Source: Carex sylvatica (lineage: Eukaryota > Streptophyta > Magnoliopsida > Poales > Cyperaceae). Taken from it: a stretch of DNA of 64,000 bases. The position numbers and the translations under genes were made by a program. Under the pieces are notes generated by a model that saw nothing but the letters and a program-made list of their open reading frames with translations, had not been told where the DNA came from and made no database searches. Below, one piece after another: positions 1-64,000 of the stretch (position 1 is its first letter; each line of letters starts with the position of its first letter). The stretch lies in NCBI GenBank assembly GCA_964058845.1, contig CAXKVR010000080.1, positions 47,118 through 111,117 on the forward strand, written 5' to 3'.

Positions 1-1756
1 TGCCAATTTATATAGCAAAAATCACTACTTTTAAGTACGAAAAATAGCAAAAAAGCATATGCAAGTAGCCATTTCCTCAAATTATTTCCCGCAAATGTGT
101 TTTAGGCTATTTTTGCATATTTTGGAAAAAGTTGCGTATTTAGGCCGAAAACGAAGCAAAAATATCATATTTAGGCCATTTCTAAAGGTAGCATCAAAAT
201 AAAGCATCACATGGAACATGTAGCACCTCACATGAAGTGCACAACATGCAACATGGTGAAAAACACAGAAAAATTGGCTAAGTCAGGTGTCGTGCGGACT
301 AGAGTTTACTGCATGCGGGCTCAACGCCTAGCTGCATGGGCACACAGATTCAATCTGTTGACTGCTTTGGTTGGATTAAATCTTAGCCGTTGATGCGAAT
401 TTCGAGCAGCAGCCTTCTAGAAGGGACGAGCTTACTTCAATGCCAAGTTTAGCAAAGTTTGAAAGTTTATTTGTGGCAGATTATTTATGGCATGATAGGC
501 TAAAAATAGCCTCCATGACCACCACTACTTCCACATGGCTACAATATTTAGGAATACTATATAAACCCCTCATGTAATAGGATTTAGTGTGCATGTTTTA
601 GTTGTGTAATTCCAGAAATTAGAGTAGAATAGTGTCCAAATTATGGAGAAGGGAAGGAAAGCTCTCGAAGTCCAGAGCAGAAGAAGAAGACGTCATCTAA
701 GGAGGCAAGAGTTCTTCAATATTTAAGGGTTGTGGTTTATGTCTTTCTTATTCCTTTTATTTTGTCATGGCTTTGAGAAGCTAATATTCTCATCTATAGG
801 GTTTGGGTGTATCAAATTCTATATTATGTCTTAATATATTTATTTTTCTCTTATGTCTATTTGAGATTTGGTTATACTTTGTATTATTTTTGAATCTATC
901 ATTGCATACATATTTCTGTTTACTATATGCCAATGTCCTCCACATACCAATAAGTGTTAAGTCATTGTATTTTGATGTGAGTGAAATACAAGTAAGAACT
1001 ATAAACACTTCGGCTAATGAGGCTTAGCAGCGGTTGAAAGATTAGGGTTAGAATGAATGGACTCCCTTAGCAGGATATCAAGTATATATTGCATGTCAAA
1101 TTATAATTAGGAATTTACTTAGTAATAAGTAGGGTTTAGGGATTCTACCTAGTGGGTAGAATGAGGATGTGATTAATTAGGTTGGCTTAAGTAAGTCAAT
1201 TAGATTACATATCATGTAACAATCTAAATTGTTCCCCACAAACCGATAGAAAGATCAGAAAACCTTCCAAATTCACATAAGACTGAAACCCTTGGTGTCC
1301 AAAGGGAATAATAGTACGGTGTGCAGGTTGCCTTGTGGGATGATCTATATCGCATGCGGTGGTGACAGTTCCGTATGCAGATGGATAAGAACATCATAAA
1401 TATATTATGATTGATTTAGAAGGAGATTACCTGAACCCTAGAGGCTCCCTATTTCTGTGATTTACTTACAATTAGCACCTCTGCCTTAAATATAAACAGA
1501 GAAAACTGTATACAAATATTTATCTATTTTATTACAACAAATAACTCAATCAAACTTGACTAGTATACGTTGTTAATCAAACTATAAACCTAGACTAGTA
1601 TACGTTGTTAATCATTTAAAGATCTATCATTGTGGATCGACACCCAACACTACTACATGGTAGGATCATGCGCTTGTGATTCGAATAAAAGTAAAATTAG
1701 GGTAACTAAGTACATTTTTATATATTCAAGATTAGTAATACCAATTTGGTCCATCA
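1..1756 (+). mobile_element. Decayed Athila-type (Ty3/gypsy) 5' LTR
   Basis: The stretch begins TGCCAATTTATATAGC and ends CCATCA directly before a degraded tRNA-Asp-like primer site (about 1761-1782), as in the intact Athila element at 26841. It holds a TATA-like box near 558 and, near its 3' end (about 1631), the GTGGATCGACACC signature also seen near the 3' ends of the other two Athila LTRs in this window. The first 530 bp recur, diverged, at 45021-45486 and 48325-48390, so it is a dispersed repeat. Two dyads (centres 1354.5 and 1375.5, 21 bp apart) carry the family word CGCATGCGG / CCGTATGCAG. Short reading frames here are not credible genes. The true 5' end may lie just outside the window. 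Confidence 0.6.
558..565 (+). promoter_or_regulatory. TATA-like box of the LTR
   Basis: TATATAAA sits in a GC-poor context and is followed by ACCCCTCATG, as expected of a core promoter in an Athila-type LTR. The assignment rests on its position inside the inferred LTR; there is no transcript evidence. Confidence 0.4.
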
Positions 1757-2610
1757 AGCTTTTTCGCGTCATTGCCGGAAATAGAGTAAGAATTCTCCAA
1801 TTATAGAGATTCTTGCACTATCATTAGGCATTTAACAACAACTGGGACTTTGTCAAAAACTTTTATTTTATGCACTTTTATTTTTACATTTTAATTTTAG
1901 TACTTTACTTTATTTTCTTTTTTTATCTTTGGGAAAAACATTATTGTTATAAATTCCCTCCTATAGGAAGAAAATTTATACATTCATATCCCCCAAAGAA
2001 AGTGTGTTCGAAGACAAGCTTGAGTTCCAGGTTTGATATGAACATAAATTTTAGAGTAGATAATTCTTTCAAACCTAATGAATTGCCAACTATACTTACA
2101 ATCTAGCTTTGAGGAAGCATCCGAATTTCTCCTACAGAAGCAACCAAACAGGTCAGCAGTCGGTCTATCGATCACCTATTGCAACAAGGTGTCCCAATCA
2201 TCATCCCCTTCTAGCATTAGGGCTCGGATAAACGATGGATAGACTCCTTAGACACTAAGAGAGGATTAGTAACTCTGTTTCATCCTCCCTGAGTTCCCTA
2301 ACAGGTCAGATAAAGGCCATAAAGGAATGTACTTGTTGCGAAAGTAAAAACCTTGTTACTCATTCTCACAAAACTTGCAAAACCATTGCAATCCGAAGGG
2401 GCATCAACCATTTACAATCTGAAAAACCCCCACAGCTATCTCCAATGCATAGGTCCTCTGAACTAATGCCGCATGCGGCATCCAGAGACCACATACGAAG
2501 TAACCCTACACCGTATGGCTCTGAAAAAGGTAAAATCATGCCGCATGCGATCTCAGATGAACCGCTAAGCATACATAAGACTCCATGAGCTCAGCAGATG
2601 GCCTAGGAAA
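1757..2610 (+). mobile_element. Leader/internal remnant of the same Athila-type element
   Basis: It starts with a mutated primer site (TCGCGTCATTGCCGG compared with GGCGCCGTTACCGG in the intact element). A T-rich leader follows that resembles the leader of the element at 28300. No gag frame survives. Between 2468 and 2550 are more CCGCATGCGG-type dyads with centres at 2473.5, 2493.5, 2515.5 and 2545.5. The element is cut off where the 81-bp tandem array begins, at about 2620-2636. Confidence 0.5.
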
Positions 2611-2635
2611 GTGTTATTACTCAGTGAAATGAACC

Positions 2636-5600
2636 AATCTACAAATAATCCTAATTCAACACTCCAATTGAAGGTGTTTGCAGCATTCTAATAGTGTCTC
2701 CATATGGCAAGAGAAGAGGGTGGTTGCAACCCTAATACAACACTCCAATTGAAGGCCTTTACAACACTCTAGAAGTGTCTCCAAATGGCAAGGGAATAAG
2801 GTAATTTCAACACTAATACAACACTACAATTGAAGGTCCTTGCAGCACTCAAGTAATGTTTGTAGATGACAAGAGAATATGGTAGTTGCAACCCCAATAC
2901 AACACTCCAGTTTAAAGTCTTTGCAGCACACTAGTAGTGTCTCCAGATGGCAAGAGAAGAGGGTGGTTTCAACCCTAATACAAGACTCCAATAGAAGGTA
3001 GTAGTGTCTCCATGTGGTAAGATAAGATGGTAATTGAAGCTTCCATACAACACTCCAATTGAAGGTCATTGTTGCACTCTTATAGTGTCTCTAGATGACA
3101 AGAAAAGAGGCTGGTTTCAACCCTAAAACAAGACTGCAAAAGAAGGTGTTTGCAACACTCTAGTGTTGTCTCCTATTGGGAAGATAAGATGGTAATTGCA
3201 ACCCCAATACAATACTTCAATTGAAGATCATTCTTGCACGCTTGTAGTATCTCTATATGGTAAGAAAGAAGGGTGGTTGCAACCCAAATATAACACTCGA
3301 ATTGAAAGTCTTTGCAAAACTCTAGTAGTGTCTCAAGATGACAAGAGTAGAGCATAGCTGCAATCCAAATACAACACTCGAAGTGAAAGTCTTTATTTCA
3401 CTATAGTAGTATCTCCATATGGCATGAGAAGTAAGTGCTCGCAACCCTAATACAAGACTCCAATTGAAGGTCTTTGCTGCACTCTAATAGTGTCTCCAAA
3501 TGGCAAGAGAAGAGGGTAGTTGTAACCCTAATACAACACTCCTGTTGAAGGTATTTGTAATACACTAGTAGTGTCTCCAAATAGGAAGAGAATAGTGTAG
3601 CTCAAATTCTAATATAACACTCCAATTCAAGGTCTTTGTAGCACACTAGTAGTGTCTTTATAAGACAAAATAAGAGGGTAGTTGCAACTCTAGTTCAACA
3701 CTACAATTAAAGGTCTTCGCAGCACTCTTGTTGTGTCTCCAGATGGCAGCAGAAAAGGGTAGTTTTAACCTTAATACAACACTCAAATTCATGGTGTTTG
3801 CAGCACTCTAGTAGTGTCTCCATATGGCAAGAGAAGAGGGTGGTTGCAACTCTAATACAACACTCTAATTGATGGATTTTACAGCAATCTAATACTGTCT
3901 CCAAATGTCAAGGGAAGAGGGTAGTTGCAACCCTAGTACAACACTTCAATTAAAGGTCTTTGTAGCACTCTAGTAGTGTATCCATATTGCATGAGAAGAG
4001 GATACTTGAAACCCTAATACAACACTCCAATTCAAAGTCTTTGTATCACACTAGTAGTGTCTCCAAACGGCAAGAGAACATGATTGTTGCAACCCTAATA
4101 CAATACTACTATTGAAGGTCTTTGTAGCACAATAATGTATCCATAAGAAAACAAAAGAGGGTAGTTGCAACCCTAATTCAACACTCTAGTGGTGTCTCCA
4201 ATGACAAGACAAGAGGGTGTTTGCAACCCTAATACAATACTCCAATTGAAGGTGTTTGCAGCACTCTAGTATTGTCTTCATATGGCAAGAAAAGTGGGTG
4301 GTCGCAAACCTAATGCAATACTTCGATTAAAGGTTTTTACAACACTCTAGAAGTGTTTTCAAATAAGAAGGGAAGTGGGTAATTGCAACCCTAATACAAC
4401 ACTCCATTTTATGGTCTTTACAGCACTCAAGTAAAGTTTCCCTATGACAAGAGAATAGGGTAGTTGAAACCCCAATATAACACTCCAGTTGAAGGTCTTT
4501 GCAGCACACTAGTAGTGTCTTCAGATAGAACGAGAAGAGTAAAGTTGCAACCCTAATACAACACTCTGATTTAAGGTGTTTGCGTCACTCTAGTAGTGTC
4601 TCCAGATGGAAAGAGAAGAGGGTGATGGAAATCCTAATACAACACTCCAATTGAAGGCTTTCGCGGCACACAAGCAGGGTCTCCATACGGCAAGAGAAGT
4701 GGGTGCTCGCAACCCTAATACAACATTTCAATTGAATGTCTTTGCAGCACTCAAGTAGTGTTTCTAGATTCCATGAGAAAAAGGTTGTAACCCACTAATA
4801 CAACACTTCAATTTAAAGTCTTTCTAGCACACTAATAGTGTCTCGAAATGACTAGAGAAGAGAGTATTTGCAACTCTGATACAACACTCAAATTGAAGGT
4901 CTTTGCAGCAGGCTAGTAGTGTCTCCATATGACATAACAAGTAGGTACTGTCTCAATATGACTAGAGAAGATGATAGTTGCAACCCCAATTCAACACTCC
5001 AATTTAAGGTGTTGACAACACTTTAGTAGTGTCTCCAAATGACAAAGAAAGAGGGTGTTCGCAACCCTAATACAATACTCCGAGTGAATGTCTTTGAAGC
5101 ACTCTAATAGTGTATCTGTACGGCAAGAGAAGATGATAGTTGAAATCCTAATACAACACTCCAATTGAAGGTGTTTGCAGCATTCTAGTAGTGTCTCCAG
5201 ATAGAAAGAGAAGAGGGTGGGCGCAACTCCAATACAACACTCCAATTGAAGGCATTTGCGACAGACTAGTAGTGTATTCATATGTCAAGAGATGAGGATA
5301 GTTGCAACCCCAATACAACACTCCATTTAAAGGCCTTTTCAGCACTCAAGTAGTGTCTCCAGATGGCAAGAGAAGAGGGTGGTTTCAACTCTAATACAAG
5401 ATTCCAATGGAAGGTGTTTGTAACACTCTAATAGTGTCTCCAGGTGGCAAGATAAGAGGGTAATTGCAACCCCAATACAACACTCCAACTGTAGGTCTTG
5501 GCTACGTTCTAGTAGTATCTCCAGATGACAAGAGTAGAGCGTAGTTGCAATCCAAAAACAACACTCGGGTTGAAAGTCTTTGTTGCACTGTAGTAGTGTC

Positions 5601-8600
5601 TCCATATGGCAAGAGAAGTAAGTGGTCGCAACTCTAATACAATTCTCCAATTGAAGGTCTTTGCAACCCTCTAATTGATGGCAAGGGAAGAGGGTAGTTG
5701 CAACCCAAATACAATACTTCAATTCAATGTCTTTGTAGCACTCTAATAGTGTCTTCAAATGGCAAGGGAAGAGGGTAGTTGCAACCCTAATACAAACACT
5801 CCAATTGAAGGTCTTTGTAACACTCTAGTAATGTCTTTATATGGTAAAAGAAGAGAGTAGTTGCGACTCTAATAAAGTATTTCAATTAAATGTCTTGGTT
5901 GAACTCTCGTAATGTATCCATATGGCAAGAGAAGAGGTTACTTGCAAACCTAATACAGCACTCAAATTGAAGGTGTTTGCTGCGTTCTAGTAGTGTCTCC
6001 ATATAGCAAGAGAATAGGGTAGTTGCAACCCCAATATATCACTCCAATCTAAGGTTTTTGCAGCACACTAGTAGTGTCTCTATATGGAAAGAGAAGAGGG
6101 TGGTTTCAACCCTAATACAAGACTCCAATAGAAGGTGTCTGTAACACTCTAATAGTGTCTCCAGGTGGCAAGATAAGAGGGTAATTGTAACCCTAATACA
6201 ACACTCCAATTGTAGGTCTTTGTTGCAGTCCAGTAGTGTCTCCATATGGTAAGAGAAAAGTGTGGATGCCACTTGGATACAACACTCCAATTGAATGTCT
6301 ATGCAACACTCCAGTAGTGTCTCCCAATGACAAGAGTAGAGCGTAGTTGCAATTGAAATAAAACACTCAATTGAAAGTCTGTGTTTCACTCGAGTAGTAT
6401 CTCTATATGGCATGAGAAGTAGGTCGTCTAAACGCTAATACAATACTCCAATTGAAGGTCCTTGCAGCACTCTAGTAGTGTCTCCAAATGTCAAGGGAAG
6501 AGGGTAGTTGCAACCCTAATACAATACTCCAATTGAAGGTCTTTGTAGCACTCTAGTAGTGTCTTTATATGGTAAGAGAAGAGAGTGGTTGCAACCCTAA
6601 TACAACATTCCAATTAAAGGTCTTTGTTACACTCTAGTATTATATCCATATAGCAAGAGAAGAGGGTAGTTGCAACCCTATACAGCACTCCAATTGAAGG
6701 TCTTTGTAGCACTCCAGTAGTGTCTTCATATGTTAAGAGAAAAGGGTGATTGCAACCCAAATGCAACACTCCAATTGAAGGCCTTAAAGGCACCCTAGTA
6801 GTGTTTTCAGATTACAAGAGAAGTTGGTGGTCGCAATCTTAATACAACACTCCAATTGAAGGTATTTGCAGCACTCTAATAGTGTCTCCAAATGGCAAGG
6901 GTTAAGAGTAGTTGCGTCCCTAATACAACACTCCAATTGAAGGTCTTTGTAACACTCTAGTAGTGCATCCATATAGAAGGGAAGAGGATAGTTACATCCC
7001 TAATACAACACTCCAGTTTAAGGTGTTTGCAGCACTCTAGTAGTGGCTCTAGATGGAAAGAGAAGAGGGTGATGGAAACCCTAATACAAAACTCCAATAA
7101 GGCCTTCACGGCGCATTAGCAGTGTGTCCAGACGACAAGAGAAGTGGGTGGTTACAACCCTAATACAACACTTCAATTGAATGTCTTTGTAGCAATTGAG
7201 TAGTGTCTCCATATGACATGAGAAGTGGGTCGTCACAACCCTAATACAATTCTCCAATTAAAGGTCTTTGCAGCACTCTAATAGTGTCTCCAAATGGCAA
7301 GGGAAGAGGATATTTGCAGCCCAAATACAATCCAGTTCAAGGTATTTACAGCACACTTGTAGTGTATCCATATGGCAAGAGAAGAGAGTAGTACAACACT
7401 CCAATTGAAGGCCTTCGCAGCACACTAATAGTCTTCAAATGGCAAAGGTAGAGGTAGTTGGAACTCTAATACAACACTCCAATTGAAGGTCTTTGTAACA
7501 CTCTAGTAGTGTCTTTATATGGTAAAAAAAAAGAGTGGTTGCGACCCTAATAAATATTCCAATTTAAGGTCTTTGTAGCACTCTCGTAGTGTATCCATAT
7601 GAAAAGAGAAGAGGGTAGGTGCAACCCTAATACAACACTCCAATTAAAGGTGTTTGCAGTTATAGTAGTGTCTCCGTATGGCAAGAGAAGATGGTAGTTA
7701 CAACCTTAATACAACACTCCAATTGAAGGTCTTTGCGGTACACTAGTAGTGTCTTCAGATTGCAAAAGAAGTGGGTGGTCGCAATCCTAATGCAACACTC
7801 CAATTGAAGTTCTTTGCAGAACTCTAATATTGTCTCCAAATGGTAGGTGCAACCCTAATACAACACTCCAATTGAAGGTCTTTGTAACAATCTAGTAGTG
7901 TATCCATATAACAAGAGAAGATGATAGTTACAACCGTAATACAACACTCCAATTTAAGGTGTTTACAGCTGTCTAGCAGTGTTTGCAAATGGAAGAGAAG
8001 AGGATGGCGGCAACCCTAATACAACACTCCAATTGAATGTCTTTGTGGCACTCTAGTAGTGTCTCCAAATGACAAGAGAAGACGGTAGTCGCAACTTTAA
8101 TACAACACTCCAATTGAAGGTATTTGCAGTACACTAGTAGTGTGTCCATATGGAAAAACAATAGGGTAATGTCTCAATATGACTAGAGAGGAGGTTAGTT
8201 GCAACCTTAATTCAACACTCAAAATGATGGTGTTTGTAGCACTTTATTTGTGTATCCAGATGGCAAGAGAAGATGGTGGTGACAACCCTAATACAACACT
8301 CCAATTGAAGGCCTGTGCAACACTCAAGAGTGTCTCCAAATGGCAAGGGGAGAGGATAATTTCATCATTAATACAACACTACAATTAAAGGTCTTTGCAT
8401 CACTCAAGTAATGTTTGTAGATGACAAGAGAATAGGGTAGTTGCAACCCCAATACAACACTCTAGTTTAAGGTCTTTGCAACACGCTAGTAGTGTCTCTA
8501 GATGGCTAGAGAAGAGGGTGGTTTCAACCGTAATACAAGATTCCAATAGAAGGTGTTTGCAACACTCTAGTAGTGTCTCCAGGTGGCAAGATAAGATGGT

Positions 8601-11600
8601 AATTGTAGCTGCCATAGAACACTCTAATTGAAATTCGTTGTTGCACTCTTATAGTGTCTCCATATGGTAAGAGAAGAGGGTGGTTGCAAACCAAATACAA
8701 CACTTCAATTGAAAGGCTTTGCAAAACTCTAGTAGTGTCTGCAGATGACAAAAGTAGAGCGTAGTTGCAATCCAAATACAAGACTTGAATTGAAAGTCTT
8801 TGTTGCACTCTTGTAGTGTCTCGATATGGCAAGTGAAGAGGGTAGTTGCAACTCTAATTCAACACTCATTCTTCGATGAAGCAAGAGTAACACTAATCCG
8901 AGAATAGTACTATTCTTTTGAGCTATTCAATGTTTGGATGGAGCAAGAATAGCACTAACCCACTGTACTCTGTTTGTCTTATATGGGTTCACTATTCTAC
9001 TAACCCAACGAAAAGTTGGGTTAACAATTCTCAAACTCGTGATTAGCTCTATTCTTACTCTATTAATTGTTTCATCCAAACGTACCCATAGAGTCTATAG
9101 ATGGTCAAAGAAGATGATGGTTGCAACTATAATACTATAGTCCAATGGAAGAATGCCTTTGGAGCACACTAGTAGTGTCTCCAGATGGCAAGAGAATTGG
9201 TGATTGCAACCCTAATACGACACTCCAATTGAAGGTCTTTGCAATATTCTTTAAGTGTCTCCAAATGACAAGGGAAGAGGTAGTTGCAACCCCAATACAA
9301 CACTCCATTTGGAGGCCTTTGCAGCACACAAGTAGTGTCTCCAGATGGCAAGAGAAGAGGGTGGTTTCAACTCTAATACAAGATTTCAATGGAAGGTATT
9401 TGTAACACTCTAGTAGTGTCTCCAGGTGGCAAGATAAGAGGGTAATTGCAACCCCAATACAACACTCCAACTGTAGGTCTCTGCTACGTTCTAGTAGTGT
9501 CTCCAGATGACAAGAGTAGAGCGTAGTTGCAATCCAAAAACAACACTCGAGTTGAAAGTCTTTGTTGGACTGTTGTAGTGTCTTCATAAGGCAAGAGAAG
9601 TAAGTGGTCGCAACTCTAATAAAAATCTCCAATTGAAGGTCTTTGCAACACTCTAATTGAGTCTTCAAATGGCAAGGGAAGAGGGTTGTTGCAATCCTAA
9701 TACAACACTTCAATTGAATATCTTTGTATCACTCTAATAGTGTCTCCACACTCCAATAGAAGAGGGTGGTTGCAACCCAAATACAACACTCCAATTGAAA
9801 TTCTTTGCAAAACTCCAGTAGTGTCTCCAGATGACAAAAGTAGAGCGTAGTTGCAATCCAATTGAAAGTCTTTGTTGCACTCTAGTAGTGTCTCGATATG
9901 GCATTTGAAGTTGGTGGTCACAACACTAATACAAGACTCCAATTGAAGGTCTTTGTAGCACTCTAATAGTGTCTCCAAATGGCAAGGGAAGAGGGTAGTT
10001 GCAACCCTAATACAACGCGCAAATTAAAGTTCTTTGTAGCACACTAGTAGAGTATCCATATGGGAAGAGAAGAGGGTTGTTGTAACTCTAATACAGCACT
10101 CCAATTCAAGGTCTTTGTAGCACACTAGTAGTGTCTGGGAAGATAATAGTGTCGTTCAAACTCTAATAGAACACTCCAATTCAAGGTCTTTGTAGCACAC
10201 TAGTAGTGTTTCTATATGACAAAATGAAAGGGTAGTTGCAACTCTAATTCCACATAACAATTAAAGGTCTTCGCAGCACTCTAGTTGTGTCTCTAGGTGG
10301 CAGTAGAAGAGGGTAGTTGCAACCCTAATACAACACTCCAATTGATGGATTTTACAGCAGTCTAATACTGTCTCCAAATGACAAGGGAAGATGGTAGTTG
10401 CAACCCTAGTGCAACACTTCAATTGAAGGTCTTTGTAGTACTCTAGTAGTGTATCCATATGGCAAGATAAGAGGGTAGTTGTAACTCTAATACAACACTC
10501 TAATTGAAAGTCTTTGTATCACACTAGTAATGTCTCAAATGGCGAGAAAACATGGTACTTGCAACTCTTATGCAACACCTCAATTGAAAGTCTTTGCAGG
10601 ACTCTAGTTGTGTCTCCAGATGGCCCGAGAAAAAGGTGGTTGTATCCTCAGTACTACACTTCAATTGAAGGTCTTTGTAGCACACTAGTCGTGTCTCCAA
10701 ATGACAAGACAAAAGGTTAGTTCCAATCCTAATACAGCACTCCAATTTACGGTGTTTGCAGCACTCTAGTATTGTCTTCAAATGGCAAGAGAAATGGGTG
10801 TTCGCAACCCTAATACAGCACTCCAATTAAAGGTCTTTGCAACACTCTAGAGTTGTCTCCAAACAAGGGAAGTGGGTAATTGCAACCCTAATAAAACACT
10901 CTATTTTAAGGTCTTTACAGCACTCAAGTAAAGTTTGCAGATACCAAGTGAATAGGGTAGTTGAAGTTCTTTGCGACACATAGTGTCTACATATGACAAG
11001 ATAAAAGGGTAATTACAACCCTCATACAACACTCCAATTGAATGTCTTTTGTTGCACTCTAGTAGTGTCTTTATATGGTAAGAGGAGAGGGTAGTTGCAA
11101 CCATAATAAAACTTTCCAATTAAAGGTCTTTGTTGCACTCTAGTAGTGTGTATCCATATGGCAAGAGAAGAGGGTAGTTGCAACCCTAATTCAACACTCC
11201 AATTTAAGGTGTTTGCAACACTCTGTGTGTCCAGATGGAAAGAGAAGAGGGTGGTGGAAACCCAACTACAACACTCCAATTTAAGCCCTATCTGACACAC
11301 TAGCAGTCTCTCCATACAGCAAGAGAAGTGGGTGGTCGCAACCCTTTTTAGTACTCTAGTAGTGTTTCTAGATGGCACAATAAAATGTTAGTTGTAACCC
11401 TAATACAACACTTCAATTGAAAGTCTTTGTAGCACACTAATAATGTCTCCAAATGATGAGAGAAGAGGGTGGGGGCAACCCTAATACAACACTCCAATTG
11501 AAGGCATTTTCAGCAGTAGTGTATTCATATGGCAAGAGAAGAAAATAGTTGCAACCCTAATACAACACTCTAATTGAAGGTCTTTGCAGCACTCCAGTAG

Positions 11601-12606
11601 TGTCTCCAGATGGAAATAGAAGAGGGTCTTCACAGCACTCTAGTAGGTTCTGCAGATGGAAACCCTAATATAACACTACAATTGTAGGCCTTTGTGACAC
11701 ACTAGCAGTGTCTCCAGACGGCAAGAGAAATGGGTGGTCGCAACCCTAATACAACACTTCAATTCAATGTCTTTGCAACACTCTAGTTGTGTTTCTAGAT
11801 GGCACAAGAAGAGGGTAGTTGTAACTCTAATACAACACTTCAATTGAAAATCATTCTAGCACATTAATAGTGTCTCCAAATTACAAGAGAAGAAGGTAGT
11901 TGCAACTCTATTACAACACTCCAATTGAAGGTCTTTACAACATACTAGTAGTATCTCCATTTGGCAAAACAAGCGGGTACTGTCTCAATATGACTAGAGA
12001 AGAGGATAGTTGCCACCCAAACTCAACTCTCCAATTGAAGGTGATTGCAGCACTTTAGTAGTGTCTCCATATGGTAAGAGAAGAGGGTGGTTACAACCCT
12101 AATACAACACTCCAATTAAAGGTCTTTGTTGCACTCTAGTTGTGTATCTGTATGGCAAGAGAAGAGGATAGTTCCAACCCTAATACAACACTCCAATTAA
12201 AGGTGTTTGCAGCACTCTAATAGTGTCTCCAGATGGAAAGAGAAGAGTGTGGGGGCAACCCGAATACAACACTCCAATTGAAGGCATTTGCAGCAGACTA
12301 GTTGTGTCTCTAGATGACAAACGAAGTGGGTGGTCGCAATCCTAATACAACACTTCAATTAAAGGTCTTTGCAGCACTCTAGTAGTGTCTCCAGATGGCA
12401 AGAGAGGGCAACATTAAAATTAATGGTCTTTGTAGCACTCTTGTAGTGTATCCATATGTCAAAAGAAAATGGTAGTTGCAACCCTAATACAAAAATTCAA
12501 TTAAAGGTGTTTGCAGCACTCTAGTAGTGTCTCCATATGACAAGAGAAGAGGGTAGTTTCAACCCTTATACAACACTCTAATTGAAGGCCTTTGTAGGAC
12601 CCTAGT
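2636..12606. repeat. 81-bp tandem array, block 1 (about 120 diverged monomers)
   Basis: A monomer of about 81 bp is repeated head to tail; landmarks such as ACTCCAATTGAAGG recur at 2661, 2742 and 2823. On the plus strand it reads roughly CAACCCTAATACAACACTCC, AATTGAAGGTCTTTGCAG, CACTCTAGTAGTGTCTCC, ATATGGCAAGAGAAGAGGG. Copies differ by many substitutions and small indels. Because 81 is divisible by three, the minus strand shows long frames with a 27-residue period (core LECCKDLQLECCIRVATTLF), up to 192 aa at 9135-9713. Stops and frameshifts cut them at irregular places and I see no promoter or conserved start, so I treat it as a minisatellite. Multi-monomer blocks are themselves duplicated (5341-5700 and 9323-9690). 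Confidence 0.93.
8865..9130. mobile_element. MITE-like inverted-repeat insertion in the array
   Basis: The 81-bp monomers stop at about 8865 and resume near 9135. The intervening DNA has terminal inverted repeats GTTTGGATGGAGCAAGAATAG (8932 on) and, inverted, TTTCATCCAAAC ending at 9081, with subterminal AGTAAGAATAGAGCTA. A further partial left-arm copy (GATGAAGCAAGAGTAACACTAA) lies at about 8875. There is no coding capacity. A non-autonomous DNA transposon is the best reading; the superfamily is unclear and I could not fix a target duplication. Confidence 0.55.
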
Positions 12607-15099
12607 TGTCACACCCCGCGGCCCCACGAGGCGCGACAGGTGCCTCCTGCCGTAGACATACGGTTGCCCGTATGCCTACAAGGCAATTACGATATAATAG
12701 AAAGTAAAACACAACCAAACAAAACAAACAAATAATTAAGAAAAACAGTTCACAAATCCCAACTGGTCAGGTAATATCATACAAAACCCGTATCTCGATG
12801 GATACGCATCACAAAATGACATAGAGAATACATATATATATATACAATCAAAACATAAATATATACATGTCTCTAGTCACAATACCAGACAAGCTAAGCA
12901 GCGGTGAAACCAGGCCTACCGACCTCGTGTCTTTCTCGGATCCGCCGAACCGGAACCTGAAAAATTAACCCAAAAGAGGGGGTGAGAATTGAATTCTCAG
13001 TGCGATAAGTTGCCACAAATCGTTCCTGGACTTGCAATCACAGATTACATTCAAAAATAAAACACAAATATAGCTCAGATCAGTTTATAATCATATATAA
13101 ACATGAATGCACAAACCCGACAACATTTATCCAAATGAAATCACAGTTCAGGAATTGCCAAGATGAAATTCAAGCACACAATATTTGGTTTAACTCGATT
13201 TCAGAATATCTAGTAGTAACTACAGATGTTCCACCAAACTGGACCCCAATTCGTTCCCACTCATCTGTAGGGTTACAGACACCTACAGACGACTGCGCCA
13301 GGTAAAACCTTATCTCATGACACTCATCTGTAGTTACAGGCTTAACTGTTTAATTAAAAGTCTGGTTCCAATTCATATCCGGAAAATCCATATAAATCCA
13401 ATTGACCATCCAAACGCATTACCCCCTGGGTAATGCCTCCGATACACAGTCACCCATAACCAAAATCATAATACAAAGTCACTTACCCCTCGTCCCAACC
13501 GGTACTGGGAACTGCCGAGGGCCAGACGATCTAAAGCTTTAGAACACTGGGCGTCAATAGTCCATGCATAGACTTTGACAAATCCGGATTCACCCCCTGG
13601 GTGACATCATCACGGTGGATGACAATAATACCATATCCACCAACCGATGGTGATATAAAGCACGGTGACTTTAATTCCAAAATCAGATCATTCAGATCAA
13701 CACAAATAATAACCATACCAGCATGCAAATCAATCAGATAAAACAATTCGAGTTTTACTTTATTTGGGCAATGCAATGCATATGAATCGAAACACAGTTT
13801 AATTTCTGAATATAAAATATCAGATAAGTCCAGAAACCCCGCACCTGAGTAATAGCGCGCTCGACTAAGGCTCAGGCGTCTCGAACGACCCAGAAATCCT
13901 TTGCCTCGTATGATTACCACCTATTGCATACATTGATTCGATTAAAGCGTTTGATTACTATCCGATAGGTTATCACGAGTTAATTCAAGTTAAACACGGT
14001 CTAGGGTTGGTATTCGGGTCTTATTTATATAGGTTCATACTTAAGTTCAAGGAAATTAGGGTTTAAATAGACACAAGGATCAAGTAGGGCATTCTGCATT
14101 TTATATTACGGCCCGAGGCCAGTTTGCTGCGGCCCGCAAAGCTCCCAGCTGAGCACCCGAATTCTTTTCCTCACCTCTTGCGGCCCGAAGTCATGATCCT
14201 TGCGGCCCGCAACCAAATGACACCCGAAAAGTCCGAGAACACTTCGGGAGACCTGCTTGGCTTGCGGCCCGCAACCCTCACTGCTCAACACACTTCCAAT
14301 TTGGTTAAGTACCTTTTCTCCTTGCGGCCCGTAGGATAAGTTATTGCGGCCCGCAACATTGCACAAATTTCAGGTTTTCGGTTTAGTTTTCGATTCTTTT
14401 CGATCGGGGTTCGATTGGTTAACATATATTGTTACGGTTATCAAATTCAAGGGTATCTACATAGCTAGAATCATCGATAATTAACACCATTACCAAATCC
14501 TAATTCGAATTCCAAATTCAATTGGTAGGTTTAACCAAATAACAAGAATCGAATGTTTTACGAAGTTATAACTCGATTAATTCCCGAATTTCACACACAA
14601 AATACCAAAATTCATTTCCATTACGACCCAACCCCAAAATCCTGGTTCAATTCCAAATTCCACAAGCAAATCAATCCGATTATCGAGTTATTTCAAATCA
14701 AATTCGAATTCGAATTTCACCAAAAATATAACAAATCAATAGAATTAGGGTTTCCAAGAAATTACAAGGGAGAAAGATATACCAAATTGAAGCTTTAGAA
14801 TCGATCAAGGATCGTCAATTCAGCTCGAATCTCGATTTTTCGACAAGTTCGATCAGTTTCCGCGCTCGATTTCTCTCTCTCTCTCTCTTTCCCTTTTTTG
14901 GTTCGGCCAACCCTAACCCTCCCGAAATTTTTCTTCAATTAATTCGGTGGAAAATGAAAGAAGAAGAAGAAAGGAAATATTAATAATTGGAATTTTGCAC
15001 ATATACCCCTCCATTTTCTTAATATTACCAAACTTTGATAATTTCACAAATAAGCCCTTATGTAAATGTTTTATTTATTATAAAATTCATAATGTCACA
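12607..15099 (+). mobile_element. Solo LTR (TGTCACACCC type), 2.49 kb
   Basis: The element runs from TGTCACACCCCGCGGCC to ATAATGTCACA. It is flanked by a 5-bp duplication CTAGT (12602-12606 and 15100-15104) that restores the interrupted monomer. There is no primer site, polypurine tract or coding frame, so it is a solo LTR rather than a full element. A diverged relative lies inverted at 45487-48319; both share a subterminal block (GGTGAGAAT, CTCAGTGCGATAAGTTGCC). The TGTCAC start and length over 2 kb fit Tekay/Del-type chromovirus LTRs, an inference from family habit. A TATA-like stretch (TATTTATATAGG) lies near 14023, CT-repeats at 14873-14887, and the dyad cluster at 14105-14357. Confidence 0.75.
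14105..14357. repeat. Paired TTGCGGCCCGCAA dyads in the solo LTR
   Basis: Seven copies of a near-palindrome with core TTGCGGCCCGCAA are centred at 14112, 14133, 14184, 14206, 14268, 14328 and 14350. Six form three pairs with spacings of 21, 22 and 22 bp; the seventh stands alone. The sequence between the pairs is unrelated, so this is not a simple tandem duplication. Confidence 0.85.
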
Positions 15100-16460
15100 C
15101 TAGTAGTGTCTCTAGATTGTAAGAGAAGTGGTGATCACAACCCTAATACAACAATCCAATTGAAGGTCTTTGCATCACTCTAATTGTGGGTCTTTGCATC
15201 ACAACCCTAATACAACACTCCAATTGAATGTCTTTGTAGCACTTTAGTAGTGTATCCATATGGCAATAGAAGAGGATAGTTGCAACCCTAATATAACACT
15301 CCAAATTAAGGTGTTTACAGGACTCTAGTAATGTCTCCAAATGGAAAGAGAAGAAATTGGTGACAACCCTAATAGAACACTCCTATTAAAGGCCTTTGCG
15401 GCACACCAGTAGTGTCTCAAAATGGCAAGAGAAGTGGGTGGTTGCAACCTTAATACAACACTTCAATTGAAGGTCTTTGCAACATTCTAATAGTGTCTCC
15501 AGATGGCATGTGAAGAAGGTGGTTGTAATCCTAATACAACACTTCAATTGAAGGTCTTTGTAGCACACTAGTAGTGTCTCTAAATGAGTAGAAAGGGTAG
15601 TTGCAACCCTAATTCAACAGTCTAATTGAAGGTGTTTGCAGCACTCTAGTAGTGTCTCAAGATGGTAAGAGAAGAGGGTGGTTGCAACCCTGATACAATA
15701 CTCCAATTGAAGGCCTTTGCAGCACTATAGAAGTGTCTCCAAATGACAAAGTAAGAGGGTTAGTTCAACCCTACATTTGAAGGTATTTGCAGCACTCAAA
15801 GTAGTGATTGTAGATGACAAGAGAATAGGTAGTTGAAACCCCAATACAACACTCCAGTTGAAGATATTTGCAGCACACTAGTAGTGTCTCAAGATGGCAA
15901 GAGAAGAGGGTGGTTTCCACCCTAATATAAGACTCCAATAGGAGGTGTGTGCAACACTCTAGTAGTGTCTCCAAGTGGCAAGATAAGAGGGTAATTGCAA
16001 CTCCATTACAACACTCCAATTGAAGGTCTTTGTTGCACTCTAGTAGTGTCTCCATATGGTAAGAGAAGAGGGTGGTTGCAACCCAAATACAACACTCCAA
16101 TTAAAAGTCTTTGGAAAACCCCAGTGGTGTCTCCATATGACAAGAGTAAAGCATATTTGCAATCCCAATACAACACTCGAATTGAAAGTCTTTGTTGCAC
16201 TTTAGTAGTTTCTCCATATGACATGAGAAGTGGGTGGCCGCAACTCTAATACAATACTCCAATGGGAGGTCTTTGCAGCACTCTAATAGTGTCTCTAAAT
16301 GGCATGGAAAGAGGTTTGTTGTAACCCTAATACAACACTCCAATTTAAGGTCTTTGTAGCACACTAGTAGGGTGATCCAAATGGGAAGAGAATAGGGTAG
16401 TTGCAACTCTAATATAACACTCCAATTAAAGGTGTTTGCAACACTCTAGTAGTGTCTCCA
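15100..16460. repeat. 81-bp tandem array, block 2
   Basis: The monomer array continues beyond the solo LTR for about 17 units and ends at GTAGTGTCTCCAATTTGG near 16460. The block at 15880-16250 repeats a multi-monomer arrangement seen at 5.3, 6.1, 8.4 and 9.3 kb. Minus-strand frames with a 27-residue period (for example 15771-16100) have the same explanation as in block 1. Confidence 0.9.
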
Positions 16461-16461
16461 A

Positions 16462-19095
16462 TTTGGTTCATTTTGATTATTTTTAGATGAATAGTTTATT
16501 TTTAGTGGTTGTTATGCCTTCTATCTATCCTATCTATTATATCTAGACATTTTCTAAATTTTATCAGATATTAAAACAAGCCATTTAACATATGACCCGA
16601 CTATTATTTTATTTAAAAATATTAACTCTCTTTTTCCTAAATTTGATGTATACTAGACGAAGGATACTAGTACACATATTAAGTTCATCTCCCTCTTAGT
16701 CATTTAAAATTTCAAGTACTTTTGGGAGATGATTGTTGGAGGACTTATTTGTTTCTTGATTTAGGCATCCAAACAACATTCGACATGTTGTTTTTTTTTT
16801 CCTAAATCAACAATCCACCGAAGTATGTCCTTGTTTACAACAATAATTGCATAATATTGAAATTGCTTTATTAATCGACTTAGACGAAGGATTTAAATCA
16901 AGATTAGATCTTTGATTTGATTTCCTAGGGTAAGATTTATGTGATTCTTGAGCATTATGTAGGTGTATAGACCTACTGACATCACTACTTAGTTTCCAAT
17001 AGTGTTTGTTCTTGACAACCTTGTAATTTGCATTGTTTGTCATATTTTTCTTTTGTGCTGTGATTTTATTTGGATGTAGGAGAACACCTCTATTTGATCC
17101 ATTCCTTTGGATTGTGTTATGTGAGTGTGGACTTTATCCTTATTGTAACCAACTAATATACTTTGACTAACAACATTGTTTCTTTGTAATACGTGTACTA
17201 TGTATAATTATTTTGCTTAGGTTTATTTCTAGTTGTGAATGATTGAGGTGTTAAGTTACAAAATTTTTGAGTTTGTTCCCCTTTGATGTCACGACTTTTC
17301 ATGTGAGTGAAGTTAAATGAGGAGTTATCCTTCTTGACTCCGGGAGCTTGGATAGAACTCCTAATTTTCTCACATGCATGTTTTATCGGATATATTCTAA
17401 TACCACTCTTAGGTTCATTAGGTGGTCTTAAAGCCTTGTTTTCAGTCTCCAAGTGTTGTATTTTATTTTTCAAAATTTCTATTTCACTTGAGTGTCTTTT
17501 ACAAATATTGTTTATTTTTAATTCTTTATTTTCCAATTCACAACATAGGTTTTTAAATTCAACAGTTTTGATTATCAATTTTGTATTATATTTTCATTCT
17601 CATCTCGTAAATCTTTAGATTCAATTTTAAGATTTTTAATTTACACATGTTACTTTTGTATTTAACTCTAGTATTGTGGACTCTAAACTTGTTACCTTAA
17701 GTTTTAGCTCAAGAATCTCGGATTCTCAATTTTGAATGATGCCATCTTTCTTATCTAGTAAGGCATGTGATTCATCAAGCATGTTGTTCAACCTAGTATC
17801 AACCTTAGCAATTAATTTCTTATCTAAGGAAGCAATTGAATCACTAGTTGATTCATTTTCACTCAAAGATTCATTATCACATCTGAATTTATTTAACTCA
17901 GGGGTTAGACATACCTTGACTGCTAAGCTGGAGGAAGATGCTTCACTATCATGGGAGCCATCAAGGCTAGGTTAATGACTTTCTCATTCTCAGACTCTGA
18001 GTTTGATTCTCCACCACTGCTATAGTCTGTCTCCACTTGTTGATCTGCGACCATTGCTTTTTCTCTCTTGCTCTTGAACTTTCTATCCCTTCTGGTTCTA
18101 AATCGTTGGTTCTGTTGATCACCACCTTCTTTCTTTGGAAGGAAGAGTTTAAATAAATTTCGGATGGAATGCCCTTCTTTGTTGTACTCGAGACATATAA
18201 CATTTTTATTGTTATCTTCTCTCTTTTTATTGTAATTTATTTCAAAGTCCAATATCCCTTGAATTAACACATACAGTAATTTGTCATTCTCGATTGATTG
18301 AGAGTTATTATTTTGTGAGTTGAGGTAGTTAGGTGAGGTAGAGGATGGTGAGTTGTATTCTTTTAGATTTGTAGGTTTCTGAGTTTATGCATATAGGAAT
18401 GTGAGTTTAGCCTTGGGTTTAGGATCCTCGGTTTGTCAGAGTTTTTCTTCACAGCTCCTGAGATGTGCAAACAGTTCCTCTGGTGTGAAGACTTGTACTT
18501 CTGACAATACCTCTAGTGCGCTCACCATTGATTCCCATCCAGGTTTTCTATGCATAACTCGTAAAAGCTTTTCTACAATCTTATTGTTAGAAAGTGGTTG
18601 TCCAAGTTCGATAAATTCATTTCGTATTTGTAAAAGTCTGTTATAGGTGTCTTCTATAGACTCACCATTTTCTACACCAAAGATCTCAAATTTTGTTTCT
18701 AGACCTGAGTTTGGTTCATTTGATTTGTTAATTACCCTCATATTTGTGTACAAGAGCATCCCATATTTCTTTTGCATTTATAATATTTGAGAACATAATC
18801 CATATTGATTCATATACAACACTCACATTCATAGTAAGGTCATCTACCTTTTTGGCAAGTTTGGATTATGTGGTAATTATGTTGGTGGTTGAGTTATAGA
18901 CCGGTGTGAAACTATTTTCTACAGTTTCCTATACTTCAATCAATTTTATATAGTTGGTCATAATCCTTTTCCAATAACTAAAGTTTTTAGTAGATGGAGT
19001 CAACATTGGAGGTTCTCTAACAGGTTTTGGTGTACGAAGTGCCCTTTCTAGGATCTAATACAATAATTAAAGTAAGTTTATCTTAATTTGTTTTC
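16462..19095 (-). pseudogene. Ty1/copia gag region, frameshifted
   Basis: Read on the minus strand from the primer site at 19096, the region encodes pieces of a copia Gag. The UBN2-type core (18436-18777) contains VENGESIEDTYNRLLQIRNE and LLRVMHRKPGWES. A second piece (17923-18270) has a degenerate first zinc knuckle (CLEYNKEGHSIRN, last Cys lost). Then follow a coiled-coil-like stretch (17198-17578, ELENKELKINN) and an intact knuckle CNYCCKQGHTSVDC (CX2CX4HX4C, 16807-16860). The pieces lie in different frames with stops between. Protease, integrase and reverse transcriptase are absent because the element ends by about 16460 at the tandem array. It is a dead, 3'-truncated element. Confidence 0.75.
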
Positions 19096-19109
19096 CTGTT
19101 CTGATACCA
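19096..19109 (-). other. Copia primer-binding site (initiator Met tRNA type)
   Basis: On the minus strand the sequence is TGGTATCAGAACAG, two bases downstream of the LTR end GGACCAACA. TGGTATCAGAGC is the usual plant copia primer site complementary to initiator tRNA-Met; one base differs here. Confidence 0.8.
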
Positions 19110-19111
19110 CT

Positions 19112-20270
19112 TGTTGGTCCCAAAGGCACTTAGGGGGGTGAATAGGGTCTTTTTAAACTTTTAATCTAAGTTATAAGTCCCTAGTGTATCTTAGAGTTAT
19201 AATTGGCGAAAATTAAAATAACTTGGTTCTAATCTAAATTAATAAACAATAAAATAAAGAGTAGAGTTTAGAGACACTTGACACGAGAGTTGTTTACGGA
19301 GTTCAGCACTAACGCCTATGTCTTCGGGGCCCGCAACCTTCGAGATGGCGCACCTTTCTTTACCCAATGAGAAAGGAGTACAAAGTAGAACCGGTGAGCC
19401 TTTATAATCTTATGGAAAGTCACACGGCCCGAGCACAGAATCGGCTCACGAGCATTAAAGGCTCAAAGATAACAAGGTGAGTAACTAAGGCTTAAGGATA
19501 ACAAAGGAAGCAACTAAGGCTCAATGGATAAATGGTTGATCTCGTAGGATCATTCTAAGAGTTATTGTGTTGATTGAATAAGCTTGAGATTGATTGTGAG
19601 TATTGAAGTTTAGTGCACAAGCAACAACGACTTTCTCTAAATCTGTGAATTCAAAATATTAAAGTTGGGAGCGGCTAGAGTTATTGTCCAAACCTTGGTA
19701 TTACTTCTATTTATAGAAAGTTGATAAAAATGAGGTAAGTTGCTCCGACTGTTACAACGGTTCATGGACCGTTACAATGGTAGGTCAATTTGTGTATATA
19801 ACAGTAGATTTTATGTATAACAGTCATGGACCATTACAACGGTTCCCTCAACGAAAATCCTCTGGAATGCTGACCGCCAGGTGACGATTGTGATCGATTT
19901 AAACCATCAGAGACTTGGATGAGGATTTATTTATTCCGTTGCAACGATGCTGGATCATTGCAATGGTAGACTGCACTTAGTTCATTCTCAAGCTTATTTT
20001 ACCAATTTTACATATTAAATATCCTAATCTTGAGATGATGCTTTTGTTGTCTAATGTCTTATGCTTCATGACAACATCATTGATGTTGTATAGCAGTTTA
20101 TTAATTTATCCTAGATGTGTAATTATTGAATCTTCTATTGTCATGAACCTCCACAATATCTCAAGAATGAAAACTGTAAAATCACTACTTATTTTTGCTC
20201 TATCACATGCCAAAAGCCTCAATTAGATAGAATACAGTGTCACTACTACCAAATCCAGACACTGATCAAC
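19112..20270 (-). mobile_element. Copia 5' LTR (outer boundary approximate)
   Basis: The inner end is well defined: on the plus strand TGTTGGTCCCAAAGGCACTT, next to the primer site. The outer end is a guess at GATCAACACA near 20270; no second LTR remains for comparison. Inside are paired dyads of the word CCGTTGCAACGG in variant forms, with centres at 19754.5/19774.5 and 19941.5/19960.5 and a further copy at 19836.5. No coding sequence is expected. Confidence 0.55.
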
Positions 20271-20624
20271 ACATAGAGATGTGAATGGCATGTGTATGAA
20301 AATCAATCAGAATGGCCTGAACATGATGGCCTTGTCCTTGTTCTAGAATATATGCTAGTTACTTTGGGTTGAAGACGACACTACAGGATTTTGATGTTGT
20401 TGGACTTACTAAATAGGAGGATAAGAAGACACCAAGTCAACTGAGCACACAAAAAAGATGCAACAGAGCTACTCGAGATGCTCGAGGCTGATACAATCTT
20501 TTATTTTATTATTTAATTTCAACTTAAAAAAAATTATTGAAACAATTAAAGATATAACAATCATTTTTGTTTGTAATTTTGCAGGTTGAAAAGCAATTAA
20601 TGGATTGAATATTTATGTAGAAGT
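20271..20624. other. Intergenic, nothing recognised
   Basis: AT-rich sequence between the copia LTR and the LINE. I see no gene, RNA or clear repeat in it. Confidence 0.5.
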
Positions 20625-20639
20625 TAAATGTATGTTTTT
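20625..20639. repeat. LINE target-site duplication, left copy
   Basis: TAAATGTATGTTTTT is repeated exactly at 39417-39431. The T-run continuing to 20643 is the poly(A) tail of the minus-strand LINE. Confidence 0.9.
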
Positions 20640-23115
20640 TTTTAAAACTTGGAAGCGACTTCCAAGGGTGATATATTATAAATTGAAATAGTATCTTATA
20701 GCAACACCACCAACAGTATCACTCAGTGAAATTGAAAAAACCTCAAACAAAACCAAAACAAAACAAACAAAACAAAAATAAAACAGTAAAGCTAATTTGA
20801 AGAACATGAAAGAAATTAAAATGAGTGAATGAAGATATCATCACGGTTAGCAAGTCCCCCTAGCAGTGTTGTGTCCAGAGTCTCAACTGTTGTACGCACC
20901 TCAATGCCTCAACTTCCGGTCTCACTGCATGCCCTCCAAAGACCACGGCATTGCGCTGCTTCCAAATATGCCACATCATGCACATTAAGCTTGCTGCCCA
21001 TATTTTTCTTTTCATTGTCCCACCTTGACTGATTCTTGACCAGGAACGGTACCAAGTTTGTTTTATTGAGTCTGCGGTACTAAGAATCTGGCATTGTAAC
21101 TCAGAAGTTACCCCTCTCCAAACTGCTATTGCATATGAACACTGAAATAGGAGGTGTAGTGATGTCTCCCTCATGCATGCAGTGCACACAAGAAAGATCC
21201 ACATTCATTCCCCTTCTACTCAATACCACATTTGTTAAGATTTTATTCTTCAAAACCAGAAAAGAAAAATTTTTAACTGTAGGTGGTACAGGGCATTTCC
21301 AGACAAAAGAGAAATCCCACCTTGCTTTCCCCATGCTGCTCATAGCCATGTATATCGATTTGGATGTGTACTGACCAAGCTGATCCAATCGCCAGATTAT
21401 GTAGTCATCTTCTTCCATGAAGGGCAGTTGATCAGGTAGAATCAAGTCCGATTGCAGGTCTGTGATTGTAGGCCATGCCCGACTCAATGAGATTGTTGTA
21501 TTGCACAATCTGTGGCCACTGCCCTCCAAAATTGCCGGGCCATTCCAAGAGTCGAACCAAAAGGAAATTGAGTTGCCACTGCCAATCTTCCATTCAATAC
21601 AACGTTCAAACAACCTCTTTATGCCTTGAAGGTGCTTCCAAAAAAATGACCCCCCCAACCAGCCATACTATGGCTTCCTGAGTATTAGTTCCTCTTTTCC
21701 TCAGTAATCTAACAATGACTGTCCACAAGCAGTCCTGATCAAAGTAGGCCTTTCACCACCATCGGAGCAAGAGCGCTATATTGAATAATTTAAGATTCAA
21801 AATGCCCAAATCTCCCCATACTTTCGGTAGACATGCTGTCTGCCAATTGATTAAGGAGATTCCTTTGGCACCATCAATTGTCTTAGCCCATAAGAAAGAC
21901 CGCCTAATTTGGTCAATGCGTTTCATCACCCATTGTGGAAGGCAAAAACAGTACATATGATATATCGGTATTGTGGAGAGTACTGACTGTACCAGTTGCA
22001 ACCTTCCACCTCTAGAAATCATCCTACTCTTCCATCCTCCCAGTTTTCGCTCAACTCTCTCTACTAAAGGCTGGAAGTGCTCCTTTCTTGGTGAGACAAT
22101 AGATAAAGGCATACCAAGGTATTGGATCAGGAACCTAGTTTTTTGGCATCCAAGCAAAGTTTTAATCCATGCTATATCCAGTGTGGAAACATTAATAGGA
22201 ATGAATTTGCTTTTTTCAAAGTTGACACACAGACCCGATACCCTAGCATACAGCCAAATTACCAGCTTCAATGTTCAAAGAACTGGGAGACTCGTCGAGG
22301 CCATGATGGCCATGTCATCAGCATACTGAAATGCCATGAATGGTTCCTTGATTTTGTTGGTGATGCCACCTTGTAAAATCTTGCTAGTTTGCATTAGCAT
22401 TCATTGAAAGACGTCAGCCGCTAAGTTGAATAGCATGGGGGATAATGGATCCCTCTGCCGCAAGCCCCTTTTGTGTACGAAAAAGACAGAGGCCTCTCCA
22501 TTAATCAATACCCTTGATGATGCTGTATTTAGCAGCACCTGGATCCACTCAATCAATTTGTGTGGAAACCCCCAAGCCTCTAATACCCGTAGCAGGAATT
22601 TCCATTCTATGGTGTCAAATGCCTTTGCGAAATCTAGCTTCAAAAAAACTGCGGGCTTACTTGAGTGTCGTATGTGTTGCAATACCTCTCTTGTTGCTAC
22701 AAAATTATCCGCAATTTGTCGACCCCGTATGAAAGCCGTCTGCCTCTCGAAAATCAGACCCGGCATCTTTAGCCTTAACCTGTTAGATAAAATATTGGAG
22801 ATGAATTTTGGAATCATATTAATGATGCTTATAGGCCTAAAATACCCCACCACTTGAGGAGAGCCAATTTTTGGTACCATGACTACATTTGCATTGTTTA
22901 TGCGTCTCAAATCCAAGGAGCAATCATGAAAGCCATGCAAAATTTGCATTATCTCCGATTCCAGATCTGGCCAAAATTTCTTGAAGAATTAATTGGGCAA
23001 TCCATCGGCCCGGAAGCTTTGTTTAAAGCCAATTGTTTGATCGCATTTTCAACCTCATGTACCGTGAACGGTGCTTGAAGATCCTGTAGAGTCGGGTCCT
23101 GGACATAAAGGGAAT
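20640..23115 (-). pseudogene. LINE ORF2 remnant: reverse transcriptase and zf-RVT
   Basis: The region encodes a non-LTR reverse transcriptase, which copies LINE RNA at the nicked target. Recognisable on the minus strand are the pre-RT segment (FTVHEVENAIKQLALNKASG), motif A (FLKLDFAKAFD), motif B (GLRQRDPLSP), the catalytic YADD (22314-22325), the thumb-like LGMPLS and GRLQLVQSVLSTIP blocks, and the C-terminal zf-RVT region (CVHCMHEGD, HLLFQCSYAIAVW). It is dead: an in-frame TGA at 22401-22403, a further TGA before the TLKLVIWL block, and frame changes near 22950, 21660-21750 and 21150-21200. The N-terminal endonuclease is absent. Several stops are compatible with C-to-T decay. Confidence 0.85.
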
Positions 23116-24551
23116 TGTCATGCGCAAAGCGTATACACAAAGTTTCAGTACAGCGAGCTGTACTTTGTTTAAAACCTTGATTTAGCTTCCGAATTAGATT
23201 GCAAGTGTACAACCCTTATCGAATAGTATAATCAGGTATTGATCCACAGGGAACGGTTCAATTCTGGACTTTTGCTTAGCTCAGTTAGGTATTAGAAGTA
23301 AGGAAAGGTTGATTTGGTTTGTTTATATTTCGTAAATTCAATAACAGTAAATGACAACAATTAAAAGTTTGGTTTTACTTGATTATAAAATAAAGTTCCC
23401 AGGATTTCAGACTTCGTCCTTCAACTCTGCCTCTCTGGTCTTTCACGCGACTCGCATACCTTCGTATGCGACCCATGTGATGAGACCCACGTGCTCTCAC
23501 ATGCGAGTCGCGTGGTCCTCGAGTGGATGCAGCATGTGTCTGTTCTTTAGCTGTTTATTTGTGTAGGGATCTATTGACCGTACCTAAAGTTCCTAAAACC
23601 TCAACTCTCGTTATCTGACTTAATGAACTTAGTAAGGAAATGCAATTTCACCTTCTTAGATCTCCTACCTCTGGTGTATTCAATCCTAAGTTATTTGTCT
23701 GGTTTACTAAAGGTATCCACTATCTCTCAATAGATAAAAATTTCACCTCTCAGTTACTATTGATCTCACATCTCGGATCAAAGATCTACCTCAAATACTT
23801 GATATAATTGTAAGAAACATCAAGGCCAAAGTACTAGAAGAGATGCTATAGACATTCAACAGTAGACAACAAGATTCATTCAAACAATTTCAATCAAGCA
23901 ATAGAAATAATACTCAGGCAAATAAACACAAATATAAACTCAGATCCAAACATTATGCATTACAAAACAGAGTTTTAGACTACATCTTAACCCTAGAAAC
24001 TAAGAGATCTACTCAATCATGTTCAAGAAAGAAAAAAAGCAAGTAAAGAAAGAACAAATCATGATAAAACCCGAAGAAGAAGGAAAGAAGATCTGTGAAG
24101 CTCTTCCAATTTTCACTCCTGAGCTCTCCCGCTTGATCTCTCTTTTTGAACCCGGTTGTTGGATTCTGTTCGGTCTCCCTGTTAGTGGCAGAGAATGCCC
24201 TTTTATAGCCTTCCCAGACGACCTTTTCATCTTTGGGTCTTAATTGGGCCTCTCTGCCTTCTGCTCTGGAAAACTATAATGCGACTCGCATCAGAGTTTT
24301 TCTGATGCGGCTAGCATCTGTGGTAGCATCAGAGTGTGAAGCGACTCGCGTCAAGGTTGATGCGACTCGTGTGCAAAGTCTCAGATTATCAGTTACTTCC
24401 TGGTTTCGCCAATTTTTCTGCAGATAAGAATAAAAATGCAGCAGTACCACATTCTATAGATATTCAATGTAATAGACGCTATTTAATTGTTTAAAACGCA
24501 AATTTTGGTACGGGAATTGGTTGGAACAATAGATCAAATATAGTGATATCA
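23116..24551 (-). mobile_element. Athila-type LTR, family 2 (3' LTR, minus orientation)
   Basis: On the minus strand it begins TGATATCACTATATTTG directly after a polypurine tract (24552-24568) and ends near CGCTTTGCGCATGACA. A TATA box (CTATAAAAGG on the minus strand, around 24200-24210) and the Athila GTGGATC signature are present. Dyads of the word ATGCGACTCGCAT are centred at 24285, 24311, 24345 and 24366, upstream of the TATA box. A second set lies at 23451, 23472, 23486 and 23507 in the distal LTR. The inner part pairs with the inverted copy at 25230-26585. Confidence 0.75.
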
Positions 24552-25229
24552 AATTTCCCCAAGCTGAACTATTGCTTATCCTCAAGTAAAGAACCCTGGT
24601 AACTAATCCTAAATGCAAGTTAAGTTTTTTTTTAAATGTGAAAACTTACATGAGTTATTTTTATCAAGAATTTTGAGAATCATTTTGATAACAATTTGAA
24701 CTTTTCTTAAACTAATTTTAATTCACTCCACATACTGACCACTCAAACTTCTCATTTTGATATGCTTTTATATTTGTAAAGACGAATTACTCAAATTTAT
24801 CAATATTCATTCTTTAACTGAAGCTATACCCTCATTTGTGGTGAATTTTACAAGTTTGATCCCCCCAAGTTTGGGTCAGAAAGTCGCGGACTTAGTGTGT
24901 TGATATATGCAAAAATCGTTCTATGTTCTGTCGAGCTCAAAGGCATCCAAGTGGATTGTGCCAGTACTCTCTTTTTTCTTTTCTTTTTTCATTTTTTTTC
25001 AACAATTAGGAGACGAGCTCAAAGGCGCCCCGAATGACTTATTTCCAGTACTCTTATTTTCTCCATATTTTCAATTATTTTCATGTTTCATCATTTTTTT
25101 AAGCATATACCATGAATACACACATGCACTGGTATTCTTTCATACCAATGAATATTCCAATCTTTCTTTATTTAAAATTCCATTTTCCTACTTTGAAAGG
25201 TACAGTTCATATTCCAAATATTTTTTCGA
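24552..25229 (-). mobile_element. Athila family 2, 3' internal end with polypurine tract
   Basis: The minus strand ends with TTGAGGATAAGCAATAGTTC and AGCTTGGGGAAATT before the LTR, the same arrangement as in the intact Athila at 37240-37276. Further in, ATTCATTGGTATGA and GTGTGTATTCATG match 36735-36780 of that element. This is therefore the 3' noncoding tail of a minus-oriented Athila. No coding part remains. The 138-codon frame at 24907-25323 on the plus strand runs through this tail into the other LTR and is not a gene. Confidence 0.7.
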
Positions 25230-26585
25230 TACAATTAATGTGGTACTGCTGCATTTTCATTCTTATCTGCAGAAAAATTGGCGAAATCAGGAGTTAACTG
25301 ACAATCTGAGACTTTGTACGTGAGTCGCATCAAACTTGACGCGAGTCGCTTCACACTCTGATGCTACCACAGACGTTAGCCGCATCCGACAAACTCTGAT
25401 GCGAGTCGCATTAATCTTGACGCGAGTCGCATCGTAGTTTTCCAAAGCAGAAGGCAGCTCAATAGAGGCCCAATTAAGGCCTTAAGATGAAAAGGCCATT
25501 TGGGAAGGCTATAAAAGGCATTCTCTGCCACTAACAGAGGAAAAAAAGAGAATCCAACAACCTGGTTCAAAAAGAGAGATCAGGAGTGAAGATTGGAAGA
25601 GAGCTTCACAGATCTTATTTCCTTCTTCTTCGGGTTTTATCATGATTTGTTATTTCTTTACTTGCTTTCTTTCTTTCTTGATCATAATTGAGTAGATCTC
25701 TTAGTTTTTAGGGTTAAGATGTAGTCTAAAACTCTGTTTTGTAATGCATGATGTTTGGATCTGAGTTTATATTTGTGTTTATTTGCCTGAATATTATTTT
25801 TATTGCTTGATTGAAATTGTTTGAATGAATCTTATTGTCTACTGTTGAATGCCTATAGCATCTCTTCTAGTATTTTGGCCTTAATGTTTATTACAATTAG
25901 ATCAAGTATTTGAGGTAGATCTTTGATATGAGATGTGAGATCAATAGTAACTGAGAGGTGAAATTTCCATCTATTGAGAGATAGTGGATACCTGTAGTAA
26001 ACCAGACAAATAACTTAGAATCGAATACACCAGTGGTAGTATATCTAAGAAGGTGAAGTTGCATTTCCTTACTAAGTTCATTAAGTCAGATAACGAGAGT
26101 TAAGATTTAGGAACTTTAGGTACGGTCAATGAATCCTTACACAAGTAAACAGCTAAAGAACAGACACATGCTGCATCCACTCGAGGACCACGCGACTCAC
26201 ATGTGAGAGCAAGCAGGTCGCGTCACACGGGTCGAATACGAAGGTATGCGAGTCGCGTGAAGGACCAGAGTGGAAGAGTTGAAGGACGAAGTCTGAAATC
26301 CTGAAAACTTCATTTTATAATCAAGTAAATCAAACTTTTAATTGTTGTCATTTACTGTTATCGAATTTAGGAAATATAAACAAACCAATCAACCTTACCT
26401 TACTTCTAGTACCTAACTGAGCTAAGCAAGAGTCTTGAATTGAACTGTTCTCTGTGGATCGATATCTTATTATACTATTCGATAAGGGTTGTACACTTGC
26501 AATCTAATTCGGGAGCTAAATCAAGATTTTAAACAAAGTACAGCTCGCTATACTGAAACTTTGTGTATACGCTTTGCGTATAACA
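25230..26585 (+). mobile_element. Athila-type LTR, family 2 (inverted, 5'-truncated copy)
   Basis: The sequence is inverted relative to 23116-24551 and matches it from TGTGGTACTGCTGCATTTT onward; the first part of the LTR is missing. It ends CGCTTTGCGTATAACA at 26585. TATA box CTATAAAA lies at 25509-25516. Dyads (word ATGCGAGTCGCAT) are centred at 25324, 25345, 25379, 25405 and 25426, and distally at 26196, 26231 and 26252. Two LTRs in opposite orientation around a short tail cannot be a normal element. Either two insertions recombined with deletion or an aberrant integration occurred. Adjacent 5-bp flanks do not match. Confidence 0.72.
25509..25516 (+). promoter_or_regulatory. TATA box of Athila family 2 LTR
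   Basis: CTATAAAA in GGCTATAAAAGGCATTC is conserved in the inverted partner LTR. It lies about 85-185 bp downstream of the dyad ladder at 25324-25426, which places the dyads in a promoter-proximal upstream position. Confidence 0.55.
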
Positions 26586-26840
26586 TCTTTCCACATAGGC
26601 ATCGGAATACCTTCCAAATCCAGTAATACTTTGAACCAAGGCATCCTAACAGAAGCACCATTAAGCAATGACCACTTTCGAAAGGAAATCCTTCCTCCCA
26701 TAGTTTGGCAGGAAGTGCCTTCACAAATGTCTCAATAGCAAGCCCTCTAGGCAAATGTGTAAGAAATCTCTCAAGAGATATTTTAGCCACCTTAACCTCC
26801 TCTTCTCTGACTAACTTAGTGCGTACTGCAATGTGCACCA
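26586..26840 (-). pseudogene. LINE ORF1, second fragment
   Basis: The minus-strand frame continues ORF1 from 38664 across the Athila insertion. When the element and one CACCA copy are disregarded the reading frame is uninterrupted. It encodes a stretch such as VAKISLERFLTHLPRGLAIE, then is cut at 26585 by the family 2 LTR. I recognise no named domain; by position it is the C-terminal half of a plant LINE gag-like ORF1. Confidence 0.7.
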
Positions 26841-28299
26841 TGATATCTCCATATTATATCTAAATTATGGCCCTAATTTACAATGAAACCTGTGCTTTAA
26901 AGCCTATGAATGTGGACTATTTACTTATATTTAGATGAAATGTGGTACTGCTATGCTTTGTTTGGTATTTTGCAGGAAAAAGGGTGAAAAAAACTGCATC
27001 TGACTACTTTTCATACGGCCCGTATGATATTCTGTACGGACCGTACAAGTTTTGCCCAACCACACAGAAGGATCCACAACAGAGGCATAGAGTCTCCAAG
27101 ACAAAGCCCAGGCATACGGTCCGTACGGGATTCTGTACGGGCCGTACAACGCTGATTCGGAAAATCCAGCTGGAATCTGAATTGAGCACGATTTGAGGAG
27201 CCGAAAAGGAAACCCCTGAGGACGTGATCTGGGGCATTAAAGGAGATATTTCACAGGAGAAAAAAGGGAATCAATGAATAACATTCCATCTATCATCTAT
27301 CATTCAATTTAGGTTTGCTTGGACAAGAGGAAAAGAAGAAGAGAAGAGAAAAACGCGGGTTTTGAACGGATCTTCAGATTTTCCACTGTTTTATCATGAA
27401 CTCTTTTACCTTTTGTTATTTGTGTTATCTTATGAACATGAGTAGCTAATTTACTTTGTTTCTAGGGGTAAGATGTAGTTTCTAGTTTAGTCTTGCTTGT
27501 ATGCTACTTGGATTTTGTGTTGAACGCTTTGTTTTTACTTTGTTATGTAATATTTTTATTACTCTATTTGTGCTTGCTTGAATCTGATTAGTCATCCCGT
27601 TAGATGAATGCGCACATCTAAGTGTTAGGAGCGAAGTCTATGAAATTCATTCCAACCGAATAAAGTATATGAAGTAGGGTGAAACCAAGGAGTACCCGAA
27701 AGACGAAACTTTCCTTGAGGCGAAAATCCTTGGATACTTTTAGTAAACTAACAAGTAACTTAGATAAATTAGGCCAAAATGCGAAAGTTGAGGTTTAACG
27801 CATCTAAGAGGGAAGTACTTGAGTCCGGTAATCGGGTATCAGGCCAAAATGCGAAAGTTGAGGTTAGGTATCTAGATCTGGTCAAAAGAAACCCTAAACA
27901 CAGTATCAACACAGAAAACAGTAGCTGCAGCATTAACTTGAGGTCCCATACGGATCGTACGGGAATCTGTACGGGTCGTATGCCTTGAGACTGAACAGAA
28001 ATGAAATCTGAACCCTGGAAACTCCTTTTTATCAATTGAAAACAACTTTAATTATCTTTTATCGTCTTTTAATAAGTAGAATTGTTAGAACTAAAACCAA
28101 ACCAATTTCTCTCACTTCTAGAATTCCAAGTGATTTTAGGATAAGTCTAGTGTTTTTCTTCCGTCCCTGTGGATCGATACCTGAGCATACTCAACGACAG
28201 GATAGTACACTTGCTATCTGAATTGACAGAGTATAACAAAGGTTTAAAAAGTATAGCTTGCTATACTGAGACTTTTTGGCATATATTCTTGTGCGATCA
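26841..28299 (+). mobile_element. Athila 5' LTR
   Basis: The LTR runs from TGATATCTCC to GTGCGATCA. Dyad pairs have centres at 27019/27040, 27120/27141 and 27954/27975, each 21 bp apart. A weak TATA-like GGCATTAAAGGAG lies at about 27233, at the place where the family 2 LTR has CTATAAAA. A 25-bp direct repeat (27771-27795 and 27841-27865) brackets 45 bp absent from the 3' LTR. The GTGGATCGATACC signature lies near 28170. Confidence 0.93.
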
Positions 28300-28305
28300 A
28301 GTTTT

Positions 28306-28323
28306 TGGCGCCGTTACCGGGGA
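28306..28323 (+). other. Primer-binding site (tRNA-Asp type)
   Basis: TGGCGCCGTTACCGGGGA differs at one base from the usual Athila/Tat primer site TGGCGCCGTTGCCGGGGA, complementary to the 3' end of tRNA-Asp. It starts six bases after the 5' LTR. Confidence 0.88.
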
Positions 28324-28583
28324 CGGCAACTAAAATTCTATACTTTTTCTTATTTTTGCTTGATTCTAGATTTTAATTTTAATTTTTCGTATTTCATCTT
28401 TGCAGGAACATACTGGAAGAATCACTGCCCAAGAACCACTACCATCTCAGAAGCAAGGGGCAAACTTCCAACACATTTGTTCCAGCGCCACCACATCTGT
28501 CACCTCTCCGTACGGCCCGTACAAAATTCATACGGACCGTACAAACCAACAACAGAGGCCAGACAGATCCAGAACAAAGCAAA

Positions 28584-30416
28584 ATGAACAACCACGGTGC
28601 TGAACAAGATCCACTCAACGAGGGTACTGGACAAGGTCAACCCAACGATGATCAATACTCTGATGACGAAGGAGCAAACTATGCACCAAGGACGTTGCGA
28701 GAGTTCAATGTCCCGAGAGCTGGAGATGTTAGAGGAGCAATCCGATTGCCAAGGATTGTCGGCAACCAACCCAACTTCAATCCGGGCGTTGTCAACATCG
28801 TGCAGCAAAACACATTCCATGGCATGGATCATGAGGATCCACATGCCCATGTTCAAACCTTCCTTGAATGCTGTGCCACCATTAAAATTAATGGCGCAAC
28901 AGCTGATTATATTAGACTTGCTTTATTTCCTTTTACTCTTAGGGATAAAGCCAAGAAATGGTTAGGGTTATTACCAAGGGATTCAATCACCACTTGGAGG
29001 GAATTGTCCAAACTGTTTTTGACCAGATTTTTCCCCCATAAAAGAACTGCCAAGGTTAGGACCCAACTGACCAGTTTCAAACAAAGGTCTGATGAACCAT
29101 TGAATGAGGCCTGGGAAAGGTTTAGGGAATTGCAATACTCTTGCCCACATCATGGTATTCCCGAATGGTTACTTATTCAGTCTTTATATGCTGGTTTAAC
29201 TGATACCACTCGTACTTCTGTAGATGCAGTTGCAGGTGGAGCTCTCATGGATCGAGACGCTACTGAAGCAATGAACTTAATCGACAATATGGCGACTAAC
29301 CAACAGTGGTCCGGCCGAGAGGGCAATCGACCAACTGGAGGAGGCCGACTTGAGCTCGATCAGATCACCGCTCTCACCGCCAAGTTTGACGCCATGCAGA
29401 AGGCTTTTGACAAGATGAGTGTCAAAGCACTTGGTAATCAGCAACCACAGCCTTGTGTTATGTGTGGAGACGAAGGGCACGAGTATGAGAATTGCCCGCT
29501 TGCACAAAGGGATGAAGGGCCCGAGCAAGTTAACTTTCTCAACAGTGAACCATCCTACTTCCCAAAACCTCCTTTCAGCCGAACCTATTCCAAGGATCCG
29601 ATTGAACAACAGAATTGGAGGTGGAAGCAAAACAATCCCACACAATTCAACAACAACCCTTCTGGCAGCAACAATAACAACCGCAACTTCTACAACAATG
29701 CTGCATTCAATAACTCGAACAACCGACCACCATATTCTGGACCATCTAAGCCCTATGTTGCTCCTGCAGTAGAAAACTTCATGCATGAACAAGGGAAGAT
29801 GAATCAAATGCTTTTCGAACAGATGCAAACGATCAGTGCTCAATTGGCAAGTTTGGCCCAAAACAAACCTCAAAGTGGGAGCCAAACCGCACCACCACAA
29901 CCTGGAATGCTACCAGGCCAACCAGAGATTAACCCTAGGGGAGAGGCCAAAGCGGTAACATTGCAAAGTGGGACACAGTACCAAGGACCAGCCATACCTG
30001 TCGAGCCAGAAGCCGATCATACGGTCCGTACGAATCCGATACGGCCCGTACCAACACCCCCTGCGATTTCTGAACAGTCAAAGCCTGATCCGATCGAAGT
30101 TGTAACTGAGAAGACAGACCATACGGTCCGTACGAATACCGTACGGCCCGTACAGAATGAAACTGACAAACAGAAAAAGAAGGTGACCGAGAAACCACCG
30201 CCCTACCGGCCACCAGTACCATTTCCACAGAGATTAGCCGAAATCCGACTCAATGAACAGTTCTCAAACTTTCTTGGAGTTCTCAAGCAATTGCACATTA
30301 CCATCCCATTCACCGAAGCTTTGACCCAAATGCCAACCTATGCTAAGTTTCTCAAGGACATCCTATCCAATAAACGAAGCTTGGGGGGGTATGAGACGGT
30401 GAAATTGACTAAGTAG
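28584..30416 (+). CDS. gag: Athila Gag (610 codons, ends at in-frame TAG)
   Basis: This is the capsid/nucleocapsid polyprotein that packages the element's RNA in cytoplasmic particles. The start is the first ATG of the frame, after a leader of about 280 bp. A variable N-terminus (1-50) precedes the Retrotrans_gag domain (about 80-205: DYIRLALFPFTLRDKAKKWL, SITTWRELSKLFLTRFFP, CPHHGIPEWL). A zinc knuckle CVMCGDEGHEYENC (291-304, CX2CX4HX4C) follows, then an Asn/Gln/Pro-rich C-terminus. Two dyad pairs (centres 30025/30045 and 30127/30147) lie in this C-terminal linker and are read as HTVRTN...RPV peptides. The frame stops at TAG 30414-30416 and continues in the same frame into protease. The long antisense frame at 29277-29900 is a shadow. 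Confidence 0.93.
   Translation: MNNHGAEQDPLNEGTGQGQPNDDQYSDDEGANYAPRTLREFNVPRAGDVRGAIRLPRIVGNQPNFNPGVVNIVQQNTFHGMDHEDPHAHVQTFLECCATIKINGATADYIRLALFPFTLRDKAKKWLGLLPRDSITTWRELSKLFLTRFFPHKRTAKVRTQLTSFKQRSDEPLNEAWERFRELQYSCPHHGIPEWLLIQSLYAGLTDTTRTSVDAVAGGALMDRDATEAMNLIDNMATNQQWSGREGNRPTGGGRLELDQITALTAKFDAMQKAFDKMSVKALGNQQPQPCVMCGDEGHEYENCPLAQRDEGPEQVNFLNSEPSYFPKPPFSRTYSKDPIEQQNWRWKQNNPTQFNNNPSGSNNNNRNFYNNAAFNNSNNRPPYSGPSKPYVAPAVENFMHEQGKMNQMLFEQMQTISAQLASLAQNKPQSGSQTAPPQPGMLPGQPEINPRGEAKAVTLQSGTQYQGPAIPVEPEADHTVRTNPIRPVPTPPAISEQSKPDPIEVVTEKTDHTVRTNTVRPVQNETDKQKKKVTEKPPPYRPPVPFPQRLAEIRLNEQFSNFLGVLKQLHITIPFTEALTQMPTYAKFLKDILSNKRSLGGYETVKLTK
30414..30416 (+). other. In-frame TAG at the gag/protease boundary
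   Basis: Gag, pol and the integrase tail share one frame. This TAG (context AAG TAG TGC) separates the end of Gag from CSAILRNELPPKLGYPG, which in Athila elements is normally part of one continuous frame. It is either a point mutation (CAG or GAG to TAG) or, less likely, a readthrough codon like the UAG at the gag-pol junction of some retroviruses. Confidence 0.85.
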
Positions 30417-30452
30417 TGCAGTGCTATACTGAGAAATGAACTTCCACCGAAA

Positions 30453-33392
30453 TTGGGATATCCGGGTAAATTTTCCATTCCATGCACGATTGGCAAAACA
30501 ACCATCCGACAAGCTTTATGTGATTTGGGGGCTAGTGTGAGTCTCATGCCGCGAACTATCTTCGAACGAATAGGTGTAGGTGAGCTTAGACCTACACGAA
30601 TGACTCTACAACTCGCGGATTCTTTGGTGAGACTACCGCTAGGCATAGTGAAAGATGTACCGGTTCGAGTCGGTAAGTTCTATGTGCCCGGTGATTTTGT
30701 TGTAATGGAAATAGAGGAAGATAAGGAAGTCCCTATCATTCTAGGACGACCGTTTTTGAGAACCGCCAGAGCACTGATTGATGTGAAAAATGAAACTTTA
30801 ACCTTGAACATAGGAGATGAGAAAGTTCACTTTCAAATCGACCGAGCAATGAAGTATCCCGCTCAACCCGAATCGTGTTATATGGTCGATGTGATTGACG
30901 AATTAGTTGAGGAGAAGTTAATGGAGCAAATCAACAATTCGCTAAGGTATCATTCTGATTTTTTATCTGATTTGCAGGCTGAAACAGGCGATCTTGAAAC
31001 AATTTGCGCAGCAGACATGACACCTGTCTGTCTGGAAGACTTTCCGTACGGGCCGTACACAGATCATACGGATCGTACACCAGATGAATTTCAAACAGAG
31101 AAGCTGGAGATTGAGAAGGAACCAAGAATTCAGTCTGAGGCTGAGGCATACGGTCCGCACAAAACTCATACGGACCGTACAACAAGTCAGACAGCGCAGA
31201 CCACTCTCGAATTAAAACCTCTCCCAGCCACTCTCAGGTACGAATTCCTTGACTCAGAAAAGACATGTTCGGTCATTGTAAATGCAGGATTGACCCCTGA
31301 CCAAACCGCCAAGCTCATGGAGAAGTTGAGAACCCACAAAGGCGCGATTGGGTATTCTATTAAGGACTTGAAGGGGATCGATCCAGCCACTTGCACACAC
31401 AAAATCTTGCTAGAAGATGACCACAAGCCTTCAGTCGAACACCAAAGACGGCTCAACCCGAATTTAAAAGAGGTAGTAAAGAAAGAAATTTTAAAACTTT
31501 ATGAAGCAGGTATTATCTACCCAATTTCTGACAGCAAATGGGTGAGTCCCGTCCATGTGGTTCCCAAGAAAGGAGGAGCAACAGTGGTGAAAAATGAGAA
31601 AGATGAGATGATTCAAACGCGCGTTGCAACCAATTGGAGGATGTGCATAGACTATCGGAAGCTCAACGCGGCCACACGCAAGGATCACTTTCCCTTGCCA
31701 TTTGTTGATCAACTCCTTGAAAGGCTTGCTAACCACTCATATTTTTGTTATCTTGATGGTTATTCAGGTTTCTTTCAGATTCCCATTCACCCGCAGGATC
31801 AAGAGAAGACCACATTCACATGCCCATACGGTACCTATGCATACCGTAGAATGCCCTTTGGTTTTTGCAATGCACCTGCGACTTTTCAGAGAGCCATGAT
31901 GGCTATTTTCTCTGACTTTATTGAAAAAGAAGTTGAAATTTTTATGGATGATTTTTCTGTGTACGGTACTTCTTTCGATTCTTGTTTGGCTAATTTGTGT
32001 AAAATTTTGCAGAGATGTGAAGAAGTCAATTTAGTCCTCAATTGGGAAAAATGTCATTTCATGGTACAAGAAGGAATTGTCTTGGGACATGTTATCACCT
32101 CTAGAGGGATCGAGGTTGATAAAGCAAAAATTGAGGTAATCGAGAAACTCGAAATCCCAACAAATGTCAAGGGGGTTCGAAGTTTTCTTGGACATGCCGG
32201 TTTTTATCGCCGTTTCATAAAGGACTTCTCAAAAATTGCGAAACCTTTGACCAATTTACTTATCAAAGATTCTGATTTTATTTTCACTGATGATTGTGTC
32301 AAGTCTTTTTGCAGTTTAAAGGAAGCTCTTATCTCTGCACCTATCTTACAACCGCCAGATTGGTCACTACCATTTGAGTTGATGTGCGACGCAAGCGACT
32401 ATGCAGTCGGAGCAGTTCTGGGGCAGCGGAAAGACAAAAATCCATGTGTTATTTACTATGCTAGCAAGGTGCTAGATCCGGCCCAAATGAACTACACCAC
32501 AACCGAAAAGGAGCTTCTCGCCATTGTTTTTGCTCTCGACAAATTCAGATCATATTTGGTGGGCTCGAAGATAGTGGTCTATACAGATCATGCCGCACTA
32601 AGGTACCTTTTAAGTAAGAAAGATGCAAAACCAAGACTGATTAGATGGATTCTTCTTTTGCAGGAGTTCGATCTCGAGATAAGGGATACGAAAGGAGTCG
32701 AGAACTCTGTAGCGGACCATCTGTCACGTCTTCATTGGGAAGAAGATACCACAATTAAGCTCCCGATCAATGACTCATTCCCCAATGAACAACTCTTTCA
32801 AATCAGTTCTGATCTGGACGACATCCATACGGGCCGTACAGAAGTTCATACGGCCTGTACAATCCAACATACGGACCGTACAAATGCCAACCAAACCAAA
32901 CAGCAAGCTCCCTGGTATGCCGACATCGCAAATTACCTGGTCTCTGGAGTTTTGCCTGCCACAATGTCCCAACACCAGAAAAAAAAACTGAGGTCAGATT
33001 CCAAATACTACTTTTGGGACGAGCCCTACCTCTTCAAGGTTGGAGTTGATGGCGTATTCCGACGCTGTGTCCCACTCGAGGAAACGGACTCTATTCTTGC
33101 ACATTGCCACTCGTCCGCTTATGGAGGACACTCTTTATTCTCTAAGACCACTGCCAAGGTATTACAATCTGGTTTCTTTTGGCCTTCTCTTTTTAAAGAT
33201 GCGAGATCTTTTGTTATAGCTTGTGACAGGTGCCAAAGGACCGGAAACATGACAAGACGAAGTGAGATGCCTCTCAATTTTATTCTTGAGGTTGAGATCT
33301 TTGATGTTTGGGGCATCGATTTTATGGGTCCATTCCCCTCTTCTCAAGGGCATGAGTATATTTTGGTGGCAGTCGACTATGTATCAAAGTGA
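30453..33392 (+). CDS. pol: Athila Pol: protease, reverse transcriptase, RNase H, N-terminal integrase
   Basis: Residues are counted from the ATG at 30453. This is an internal Met of the gag-pol frame, not a proven start. Aspartic protease: LCDLGASVSLMP (catalytic D24). Reverse transcriptase: YRKLNAATRKDHFPLPFVDQ, YLDGYSGFFQIP (D435) and FMDD (497-500). RNase H: MCDASDYAVGAVL (D646) and YTDHAALRYLL. Integrase: HHCC zinc region (HCHSSAYGGH to CDRC, about 884-927) and first catalytic Asp in WGIDFMGP (D956). The frame ends at a TGA (33390-33392) replacing the Trp of VSKWVEA. Dyad motifs encode YGPYTDHTDRT (199-209), YGPHKTHTDRT (233-243) and a triple set (792-810), placed between protease and RT and between RNase H and integrase. 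Confidence 0.94.
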   Translation: MGYPGKFSIPCTIGKTTIRQALCDLGASVSLMPRTIFERIGVGELRPTRMTLQLADSLVRLPLGIVKDVPVRVGKFYVPGDFVVMEIEEDKEVPIILGRPFLRTARALIDVKNETLTLNIGDEKVHFQIDRAMKYPAQPESCYMVDVIDELVEEKLMEQINNSLRYHSDFLSDLQAETGDLETICAADMTPVCLEDFPYGPYTDHTDRTPDEFQTEKLEIEKEPRIQSEAEAYGPHKTHTDRTTSQTAQTTLELKPLPATLRYEFLDSEKTCSVIVNAGLTPDQTAKLMEKLRTHKGAIGYSIKDLKGIDPATCTHKILLEDDHKPSVEHQRRLNPNLKEVVKKEILKLYEAGIIYPISDSKWVSPVHVVPKKGGATVVKNEKDEMIQTRVATNWRMCIDYRKLNAATRKDHFPLPFVDQLLERLANHSYFCYLDGYSGFFQIPIHPQDQEKTTFTCPYGTYAYRRMPFGFCNAPATFQRAMMAIFSDFIEKEVEIFMDDFSVYGTSFDSCLANLCKILQRCEEVNLVLNWEKCHFMVQEGIVLGHVITSRGIEVDKAKIEVIEKLEIPTNVKGVRSFLGHAGFYRRFIKDFSKIAKPLTNLLIKDSDFIFTDDCVKSFCSLKEALISAPILQPPDWSLPFELMCDASDYAVGAVLGQRKDKNPCVIYYASKVLDPAQMNYTTTEKELLAIVFALDKFRSYLVGSKIVVYTDHAALRYLLSKKDAKPRLIRWILLLQEFDLEIRDTKGVENSVADHLSRLHWEEDTTIKLPINDSFPNEQLFQISSDLDDIHTGRTEVHTACTIQHTDRTNANQTKQQAPWYADIANYLVSGVLPATMSQHQKKKLRSDSKYYFWDEPYLFKVGVDGVFRRCVPLEETDSILAHCHSSAYGGHSLFSKTTAKVLQSGFFWPSLFKDARSFVIACDRCQRTGNMTRRSEMPLNFILEVEIFDVWGIDFMGPFPSSQGHEYILVAVDYVSK
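33390..33392 (+). other. Nonsense TGA inside integrase
   Basis: Integrases of this lineage have Trp here (VSKWVEA). TGG to TGA is a single G-to-A change. The frame resumes without shift, so this one codon inactivates integrase unless read through. Confidence 0.9.
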
Positions 33393-33401
33393 GTTGAAGC
33401 A

Positions 33402-34208
33402 ATGGCATGCCGCAAAGCTGACTCAAATTCGGTAAGAAAGTTTTTCAATGAGATCATTTTCCCTCGTTTTGGTGTGCCTCGAGCCGTCATCAGTGACGGA
33501 GGCAAGCACTTCATCAATCGACAATTCGCGAAACTCTTGAGCCGACATGGGGTGACTCACAAGGTATCCACTTCTTATCACCCTCAAACTAATGGCCAAG
33601 CTGAGATTTCTAACAGGAAAATCAAGTCGATTTTAGAGAAAACAGTCGCAAGGACAAGGAAGGATTGGGCTTTCAAGCTGCATGATGCACTCTGGGCCTA
33701 TCGCACCGCCTTCAAGACACCGATTGGCATGAGCCCTTACAAGCTGGTGTATGGAAAGTCGTGTCACCTTCCAGTTGAAATTGAGCACAAGGCATTCTGG
33801 GCCACAAGAGCTATCAACATGGACCTGCTTGCAGCTGGAGAAAAGCGTGTCCTCGACTTGCATGAGCTAGAGGAAATGAGGTTGCATGCGTATGAGAATG
33901 CGAAGTTTTACAAGGAAAAGACGAAGCGCTTGCACGACCAACGCATCTCGCCTCGCCAGTTCAAAGAGGGAGATCTTGTACTTTTATTTAATGCTAGATT
34001 GAGGATTTTTCCAGGTAAACTCAAATCGAGATGGTCCGGCTCATTTCAGGTGGAGAAAGTGTACCCTTTCGGAGCAATTGATATCTGGAGCAAAGAAAGT
34101 GGTACCTTCAAGGTAAATGGTCAGCGTCTCAAGCACTACGTTGCTAACCACTTGATGGATGAGCGGAATGTTCAGTTTCTTTCTGACCCCGCTCAGATAG
34201 AAGTTTAA
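33402..34208 (+). CDS. Athila integrase, core and C-terminal part
   Basis: This fragment continues pol in the same frame after the TGA; its ATG at 33402 is an internal Met. It carries the second catalytic Asp (ISDGGKHF) and the Glu ([10 protein letters not shown]) of the DDE core. Then come the GPY-like block ([19 protein letters not shown]) and a C-terminal segment ([20 protein letters not shown], then [10 protein letters not shown]) typical of Ty3/gypsy integrases. Chromodomain residues are not evident, as expected for Athila. Alone it lacks the zinc region and the first Asp and would not be active. Confidence 0.9.
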
Positions 34209-35006
34209 GTTGAAAGGTGGTCTAGCTAAAGACCTAAAATGAGCGCTTCTTGGGAGGCAACCCAAGCATTTTTAAAAATTATTTTGTTTAGTTATTTCTC
34301 TTATTATTACTTTAGTTTCTGAATATTTAATTTGATATTAGTTTAATTTGGATTTTTCATTTTGTAGTTGTCTTTCAATTTTGATCAGATAGTAGAAGAA
34401 ATCATCTCTGTAGGTTGGTACGGTCCGTACAAAATACCATACGGGCCGTAGGGCACCCATCCGACGCAGAAACTCAAGGGGCGTGACCATTTCTCTTCGC
34501 GTTCCTTCGAATTAATTCGCGTCCCTTCGAATAGACCCTCTTCCCTTTTATACCACACCCCCCCGACAGGCCCTACCCCACCCCACCAACTCTTGTCGTT
34601 TTCTTCCTACGGACCGAACACCACCCCGTACCACAAACCCTAGCCAGCCGCCGCCTTCTCCTCCGCATCTACCGCCGTTTTCCGCCCTTCGCAGCGCACT
34701 GACCAGCCGCTCTCCGCCACCTTTCTCTCCGCTTCTAGCGGATCACTATAACCTAGCCGCCGTCACTCTCTCCTCTGCTCCAGCCGCCCGATCTCCATCT
34801 CTCTCCATCTCCCACCGTTCAACCTTCGCGCTCAACACCACCTTCTACACAGCCCCCGACCACACCAGATCTACTACCCGCCGCATCCTTTCCCTCTGCG
34901 CAACTCACAACCCTACGGCGCGTACAACCAAACATCCACCCCGTACCGACTGCCATCCGACCCGTACAAACCCTCATCCGGCCCGTACCAGTTCCAACTG
35001 ACAACC
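34209..35006 (+). other. Spacer before the third ORF: dyads and plant-promoter-like leader
   Basis: After pol comes an AT-rich stretch with a dyad pair (centres 34424/34445). A TATA-like TTTTATA follows (34546-34552), then a C/T-rich, GC-rich leader with a telo-box-like AAACCCTAG (34635-34643) and GCCGCCGCC, as in 5' leaders of plant housekeeping genes. Four degenerate dyads at exactly 21-bp steps (centres 34919, 34940, 34961, 34982) end just before the third ORF. No coding frame of its own is credible. Confidence 0.6.
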
Positions 35007-36341
35007 ATGTCTGGTGAGCGCTGTCAAAAGAGGCGCCAGGACCGCTCCCCCACACCACCCCGTCATCCATCCCCAGAGCCCTATGACTCCGGCTCTGAAT
35101 GCACCTCCTCTGGCGAATACACCGACCGCGCCGACCGCTTCGCGGCACGGTATTTTGAAATGCCCACTCGTCGGATGTACGAGAACTTCATCTCTTTACA
35201 AAAGAGGGCATTCGAGAACACTGCCATGATCCACTTCGACACACTCCACAGCCTTGGAGTGGAGGATGACTTCATCTTGCTCACAGCCCGGATTGGGTTT
35301 CACACTGATTTCTGGAACCTTCACCATCCCGCCTACGAGATGGACACCAAGGAATTCCTCTCCTCTCTCGAGCTGAAGCTTGACACCCGGGATGTCCTCT
35401 TCATCAAATTCCGGCTGTGCAATCGCACCCATCGCGTCTATCTCTCTTCTCTGCGCGAATGGTTCGGTTTCCATCGCGAGCCCACTACTGACACTCTCAG
35501 TTTCCGACCTGGGTGGGATCGAGATACCTTCTGGGCCATGATCACCGGCTGCCCTCGCTCCGCCAATGCATCCTACCGAGCACGCTACATCCCTCACCCG
35601 GTTCTTCGTATCATCCAGCGCGCCCTTGCTTCTACCATCTTTGCGCGCGGTGAGACTCAGAACCGCACCAACACCGTCGACCTCATGCTCATGGACACCA
35701 TGCTCCGTGCCGACTCCGAGTATCCACACTTGGCCCTTCTCATGGTCCAGCACTGGATTGGGCAGCAATCCAAAACCAGGCCCGGTGGCAAGATCAAAAT
35801 TGGGGCTTATGTCGAGGTCATTAAGCAACGCCTTGGCTTGGGTGAGTATCCAGGTCGAGACCCCTGTCCGGGCTCCACTCTGATGGACCTTGAGAGCTAC
35901 CGCCAGGCTCTCTTCCTCACTATCTCCCGTGGACCGGCCGGTCACTCTGACTACTATGAGTGGCGCTTTGCCGATGGCTCTTCCCACCGCCTACCATTTG
36001 GACCATCCGTCACCGTGGACGACCCCTCCACCTGGTTGGTCTCCGCTACTCCACCTCCTGCCTCTGACATTCCCAGTACCTCCTTCCAGCCACCCACATC
36101 TGCGTATGCCCGCTCTTGCCCAGCTGACCCCTCTCTTAGGGATCTCTACTCCCTCATGACTGATATCCGGGCCACTCAGCTGCAGCAGGACCGCGACATC
36201 ACAGCCATCCAGCAGCAGACGGCCATTCACACCACTCGACTGGATGAGATTAGTGGCTGCATGTTTGACTATGCCGAGCGCCTTGGTGACATCGAGGACC
36301 AGTTTCGTGACTGGCGCTTCGACCCTTCTTCTGACTACTGA
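35007..36341 (+). CDS. Athila third ORF (ATHILA ORF-1/plant transposon-protein family), 444 aa
   Basis: The intact ORF starts at ATG in CAACCATGTCTGG. A basic, Pro/Ser-rich N-terminus (1-45) is followed by a conserved block (about 60-300) with DRADRFAARYFEMPTRRMYE, FWNLHHPAYEMDTKEFLSSL and REWFGFH. This matches the type of protein annotated in plants as ATHILA ORF-1 family or putative plant transposon protein. The C-terminus (about 385-440) has a Gln-rich, coiled-coil-like segment (TQLQQDRDITAIQQQTAIH). Athila elements carry an env-like or unknown ORF here; I see no signal peptide or clear membrane segment, so an envelope role is unsupported. It is more GC-rich than gag-pol. The function is unknown. 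The antisense frame 35196-35987 is a shadow. Confidence 0.82.
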   Translation: MSGERCQKRRQDRSPTPPRHPSPEPYDSGSECTSSGEYTDRADRFAARYFEMPTRRMYENFISLQKRAFENTAMIHFDTLHSLGVEDDFILLTARIGFHTDFWNLHHPAYEMDTKEFLSSLELKLDTRDVLFIKFRLCNRTHRVYLSSLREWFGFHREPTTDTLSFRPGWDRDTFWAMITGCPRSANASYRARYIPHPVLRIIQRALASTIFARGETQNRTNTVDLMLMDTMLRADSEYPHLALLMVQHWIGQQSKTRPGGKIKIGAYVEVIKQRLGLGEYPGRDPCPGSTLMDLESYRQALFLTISRGPAGHSDYYEWRFADGSSHRLPFGPSVTVDDPSTWLVSATPPPASDIPSTSFQPPTSAYARSCPADPSLRDLYSLMTDIRATQLQQDRDITAIQQQTAIHTTRLDEISGCMFDYAERLGDIEDQFRDWRFDPSSDY

Positions 36342-37276
36342 TCAGGTTTTTCCTTCCCCCGCTTATTTATGTTTTCATTACCCGTCTTGAAGCATTGGGG
36401 GCAATGCTCAGACTAAGCTTGGGGGATGATTAGTTATTTTCTTTATTTTGCATTTAGTTTGATTTAGTTTTTTTTCGTGTTTGCATGTCTTGAGGATTAA
36501 ATTTGTGTGAATTGCGTGAATTAGGGTCCAATTTGAGAAATTAGGATTGTGAAATGGTTGAATTAGGGAAATTGAAAATAACCACGCATTTGGTTGAAAG
36601 AACTGTATACGATAGTCTGTTTTGGGACTTTGTGGGATTGAATTGAATTGTGTTAAGAAAGCATTTGAAACCGGACTATGCCTTGTAAAAATAGAAAAAT
36701 GGGATTTCAAAGCAATAGAAAGATTTGGACATCCATTGGTATGAATGAATATCATTGGATGTGTGTATTCATGATGTATACGAAGAGAAAAGATGGAGAA
36801 CATAAGAGTACTGGCAATAAGCCATGTTTGGTGCCTTTGAGCTCGTCTCCCATACGGACCGTACACCTATAAAAAAAAAAAAAAACTGAGAAGAGTCTTT
36901 ACATACATCAACACACAAAGTTCGCAACTTTCTGACCTAAGCTTGTTCCAAGCTTGGGAGAATTTCCAACCACAAATGAGGGCATAAATTTGGTAAAGAA
37001 TTAACTATTGATACGTTTGATTGCTTAATTCTTACAAATAGCATTACATTCTTGAAGTTAGGGTTTGATCAATTGAATTGTGGGGTGAATCAAAGTTGAC
37101 CAAAGGAAACCGAATTACTATCCAAAATGACTCTAATAGATTTCTAACGAACGCAAGATCATGCACATTTTCCCTCTTGGTAGATTAACTTGCATTTAGG
37201 TAATTCCAACAACCAAAACCGCACCTAAGTTAGAATTTTTGCTTGAGGACAAGCAAAGTTCAAGCTTGGGGGGATT
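36342..37276 (+). other. Athila 3' noncoding region with polypurine tracts
   Basis: A first purine-rich block (GAAGCATTGGGGGCAATGC, then AAGCTTGGGGGATG, 36389-36428) follows the third ORF. The functional polypurine tract AGCTTGGGGGGA lies at 37264-37274, immediately before the 3' LTR. A single dyad is centred at 36858, followed by an A-run. Other parts are AT-rich and noncoding. Confidence 0.8.
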
Positions 37277-38663
37277 TGATATCTCCATATTATATCTAAA
37301 TTATGGCCCTAATTTACAATGAAACCTGTGCTTTAGAGCCTATGAATGTGGATTATTTACTTATATTTAGATGAAATGTGGTACTGCTATGCTTTGTTTG
37401 GTATTTTGTAGGAAAAAGGGTGAAAAAAACTGCATCTGACTACTTTTCATACGGCCCGTATGATATTCTGTACGGACCGTACAAGTTCTGCCCAACCACA
37501 CAGAAGGATCCACAACAGAGGCATAGAGTCTCCAAGACAAAGCCCAGGCATACGGTCCGTACGGGATTCTGTACGGGCCGTACAACGCTGATTCGGAAAA
37601 TCCAGCTGGAATCTGAATTGAGCACGATTTGAGGAGCCGAAAAGGAAACCCCTGAGGACGTGATCTGGGGCATTAAAGGAGATATTTCACAGGAGAAAAA
37701 GGGGAATCAATGAATAACATTCCATCTATCATCTATCATTCAATTTAGGTTTGCTTGGACAAGAGGAAAAGAAGAAGAGAAGAGAAAAACGCGGGTTTTG
37801 AACGGATCTTCGGATTTTCCACTGTTTTATCATGAACTCTTTTACCTTTTGTTATTTGTGTTATCTTATGAACATGAGTAGCTAATTTACTTTGTTTCTA
37901 GGGGTAAGATGTAGTTTCTAGTTTATTCTTGCTTGTATGCTACTTGGATTTTGTGTTGAACGCTTTGTTTTTACTTTGTTATGTAGTATTTTTATTACTC
38001 TATTTGTGCTTGCTTGAATCTGATTAGTCATCCCGTTAGATGAATGCGCACATCTAAGTGTTAGGAGCGAAGTCTATGAAATTCATTCCAACCGAATAAA
38101 GTATATGAAGTAGGGTGAAACCAAGGAGTACCCGAAAGACGAAACTTTCCTTGAGGCGAAAGTCCTTGGATACTTTTAGTAAACTAACAAGTAACTTAAA
38201 TAAATTAGGCCAAAATGCGAAAGTTGAGGTTAGGTATCTAGATCTGGTCAAAAGAAACCCTAAACACAGTATCAACACAGAAAACAGTAGCTGCAGCATT
38301 AACTTGAGGTCCCATACGGACCGTACGGGAATCTGTACGAGTCGTATGCCTTGAGACTGAACAGAAATGAAATCTGAACCCTGGAAACTCCTTTTTATCA
38401 ATTGAAAACAACTTTAATTATCTTTTATCGTCTTAATAAGTAGAATTGTTAGAACTAAAACCAAACCAATTTCTCTCACTTCTAGAATTCCAAGTGATTT
38501 TAGGATAAGTCTAGTGTTTTTCTTCCGTCCCTGTGGATCGATACCTGAACATACTCAACGACAGGATAGTACACTTGCTATCTGAATTGACAGAGTATAA
38601 CAAAGGTTTAAAAAGTATAGCTTGCTATACTGAGACTTTTTGGCATATATTCTTGTGCGATCA
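37277..38663 (+). mobile_element. Athila 3' LTR
   Basis: It is nearly identical to the 5' LTR but 72 bp shorter, a 70-bp and a 2-bp difference. The 70-bp loss lies between copies of a 25-bp direct repeat. Dyad pairs are retained (for example centres 37455/37476). It ends GTGCGATCA and is followed by the CACCA duplication. Confidence 0.93.
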
Positions 38664-39353
38664 CACCACATCATGAACTTCCATCAACAGTGCTTGCTTC
38701 TCACAGTACATAACAACCGCATGACTTAGGCTCTCAACTTCCTTGAAGAACGCTTCATCTCGTTCAATAAAGACTGTGGTTTTCTTGGGTCTCCCTTCAA
38801 TTATGGCTGGCGGTTGCGGCATCTTATCCCCCTTCAGGAGCTCATCAAAATCTGGCTCAGAGATTGTCGGTTTGTAAGTGTGTCTCACCGGCTGAAATGG
38901 TCTTGCCGCCGGGTTACGCCTGGTAACCTTGCACTAGCCAGCAATATGGCTATTGCTCCAGCATTTCCCACACTTATGCGAATTACAGCATCTTACCTGA
39001 GAGTGGCCGGTTCTACAACACCGGAAACACCTTCCACGCCACTCCGGGAAGGTGGCATTAGGCGGGAACCTAAGCATGGTAGGACTGTGTGGCGAGTAGA
39101 AGAACTGAGTCCCTGGGGGTGTTTGAGGAGATGTTGAGTGTGAGATGGTGGGGGAGGAAACCAGTGAGGTGGTTGAGCTGTAGGAGTTAGCTGAACCATG
39201 GTTGCCGCCTGCCACAACTTGAACAAAGGTAGGTTTAGACGAATAAGGAACATAGGGCCTAACCTTGTCAATGGCGTTGTCGGATGGGGTGCGCCAGTTA
39301 TCGAGAAAGCGACGACGACGACGAACTTCTTGCCACTCACCGGTTGGAGCCAT
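38664..39353 (-). pseudogene. LINE ORF1, N-terminal fragment with zinc knuckles
   Basis: The frame starts at ATG 39353 (MAPTGEWQEVRRRRRFLDNW). A Ser/Thr/Pro-rich region leads to tandem zinc knuckles CFRCCRTGHSQVRC and CGKCW...H, typical of the RNA-binding ORF1 of plant LINEs. An in-frame TAG at 38934-38936 (probably CAG to TAG) interrupts it, after which the same frame continues (VRHTYKPTISEPDF) until the Athila insertion at 38663. The remaining part of ORF1 lies at 26586-26835. Confidence 0.82.
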
Positions 39354-39416
39354 GGAGTCTTACCTGTCTTTTAAAAATTGCCTCCTGGAACGTCACAATC
39401 TGATGGGAATGTTTTC

Positions 39417-39431
39417 TAAATGTATGTTTTT
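39417..39431. repeat. LINE target-site duplication, right copy
   Basis: TAAATGTATGTTTTT, identical to 20625-20639. It marks the 5' end of the minus-strand LINE. Confidence 0.9.
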
Positions 39432-40735
39432 AATGTATTGGATTATTTTATTAGATGTTTTAATTGTATTAGTAAGAACATTGTTTATGTTAGATTTATT
39501 AGCTATATTTTTTTGTATCCATAAGAACATTTACATTTTTTATTTTTCTATTGATAACTTATTTTTATATTTATTGTTATTATTATCTGATGAAACAAAA
39601 ATAAACTTTGTTTGTTTATATTTTTTATGAAAATAAAACAAATAAATAAACTCACAACTATCATTTTTGCAAAATATACTACAATAAAATAAACACATAA
39701 ACTAAAACAAAATTTAATTCATTTTATTTTCTTAAAAAAAAAGGCAAAGGGACTGCAATGATAATTGGCGACTTCATCCTTAGAGCCACAACAACAAATG
39801 AAGGCCGCCATTTGTCATTGTGGTGTGTATATTTTTCTAATTTTCTAAAATTAGTGGGTTTTTTTAGAAGGGTATTAATTAAAATTTCGGCTTTTTATCC
39901 TCGACAGCGGAGAAATGTTTGAGCACGCCATACACCTTTGGTTTTAAATGGCGTGAAGCTCAATGAAACATTAGAAGTTCTATATAATAGAAGGGCATTT
40001 ATGTCTATTTTTCAAAAAAAAAAAAAAAAAAACATTAGAAGTTCTCTTTTTCCTCCGCCCAAAAACTTTCAATGTGCGGTACGGTGTCGCTATACATATA
40101 ATTCCTTGTGTCATTGCCGCGTATTGGAAATTAAGAATTAAGCCGAGTTAAACTTTGTATTTAATGTATTGTTATCATTGACTATAAACCCTGATTCCAA
40201 AGTAAAATACTATTTTATTTCTCCCTGATTTTGTCATACATTTCACACCGGTTGATTTTCACACGGTTGAAGGTTGAGCTTTCGTCAGTTGGTCAAAATT
40301 GCACAGAGGTCAAATATTAATATATTTCTAAACGCTTATGCACTTTGACAAACGAAATTGTTAAATATTAAACACACACACACACAAGGTTTACATCATC
40401 CGTGTGTATAGTCTTATGTAATTTTCCAGATCTATGTTCAATGAAGAGAAATAAAATACTATAAAAGAGACATCTCTGTTGAATCTATTTCAGTTTTGAA
40501 TTGTCTGTAAAGCTCTTAAAAAGCTAATCATTGTTAATTAAGTCTGAAAGTCTAAACTAAACCTGCTACTTTAGCTCATAAAGAGTGACTCGTTTTGTAG
40601 TGGACATTAACTTAGCACCAATTTGGCACGCTCTTGAGTTCAATCTGTTCAATAGCATTTGAATTGGCTGGTTGAGGTCGACTCAATTTGGCACACTTAG
40701 AAGTACGTACCTTCTTACTAATATATATATATATC
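39432..40735. other. Intergenic, AT-rich, no gene recognised
   Basis: It contains an A-run (about 40014-40031), a (CA)n tract near 40372-40386 and a (TA)n tract at 40720-40734. I see no gene, RNA or transposon ends. Confidence 0.5.
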
Positions 40736-41142
40736 GAGTAAGGCTAGGGTGCTATGGGTTGCATAGAGGACTACAAGGCTACGGCTCAATATTCGAGTTT
40801 TTAAAATTCTAACGGTCGATTTGAACCGTTCATCTTGTTCTCCATATTAATATGTGTTTGGAGACCAAATTTTATATTTTTTGAAATTTTTTACTATTTT
40901 TTTAGATAGTTAGAAAATCAAATATCTGAATGGTGCAGAATTTTTTTAGATCAAGTGAATTTCTATCTATCTAAAAAAAATAGTAAAAATTTTCCAAAAA
41001 ATGTTAAATTTGGTCTCCAAACACATATTAATATGGAGAACAAGATGAACGGTTCAAATCGACCGTTAGAATTTTGAAAAGTTGAATATTGAGCCGTAGC
41101 ACTGCGGCTCTCTATGCAACCCATAGCACCCTAGCCTTACTC
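40736..41142. mobile_element. Fold-back MITE, outer module A
   Basis: The ends GAGTAAGGCTAGGGTGCTATGG and its inverse at 41122-41142 pair over arms of about 200 bp. The inner core CCGTTCATCTTGTTCTCC with ATATTAATATGTGTTTGG is shared with most MITEs in this cluster. It is flanked by TA/GA microsatellites and is noncoding. Confidence 0.8.
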
Positions 41143-41159
41143 TATATATATATAGAGAG

Positions 41160-42117
41160 AGAGAGAGATGGGCTATGGTACATTGCAATGTATAGCATTA
41201 TTTGTATATTGCACTATAAATTAGGGCTGGCAACGAGCCGGCTTGGTCTGAGCTAGATCAAGCTCATGGCTCACTCGTTTTAGCAACGAGCGAGTCATGA
41301 GCGAGCCAACATTTGAATTTGAGCTAAAAAAGTGACTCATGGCTCGCTTCTTTTGGCAACGAGAGAGCCGAGCCAGCTCGTGAAAGCTCATGGGCCAAAA
41401 GCCCAAATGTTTTAGATAATATATTATAAAGTTAATTGTCATAAATTAAGTTTGTAACTAAATTCTTACATATTAAATTATTAAATCTTCAAATTCATAC
41501 AAACACAGTTCACAAAATAAATTCATGTATACTAAATTTACACAAATTTATACCAATGCACAAATTCATACTTGGACCAAGCTGGCTCGCCAGCTCACGA
41601 GCGAGCTAGGCCCCAGCTCAAACTCACTAATTTTGAGTCGAGCTAGTGATGAGCTGCCTCGTTAATAGCTCGGTTCACTAATGAACGAGTTGTTAGCGAG
41701 CGAGCCAGATGCGAGTCACGATCGATCCACGAGCTACGAGCTTTTTTGCCACCCCTACTATAAATCACGTGATTCAAAATCCAATTAACTGATTCAAACC
41801 GTTCATCTTGTTGTTCATATTAATATGTGTTTGGAGACTAAATTTTACATTTTTTGAAATTTTTTTACTATTTTTTTAGATTTATTGAAAATCGCTGTTT
41901 TGAGCAAATCTAGACCATAAAAAACAGCGATTTTCAATAAATCTAAAAAAATAGTAAACAAATTCCACAAAATATAAAATTTGGTCTCCAAAGACATATT
42001 AATATGGAGAACAAGATGAACAGTTCGGATCGACCATTAGGATTTTGAAAAGTCGAATATTGAGCCGTTGTACAGAGTCCCTCTATGCTACGCGTAGCAT
42101 GCTAGTAGGTTCATATA
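41160..42117. mobile_element. Chimeric fold-back MITE interrupted by a hAT element
   Basis: The left arm has outer module B (GGGCTATGGTACATTGCAATG, then ACTATAAATCACGTGATT). The right arm has outer module D (GAATATTGAGCCGTTG, then CTATGCTACGCGTAGCATGC). The inner core arms pair well (GATTTATTGAAAATCGCTG and inverse). It looks like a recombinant of two related MITEs. The hAT-like element at 41222-41757 lies inside its left arm. Confidence 0.65.
41222..41757. mobile_element. Non-autonomous hAT element, 536 bp
   Basis: Terminal inverted repeats TAGGGCTGGCAA and TTGCCACCCCTA match at 11 of 12 positions. A perfect 8-bp duplication CTATAAAT lies at 41214-41221 and 41758-41765. Subterminal GAGCGAGCC-type repeats occur in both orientations. 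Both the TIR and the 8-bp duplication are hAT hallmarks. It has no transposase. Confidence 0.88.
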
Positions 42118-42545
42118 TATATATATGAGATGGCTAAAATAAGCCATGGCTCACCAAGCGTTGGTGCTCCATGGCTCATTTTAGCTATTTTGAAAATCCA
42201 AACAACCGATCCGAACCGTTCATCTTGTTCACCATATTAAAATGTGCTTGGAGACCAAATATTATATTTTTTGAATTTTTTTTTTACTATTTATTAAGCC
42301 ACTTTGAAAATCACTAATCTGGCGTTTTTTTACTGTTTTTTACTGTGTACTTGGATTTTCAAAAAATTTAAAGTGGCTTAATAAATAGTAAAAAAATTCC
42401 AAAAAAAATATAAAATTTAGTCTCCAACCACATTTCAATATAGATATCACATCTAACGGTTCGGATCGGTTGTTTGGACTTTCAAAATGAAAATATAGTG
42501 TGGAGCACCAACGCTTGGTGACCCATGGCTAACCCAAGTCAATCT
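42118..42545. mobile_element. Fold-back MITE, outer module C
   Basis: The left arm is GGCTAAAATAAGCCATGGCTC, CACCAAGCGTTGGTGCTCC; the right arm has the inverse with changes. The loop side reads TTTACTATTTATTAAGCCAC. Its right arm matches the left arm of the MITE at 43030-43480 better than its own left arm, so it is part of the 2-kb palindrome. Confidence 0.7.
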
Positions 42546-42599
42546 CTCTCTCTCTATATATATATATATATAGATATATATATAAAGAGAGAGATAGGA

Positions 42600-43015
42600 A
42601 GAGAGAGAGCTGGGCTATGGTACATTGCAATGTATAGCTTTCTTTGTACATTGGACTATAAATCACGTGATCGAAGTCCAAATAACTGATCCAAATCGTA
42701 TATCTTGTTGTCCATATTAATATGTGTTTGGAGACCAAATTTTATATTTTTTTGGAATTATTTTACTATTTTTATAGATTTATTGAAAATCGTTGTTTTT
42801 TTATGGTTCAGATTTGTCTGAAAACAGCGATTTTCAATAAATCCAAAAAAAAGTAAACAAATTCCAAAAAATATAAAATTTGGTCTCCAAATACATATTA
42901 ATATGGACAACAAGATATACGATTTGGATCAGTTATTTGGACTTCGATCACGTGATTTATAGTCCAATGTACAAAGAAGGCTATACATTGCAATTTACCA
43001 TTGCAATTTAGATAT
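42600..43015. mobile_element. Fold-back MITE, outer module B, at the palindrome centre
   Basis: The arms GGGCTATGGTACATTGCAATG, GTACATTGGACTATAAATCACG and TGATCGAAGTCCAAATAACTG are matched by the inverse copy up to about 43012. The centre of symmetry is near 42808-42811. It is flanked by TA/GA microsatellites. Confidence 0.75.
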
Positions 43016-43019
43016 AGAT

Positions 43020-43029
<10 letters not shown>

Positions 43030-43050
<21 letters not shown>

Positions 43051-43480
43051 TTGACTTGGGTGAGTCATGGCTCACCAATCGTTGGTGCTCCACGGTATAT
43101 TTTTATTTTGAAAGTCCAAACAACCGATCCGAACCGTTAGATGTGATCTCTATATTGAAATGTGCTTAGAGACTAAATTTTATATTTTTTGGAATTTTTT
43201 TACTATTTATTAAGCCACTTTGAAAATCTAAAAATCCGAGTAGACAGTAAAAAACAGTAAAACATTTTGGACCGCCGGATCAGTGATTTTTAAAGTGGCT
43301 TAATAAATAGTAAAAAAAATCCAAAAAATATAATATTTGGTCTCCAAGCACATTTTAATATGGTAAACAAGATGAACGGTTCAGATCGGTTGTTTGGATT
43401 TTTAAAATATCTAAAATGAGCCATGGAGCACCAACGCTTGGTGAGCCATGGCTTATTTTAGCCATCTCATATATATAGGA
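43030..43480. mobile_element. Fold-back MITE, outer module C (inverted partner)
   Basis: Mirror image of 42118-42545: GGTGAGTCATGGCTCACCAA at the left and GCACCAACGCTTGGTGAGCC at the right. Both arms match the partner in inverse order. Confidence 0.7.
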
Positions 43481-43880
43481 ACCTGCTAGCATGCTACGCG
43501 TAGCATAGAGGGACTCCGTACAACGGCTCAATATTCGACTTTTCAAAATCCCAATGGCCGATCTGAACCGTTCATCTTTTTCTCTATAATAATATGTGTT
43601 TGGAGACCAAATTTTATATTTTTTGGAATTTTTTTTACTATTTTTTTAGATTTATTGAAAATCGCTGTTTTTTATGGTCCAGATTTATTGAAAACAACGA
43701 TTTTCAATAAATCTAAAAAAATAGTAAAAAAATTTCAAAAAATATAAAATTTGGTCTCCAAACACATATTAATATGGAGAACAAGATGAATGGTTTGGAT
43801 CGACCGTTAGGATTTTGAAAAGTCGAATATTGAGCCATTGCACGGAGGCCCTTTATGCTATGCATAGCATATTATTACAC
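43481..43880. mobile_element. Fold-back MITE, outer module D
   Basis: The left end is CTAGCATGCTACGCGTAGCATAG with GGGACTCCGTACAACGGCTC. The right end has the diverged inverse. Its inner core is the same as in the other cluster members, and its left arm mirrors 42060-42117. Confidence 0.7.
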
Positions 43881-44204
43881 CCCAATTTGGAGGTTAATGA
43901 TTTGGCCAAAAACATATACGGTGCTCACCTCGTCTCTCCTCCGAACAGTAATGGTTCCCTTCTGCTTACTTTCCATTTTCTCCTTTCTGGGGCAGATGAA
44001 TTTGCTCTAACCGAGCGGTCTGAGGTAAAGCTCTCTTTCGCAAAATGAATTACACTTTCACTCCCTCTGCGTACCTTCAATTGGAGCACAGCCTAAGCCA
44101 ATATTCCCCCCTCCCATAAATGGGTCGTTGATTGGCTTAGCGGCCCGAGTAAATGTGGAATTTTTCATAATGTGGGGTGTTTTGGTTTAATTTTTTTAAA
44201 GGGT

Positions 44205-44642
44205 ATAACGTTATAATTTCAGTCTAAGTTAAAACAAGTTAATTTTCTAATTTCAAAGTCTGAAAAGTTGATCCGAACAGCTCAATATGTTCTCCATATT
44301 AAAATGTGTCTAGAGATCAAATTTTATATTTTTTGAAAAAAATTTACTATTTATTTAGATCGGTACAAAATCATTATTTTCATATAATTCTGGACCATCC
44401 AAAACAGTGATTTTGGACCTATTTAAATAAATAATAATAAAAACTTCAAAAAATATAAGATTTGATATCTAGGTACATTTTAATACGGAGAACATGTTGT
44501 GATTTTGGACCTATTTAAATAAATAATAATAAAAACTTCAAAAAATATAAGATTTGATATCTAGGTACATTTTAATACGGAGAACATGTTGAGCGGTTTG
44601 GATTAACTTTTCAGACTTAGGCTGAAATTACAACGTTATGAC
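44205..44642. mobile_element. Fold-back MITE, outer module E, with internal duplication
   Basis: The ends AACGTTATAATTTCAGTCTAAG and CTTAGGCTGAAATTACAACG are inverse. The core AGCTCAATATGTTCTCCATATT is a diverged form of the cluster core. A 92-bp segment is tandemly duplicated (44408-44499 and 44500-44591). Confidence 0.75.
44408..44591. repeat. Exact 92-bp tandem duplication
   Basis: Two adjacent copies start with TGATTTTGGACCTATTT at 44408 and 44500 and end with GAGAACATGTTG. By eye they are identical, so the duplication is recent. Confidence 0.92.
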
Positions 44643-44689
44643 ATTAATCGAACTCTCTCTCTCTCTCTTTGTATATATATATAGAGAGA

Positions 44690-45018
44690 GAGAAAGAGAA
44701 CGAGTTGGACTATAGTGAGTTACAAAGTAAGAGTCTTGTTTTACTTGCCGCTCATATTTTTTACTTTTGAAAGTTCAAAAAGTCAATCCAAATTGTTCAA
44801 CATGATCTACATATTGAGATGTGCTACGAGACCAAATTTTATATTTTAAAATTTTGTTACTATTTCTTTATAATTTTTAAAATAGCTGTTTTTTATGGTC
44901 CATAATCCATCCAAAAACAATGAGTTTTCTACCCATCTAAAAAAATAGTAAAAAGATTAAAAAAAGTGTAAAATTTGATCTCTAAGCACATTTTGATGTG
45001 GAGATCACATTGAGTGAT
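44690..45018. mobile_element. Fold-back MITE remnant
   Basis: The left arm (AAAGTTCAAAAAGTCAATCC, ACATGATCTACATATTGAGATG) and right arm (GTGGAGATCACATTGAGTGAT) pair. The right terminus is lost where the Athila LTR fragment begins at 45021. Confidence 0.55.
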
Positions 45019-45020
45019 AA

Positions 45021-45486
45021 TGTCAATTTATATAGCGAAAATCACTACTTTTTAGTATGAAAATGATGAAAAAACATATGCAAAGTACCCATTTTTCTAA
45101 ATTATTCGCCGCAAACGTGTTTTTAGGCTATTTTGACAGATTTTGGAGAAAGTTACTTATTTAGGACAGAAACAGAGAAAAATGTCATATTTAGGCCAAT
45201 TCTGAAGAAAACAGCAAAATATGACATCACATGGAGTATGCAAACACCTCACACGAAGTGCATAACATGCAACATGGTGAAATCACTGAAAATTCGACTA
45301 AGTTAGGTGCCTTACAGTATAGGATATACTGTATGTGGGCTCAAGCCTAGGTCGTAAGGGCACACAAATTCAATCCATAGACTGTCTAGTTTGGATTAAA
45401 TCTCAACCGTTGAGCAGCAACCTTTTAGAAGGACGAACCTACAGATGTGGTATACCTTGCTATGATTTGAAGTCTATATAATTAGA
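45021..45486 (+). mobile_element. Athila-type LTR fragment (second copy of the 1-530 repeat)
   Basis: It begins TGTCAATTTATATAGCG and follows 1-480 with many differences. It is interrupted by a solo LTR at 45487 and resumes at 48320-48390 (TTTATGGCATGAGAGGC...ATAGCCTCCATG). Downstream similarity is lost. Confidence 0.7.
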
Positions 45487-48319
45487 CGTTACGTTACAGA
45501 ATTTTAACAATTAATTTTTAAATGTTTTAAAAGCAAAAATTAAAAATCGTGCTAACGAAATAGAAATTTAAACCTTAAATAATGTCTCCCTCGGTAAGCA
45601 AGTTAAGTGTGAATTGAAACCGCATCGAAAATACGTAGTTCTGAACCTTTATAGGTCCAGTTCGTCCGCACTGGTGGTGAGTGCAGATGGTTGATCCATA
45701 CTGACTCCAGTTTCCTTTTTAAATTATGTTATGTATTATACCAATGCGTCCGCACTTATAAATTCTGTATTGGCTGAATTTTCTGAAATCTGACAAGTTC
45801 TGACTGCGGGTGTCTTGACCCGCACTAAAATTTCAATGCGGACGCATTAGCCTCGAACTTTTTCTTGTGAAGTGTCATTTTGATGAAAATTTGACAAAGT
45901 ACTGAGTGCGTCCGCACTGTATGTGAGTGCGTCCACATTCGTGTATATTTCTGTGTTTTCTGAGCTGCTGAAATTATGCTAAGTGTTGAGTGCGGGTGGC
46001 CGACCCGCGCTAAAAATGAGTACGTCCACACTGATGAATTTTCCTGTGATTTTCCAAGTTCTGAATAACTGTCTATGGTTGATGCGGGTGACTGACCCGC
46101 ACTGAAAGTGAGTGCGTCCGCACTGAAAGTGAGTGCGTCCGCACTCAGAGGGACTTTTAACCAAAATTCCATATTTTCTTTTTCCTTTCTCTCTTTCTCC
46201 TCCGTCCCTTTTCCCTATGCCTTGTGTGTACTCCGCCCAAAGAGAAGAGAAAAGAGAGAAATAGTTCTCTCTCCCTCTAAAACTCGCTATAACCCGTAAA
46301 ATCGAAGGTGAGACCGAGAAATTGGGCGTAGATCTCGTCTAGCTCTCCAAATTGGTACTCATTTCTCTCCTCTCTTCTCACCAAAATCCAGATTTTTACT
46401 ATTCTAGGGTTTTTGCTAGAAATCCGATATTTGTGCATACATTGCTAGTAATCGAGCTTTCTCGAGCTTCCTTGTTGTTTATTTGTCGATTATTTTCTCA
46501 ATTTTATCTTGATTTTGAATTTCCATTTCTGGAGCTTTTGGTACCAAATCCAAAATTGGGAAATGTGGTTGATTGATTAGGCTAACCCGACCAAATCGAC
46601 GTGTAATCAGTAAACCTCTCCCTCAACCTTGACATCTAGCGATTGATTCGAATTTCGACCAAATTAGGGTTTAATTAATCGGTAAATTGAATTGTTACGA
46701 GAACCAAAGTAGTGAAACGGTAAATTGATATACCCACAAATAGACCTAATTAAAATTTTGTATGGTTTAGAGGACCCAGATGTAAAGTGTGTGAATTTTA
46801 TAGAATGTTAGTAAGAAAGAAGAAATCAAAAGAATCGATACCAAAACATAGGAATGTATACGCCATTAATGAACTCGAGTAAGTATCTCGACTGTGGAAT
46901 CAGAATTAAATCAAATATACATGTAATATAGGTGTAGACTCAGTCGAGCAAGAATTCGCAGGACATTTCGAGATGTCTGATATGTAATTTAGCGATCCGC
47001 TCATCGTAAACAAGTGTGAAATTCTTGGACTTGTTTGATATTTTATTTTTAAAAATTTGCTTTATTCGTTTGTCATGTTGAATGTCTGATTGTTGCATCA
47101 TTGAATTGCGTAAATCATTTGCATAGCCCAATCAAATTAAACTCGAATTGACTTGACTTGAATGATTTGCATGCTTGTATGGTTATCAGTTGTATCAATC
47201 TATTATAATTTGATTATGGTTGAGAGTCATCACGAATTGCTGATTGAGAATGTATATGTGAACGGATTTACAAAGTTGAGCTATATAGCTGACTTAGATC
47301 CTGTACATGTGTGTGGATTTACGAAGTTGAGCTGTATAGCTGACTTTGAGCTCGGGATCCTTCTAGCGCTTTAGGTGAATGGTCCTCAGTTTTCTCAGTA
47401 TCGGTTGGGATGAGAGGTGAGTGATTATATTGATATGTGGATTGAAATCGTGGGTGACAAGTGTAACGTCTGTGGCTCGATGGCATTCTCCTACGTGTTA
47501 ATGCGTTTGGACAGTCAATTGAATATGACGACAATTGGAATTATTTCAAAGTGAATTTTCTTTATATGATTTGAACCATACCTTAGGAAATGGTTAAGCC
47601 AAGCAATTACAGATGGGTGTCAGATAAAGGGTCCAGCTCGGTGGAACGTCTGTAGGTGTCAGTAATCCTACAGACGAGGGTCAGATAAAGAGTCCAGCTC
47701 GATAGAATATCTGTAGTTGCTACAAGCCCTAATAAATCGAGTTAAGCCCAATATGTGTTTGTTTGAACTTCATCTTGGAAATTCCGTTAATTGTGATTCA
47801 TTTGATTTGTTTGTTGTCGAGAATATGCATCCCTTTAAATTATGAATATGTATATGTTTGAATTGCTATTGTATGGGTTTTCATTTTTGAATATGGAGTT
47901 TGATTGCAAGTCCAATAATCTAACTGTGGCAAATTTCGCACTGAGGATTTATTCTCACCCCACCCTTCGGGTTATCTTATAGGTTCTGGTGTGACTGAGT
48001 CTGGGGAGGTACGTACTCAGTAGGCCTCTGGTATAGGTCACCATTACCTCAGTAGATATTTGGTTAGTTGGCTAGAGATGTATATATTATTTTTGATCGT
48101 ATAACTCTCTATGTCATACCTGATAGTCGGTATCCATATGTGATACCTTGATGTATTATACTTTTACCATACTCATGTACTCAGATTTATATATATGCAC
48201 TTGTTTTATATTTATTTGTCGTGAATTTCTGAATGTAATGTTAATTGCCTTGTAAGCATACACGGAATTGTATGCTTACAGCGGGGGACTGTCGCCATCC
48301 GTGGCCGCAGGGTGTGACA
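45487..48319 (-). mobile_element. Solo LTR (TGTCACACCC type), 2.83 kb, minus
   Basis: On the minus strand it starts TGTCACACCCTGCGGCC at 48319 and ends GTAACGTAACG at 45487; the last base probably decayed from A. A 5-bp duplication TTAGA lies at 45482-45486 and 48320-48324. It is related to 12607-15099 by its start and a subterminal block (GCAAATTTCGCACTGAGG, inverse). It contains no coding frame or primer site. The dyad cluster is at 45659-46145. A Tekay/Del-type chromovirus origin is an inference from end sequence and length. Confidence 0.75.
45659..46145. repeat. Paired AGTGCGTCCGCACT dyads in the solo LTR
   Basis: Repeated near-palindromes read AGTGCGTCCGCACT or the variant TGCGGGTGNC...GACCCGCACT. 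Centres 45911.5/45932.5 are 21 bp apart, and 46096.5/46117.5/46138.5 form a 21-bp ladder. Others lie at 45665.5, 45749.5, 45819.5, 45841.5, 46004.5 and 46025.5. Short frames across this block are a by-product of the repeats. Confidence 0.85.
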
Positions 48320-48390
48320 TTAGAGCTCTATTTATGGCATGAGAGGCTAATATTAGCCATGTAAATGCTAAATATAGCCTCCATGTTTTT

Positions 48391-48649
48391 CAAAGCTAAA
48401 CTATATCACCCAAGACATACATAGCAGTACCAGGCATAAGAAGATGAGGCATAAGAAGATGAGACATACATAGTAGTTCAAATTACATAGCGGTATCACA
48501 AATTACATAATAAAAATAAAATAAATTGCAAATATTGACTTCAATGGAATCACAGCTTCTAGAAAGAAGTTTTATCTCATCTATCATAGTTTGAACATAC
48601 ATAGCAGTTCAACATTACATCTACTCTTTGCCAAATGTTCTCAATTAGC
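48391..48649. other. Noncoding, short internal repeats
   Basis: Short direct repeats occur (AGGCATAAGAAGATGAG twice near 48436-48470; ACATACATAGCAGTTCAA-like units near 48416, 48470 and 48596). I recognise no gene or element end. Confidence 0.4.
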
Positions 48650-48960
48650 TTCTCAATCTGCAAAAAAGTTTTATATCCTCATCACTCTCCCTTTGCCAAA
48701 TGCTCTCAATTAGCTTCTCAATCTACAATACGAATTGATAAACAGATTTGTGATTGTTTACCAATAACTTAAATATAGCATTCATACTTTCACTTCTCTG
48801 AGTAGTTGACATGTCGGTAAAAAAAGTGCCTCAAAAGTAGGCTGGTACCCATTGCTCCCGATTTATGTACATCACCGTGATGTACTTATTGTTGTGCAAG
48901 TTGTACATGTTGAGTTTTGATAGTTCAAACTCATTGATTAGCTTAAGATGTGGAAAGAGT
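48650..48960 (-). pseudogene. FAR1/MULE-transposase pseudogene, C-terminal fragment
   Basis: The minus strand reads LINEFELSKLNMYNLHNNKY, then REQWVPAYF and MSTTQRSESMNAIFK, the region after the MULE transposase core in FAR1-related proteins. A TGA/TAG interrupts it after WVPAYF and another stop follows VYQFVL, so it is non-functional. Upstream of it on the minus strand is a T-rich stretch ending in AAG that could be an intron acceptor. The rest of the gene lies at 51028-51849 and 56746-57056. Confidence 0.72.
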
Positions 48961-51027
48961 GTAAAATAAAAAATTTACTTCTAACTTAAGCCAATAATTA
49001 AACGAGGTATGTCAGGAAATATTACAAGGCGGTCCACCTTCCGTATTCCTTTGACATCAAAACTCTTTTTAATCCTTTTACAGATCTACTCCATAATTGA
49101 TTTCTAAAACTTTAATCTACTTACCAATTAAATAGATTAATATATTTAATTGATATAACATATTTATACCTTGTTTTCAAACTCTAATTAGAATGCAGAC
49201 CGAGCGAGAAGAGCAACACTAGGAATGACTCGTCTCATAGTATCAGGCATCTGATACCTCTATCGGTTATCCACCAGGACTAACCAGAGAGCAATTTATT
49301 TTTTTGCTAGAAATACTATAAACCATGAAATTCTACAAAAATACGATTCTGTGAAATAACCGTAACCGAGAAAGATAGAAAATAGATTAACAAACTGATT
49401 AGACAATTTGATAACACGTGAATTAGTATTTCTCTCTCTAAACACCATGACCTTATATAGGCATTAGGGTCGGTTAGGAAAATGACCGAAATACCCCTAT
49501 GGTTTGACCTATTTACCAATATGCCATGGGTGTGGCGGTTTCAAGGAAGATAAGTCAAAATCAAATTTTGCACTTAGGCCCAAATTTAAATCTAATTGTT
49601 TTGGGCTTTTCGATTTGGGCTTTAATTATTAATTAAGCCTTTAATTGTTAATGGATTTTCGGCCAATAATTAAAATCCAAATCAAATATATATAATTATC
49701 ATGTACAATTATATTTCTCTCGGTTGTTGTTTCGGTAACTTTTATACAACGTACCGTGTACGTTTATAAATTAACCTTTTATTTTTGCTTTTCCATTTTT
49801 ACATGACATTTATAATTTAATTATATCACGTATAATTAATTATAACGATCTTATTATTAATCATAATAAATTTATAATTAATCAACAAAATTCTCCGATT
49901 AGCTCCTATACGGTGTGACCCAATAGGATCTGTGTTATGTTGGTAAATAGAATTAAAACTGTTTTAGCTTCTATAATAATATGAGGCATCTGACATATGC
50001 ACTATGACTATCGAATTACACAAATGATGTTGGACTGTACAATGAATTGCTATCCTCTGTGGAGCTTATAGCTGCGGAGCTTTTAATCTGGTCCGTTCAT
50101 TTTGATCGGATGGACAAGATCAGATCTCAAAATTTAGACCCCTCTAATCTTGGTCCGTCCGATCAAAATGAACGGACCAGATTAAAAGCTTCGCACAGCT
50201 CCTTAGATAAAAGCTCCACAGAGGATACGCTCCCACTGTACAATACCACGATCCAATAAACTATTTTACTTGTGTCAGTTCTTCTGTCTCATAGCTATCA
50301 GATCAATTTCAAGGTATGTGTGTCATCCTTGCCAACTTAATCTTTTCTTGATCTTGAGCAGATTATCAAATATAATTACTCTTGTAATTATACCACTAGC
50401 AGATAATCTTACTCTATCAAATAATCCAGTGATGCTATAACACATATAGAGATATGAGAGACAATAATGCTTTTGGTAAACCATCACTTCCTCAGCTAAG
50501 CTATGCATACGGAAGTGCTACCGTTATAACTATTTTTTACGGACATCGTTAGATAACACTCACACATACACATCTTTTAGTAGAAACGATGAATACCTCA
50601 TAATGTATAACTTAATACTGAATTAAAACATTAATAACACGAACACAATTCCATTTAATGTTTCATTCGGAGTTTGTTAAATATCATGTTCCTAGAACAC
50701 GTATCTATGTGATTAAAATTACATCTCTTGTCAGTGGTCTGTAAAACTTGACCATCTTTTAATCTACATACTAACCTTGTAGCCGTCAATTAGTGTTCCT
50801 GCTAATTACCTTGGTTAGTGACTTTTAAGAATATATATCATATATATTATGTAGTTTCACAATTTCAGTCATGAACTCGAAATGATCCATAAATGTAATA
50901 ATACTCAAGGCAATAAAATAATATATAATTAAACATTCAATTCATGAACAAAGATTTATATGATAAATTATCGTATTATTAACTTATAGATTATTACAAA
51001 CTAATAGTACATGTCCTACATAGCTAT
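48961..51027. other. Gap between FAR1 fragments: intron or inserted DNA
   Basis: About 2 kb of AT-rich DNA separates two FAR1 fragments. It holds the fold-back MITE at 50051-50227. A minus-strand stretch at 49170-49290 looks faintly coding (MPDTMRRVIPSVALLARSAF) but contains stops and I do not recognise it. Whether the gap was an original intron or a later insertion is open. Confidence 0.4.
50051..50227. mobile_element. Fold-back MITE, 177 bp
   Basis: The ends TATCCTCTGTGGAGCTT and AAGCTCCACAGAGGATA are perfect inverses. Inner arms GGTCCGTTCATTTTGATCGG and inverse extend the pairing to about 75 bp per arm. A loop of about 25 bp separates them. TA at each end may be the target duplication (Stowaway-like). 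Confidence 0.85.
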
Positions 51028-51849
51028 CTAACATTTCTCAAAATCTAAAACTGTCTTACTACGGATGATTATAGCCTTTAATTCATCCTCAAACCCATGC
51101 TTCTCATTGTAAAGCTTCACAAAGCGTTCCATTGCCTTCCTCATTATATGCCACTGACAGTATCTATGGACAATTTTTGAAAAAATCAACTCAATTGCCT
51201 TCCTTATCGCGGGATCTTGGTCGGTAATAATGGCAGAAGGATGTTTGTCGTACATTGTCTCTAACCATGTTTTGAAAAACCACCAAAATTTATTCGTTGT
51301 CTCGCATTTGAGAAGAGCCATGCTAAATAAGATGGATTGACGGTAGTTGTTGACTCCAATGAACGGTGCGAAAGACATGTTGTACTTGTTTGTCTGATAG
51401 GTGGTGTAAAAAGTCACGACATCACCGAACTCTTTGTATGCTCTCCTTTCTCTACCATCAACCCAAAAAATATTCTTGACAACACCATTCTCATCTGTCA
51501 ATACTGAATAAAAGAACTCGGGATCCTCTTGCTTCTGTTTGAAATATATTAAAAGTTGTGTGAACATCAACCCCTACGAGCTTTACATTGTCCCCCACTA
51601 TTAGATTGCTTATATCTTTTTTTTTGAACCTAGCATTCCCCTTACCATCATTTTCAATAGCTATATATTCCATAATTTGTGATGTTCTCACATTTTGAGC
51701 ACTCAATTTACGAATGATCTCCTTCTGACTTGTCATCATGCACTTATGGGATCGCAAATCTTGAATCTTCAAAGGGCTCGTGATTAGCACATGATTGTGA
51801 TCCTCCACAAAGATGCTCACTCTTTCCATTTTCCACTTTTCATAATTAT
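51028..51849 (-). pseudogene. FAR1/MULE-transposase pseudogene, middle fragment
   Basis: The fragment continues the FAR1 DNA-binding region (KWKMERVSIFVEDHNHVLIT, then LRSHK) into the MULE transposase core. That core has NIFWVDGRERRAYKEFGDVV, TYQTNKYNMSFAPFIGVNNY, ITDQDPAIRKAI and HRYCQWHI. Proteins of this kind are either transcription factors of phytochrome-A signalling (FAR1/FRS) or transposases of Mutator-like elements. A frameshift lies near 51550-51570 and a stop follows FEKC at 51028. The 5' part is separated by a 4.9-kb solo LTR. The gene is dead. Confidence 0.85.
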
Positions 51850-54800
51850 TGTCACACCCCAAACCAGGAATTCTGAATTAAGGTGTGATCAACCTCGCCT
51901 CGTACTTAATTAATCATTAAGTACGCAAGGCTAAATAACAAAATAATCAAACAGCAGCGGAAGCATAAGATAAAGTATCAGCATCAGTCACATAAACAAT
52001 AAATAAATATAAACATACATGTCATACATACAATCCGTCTCGGATCCATAAATAACATCCACTAATGAAAGGAGATACATGATCTAGCGAGATCCGTATA
52101 TATAATACAAGAATACGGATACTCGTGATCATAATCAAAATTCTAACATAAAAGTAAATCAAACGGTGTGGCCATCAAGGACAGCTCCTGGCACCTCCTG
52201 CTGCGGACCGCCAGACTCTGTACCTAAAACCCACGAAACAACTTGTGGGTGAGCGACGAATCGCCCAGTATGTGACCCAGAATTATCCCCTCAGAGATCC
52301 TCTACGGTCAAAGCACTTTTAATTATAAAATGAATAAACTTTAAAATATGCATATGTGTGAACCTATATTAATATCTAATAAAATTTATAATACTTCTTA
52401 ATGATGCCATGATGCGATTATTCTATTATGCCAACATGCAAAATAACCCAAAGTAAAATCAAAGTATAATATCGGATAGAAATCAAATCGGAATCTAATA
52501 CACCTCGCACTGTGTGCCCAAATATAATAATGATATAGAATCAAATAAAAGTCACCCCGTGCCGTGCCAATAGGATCAAAGGATCCGAATAATATAATCC
52601 AAGGACTGCGATCATAGGCACAATGATACACGTTGCCTAGTGACATCGAGCATTGCCCACAAGTTATAAGCACGCTAGCCGATAGGTATATCAAAATCTG
52701 GTGTGTCATCTCGCCTAACGAATTATCACCCAAACATATCAAATAGGAGAAATCATACAATGCATGTCGTAAAATTGTTAATCTCTTCCCTCATGAGCAG
52801 GAGAGAACTCTACCGTCCGGCCAGACCAATAGGACCAGGGGGCTCGTCGACCTTATGCACTTGCACTTCATTCCTCAAGGTCCGCATTGGGCCTTGGGAA
52901 CTTCCGTTTCTAGGCAAAGTAGCTCCTAATGTAGGGAAGGAATAAATTTCCGAATCGTACCGTGCCACAGAACTCGAGATCGGAACTGCTCACGTCAAAT
53001 AGTAAAATGATCGAAAATGATACATAATCAAGGTTTATACATATAATATAAATCCTAAAGCCATCCAAGAATCAAGTGACCCTCAGCTCAATGGCTGTCG
53101 GGCCGTCCCATGCCAAGTGACACCGAGACGGAACGAAGTCACTCGGCTCTGCTCAGCCCTCACCAATGCATGCATGTGCACGTAATATAATAATAATATA
53201 TTGTCTTCCACGAGAAGAAGACAAACTAATAACCTAATATTCTAATAATCTACATATAATATTATTTAATTACTCTACTCTTAAAATACAGTAAATTCGA
53301 GTTTATTAGGGTTTATGCAATTCTACCTACAGTGCAGAAAGGATAAACATGCTCTACAATTTTAATGCAACTACTTAAAAATAAAGTGCGGATGTCAGGT
53401 CAGATGGATCGACTGGTAAGAGTACGCCCACAAAAAGAATAATTCAAATATCCCACACCTGTGGGGGCTGGAGTCTCTGTTGCTAACCGTCAGCGAAATC
53501 AACGGAAACCACCTATGCTCCGAACTACGTGTCAACCGGATCAGTCCACGGATCAGACTCGTACGGGATCTGCTGATCTGAAGTTACGCAATTTAAACTA
53601 ATTAAAATCTACGCTAAGTTATTCTAACCCTCGCCCCATTTAATATGTTTACTCGTATTTTTGATTAATTTGGTTTTATAAAAATTACCAATTCAGTCAG
53701 TCGGACTGAACCGGTTAGTCAGATATTGATCATTTACTTTCATGCCATTGAGCTTAGTATTAATCTTAATTTATAATTTCATCAGATATTGAATATTCAC
53801 TTTGATTTAAATTAATCTAATTTTAATCTAAAATGATTTCTAGTTTTAATACTTTAATTTGAAGATATATTGCTTGCAAAAATTCAAATGTCGAATTATT
53901 CGCAAAAATAACTATTCATGAGTTAAGGTAAATTAAATATGTTTTACTTAATCACTCTATTTACTTATCGACTTCGATTTATTTAATCTTGGCTATAATC
54001 ATTAAAATTGACCGAGTGCGATTTCAGAAGTCAATTTTGTTATTATAAAAATTCACCTAATGCTACTATTTTAATTAAAGGTGTAAACATTGTAATCATT
54101 ACTATCTAATATTCAGTTTAATATCTTTTAGTTAGTTTAATTTAAATACGAAATTTATTTATAATATTTAAAAAAAAAAAAACTATTTATCTATTTTATG
54201 CGTTTCTAATTATTTCTAATTAAGTCGGACAATTCGTTATTTTATAACTAATCTAATTTTACGTTTAATTCGTCGTTTCGATTCTAAATTAAAATAAATA
54301 TTTTTCGTTGCAAATTAATTGTACTTTATTAATTAGCAACGAAGTTTTTATAAAAGTTTTAATTAAACTTGTTTATTAGACTCTTATCTTATTTCTACTT
54401 CATATATATAAATAAAATAGTATAGCTTATAATAATTTATGATAAATCACTTGTTTACTTTAATGGATAATTGCTTAAATATATATTAGCTTACATATTA
54501 TACATTTTGTATTATATTATATGATAAGAACTATCTTAAATAACTTGTTATCAAATATTTGATATTTCTATAATATTCATTACAAAATCAAGATATGTAT
54601 CATATGTTTTTTTCTCGATACGTAGTATGGATATATATATATATAACTCAGCTGTGTGTAATTTATTATAATCTCATGTATATCCTGCTTGGTCATAAGA
54701 ATAAAATACGTATCACATATCAAAATGCTATATTATTTGATCTCCATAAAATATAAGTTACAACTCTTATGTTGTATAATATTTTGTTAATTAAATACAA

Positions 54801-56745
54801 TTCTTTACATAAATAGTTATAATAATCTTATTTATTTGTCATGATAGTTACACATACATTTAATGTTACATTTTATATTCACATCTTAACAAGTAAAAAT
54901 TACTTATTATAGTTAATGTCATTCTTTGCTAATTATTTTATGAACCTTTAATTTAGCATTTAAGTGGCCCATTTACCAACATTTCAATTCAAGGCCTCTT
55001 TACAATTATTTCAATTCACCTATGGCCGGCCCTATACTCAAAATCTCATCATTTTACATCTAGGCCCTTGCACTTAATTCATTTACACAATTTAGGGGTA
55101 ATTAGTATATCAAGCTCTAAACTTTTAAAATCTCGCAAAATGGTCCCTGTCAGTTCAAAGGCTGGTATACACACAAAATCAGCACCATACCAGTAGTATA
55201 CTGGGCTGGTACCACTGGTACCAGCACTTCACATTTCACACATAGCAACACAGCCAAGCACAAGCAAGACCAGCAAAACAGAGAACAAGCACAGGTCAAG
55301 GCAATAAGTCAGAGGCAAACAGAACCAGCACACATACACCACAGCACATTTACCAGACAGACAGAAACGGAGAAGGGCCAAAAATCAGAACAGAACACGA
55401 GGCGCAGGCAACAACAGAACCAAACCCAACAGGTCAAGAAAGGTCTCAACAAGGCACCACAAAGCACAACCCAGGAACATCACTCGTCGTTCAATTCAAG
55501 CCTTGACGACGCACAAGTCAGTACCTTGGCCGGAAAAATCAACAACCCGCGGAAAGGTAATTTATCTATTTGAAACCCGACAAGAAAACCCCAGCCAATT
55601 TAAATGGGATATTTCAAAGATTTACCCGATTTAGCAAAGCAATAGAGAGGGAGATGGGAAGTGGCCGGTATCAAGGAAGCACTTCGCTTCACGGCCGTTA
55701 ACTAGCAAATTCACCACCACACCGAGGCAACAGAAAAATTAGAAGCACCAACAGAGTCATCACCAGAATGCACTACCGAATCCTTAACGGGTCGGGTAAT
55801 TACCAATAACCAAAGGAAAATGGAAAAGAGGGGCAATGGCAGAAATTCTCAACACATGAGCAAGGCAAAGAGGCAGCAACAGAAACGAGAGAGTTAGAGG
55901 GGTTATTTATAACCGGGATAGGTAGAAGAGGGGCTCAGTCAACCTTCTCAGAGAGCAGGTGCTCGAAGGGACAGTGGAGTCGTCGGAAGTACATAACCCT
56001 GACAAGCACACGATGGCCAAGACTTTTTAAACAAGGCAAAAGAGAGGGAGGGGGCGGGCTTCTCCTTTAATTTCGTCTCCAGGAAGGAGAAATGGAGAGC
56101 GAGAAAGAGCTCGGTGGGGTGTGCTAGCCAGCGACAGAGGAGGCAGAGAAGAGAGGGGCGCCTCTCTCGCGCGGACAGGAGGGAAAGAAGGAGACGGGGA
56201 AAGAGAAGAGGGGCTGGGTCCCGCTGTCGGTGAGAAAAGGAAAGAAGAGGGGGAGGGTCTTGGACCCGAAAATTTTATTCAATGGAGTTAATTCTCCCTT
56301 TTTCCATTAATTCAATCCAATGGATCAGATGGTTCTAAAATTTGTGCTAGATGTATATCCAACGGTTCAAATAAATCCAAAAGTAATATAGGCTCTAATT
56401 GATATGAATTGAATGAGTAAAATTCGATTCTCACGAAATTGATTTGAAATGTGTTACTAATTATTCGAATTCTTATAGTTCAAATTTATAACTTGGTGGA
56501 TTCGATATTAGATCTTCTATAATCTTATATATATTTATATATAATTATCTATTCAAATTTCATTTCTAAATCTTTAAATAGTTAATGTACATGATTTCAT
56601 AATGTATTTATATTTCAAAATTTTAGATTCATCAGTCAGATAAAATCTGATCGATCATTAATAAAAAATATATATATATATATATATTTAAGCATAAAGA
56701 TCCTTTTAATCGATTAATCATGTTTTAAAATTTTGGAATATAACA
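51850..56745 (+). mobile_element. Solo LTR (TGTCACACCCC type), 4.9 kb, inside the FAR1 pseudogene
   Basis: It begins TGTCACACCCCAAACCAGG and ends GGAATATAACA. A 5-bp duplication ATTAT (51845-51849 and 56746-56750) lies within the FAR1 reading frame. There is no reverse-transcriptase frame, primer site or internal LTR copy, so it is best read as an unusually long solo LTR; a non-autonomous element is possible. It is AT-rich in 53.6-55.0 kb and GC-richer at 55.4-56.3 kb. Dyads are at 55163-55223. The short frames at 52398-52945 are not convincing genes. Confidence 0.7.
55163..55223. repeat. GGTACC-type dyad cluster in the 4.9-kb solo LTR
   Basis: Near-palindromes related to CTGGTACCAG are centred at 55166.5, 55188.5 and 55210.5 (steps of 22 bp). 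A second interleaved set lies at 55198.5 and 55219.5 (21 bp). Confidence 0.7.
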
Positions 56746-57056
56746 ATTATGATCCTAAATAAGGCCTTGCAGTCGATCTTTGTAATCTTATGTTCTTTCT
56801 CAAGTGTAGCAAGATTCGTCGAGCATCCAATCGGCCTCTCTTTTCTTTTATGCCATTCTAATTTTTCTTCTTTGGAACAAACATACCGAACCGATGACAA
56901 CCCATTATTATTAGTTGTTGAACTATTTTTGCGAACACTAAATCCAACAGAACATGCATAATTGTTGTAGAAAGTGTATGCCTCCTTAGGTGTATTGAAC
57001 TCCATGCCGACATACATCTTAGTTGTATTATTTGACAAAGGCTCGTATTGCTTCAT
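56746..57056 (-). pseudogene. FAR1/MULE-transposase pseudogene, N-terminal fragment
   Basis: It starts at ATG 57056 and encodes the FAR1 DNA-binding domain: GMEFNTPKEAYTFYNNYACS, VGFSVRKNSS, then YVCSKE and CKALFRI. This zinc-coordinating, WRKY-GCM1-related fold is shared by FAR1/FRS transcription factors and MULE transposases. The frame is interrupted at 56745 by the solo LTR; the next residues (NNYEKWKME) resume at 51849. An upstream exon cannot be excluded. Confidence 0.82.
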
Positions 57057-57280
57057 AATAATGGATGTAGGGATCGGTGATATCTGGCTGTTTCACATAA
57101 GCAAATCATAATCACTAAATACTCTTGCTTAAGTTGCAATTATAAATGTTTAAAAATTTAAAATAACAAAGATTACCTACATATGAATTCTTGAATTATT
57201 TTCATCTCCATCGACATAAATGTAAAACTGTAATATTCAATTTAAAGTCTCCAGAGATAAAATGGTCCCAAATAAATAAT
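57057..57280. other. Short intergenic stretch
   Basis: AT-rich; possibly the upstream region of the FAR1 pseudogene. Nothing specific is recognised. Confidence 0.4.
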
Positions 57281-57352
57281 TTAGAGCAACTAAGTTGATT
57301 ACACAATTTGGTAGCATTTTTTCAAGTTCAAGGTCAAGGTTAATATTAATTT
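57281..57352. repeat. Direct repeat flanking a MITE, left copy
   Basis: About 72 bp starting TTAGAGCAACTAAG, with GTAGCATTTTTTCAAGTTC, is repeated at 57792-57862 on the other side of the MITE with few differences. Confidence 0.85.
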
Positions 57353-57353
57353 A

Positions 57354-57756
57354 GAGTTTGGTATAACATCAGTGTCATTTCAATCTATATAACACCAACT
57401 CTAAAACCTATCAAATCGACTTCAAACGGTAAACCCAAACTGTTCAAACCAATCTACTTCATTAGTTGTGCGTTTACATGCAAAATTTATAACTTTTCGA
57501 ATTTATTTAGTATTAGGTCAAGCGGTCAAATATGTGAGTTTTTAAGTTTGTTTTAATACATTAATTTTTTAATATTTTTACCGCTTGATTTGATACTAAA
57601 ATAACTTGAAAATATAAAAAATTTGTATGTAAACACATCACACATAATGTAAATTAGTTTGAACAGTTTGGATTAGTCATTCGAAGTCGATTTGATAGAT
57701 TTTAGAGTTGATGTTATATAGGCTGAAATGACACTGATGTTATAGTAGCCAAACTC
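57354..57756. mobile_element. Fold-back MITE, 403 bp
   Basis: The ends GAGTTTGGTATAACATCAG and CTGATGTTATAGTAGCCAAAC are inverse. The arms (AACTCTAAAACCTATCAAATC and inverse) pair for nearly their whole length. There is no coding capacity and no clear short target duplication. Confidence 0.8.
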
Positions 57757-57791
57757 ATTTATTAATAACGACATATCTAATAAAATGTTAT

Positions 57792-57862
57792 TTAGTGCAA
57801 CCAAGTGGATTACACAATTTGGTAGCATTTTTTCAAGTTCAAGGTCAAAGTTAATATAAATT
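57792..57862. repeat. Direct repeat flanking a MITE, right copy
   Basis: Matches 57281-57352 at an offset of about 511 bp, ending AATTTATA. It is far longer than a normal target duplication. Confidence 0.85.
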
Positions 57863-58762
57863 TATAACCACATATCTAATAAAATATCACGAAAAGGGAA
57901 TGACAAAACACAAATCAATTTTCCATATAGAAATAAAAAAAAACTATATCATCTTTTATAGCAATGCATCCAAATATGGTCCTGCAAAATGAAACGTCAC
58001 ATGTATACCAGAAAACAAGAAAATAAGCTCTCCTAGAAACATGTAAAATAGGTTTCTTGGTAACTTCCTTTACAATATTTTGACATCTTGTAGCATATAG
58101 GTGAAATCACAAATTAGTAACAAAAAATAATAATATTTTGACATATTGTAGTGCTTTAAGCTAGCAATAATATTTATTAACATTATTATTCAAGAGATCA
58201 TACCAGTCATGAATGGTTATAGCAAATTAACTAAAAATACTTTCTTGAAGAAGCCAACTGTCCACAAGACAAACTCCTCAGAATGTCCTTCACAAGTCGA
58301 GAAACATACTTCTGTTCCACTATCCACATTTGAAATTTTTCGAAACTAAACTAAACTGAAATATCCTTCAAAAAATTAAAATCAAGTTATAGAGAAAGTG
58401 ATAGACAAGTACCAGAAAGCGCCAAATGTTTTGTATGTGAAAGGTAATTTTATTAGTCTTCTATTGGAAATGGTGGTTTCTTTGATATTTAGACGAAAAT
58501 GTTGGAACACTACTTGCGGGCGCTGGAACACCACTTGCGAGCCACAAGGGAAGAAGAGGGAGTCACGTACCAGAAGGAGGGGAGAGCCACGGGGGTTTCA
58601 CTAGTTGTCACTAGGTCGGGTGAGAGAAGGCGTGGGGTTTCATTGGTGGAGTGAAATCGCCTCTCCCTGGCTGGTCGCGTGAGAAAGAAAAGGAGGGGTC
58701 AGAAGGAGGAAAGATGGGTCCAAATCCTCGCAACTGGAGGGTCCTGTTCTGCATTTTTTAAA
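57863..58762. other. Intergenic, nothing recognised
   Basis: AT-rich, becoming GC-richer and purine-rich at 58500-58740. The frame at 58398-58604 has no recognisable domain. No RNA gene is seen. Confidence 0.4.
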
Positions 58763-60085
58763 GGGAAAAGTTCTATTATACCCATGTAAATTATTGAAAT
58801 GACCAATTTTTCCATCAAAATGTCATAATATCCAATATCCCCATATAAATTTAACATTCTTTCTTTTATCTCCATGTAAATATTTTAAAAATAAAATTAA
58901 CCAATATACCCTCTAATTTTAAATGGAGGTGTCCATTATTCTCTTCTTTCTTCCTCCCTATGCTTCAAGTTTCCATCAGATCAGATCAGCATCTCCTGAC
59001 AAAAAAAATCGAGAAAGTTTGTTTGAGAGAAAAATCTGAGAAAATACCTTTTCAAACCTTCTGTTAAGCCTCTTCACGGTAATAAATAGACTGCGCTGCC
59101 CAAGCATAGTTTAATCAAATCAACATTCTATTCACTTCTAAAAGCACGACGCACAACAATATATTAAGAAAAATTGATGACAAAAATTATAAAGAATTGT
59201 GGGCAAAAGACCATCGGACCATCGCGTAAATAGTAAAGCATAAATACAATGATAGGCACACCACATTCAAGTGCAAATTGGATCTGATCTCATGCACATC
59301 TTTAGATGCAATTGACATGGTTGAAACATTTTGAGAGAGTAGATAGCTCCCAAAACTCGCAACATCACATACAACATCAAGTACAGCTCTTGTGTAGAAG
59401 CCAACAATGTCAGGAACAGAGTAAATGATAATGGTAACGTTCTAGTTCATTGATGTTTAGAATAGCGTATCATAGTTTAATAAAGAATAATGTCTTCAGG
59501 AATCAAATACACTCTAATAATCATATTTTACTAAACAAAAAACTTAGTATACACAAATGTATAGATAGTAAAAATTAAGAGTCAATTAATCACTTCAATG
59601 AATAACGATGAAGATGTCAACTTGATATCATACTACCAAAAATTGAGGGTCAATTGACCGCTCCAATAATCAAATTTTGTCATCTTTTCATAATATATTG
59701 TTGTGAAGAGTTAATTTTTTGAACTGTTTTCAAGACATAGTTTTGTTTTTGGAGGTGAATCGAATGTTGAGAGTAGGTGGCTACTGTGTTTGGGCAACGC
59801 AAAATGTTTATCAGCATGAAGAGGCCCAATAGAAGGTTTGAAAGGTAATTGCTCATCTAACAGGAGCGTGGAGTATAGAGAGGAAGGTAAGAAGGGAGGA
59901 AGAGGATAATAATGGACACCTCCATCTAAAATTAGAGAGTATAATGGTCAATTTAGTTTTCAAAATAATTAAATGGGGATAAAAGAAAAAATGTTAAATT
60001 TGTATGGGGATATTGGATATTATGATATTTTGATGGGTAAATTGGCTATTTTAAAAATTTACATGGGTTCACCAGAAATTTTCCC
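58763..60085. mobile_element. Mutator-like non-autonomous element with long TIRs, 1.3 kb
   Basis: The ends GGGAAAAGTTCTATTATACCC and, inverse, GGGTTCACCAGAAATTTTCCC continue as inverted repeats for over 200 bp (TAAATGGAGGTGTCCATTATT and inverse). The next part (CTTTTCAAACCTTCTGTTAAGC and inverse) is more diverged. Flanks TTTTTTAAA and TTTTTTTAA could be a 9-bp duplication with one mismatch. Long TIRs plus a 9-bp duplication suggest Mutator-like. The interior shows no transposase. Confidence 0.65.
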
Positions 60086-60204
60086 TTTTTTTAATTTCTA
60101 GTGAAAATTTTGAGTCTGATCAGATTGAGTTTGCACAATTTTGAAGGAGATCCAAGGAACCAAAACGCAAAGCACAAAACAATAAAATCAGCAACCACCG
60201 TTAG

Positions 60205-60920
60205 ATCAATAATTTTCAAAGTGGCTTAATAAATAGTAAAAAAAAATAGAAAAATGTAAAATTTGATCTCCAAGCACATATTAATATGGAGAACAAGATG
60301 AACAGTTCAAATTGACTTTTTAGATTTTGAAATTTCAAATTTGGACTGTATATATATAGAGAGAGAGAGAAAGTGACTAATATGCATTCGTATGCATATG
60401 GGCCGAAATACATACGGTCCAAAATCCAAAAAAGTCGATTTGAACCATTCATCTTGTTCTCTATATTAATATGTGCTTGGAGACCAAATTTTACATTTTT
60501 CTGAATTTTTTTACTATTTATTAAGCCACATTGAAAATTATTGATCCAACGGTGGTTGCTGATTTTACTGTTTTGTTAAGTTATCGTTGGATCAACAATT
60601 TTCAAAGTGGCTTAATAAATAGTAAAAAAATTCAGAAAAATATAAAATTTGGTCTCCAAGCACATATTAATATGGAGAACAAGATGAATGGTTCAAATTG
60701 ACTTTTTGGATTTTGGACCGTATGTATTTCGGCCCATATGCATACGAATGCATATTAGCCACTATCTCTCTATATATATATACAGTCCAAATTTGAAATT
60801 TTAAAATCTAAAAAGTCGATCTGAACTGTTCATCTTGTTCTCCATATTAATATGTGCTTGGATACCAAATTTTACATTTTTCTGAATTTTTTTACTATTT
60901 ATTAAGCCACTTTGAAATTT
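60205..60920. mobile_element. MITE nested in a MITE (716-bp palindrome)
   Basis: The outer arms (AGTGGCTTAATAAATAG, AATATGGAGAACAAGATGAA and inverse) are centred near 60567. Inside, at 60374-60766, lies a second fold-back element with ends CTAATATGCATTCGTATGCAT and ATGCATACGAATGCATATTAG, inserted in a TA/GA microsatellite. Both use the core of the 40.7-45 kb cluster. Confidence 0.75.
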
Positions 60921-61190
60921 TGTACTATTTTTTTAGATTTATTGAAAATCATTGTTTTTTAGACAAATGTGGATAATAAAAAATAATAATTTTCAATACA
61001 TCTAAAAAAAATGTAAATAAAATTCTAAAAAATATAAAATTTGGTCTCTAAACACATATTAATATGGAGAACAAGATGAATGGTTTGGATCGGTTATTTG
61101 GACTTTCAATCCAATGATTTATAGTTCAATGTATAAAAATATCTATGCATTGTAATGTATGGTAGCCTTACTCTCTCGCTATATATATAT
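60921..61190. mobile_element. Half of a module-B fold-back MITE
   Basis: It contains GATTTATTGAAAATCATTG with its inverse and a right arm ending ATTTATAGTTCAATGTA and GCATTGTAATGTATGGTAG, before a (TA)n tract. The left outer arm is missing, replaced by the 60205-60920 element. Confidence 0.6.
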
Positions 61191-62504
61191 AAAGTACTTA
61201 AGTCTTCTTAACATTTTATACTATGTGATCAATAAAATTTTAGTAATTGCAAATTCACCTAAAATTACATGCGAATTATTTAGTATTTATTGTTATATTA
61301 ATTTCAAAAGGGAACAAAAAACAGATTCAAACTCACAGATCCTTGATTTAACTCAAATTTAAATAAGTTAAAATTTGAGATACTGAAATATTTTCGGCTC
61401 GAACTCAGCTCGGCTCGAAATATTTTGTGTTCCATCTGTTTACAGATCTTGCCAAAATTTTAGTTGCTGAATTAAAGCCTTTAAATAAAAAAGTGAGCTC
61501 TATAATTTTTTTTAACTAATTAGTGTCGATTATTTTCTTGTTTTCCTTGCCAAAACCAAATGCAGGATGCAGCTAATGAAAGTAGGGATATCGGAGGTCG
61601 GTTTTAATTCTCCTGTTTAACCAAAGCATAGTGGTCTGCGGTCCTCCCAGATAGGCTTGCAGTGAATTTACAATAAGAAATTAGCAGTCTCATGTTGAGC
61701 TAAATCTCCTAAAAAGGCCCAAAACCAACAAATGAAGTTTTACAATCATGGCCTGTAATATCAAGATCGGCCCATTAAATTGGAGTAGCAGATCTCTGTC
61801 AGAGTCAATCTAGTCCACACCGAGTCCCTATTTGTTGCTAAACTGTGGAGCTTATATTTGAATGATGTTGAAAATGTTGAGGAGAGGCTTAAGGCTTAAA
61901 TGTTGAAGCTAATTCTTCTGAACAAGAAAAATATTTGCTAACCGAAGATTAATTTACATTTCACAAAGGAAGATAGCTGCCAAGCAATAATTAATAAAAA
62001 TACAGTAAAATTATAAACTGACTAAAGAACTACAGTAATAATCAATATTATAAACTGACTAAAACAAAGGCTAAGTCTGCAACCAAACCCCAATTTTATA
62101 TTTGGATTGATGTTAAGAAAAAATCTATTCTCTGATGTAGTCAATCGTTTGACAACATTTATTTACTTGCTAGCTATTTGGTGAGCTAATAATAAGATAT
62201 GATGAGCAAATTAAAGGAATATATTCTCTTTCCCATTACATTGGAATTAACATACAGAAACAAGAATAGAAAGGAATAATATATATGACTAGCAAATAAT
62301 GTAAATAGGAATATATTCTCTTTCCCATTACATTGGATGATTGGAATAAGAATCAACTTCTTTACACATGCATACAAACATAGTATCCATTTTTTTTTTC
62401 CATACCAGAAGTCGGCTCAAGCTTCTAATTCTAATCTAAAAAAGGAAAGCGGAATATATTCGGCCATATCATCATATACGCAAGCTTCATTTTCTCGAGC
62501 ATAA
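61191..62504. other. Intergenic region downstream of the transporter gene
   Basis: AT-rich. A 31-bp direct repeat (AGGAATATATTCTCTTTCCC...) lies at 62215-62245 and 62307-62337, 92 bp apart. A T-run at about 62389-62399 may lie in the 3' UTR of the minus-strand transporter gene. No other gene is seen. Confidence 0.5.
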
Positions 62505-64000
62505 TCAAGAAGATTTTCCTCTCTGTATGCTCTGAATTAGTGACCTTGACGATGAAACGGTTCCAATAATTCCAATTATCACCCCAAAAATTATAATTAG
62601 TAAATTTAGCACCACCACCGACTTTGGCACCTGTCTCCGGCAGATCTTCAGATAAAAAGCAGAGGGAAAAACCAATGAGATGCCAATACTTACTAAAGAG
62701 CCTGTCAGGCTCAGGACATACTGGAAATATGGGGCAGAGAGAGCAAGTGCAAGTATTAGAAGCAACAGAATTGACCCAACACTTCCCCGAATGAGCGTGC
62801 GAGACCAGCGACCCATCGAGGATGGGAGGTTTTGCTCCAGTTGAATAGCAAACGGTGCAAACTCGAGTGCATATTTGGTCATAGGGGTGAGAACAGTGGC
62901 CCATAGTGCGATTTTTGTGGCGATTTGATGAGGTGGCATGCTCAGGGTTATCTGGGAGCTGACAGATGGACCAAAGAGTTTTGCCCCTGTGAAGGCTAGA
63001 CATGTGTAGAGGATTGTGACAATTGTGAAGCTTGTGATTGAGACCTGTATAATAAAATCGGGGTGAAAGGTGTCAAGTTTGGATATTGTTTTGATAAATA
63101 GAAAAATACCACAAAAATGTTTTGGACTAAATAGTCAAGTGTTTCATCAAGTTTCCATATAAAAAGGTATTGTTAGTTGCTCTCTGCAAATTGAATACTG
63201 GGTATATCCACTCTGTCGTCCGATAATTAGTTGTATTCTCCAAAAGAATTTGTGATGTTAATTTTATCCTGTTTGTATGTGTGTCTTTGTTTTTTTTTTT
63301 TTTCCCTGAAAACACTCTACTGTGATTAATAGTCATAGATTAGGAATGTAAGTAATTGATATTATAATGGGAAATAATTAGGTTAAAAGTTACCTTGGTG
63401 AACTTGGAAGGGTCTTTCATGGCAGTGTATATATTAGGGAAAACAATATGCCCGGCATAACTAAAGGCATACAAGCCAGAAATTACAGGAATTTTTCGCA
63501 ACTGAAGCATGGGAATGCTTTGGTTGGCACTGACACCACCAAAGGCTGCAGTCGACAGCACCATCGCAAATATGAGGAACGACATCAATATTCCTCCGAA
63601 AGAGAGAAAAGATATTGTAGAAAGATCTCTTAACCAAACACTAGGAAGTGCTACCAAAACCGCTATAACTGTTAGAAGTTGAGCAGTAGATATATGCAAA
63701 TAAGGCAACTTCATGTGCACTCCAGCAAACACCAACGGTAGGTTATCACTGAGAGAAATGGTGTATGACACAAGCGCAAAGAAGATTTCTAGGTAAATGA
63801 ATGTGGAGGCCAGAACCCTACCTTTGGTTCCAAATGCTTGCTCTCCAAGGTCTTGGTAACTTTTCGAGCTGGAGTCTTTGTCAAGGCATTTGCCTATGAT
63901 GTGTGAAGTGTATGAACACATGATGCCTAGGCTTATTAGTAGGAATGCTGAGGCCCAACCTCCATTCTCTAGTGCATAAGGGGTCGAGAGTTGCCCAAGT
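62505..64000 (-). CDS. AVT1: AVT1-type vacuolar amino-acid transporter, 3' part (two exons, partial)
   Basis: The gene encodes a member of the Aa_trans (AAAP) family; AVT1 proteins are amino-acid/proton antiporters of the vacuolar membrane. The last two exons are in the window: 63394-64000 (continues beyond the edge) and 62505-63044, joined over a 349-bp GT-AG intron (63045-63393). The junction is phase 0 (FTKV). Recognisable blocks in order are LGQLSTPYALENGGW, IGKCLDKD...SYQDLGEQAFG, FFALVSYTISLSDNLP, PVISGLYAFSYAGHIVFPNIY, GAKLFGPSVSSQITLSMP, KIALWATVLTPMTKYALEFA and LALSAPYFQYVLSLTGSLVS. About nine hydrophobic segments are visible. The stop follows IQRGKSS. Some 380 codons are present; family members have about 530-570, so the N-terminus lies to the right. 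No disabling mutation is seen. ATGs at 63921 and 62939 are internal. AVT1 sub-member not resolved. Confidence 0.92.

Follow-up and report, generated by a model that had tools for sequence, protein, structure and literature searches.

Why should LTR retrotransposons of one plant genome carry short near-palindromic words in pairs, with a set distance between the two centres, and what might read them? The question arises from a stretch of Carex sylvatica DNA of 64,000 nucleotides (the window), for which an earlier note had listed seven such words, each private to its LTR family and paired about 21 bp apart.

Results

Each word was searched region by region with up to three mismatches per site, and the number of sites was compared with the mean of shuffled sequences; the satellite array of the window (2640–12620 and 15080–16480) was excluded here as well as from the dyad-pair and event tests described below. 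Observed sites exceeded the shuffled means for TTGCGGNCCGCAA (6 vs. 0.2), ACCGTTGCAACGGT (5 vs. 0.03), GATGCGANTCGCATC (11 vs. 0.03), ATACGGNCCGTAT (35 vs. 2.3) and AGTGCGTCCGCACT (7 vs. 0.0) and, as a modest excess, for CCGCATGCGG (9 vs. 2.5). Gaps of 19–23 bp between neighbouring centres numbered 15 for ATACGGNCCGTAT, three for GATGCGANTCGCATC and two for each of the other four words. Six of the seven listed words were thus retained as paired, while the GGTACC-type word at 55.2 kb (CTGGTACCAG; 3 sites vs. 0.7) had zero gaps in this range and was rejected.

At 1351–2550, CCGCATGCGG forms a pair with centres at 1354.5 and 1375.5 (21 bp); a further word at 2473.5 has a decayed neighbour at 2493.5 (20 bp) and another lies at 2545.5, the family being recognised by the mismatch search and by genome-wide pairs. 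TTGCGGNCCGCAA, detected by both dyad and mismatch search, occupies 14127–14356 with centres at 14133, 14184/14206 (22 bp), 14268 and 14328/14350 (22 bp). The mismatch search also located decayed CCGTTGCAACGG words at 19748–19967 (centres 19754.5/19774.5, 20 bp; 19836.5; 19941.5/19960.5, 19 bp) and seven words of AGTGCGTCCGCACT at 45659–46145, including pairs at 45911.5/45932.5 and 46117.5/46138.5 (both 21 bp). GATGCGANTCGCATC-type words, with three pairs at 21 bp, lie in two inverted LTR-like copies (89.8%) found by self-BLAST at 23116–26585. Exact copies were fewer than had been implied, with none of CCGTTGCAACGG in the window and two of ATGCGANTCGCAT, 1120 bp apart, because these families have apparently decayed here. 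Athila proteins were not found in the window outside 28–37 kb, and its other elements are therefore classified only via relatives or left unclassified.

The spacing was examined de novo in 264 kb, consisting of the window and 20 ten-kb loci picked at regular contig numbers. Pairs of like dyads were collected at any distance of 13–60 bp if their four arms agreed at no fewer than 21 of 24 positions, and mirror repeats and local Markov shuffles served as controls. At 21 bp, 39 pairs were found against 2 mirror-repeat and 1.0 shuffled pairs, an excess beyond chance. The corresponding counts (real/mirror/shuffled) were 9/3/1.0 at 20 bp, 18/6/1.0 at 42 bp and 134/114/33 for the remaining distances pooled. 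In an event test, the Athila element described below was removed and a single event was counted per 1.5-kb block and distance. With 22 of 24 matches, this gave 11/2/0 events at 20–22 bp and 0/1/0 at 23–25 bp; with 21 of 24, the numbers were 17/7/1.4 and 6/10/1.8, and the contrast between real dyads and mirror repeats at 20–22 bp is weaker at this looser threshold. Pairs at 20–22 bp with at least 22 of 24 matches occurred in 3 of the 20 sampled loci (L011, L013 and L019), the latter two belonging to the same family. Some excess of events was also left at 38–60 bp.

The intact element at 26841–38664 (family A) was assigned to Athila because it combines gypsy gene order with a PF03078-type third ORF. 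Its two LTRs, about 99% identical by self-BLAST, enclose gag, protease, reverse transcriptase (RT), RNase H and, following the latter, integrase, and the third ORF between pol and the 3′ LTR matches PF03078 at 67.4 bits (cut-off 20.2). The host of these words is thus an Athila gypsy element and not a Sirevirus (Ty1/copia). It contains 22 exact copies of TACGGNCCGTA against a shuffled mean of 0.0, nearly all in pairs of 20–21 bp or in a triplet; words with two mismatches were mapped only if a better word lay 19–22 bp away. In the 5′ LTR (26841–28300, + strand), pairs with centres 21 bp apart are found at 27014–27045 (TACGGCCCGTA/TACGGACCGTA), 27115–27146 (TACGGTCCGTA/TACGGGCCGTA) and 27949–27980 (one mismatch in each word), and the 3′ LTR (37277–38664, + strand) has pairs at 37450/37471, 37551/37572 and 38315/38336, the last word with two mismatches. 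The words had been described as a feature of LTRs, but copies occur outside them as well: a 20-bp pair lies between LTR and gag (28511–28541), a 21-bp pair 3′ of integrase (34419–34450) and a decayed 21-bp pair (two and one mismatches) immediately 5′ of the third ORF (34956–34987). Among the matches listed, an exact word at 36853–36863, between the third ORF and the 3′ LTR, and a one-mismatch word at 34608 have no partner.

Further words lie within coding sequence. The gag ORF (28584–30416, + strand; PF03732 at residues 114–206) includes two 20-bp pairs, both in codon phases 2 and 1, at 30020–30050, in a linker starting at residue 479, and at 30122–30152. In the pol ORF (30453–33392, + strand; protease-like, RT, RNase H and integrase zinc-binding domains), the linker between protease and RT holds two 20-bp pairs in codon phases 0 and 2, at 31047–31077 (second word with one mismatch) and 31149–31179 (first word with one mismatch), and the linker between RNase H and integrase holds a triplet in phase 2 (32828–32880, 21 + 21 bp, middle word with one mismatch). 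The word map shows none in the integrase core ORF (33402–34208, + strand; PF00665) or in the third ORF (35007–36341, + strand; ATHILA ORF-1 family), the candidate reader. Coding words hence follow the gag core domain or separate pol domains, and they use codon phases 0, 1 and 2. Synonymous reshuffling produced on average 0.0 words in gag and 0.13 in pol, as compared with four exact words observed in each. Together with the use of all codon phases, this indicates that the nucleic acid rather than the peptide has been selected. A function of the words at the DNA level is very likely.

Exact word pairs were searched across 64 Mb (950 contigs) with gaps between words of up to 32–34 bases, except for TACGG (4–16) and CCGTTGCAACGG (5–15, then 2–32); the reversed-pattern control gave 0 pairs for every word searched. 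TACGGNCCGTA (TACGG) formed 401 pairs, spaced by 20 or 21 bp in all 50 matches listed, and TGCGGNCCGCA (TGCGG) formed 82, with 45 at 22 and 5 at 21 bp among the 50 matches listed. For CACGGNCCGTG, 8 of 49 pairs lay at 20 or 21 bp and 41 at 40 bp with an intervening variant word. Smaller numbers were obtained for GTGCGNNCGCAC (33 pairs: 24 at 21, 6 at 20, 2 at 22 and 1 at 43 bp), CGCATGCG (20 pairs: 14 at 21, 2 at 42 and one each at 19, 16, 24 and 33 bp) and CCGTTGCAACGG (2 pairs, at 20 and 21 bp). Private CGG-CCG-cored palindromes in many copies are thus represented by TACGGNCCGTA, TGCGGNCCGCA and CACGGNCCGTG. An exact ATGCGANTCGCAT pair was rejected as a family marker, with 0 pairs in 64 Mb. 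Sixty-six pairs were typed after removal of duplicates, whether exact or on the reverse strand, of a few near-duplicate pairs and of the pair at 43 bp. Among distinct typed pairs, spacers of equal length had a mean identity of 0.42–0.51, so that the distance between words is maintained as the intervening sequence diverges.

A gag similarity search returned 150 matches, from which seven loci were taken. Pairs at 20–22 bp occurred in five of them, two being close relatives, and not in every LTR family as had been claimed: L028 has CACGG words, the related L032 and L033 have GACACGG words, L030 has TTGCGG words at 22 bp and L034 GATGCGA words at 20–21 bp. L029/L035 showed an AT-rich dyad, GCAAAANNNTTTTGC, with a period of 33–34 bp, and L031/L036 one weak 20-bp match without CG. 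Nor do the words differ completely, as most have a CGG-N-CCG or GCG core in common. The exact words of family B (CACGG) differ from those of family A (TACGG) symmetrically in both arms; family B also has mixed words of one A-type and one B-type arm, and words at a distance of 20 bp in its gag ORF occupy two different codon phases. In L037, a locus chosen for its pair, GTGCG words lie about 1.85 kb 5′ of gag and again 6.4 kb further, as expected for two LTRs. In L001, a TATA-like sequence at 1723 follows the exact CCGTTGCAACGG pair (centres 1506.5 and 1526.5) at a distance of about 200 bp; also downstream of the pair are a TGGTATCAGAG primer site and a PF14223 gag, which identifies the family as copia. 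The architecture is accordingly common to gypsy and copia elements, as had been proposed, with Athila and at least one copia family as examples.

To our knowledge, Athila-type and env-like ORFs have been without an assigned function for decades. For the third ORF of family A, a core at about residues 40–330 and a long C-terminal helix at residues 377–437 were predicted. The predicted model of PF03078 showed weak fold similarity to VANC21, which was absent from the domain-only list. Family A words and the PF03078 ORF are carried by the same element, as VANC is with its motifs, and by contig positions the same holds for family B (C298) and the TTGCGG family (C31). A word cluster 5′ of the third ORF was rejected as a general feature: it is present in family A, family B has asymmetric repeats there, L040 has one near-exact word, and the short stretches of L039/L041 have none. 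DUF1985 (PF09331) gave no Pfam match, hhalign with four sequences was negative at low power, and in the same genome DUF1985 had three matches, all below the family cut-off, one of which led to a single protein in a homolog search. Searched against PDB sequences, the PF03078 profile and DUF1985-like pieces returned coiled-coil-like or chance matches, or none. A scan of viral contigs revealed no relative of the PF03078 ORF or the Athila RT; the DNA examined came from one plant species.

Discussion

We infer that protein dimers on one helix face fit these data best. In this reading, every family has its own set of dyads, to which a sequence-specific DNA-binding protein would attach as dimers, two of them next to each other on the same face, with centres 20–22 bp, i.e. 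two turns, apart. That the reader is a dimeric sequence-specific protein is likely, and the earlier interpretation is partly supported. In the Athila element, the reader would most likely be the PF03078 protein that its third ORF encodes, acting in a VANC-like manner: it may find copies of its own family and then protect them from silencing marks or clear them of these. Words and protein would drift together and thereby prevent cross-activation between families. The arrays of this element are found in the LTRs, the 5′UTR, protein-tolerant gag-pol linkers and around the third ORF, so that the protein could cover its full length. An element-encoded anti-silencing reader of private dyad arrays is plausible, with a probability of roughly 0.4. 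More tentatively, the third ORFs of Athila, and perhaps those of further 'env-carrying' LTR retrotransposons of plants, Sireviruses among them, might be VANC-like anti-silencing proteins and not envelopes, each reading a private paired-dyad barcode that spans the element including its coding linkers and co-diverges with the protein.

The words could instead be promoter or enhancer palindromes for host transcription factors, each family having captured a different host site; such a role has been proposed for the repeated motifs (RMs) of Sireviruses and for other cis-regulatory arrays in LTRs. The copia pair of L001, upstream of a TATA-like sequence, would suit this origin, as would the family's want of a known Athila-type ORF and the location of Sirevirus RMs upstream of the TATA box, described in the consulted part of PMC2829016. 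However, pairs at both ends of family A and through its gag-pol linkers in all codon phases exceed the needs of a promoter; unrelated families should share host sites, yet their words are private, and rigid 20–22-bp pairing over differing words suggests one class of reader. We regard host transcription factors as a somewhat unlikely explanation. A host silencer, or an integration or centromere tether, might equally read dyads on one helix face, and CG-rich words do extend across the whole Athila element. Athila elements are often pericentromeric, which also speaks for such a target. Successful copies would nevertheless be expected to lose a silencer's sites rather than keep and multiply them, and a tether should favour one shared word, which makes both decidedly unlikely.

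Selection might also have acted on RNA, through hairpins between words, signals for packaging or dimerisation, or folds that give rise to siRNAs, since self-complementary words 20–22 nt apart are able to pair with each other; maize small RNAs are reportedly in excess over Sirevirus palindrome clusters (PMC10760457, in a part citing Bousios 2016). Selection for stems predicts mostly complementary centres, but opposing centre bases were complementary in 3 of the 66 typed pairs and identical in 37; moreover, single words leave loops of 0–2 nt, and arrays of three or more words at about 21 bp misfit simple hairpins. RNA structure is thus very unlikely, and the hairpins suggested earlier are not supported. 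Tandem duplication of 21-bp units, i.e. minisatellite expansion, could have generated the pairs without any function, in line with the true 21-bp tandem arrays in L013 (6398–6461), L019 and C388 (25100–25195) and with asymmetric 21-bp repeats 5′ of the family B ORF. Simple duplication accounts for some arrays only: most distinct typed pairs combine intact words and spacing with unlike spacers, and the words are found again in several distinct linkers between domains, where their reading frames differ. As a general explanation it is highly improbable.

Among the titles and abstract openings listed by searches of an open-access library, none dealt with palindromes paired at 21 bp in LTR elements or with a link between VANC and Athila. 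One of the closest known systems is that of the Sirevirus RMs (Bousios et al. 2010, PMC2829016), which according to the consulted part of that study occur in 8–32 copies, both in the LTR and 5′ of the ENV-like gene, and resemble the present words in being private to each element, palindromic and mostly CGG-CCG-cored. They are described there as specific to copia/Sirevirus and absent from classic retrotransposons, whereas the words reported here reside mainly in Athila gypsy elements; that part gives no fixed 21-bp pairing, in contrast to 20–22 bp here, and coding copies only at the ENV start of two elements, as opposed to copies inside gag and pol. The sunflower Athila aORF (PF20167/PF03078, PMC11728184) has the same position and domain family as our third ORF and is predicted to be nuclear, with helices at both ends and beta blocks between. 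The sections consulted leave its function open and describe neither a binding motif nor a relation to VANC, in contrast to the word arrays found here; the role of such ORFs in Athila methylation is likewise called open in the available text of PMC12844716.

According to the portions consulted of PMC5735166 and PMC10398659, the motifs bound by VANC21 and VANC6 are specific to each family and occur in tandem repeats. Common to both systems are dense family-specific short motifs and an evolving element-encoded protein, a candidate in our case. VANDALs are Mutator-like DNA transposons rather than LTR retrotransposons; in these portions their motifs (YAGTATTAY, AGTTGTCC/AGTTGTAC) are non-coding and not described as dyads, and those of VANC21 are arrayed in one orientation. 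Binding and methylation loss were demonstrated for VANC in the same reports, and here they are proposed. Even without the protein, a rule of dyads paired at 20–22 bp across different words, also in coding sequence, strongly constrains what may bind plant retrotransposons. If the proposal is true, a predicted binding site comes with every family and the idea is directly testable. If Athila-type or env-like ORFs do read the words, LTR retrotransposons would possess, in parallel to VANDAL, a system for recognising themselves and countering silencing.

Other repeats and coding pieces

Self-BLAST offsets revealed a long minisatellite-like array with a period of about 81 bp at 2646-16461 of the window, which is broken by other sequence at approximately 12610-15095; the TTGCGG words lie within this interrupting sequence. 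Repeats of about 260-300 bp, present in many copies and in both orientations and in part self-palindromic, were likewise detected by self-BLAST at 40718-45014 and 60199-61109. Among the coding pieces of the window, a fragment of a MULE transposase (PF10551) is located at 51028-51570; ORFs on the minus strand at 21101-22949 and ORFs at 62431-63921 resemble, on visual inspection, a LINE reverse transcriptase and an amino-acid transporter gene, respectively.

Dyads with other arrangements

The private dyad of the Athila-type family at L035:860-1060, a locus obtained by gag-similarity search, is AT-rich (GCAAAANNNTTTTGC-like) and recurs with a period of 33-34 bp rather than 20-22 bp. A true tandem array with a unit of 21 bp, which includes a TTGTACGGGTCGTACAA-like palindrome, was observed in two of the regularly sampled loci of the same genome (L013:6398-6461 and L019:396-480), where it adjoins a stretch resembling L028, a locus of family B.
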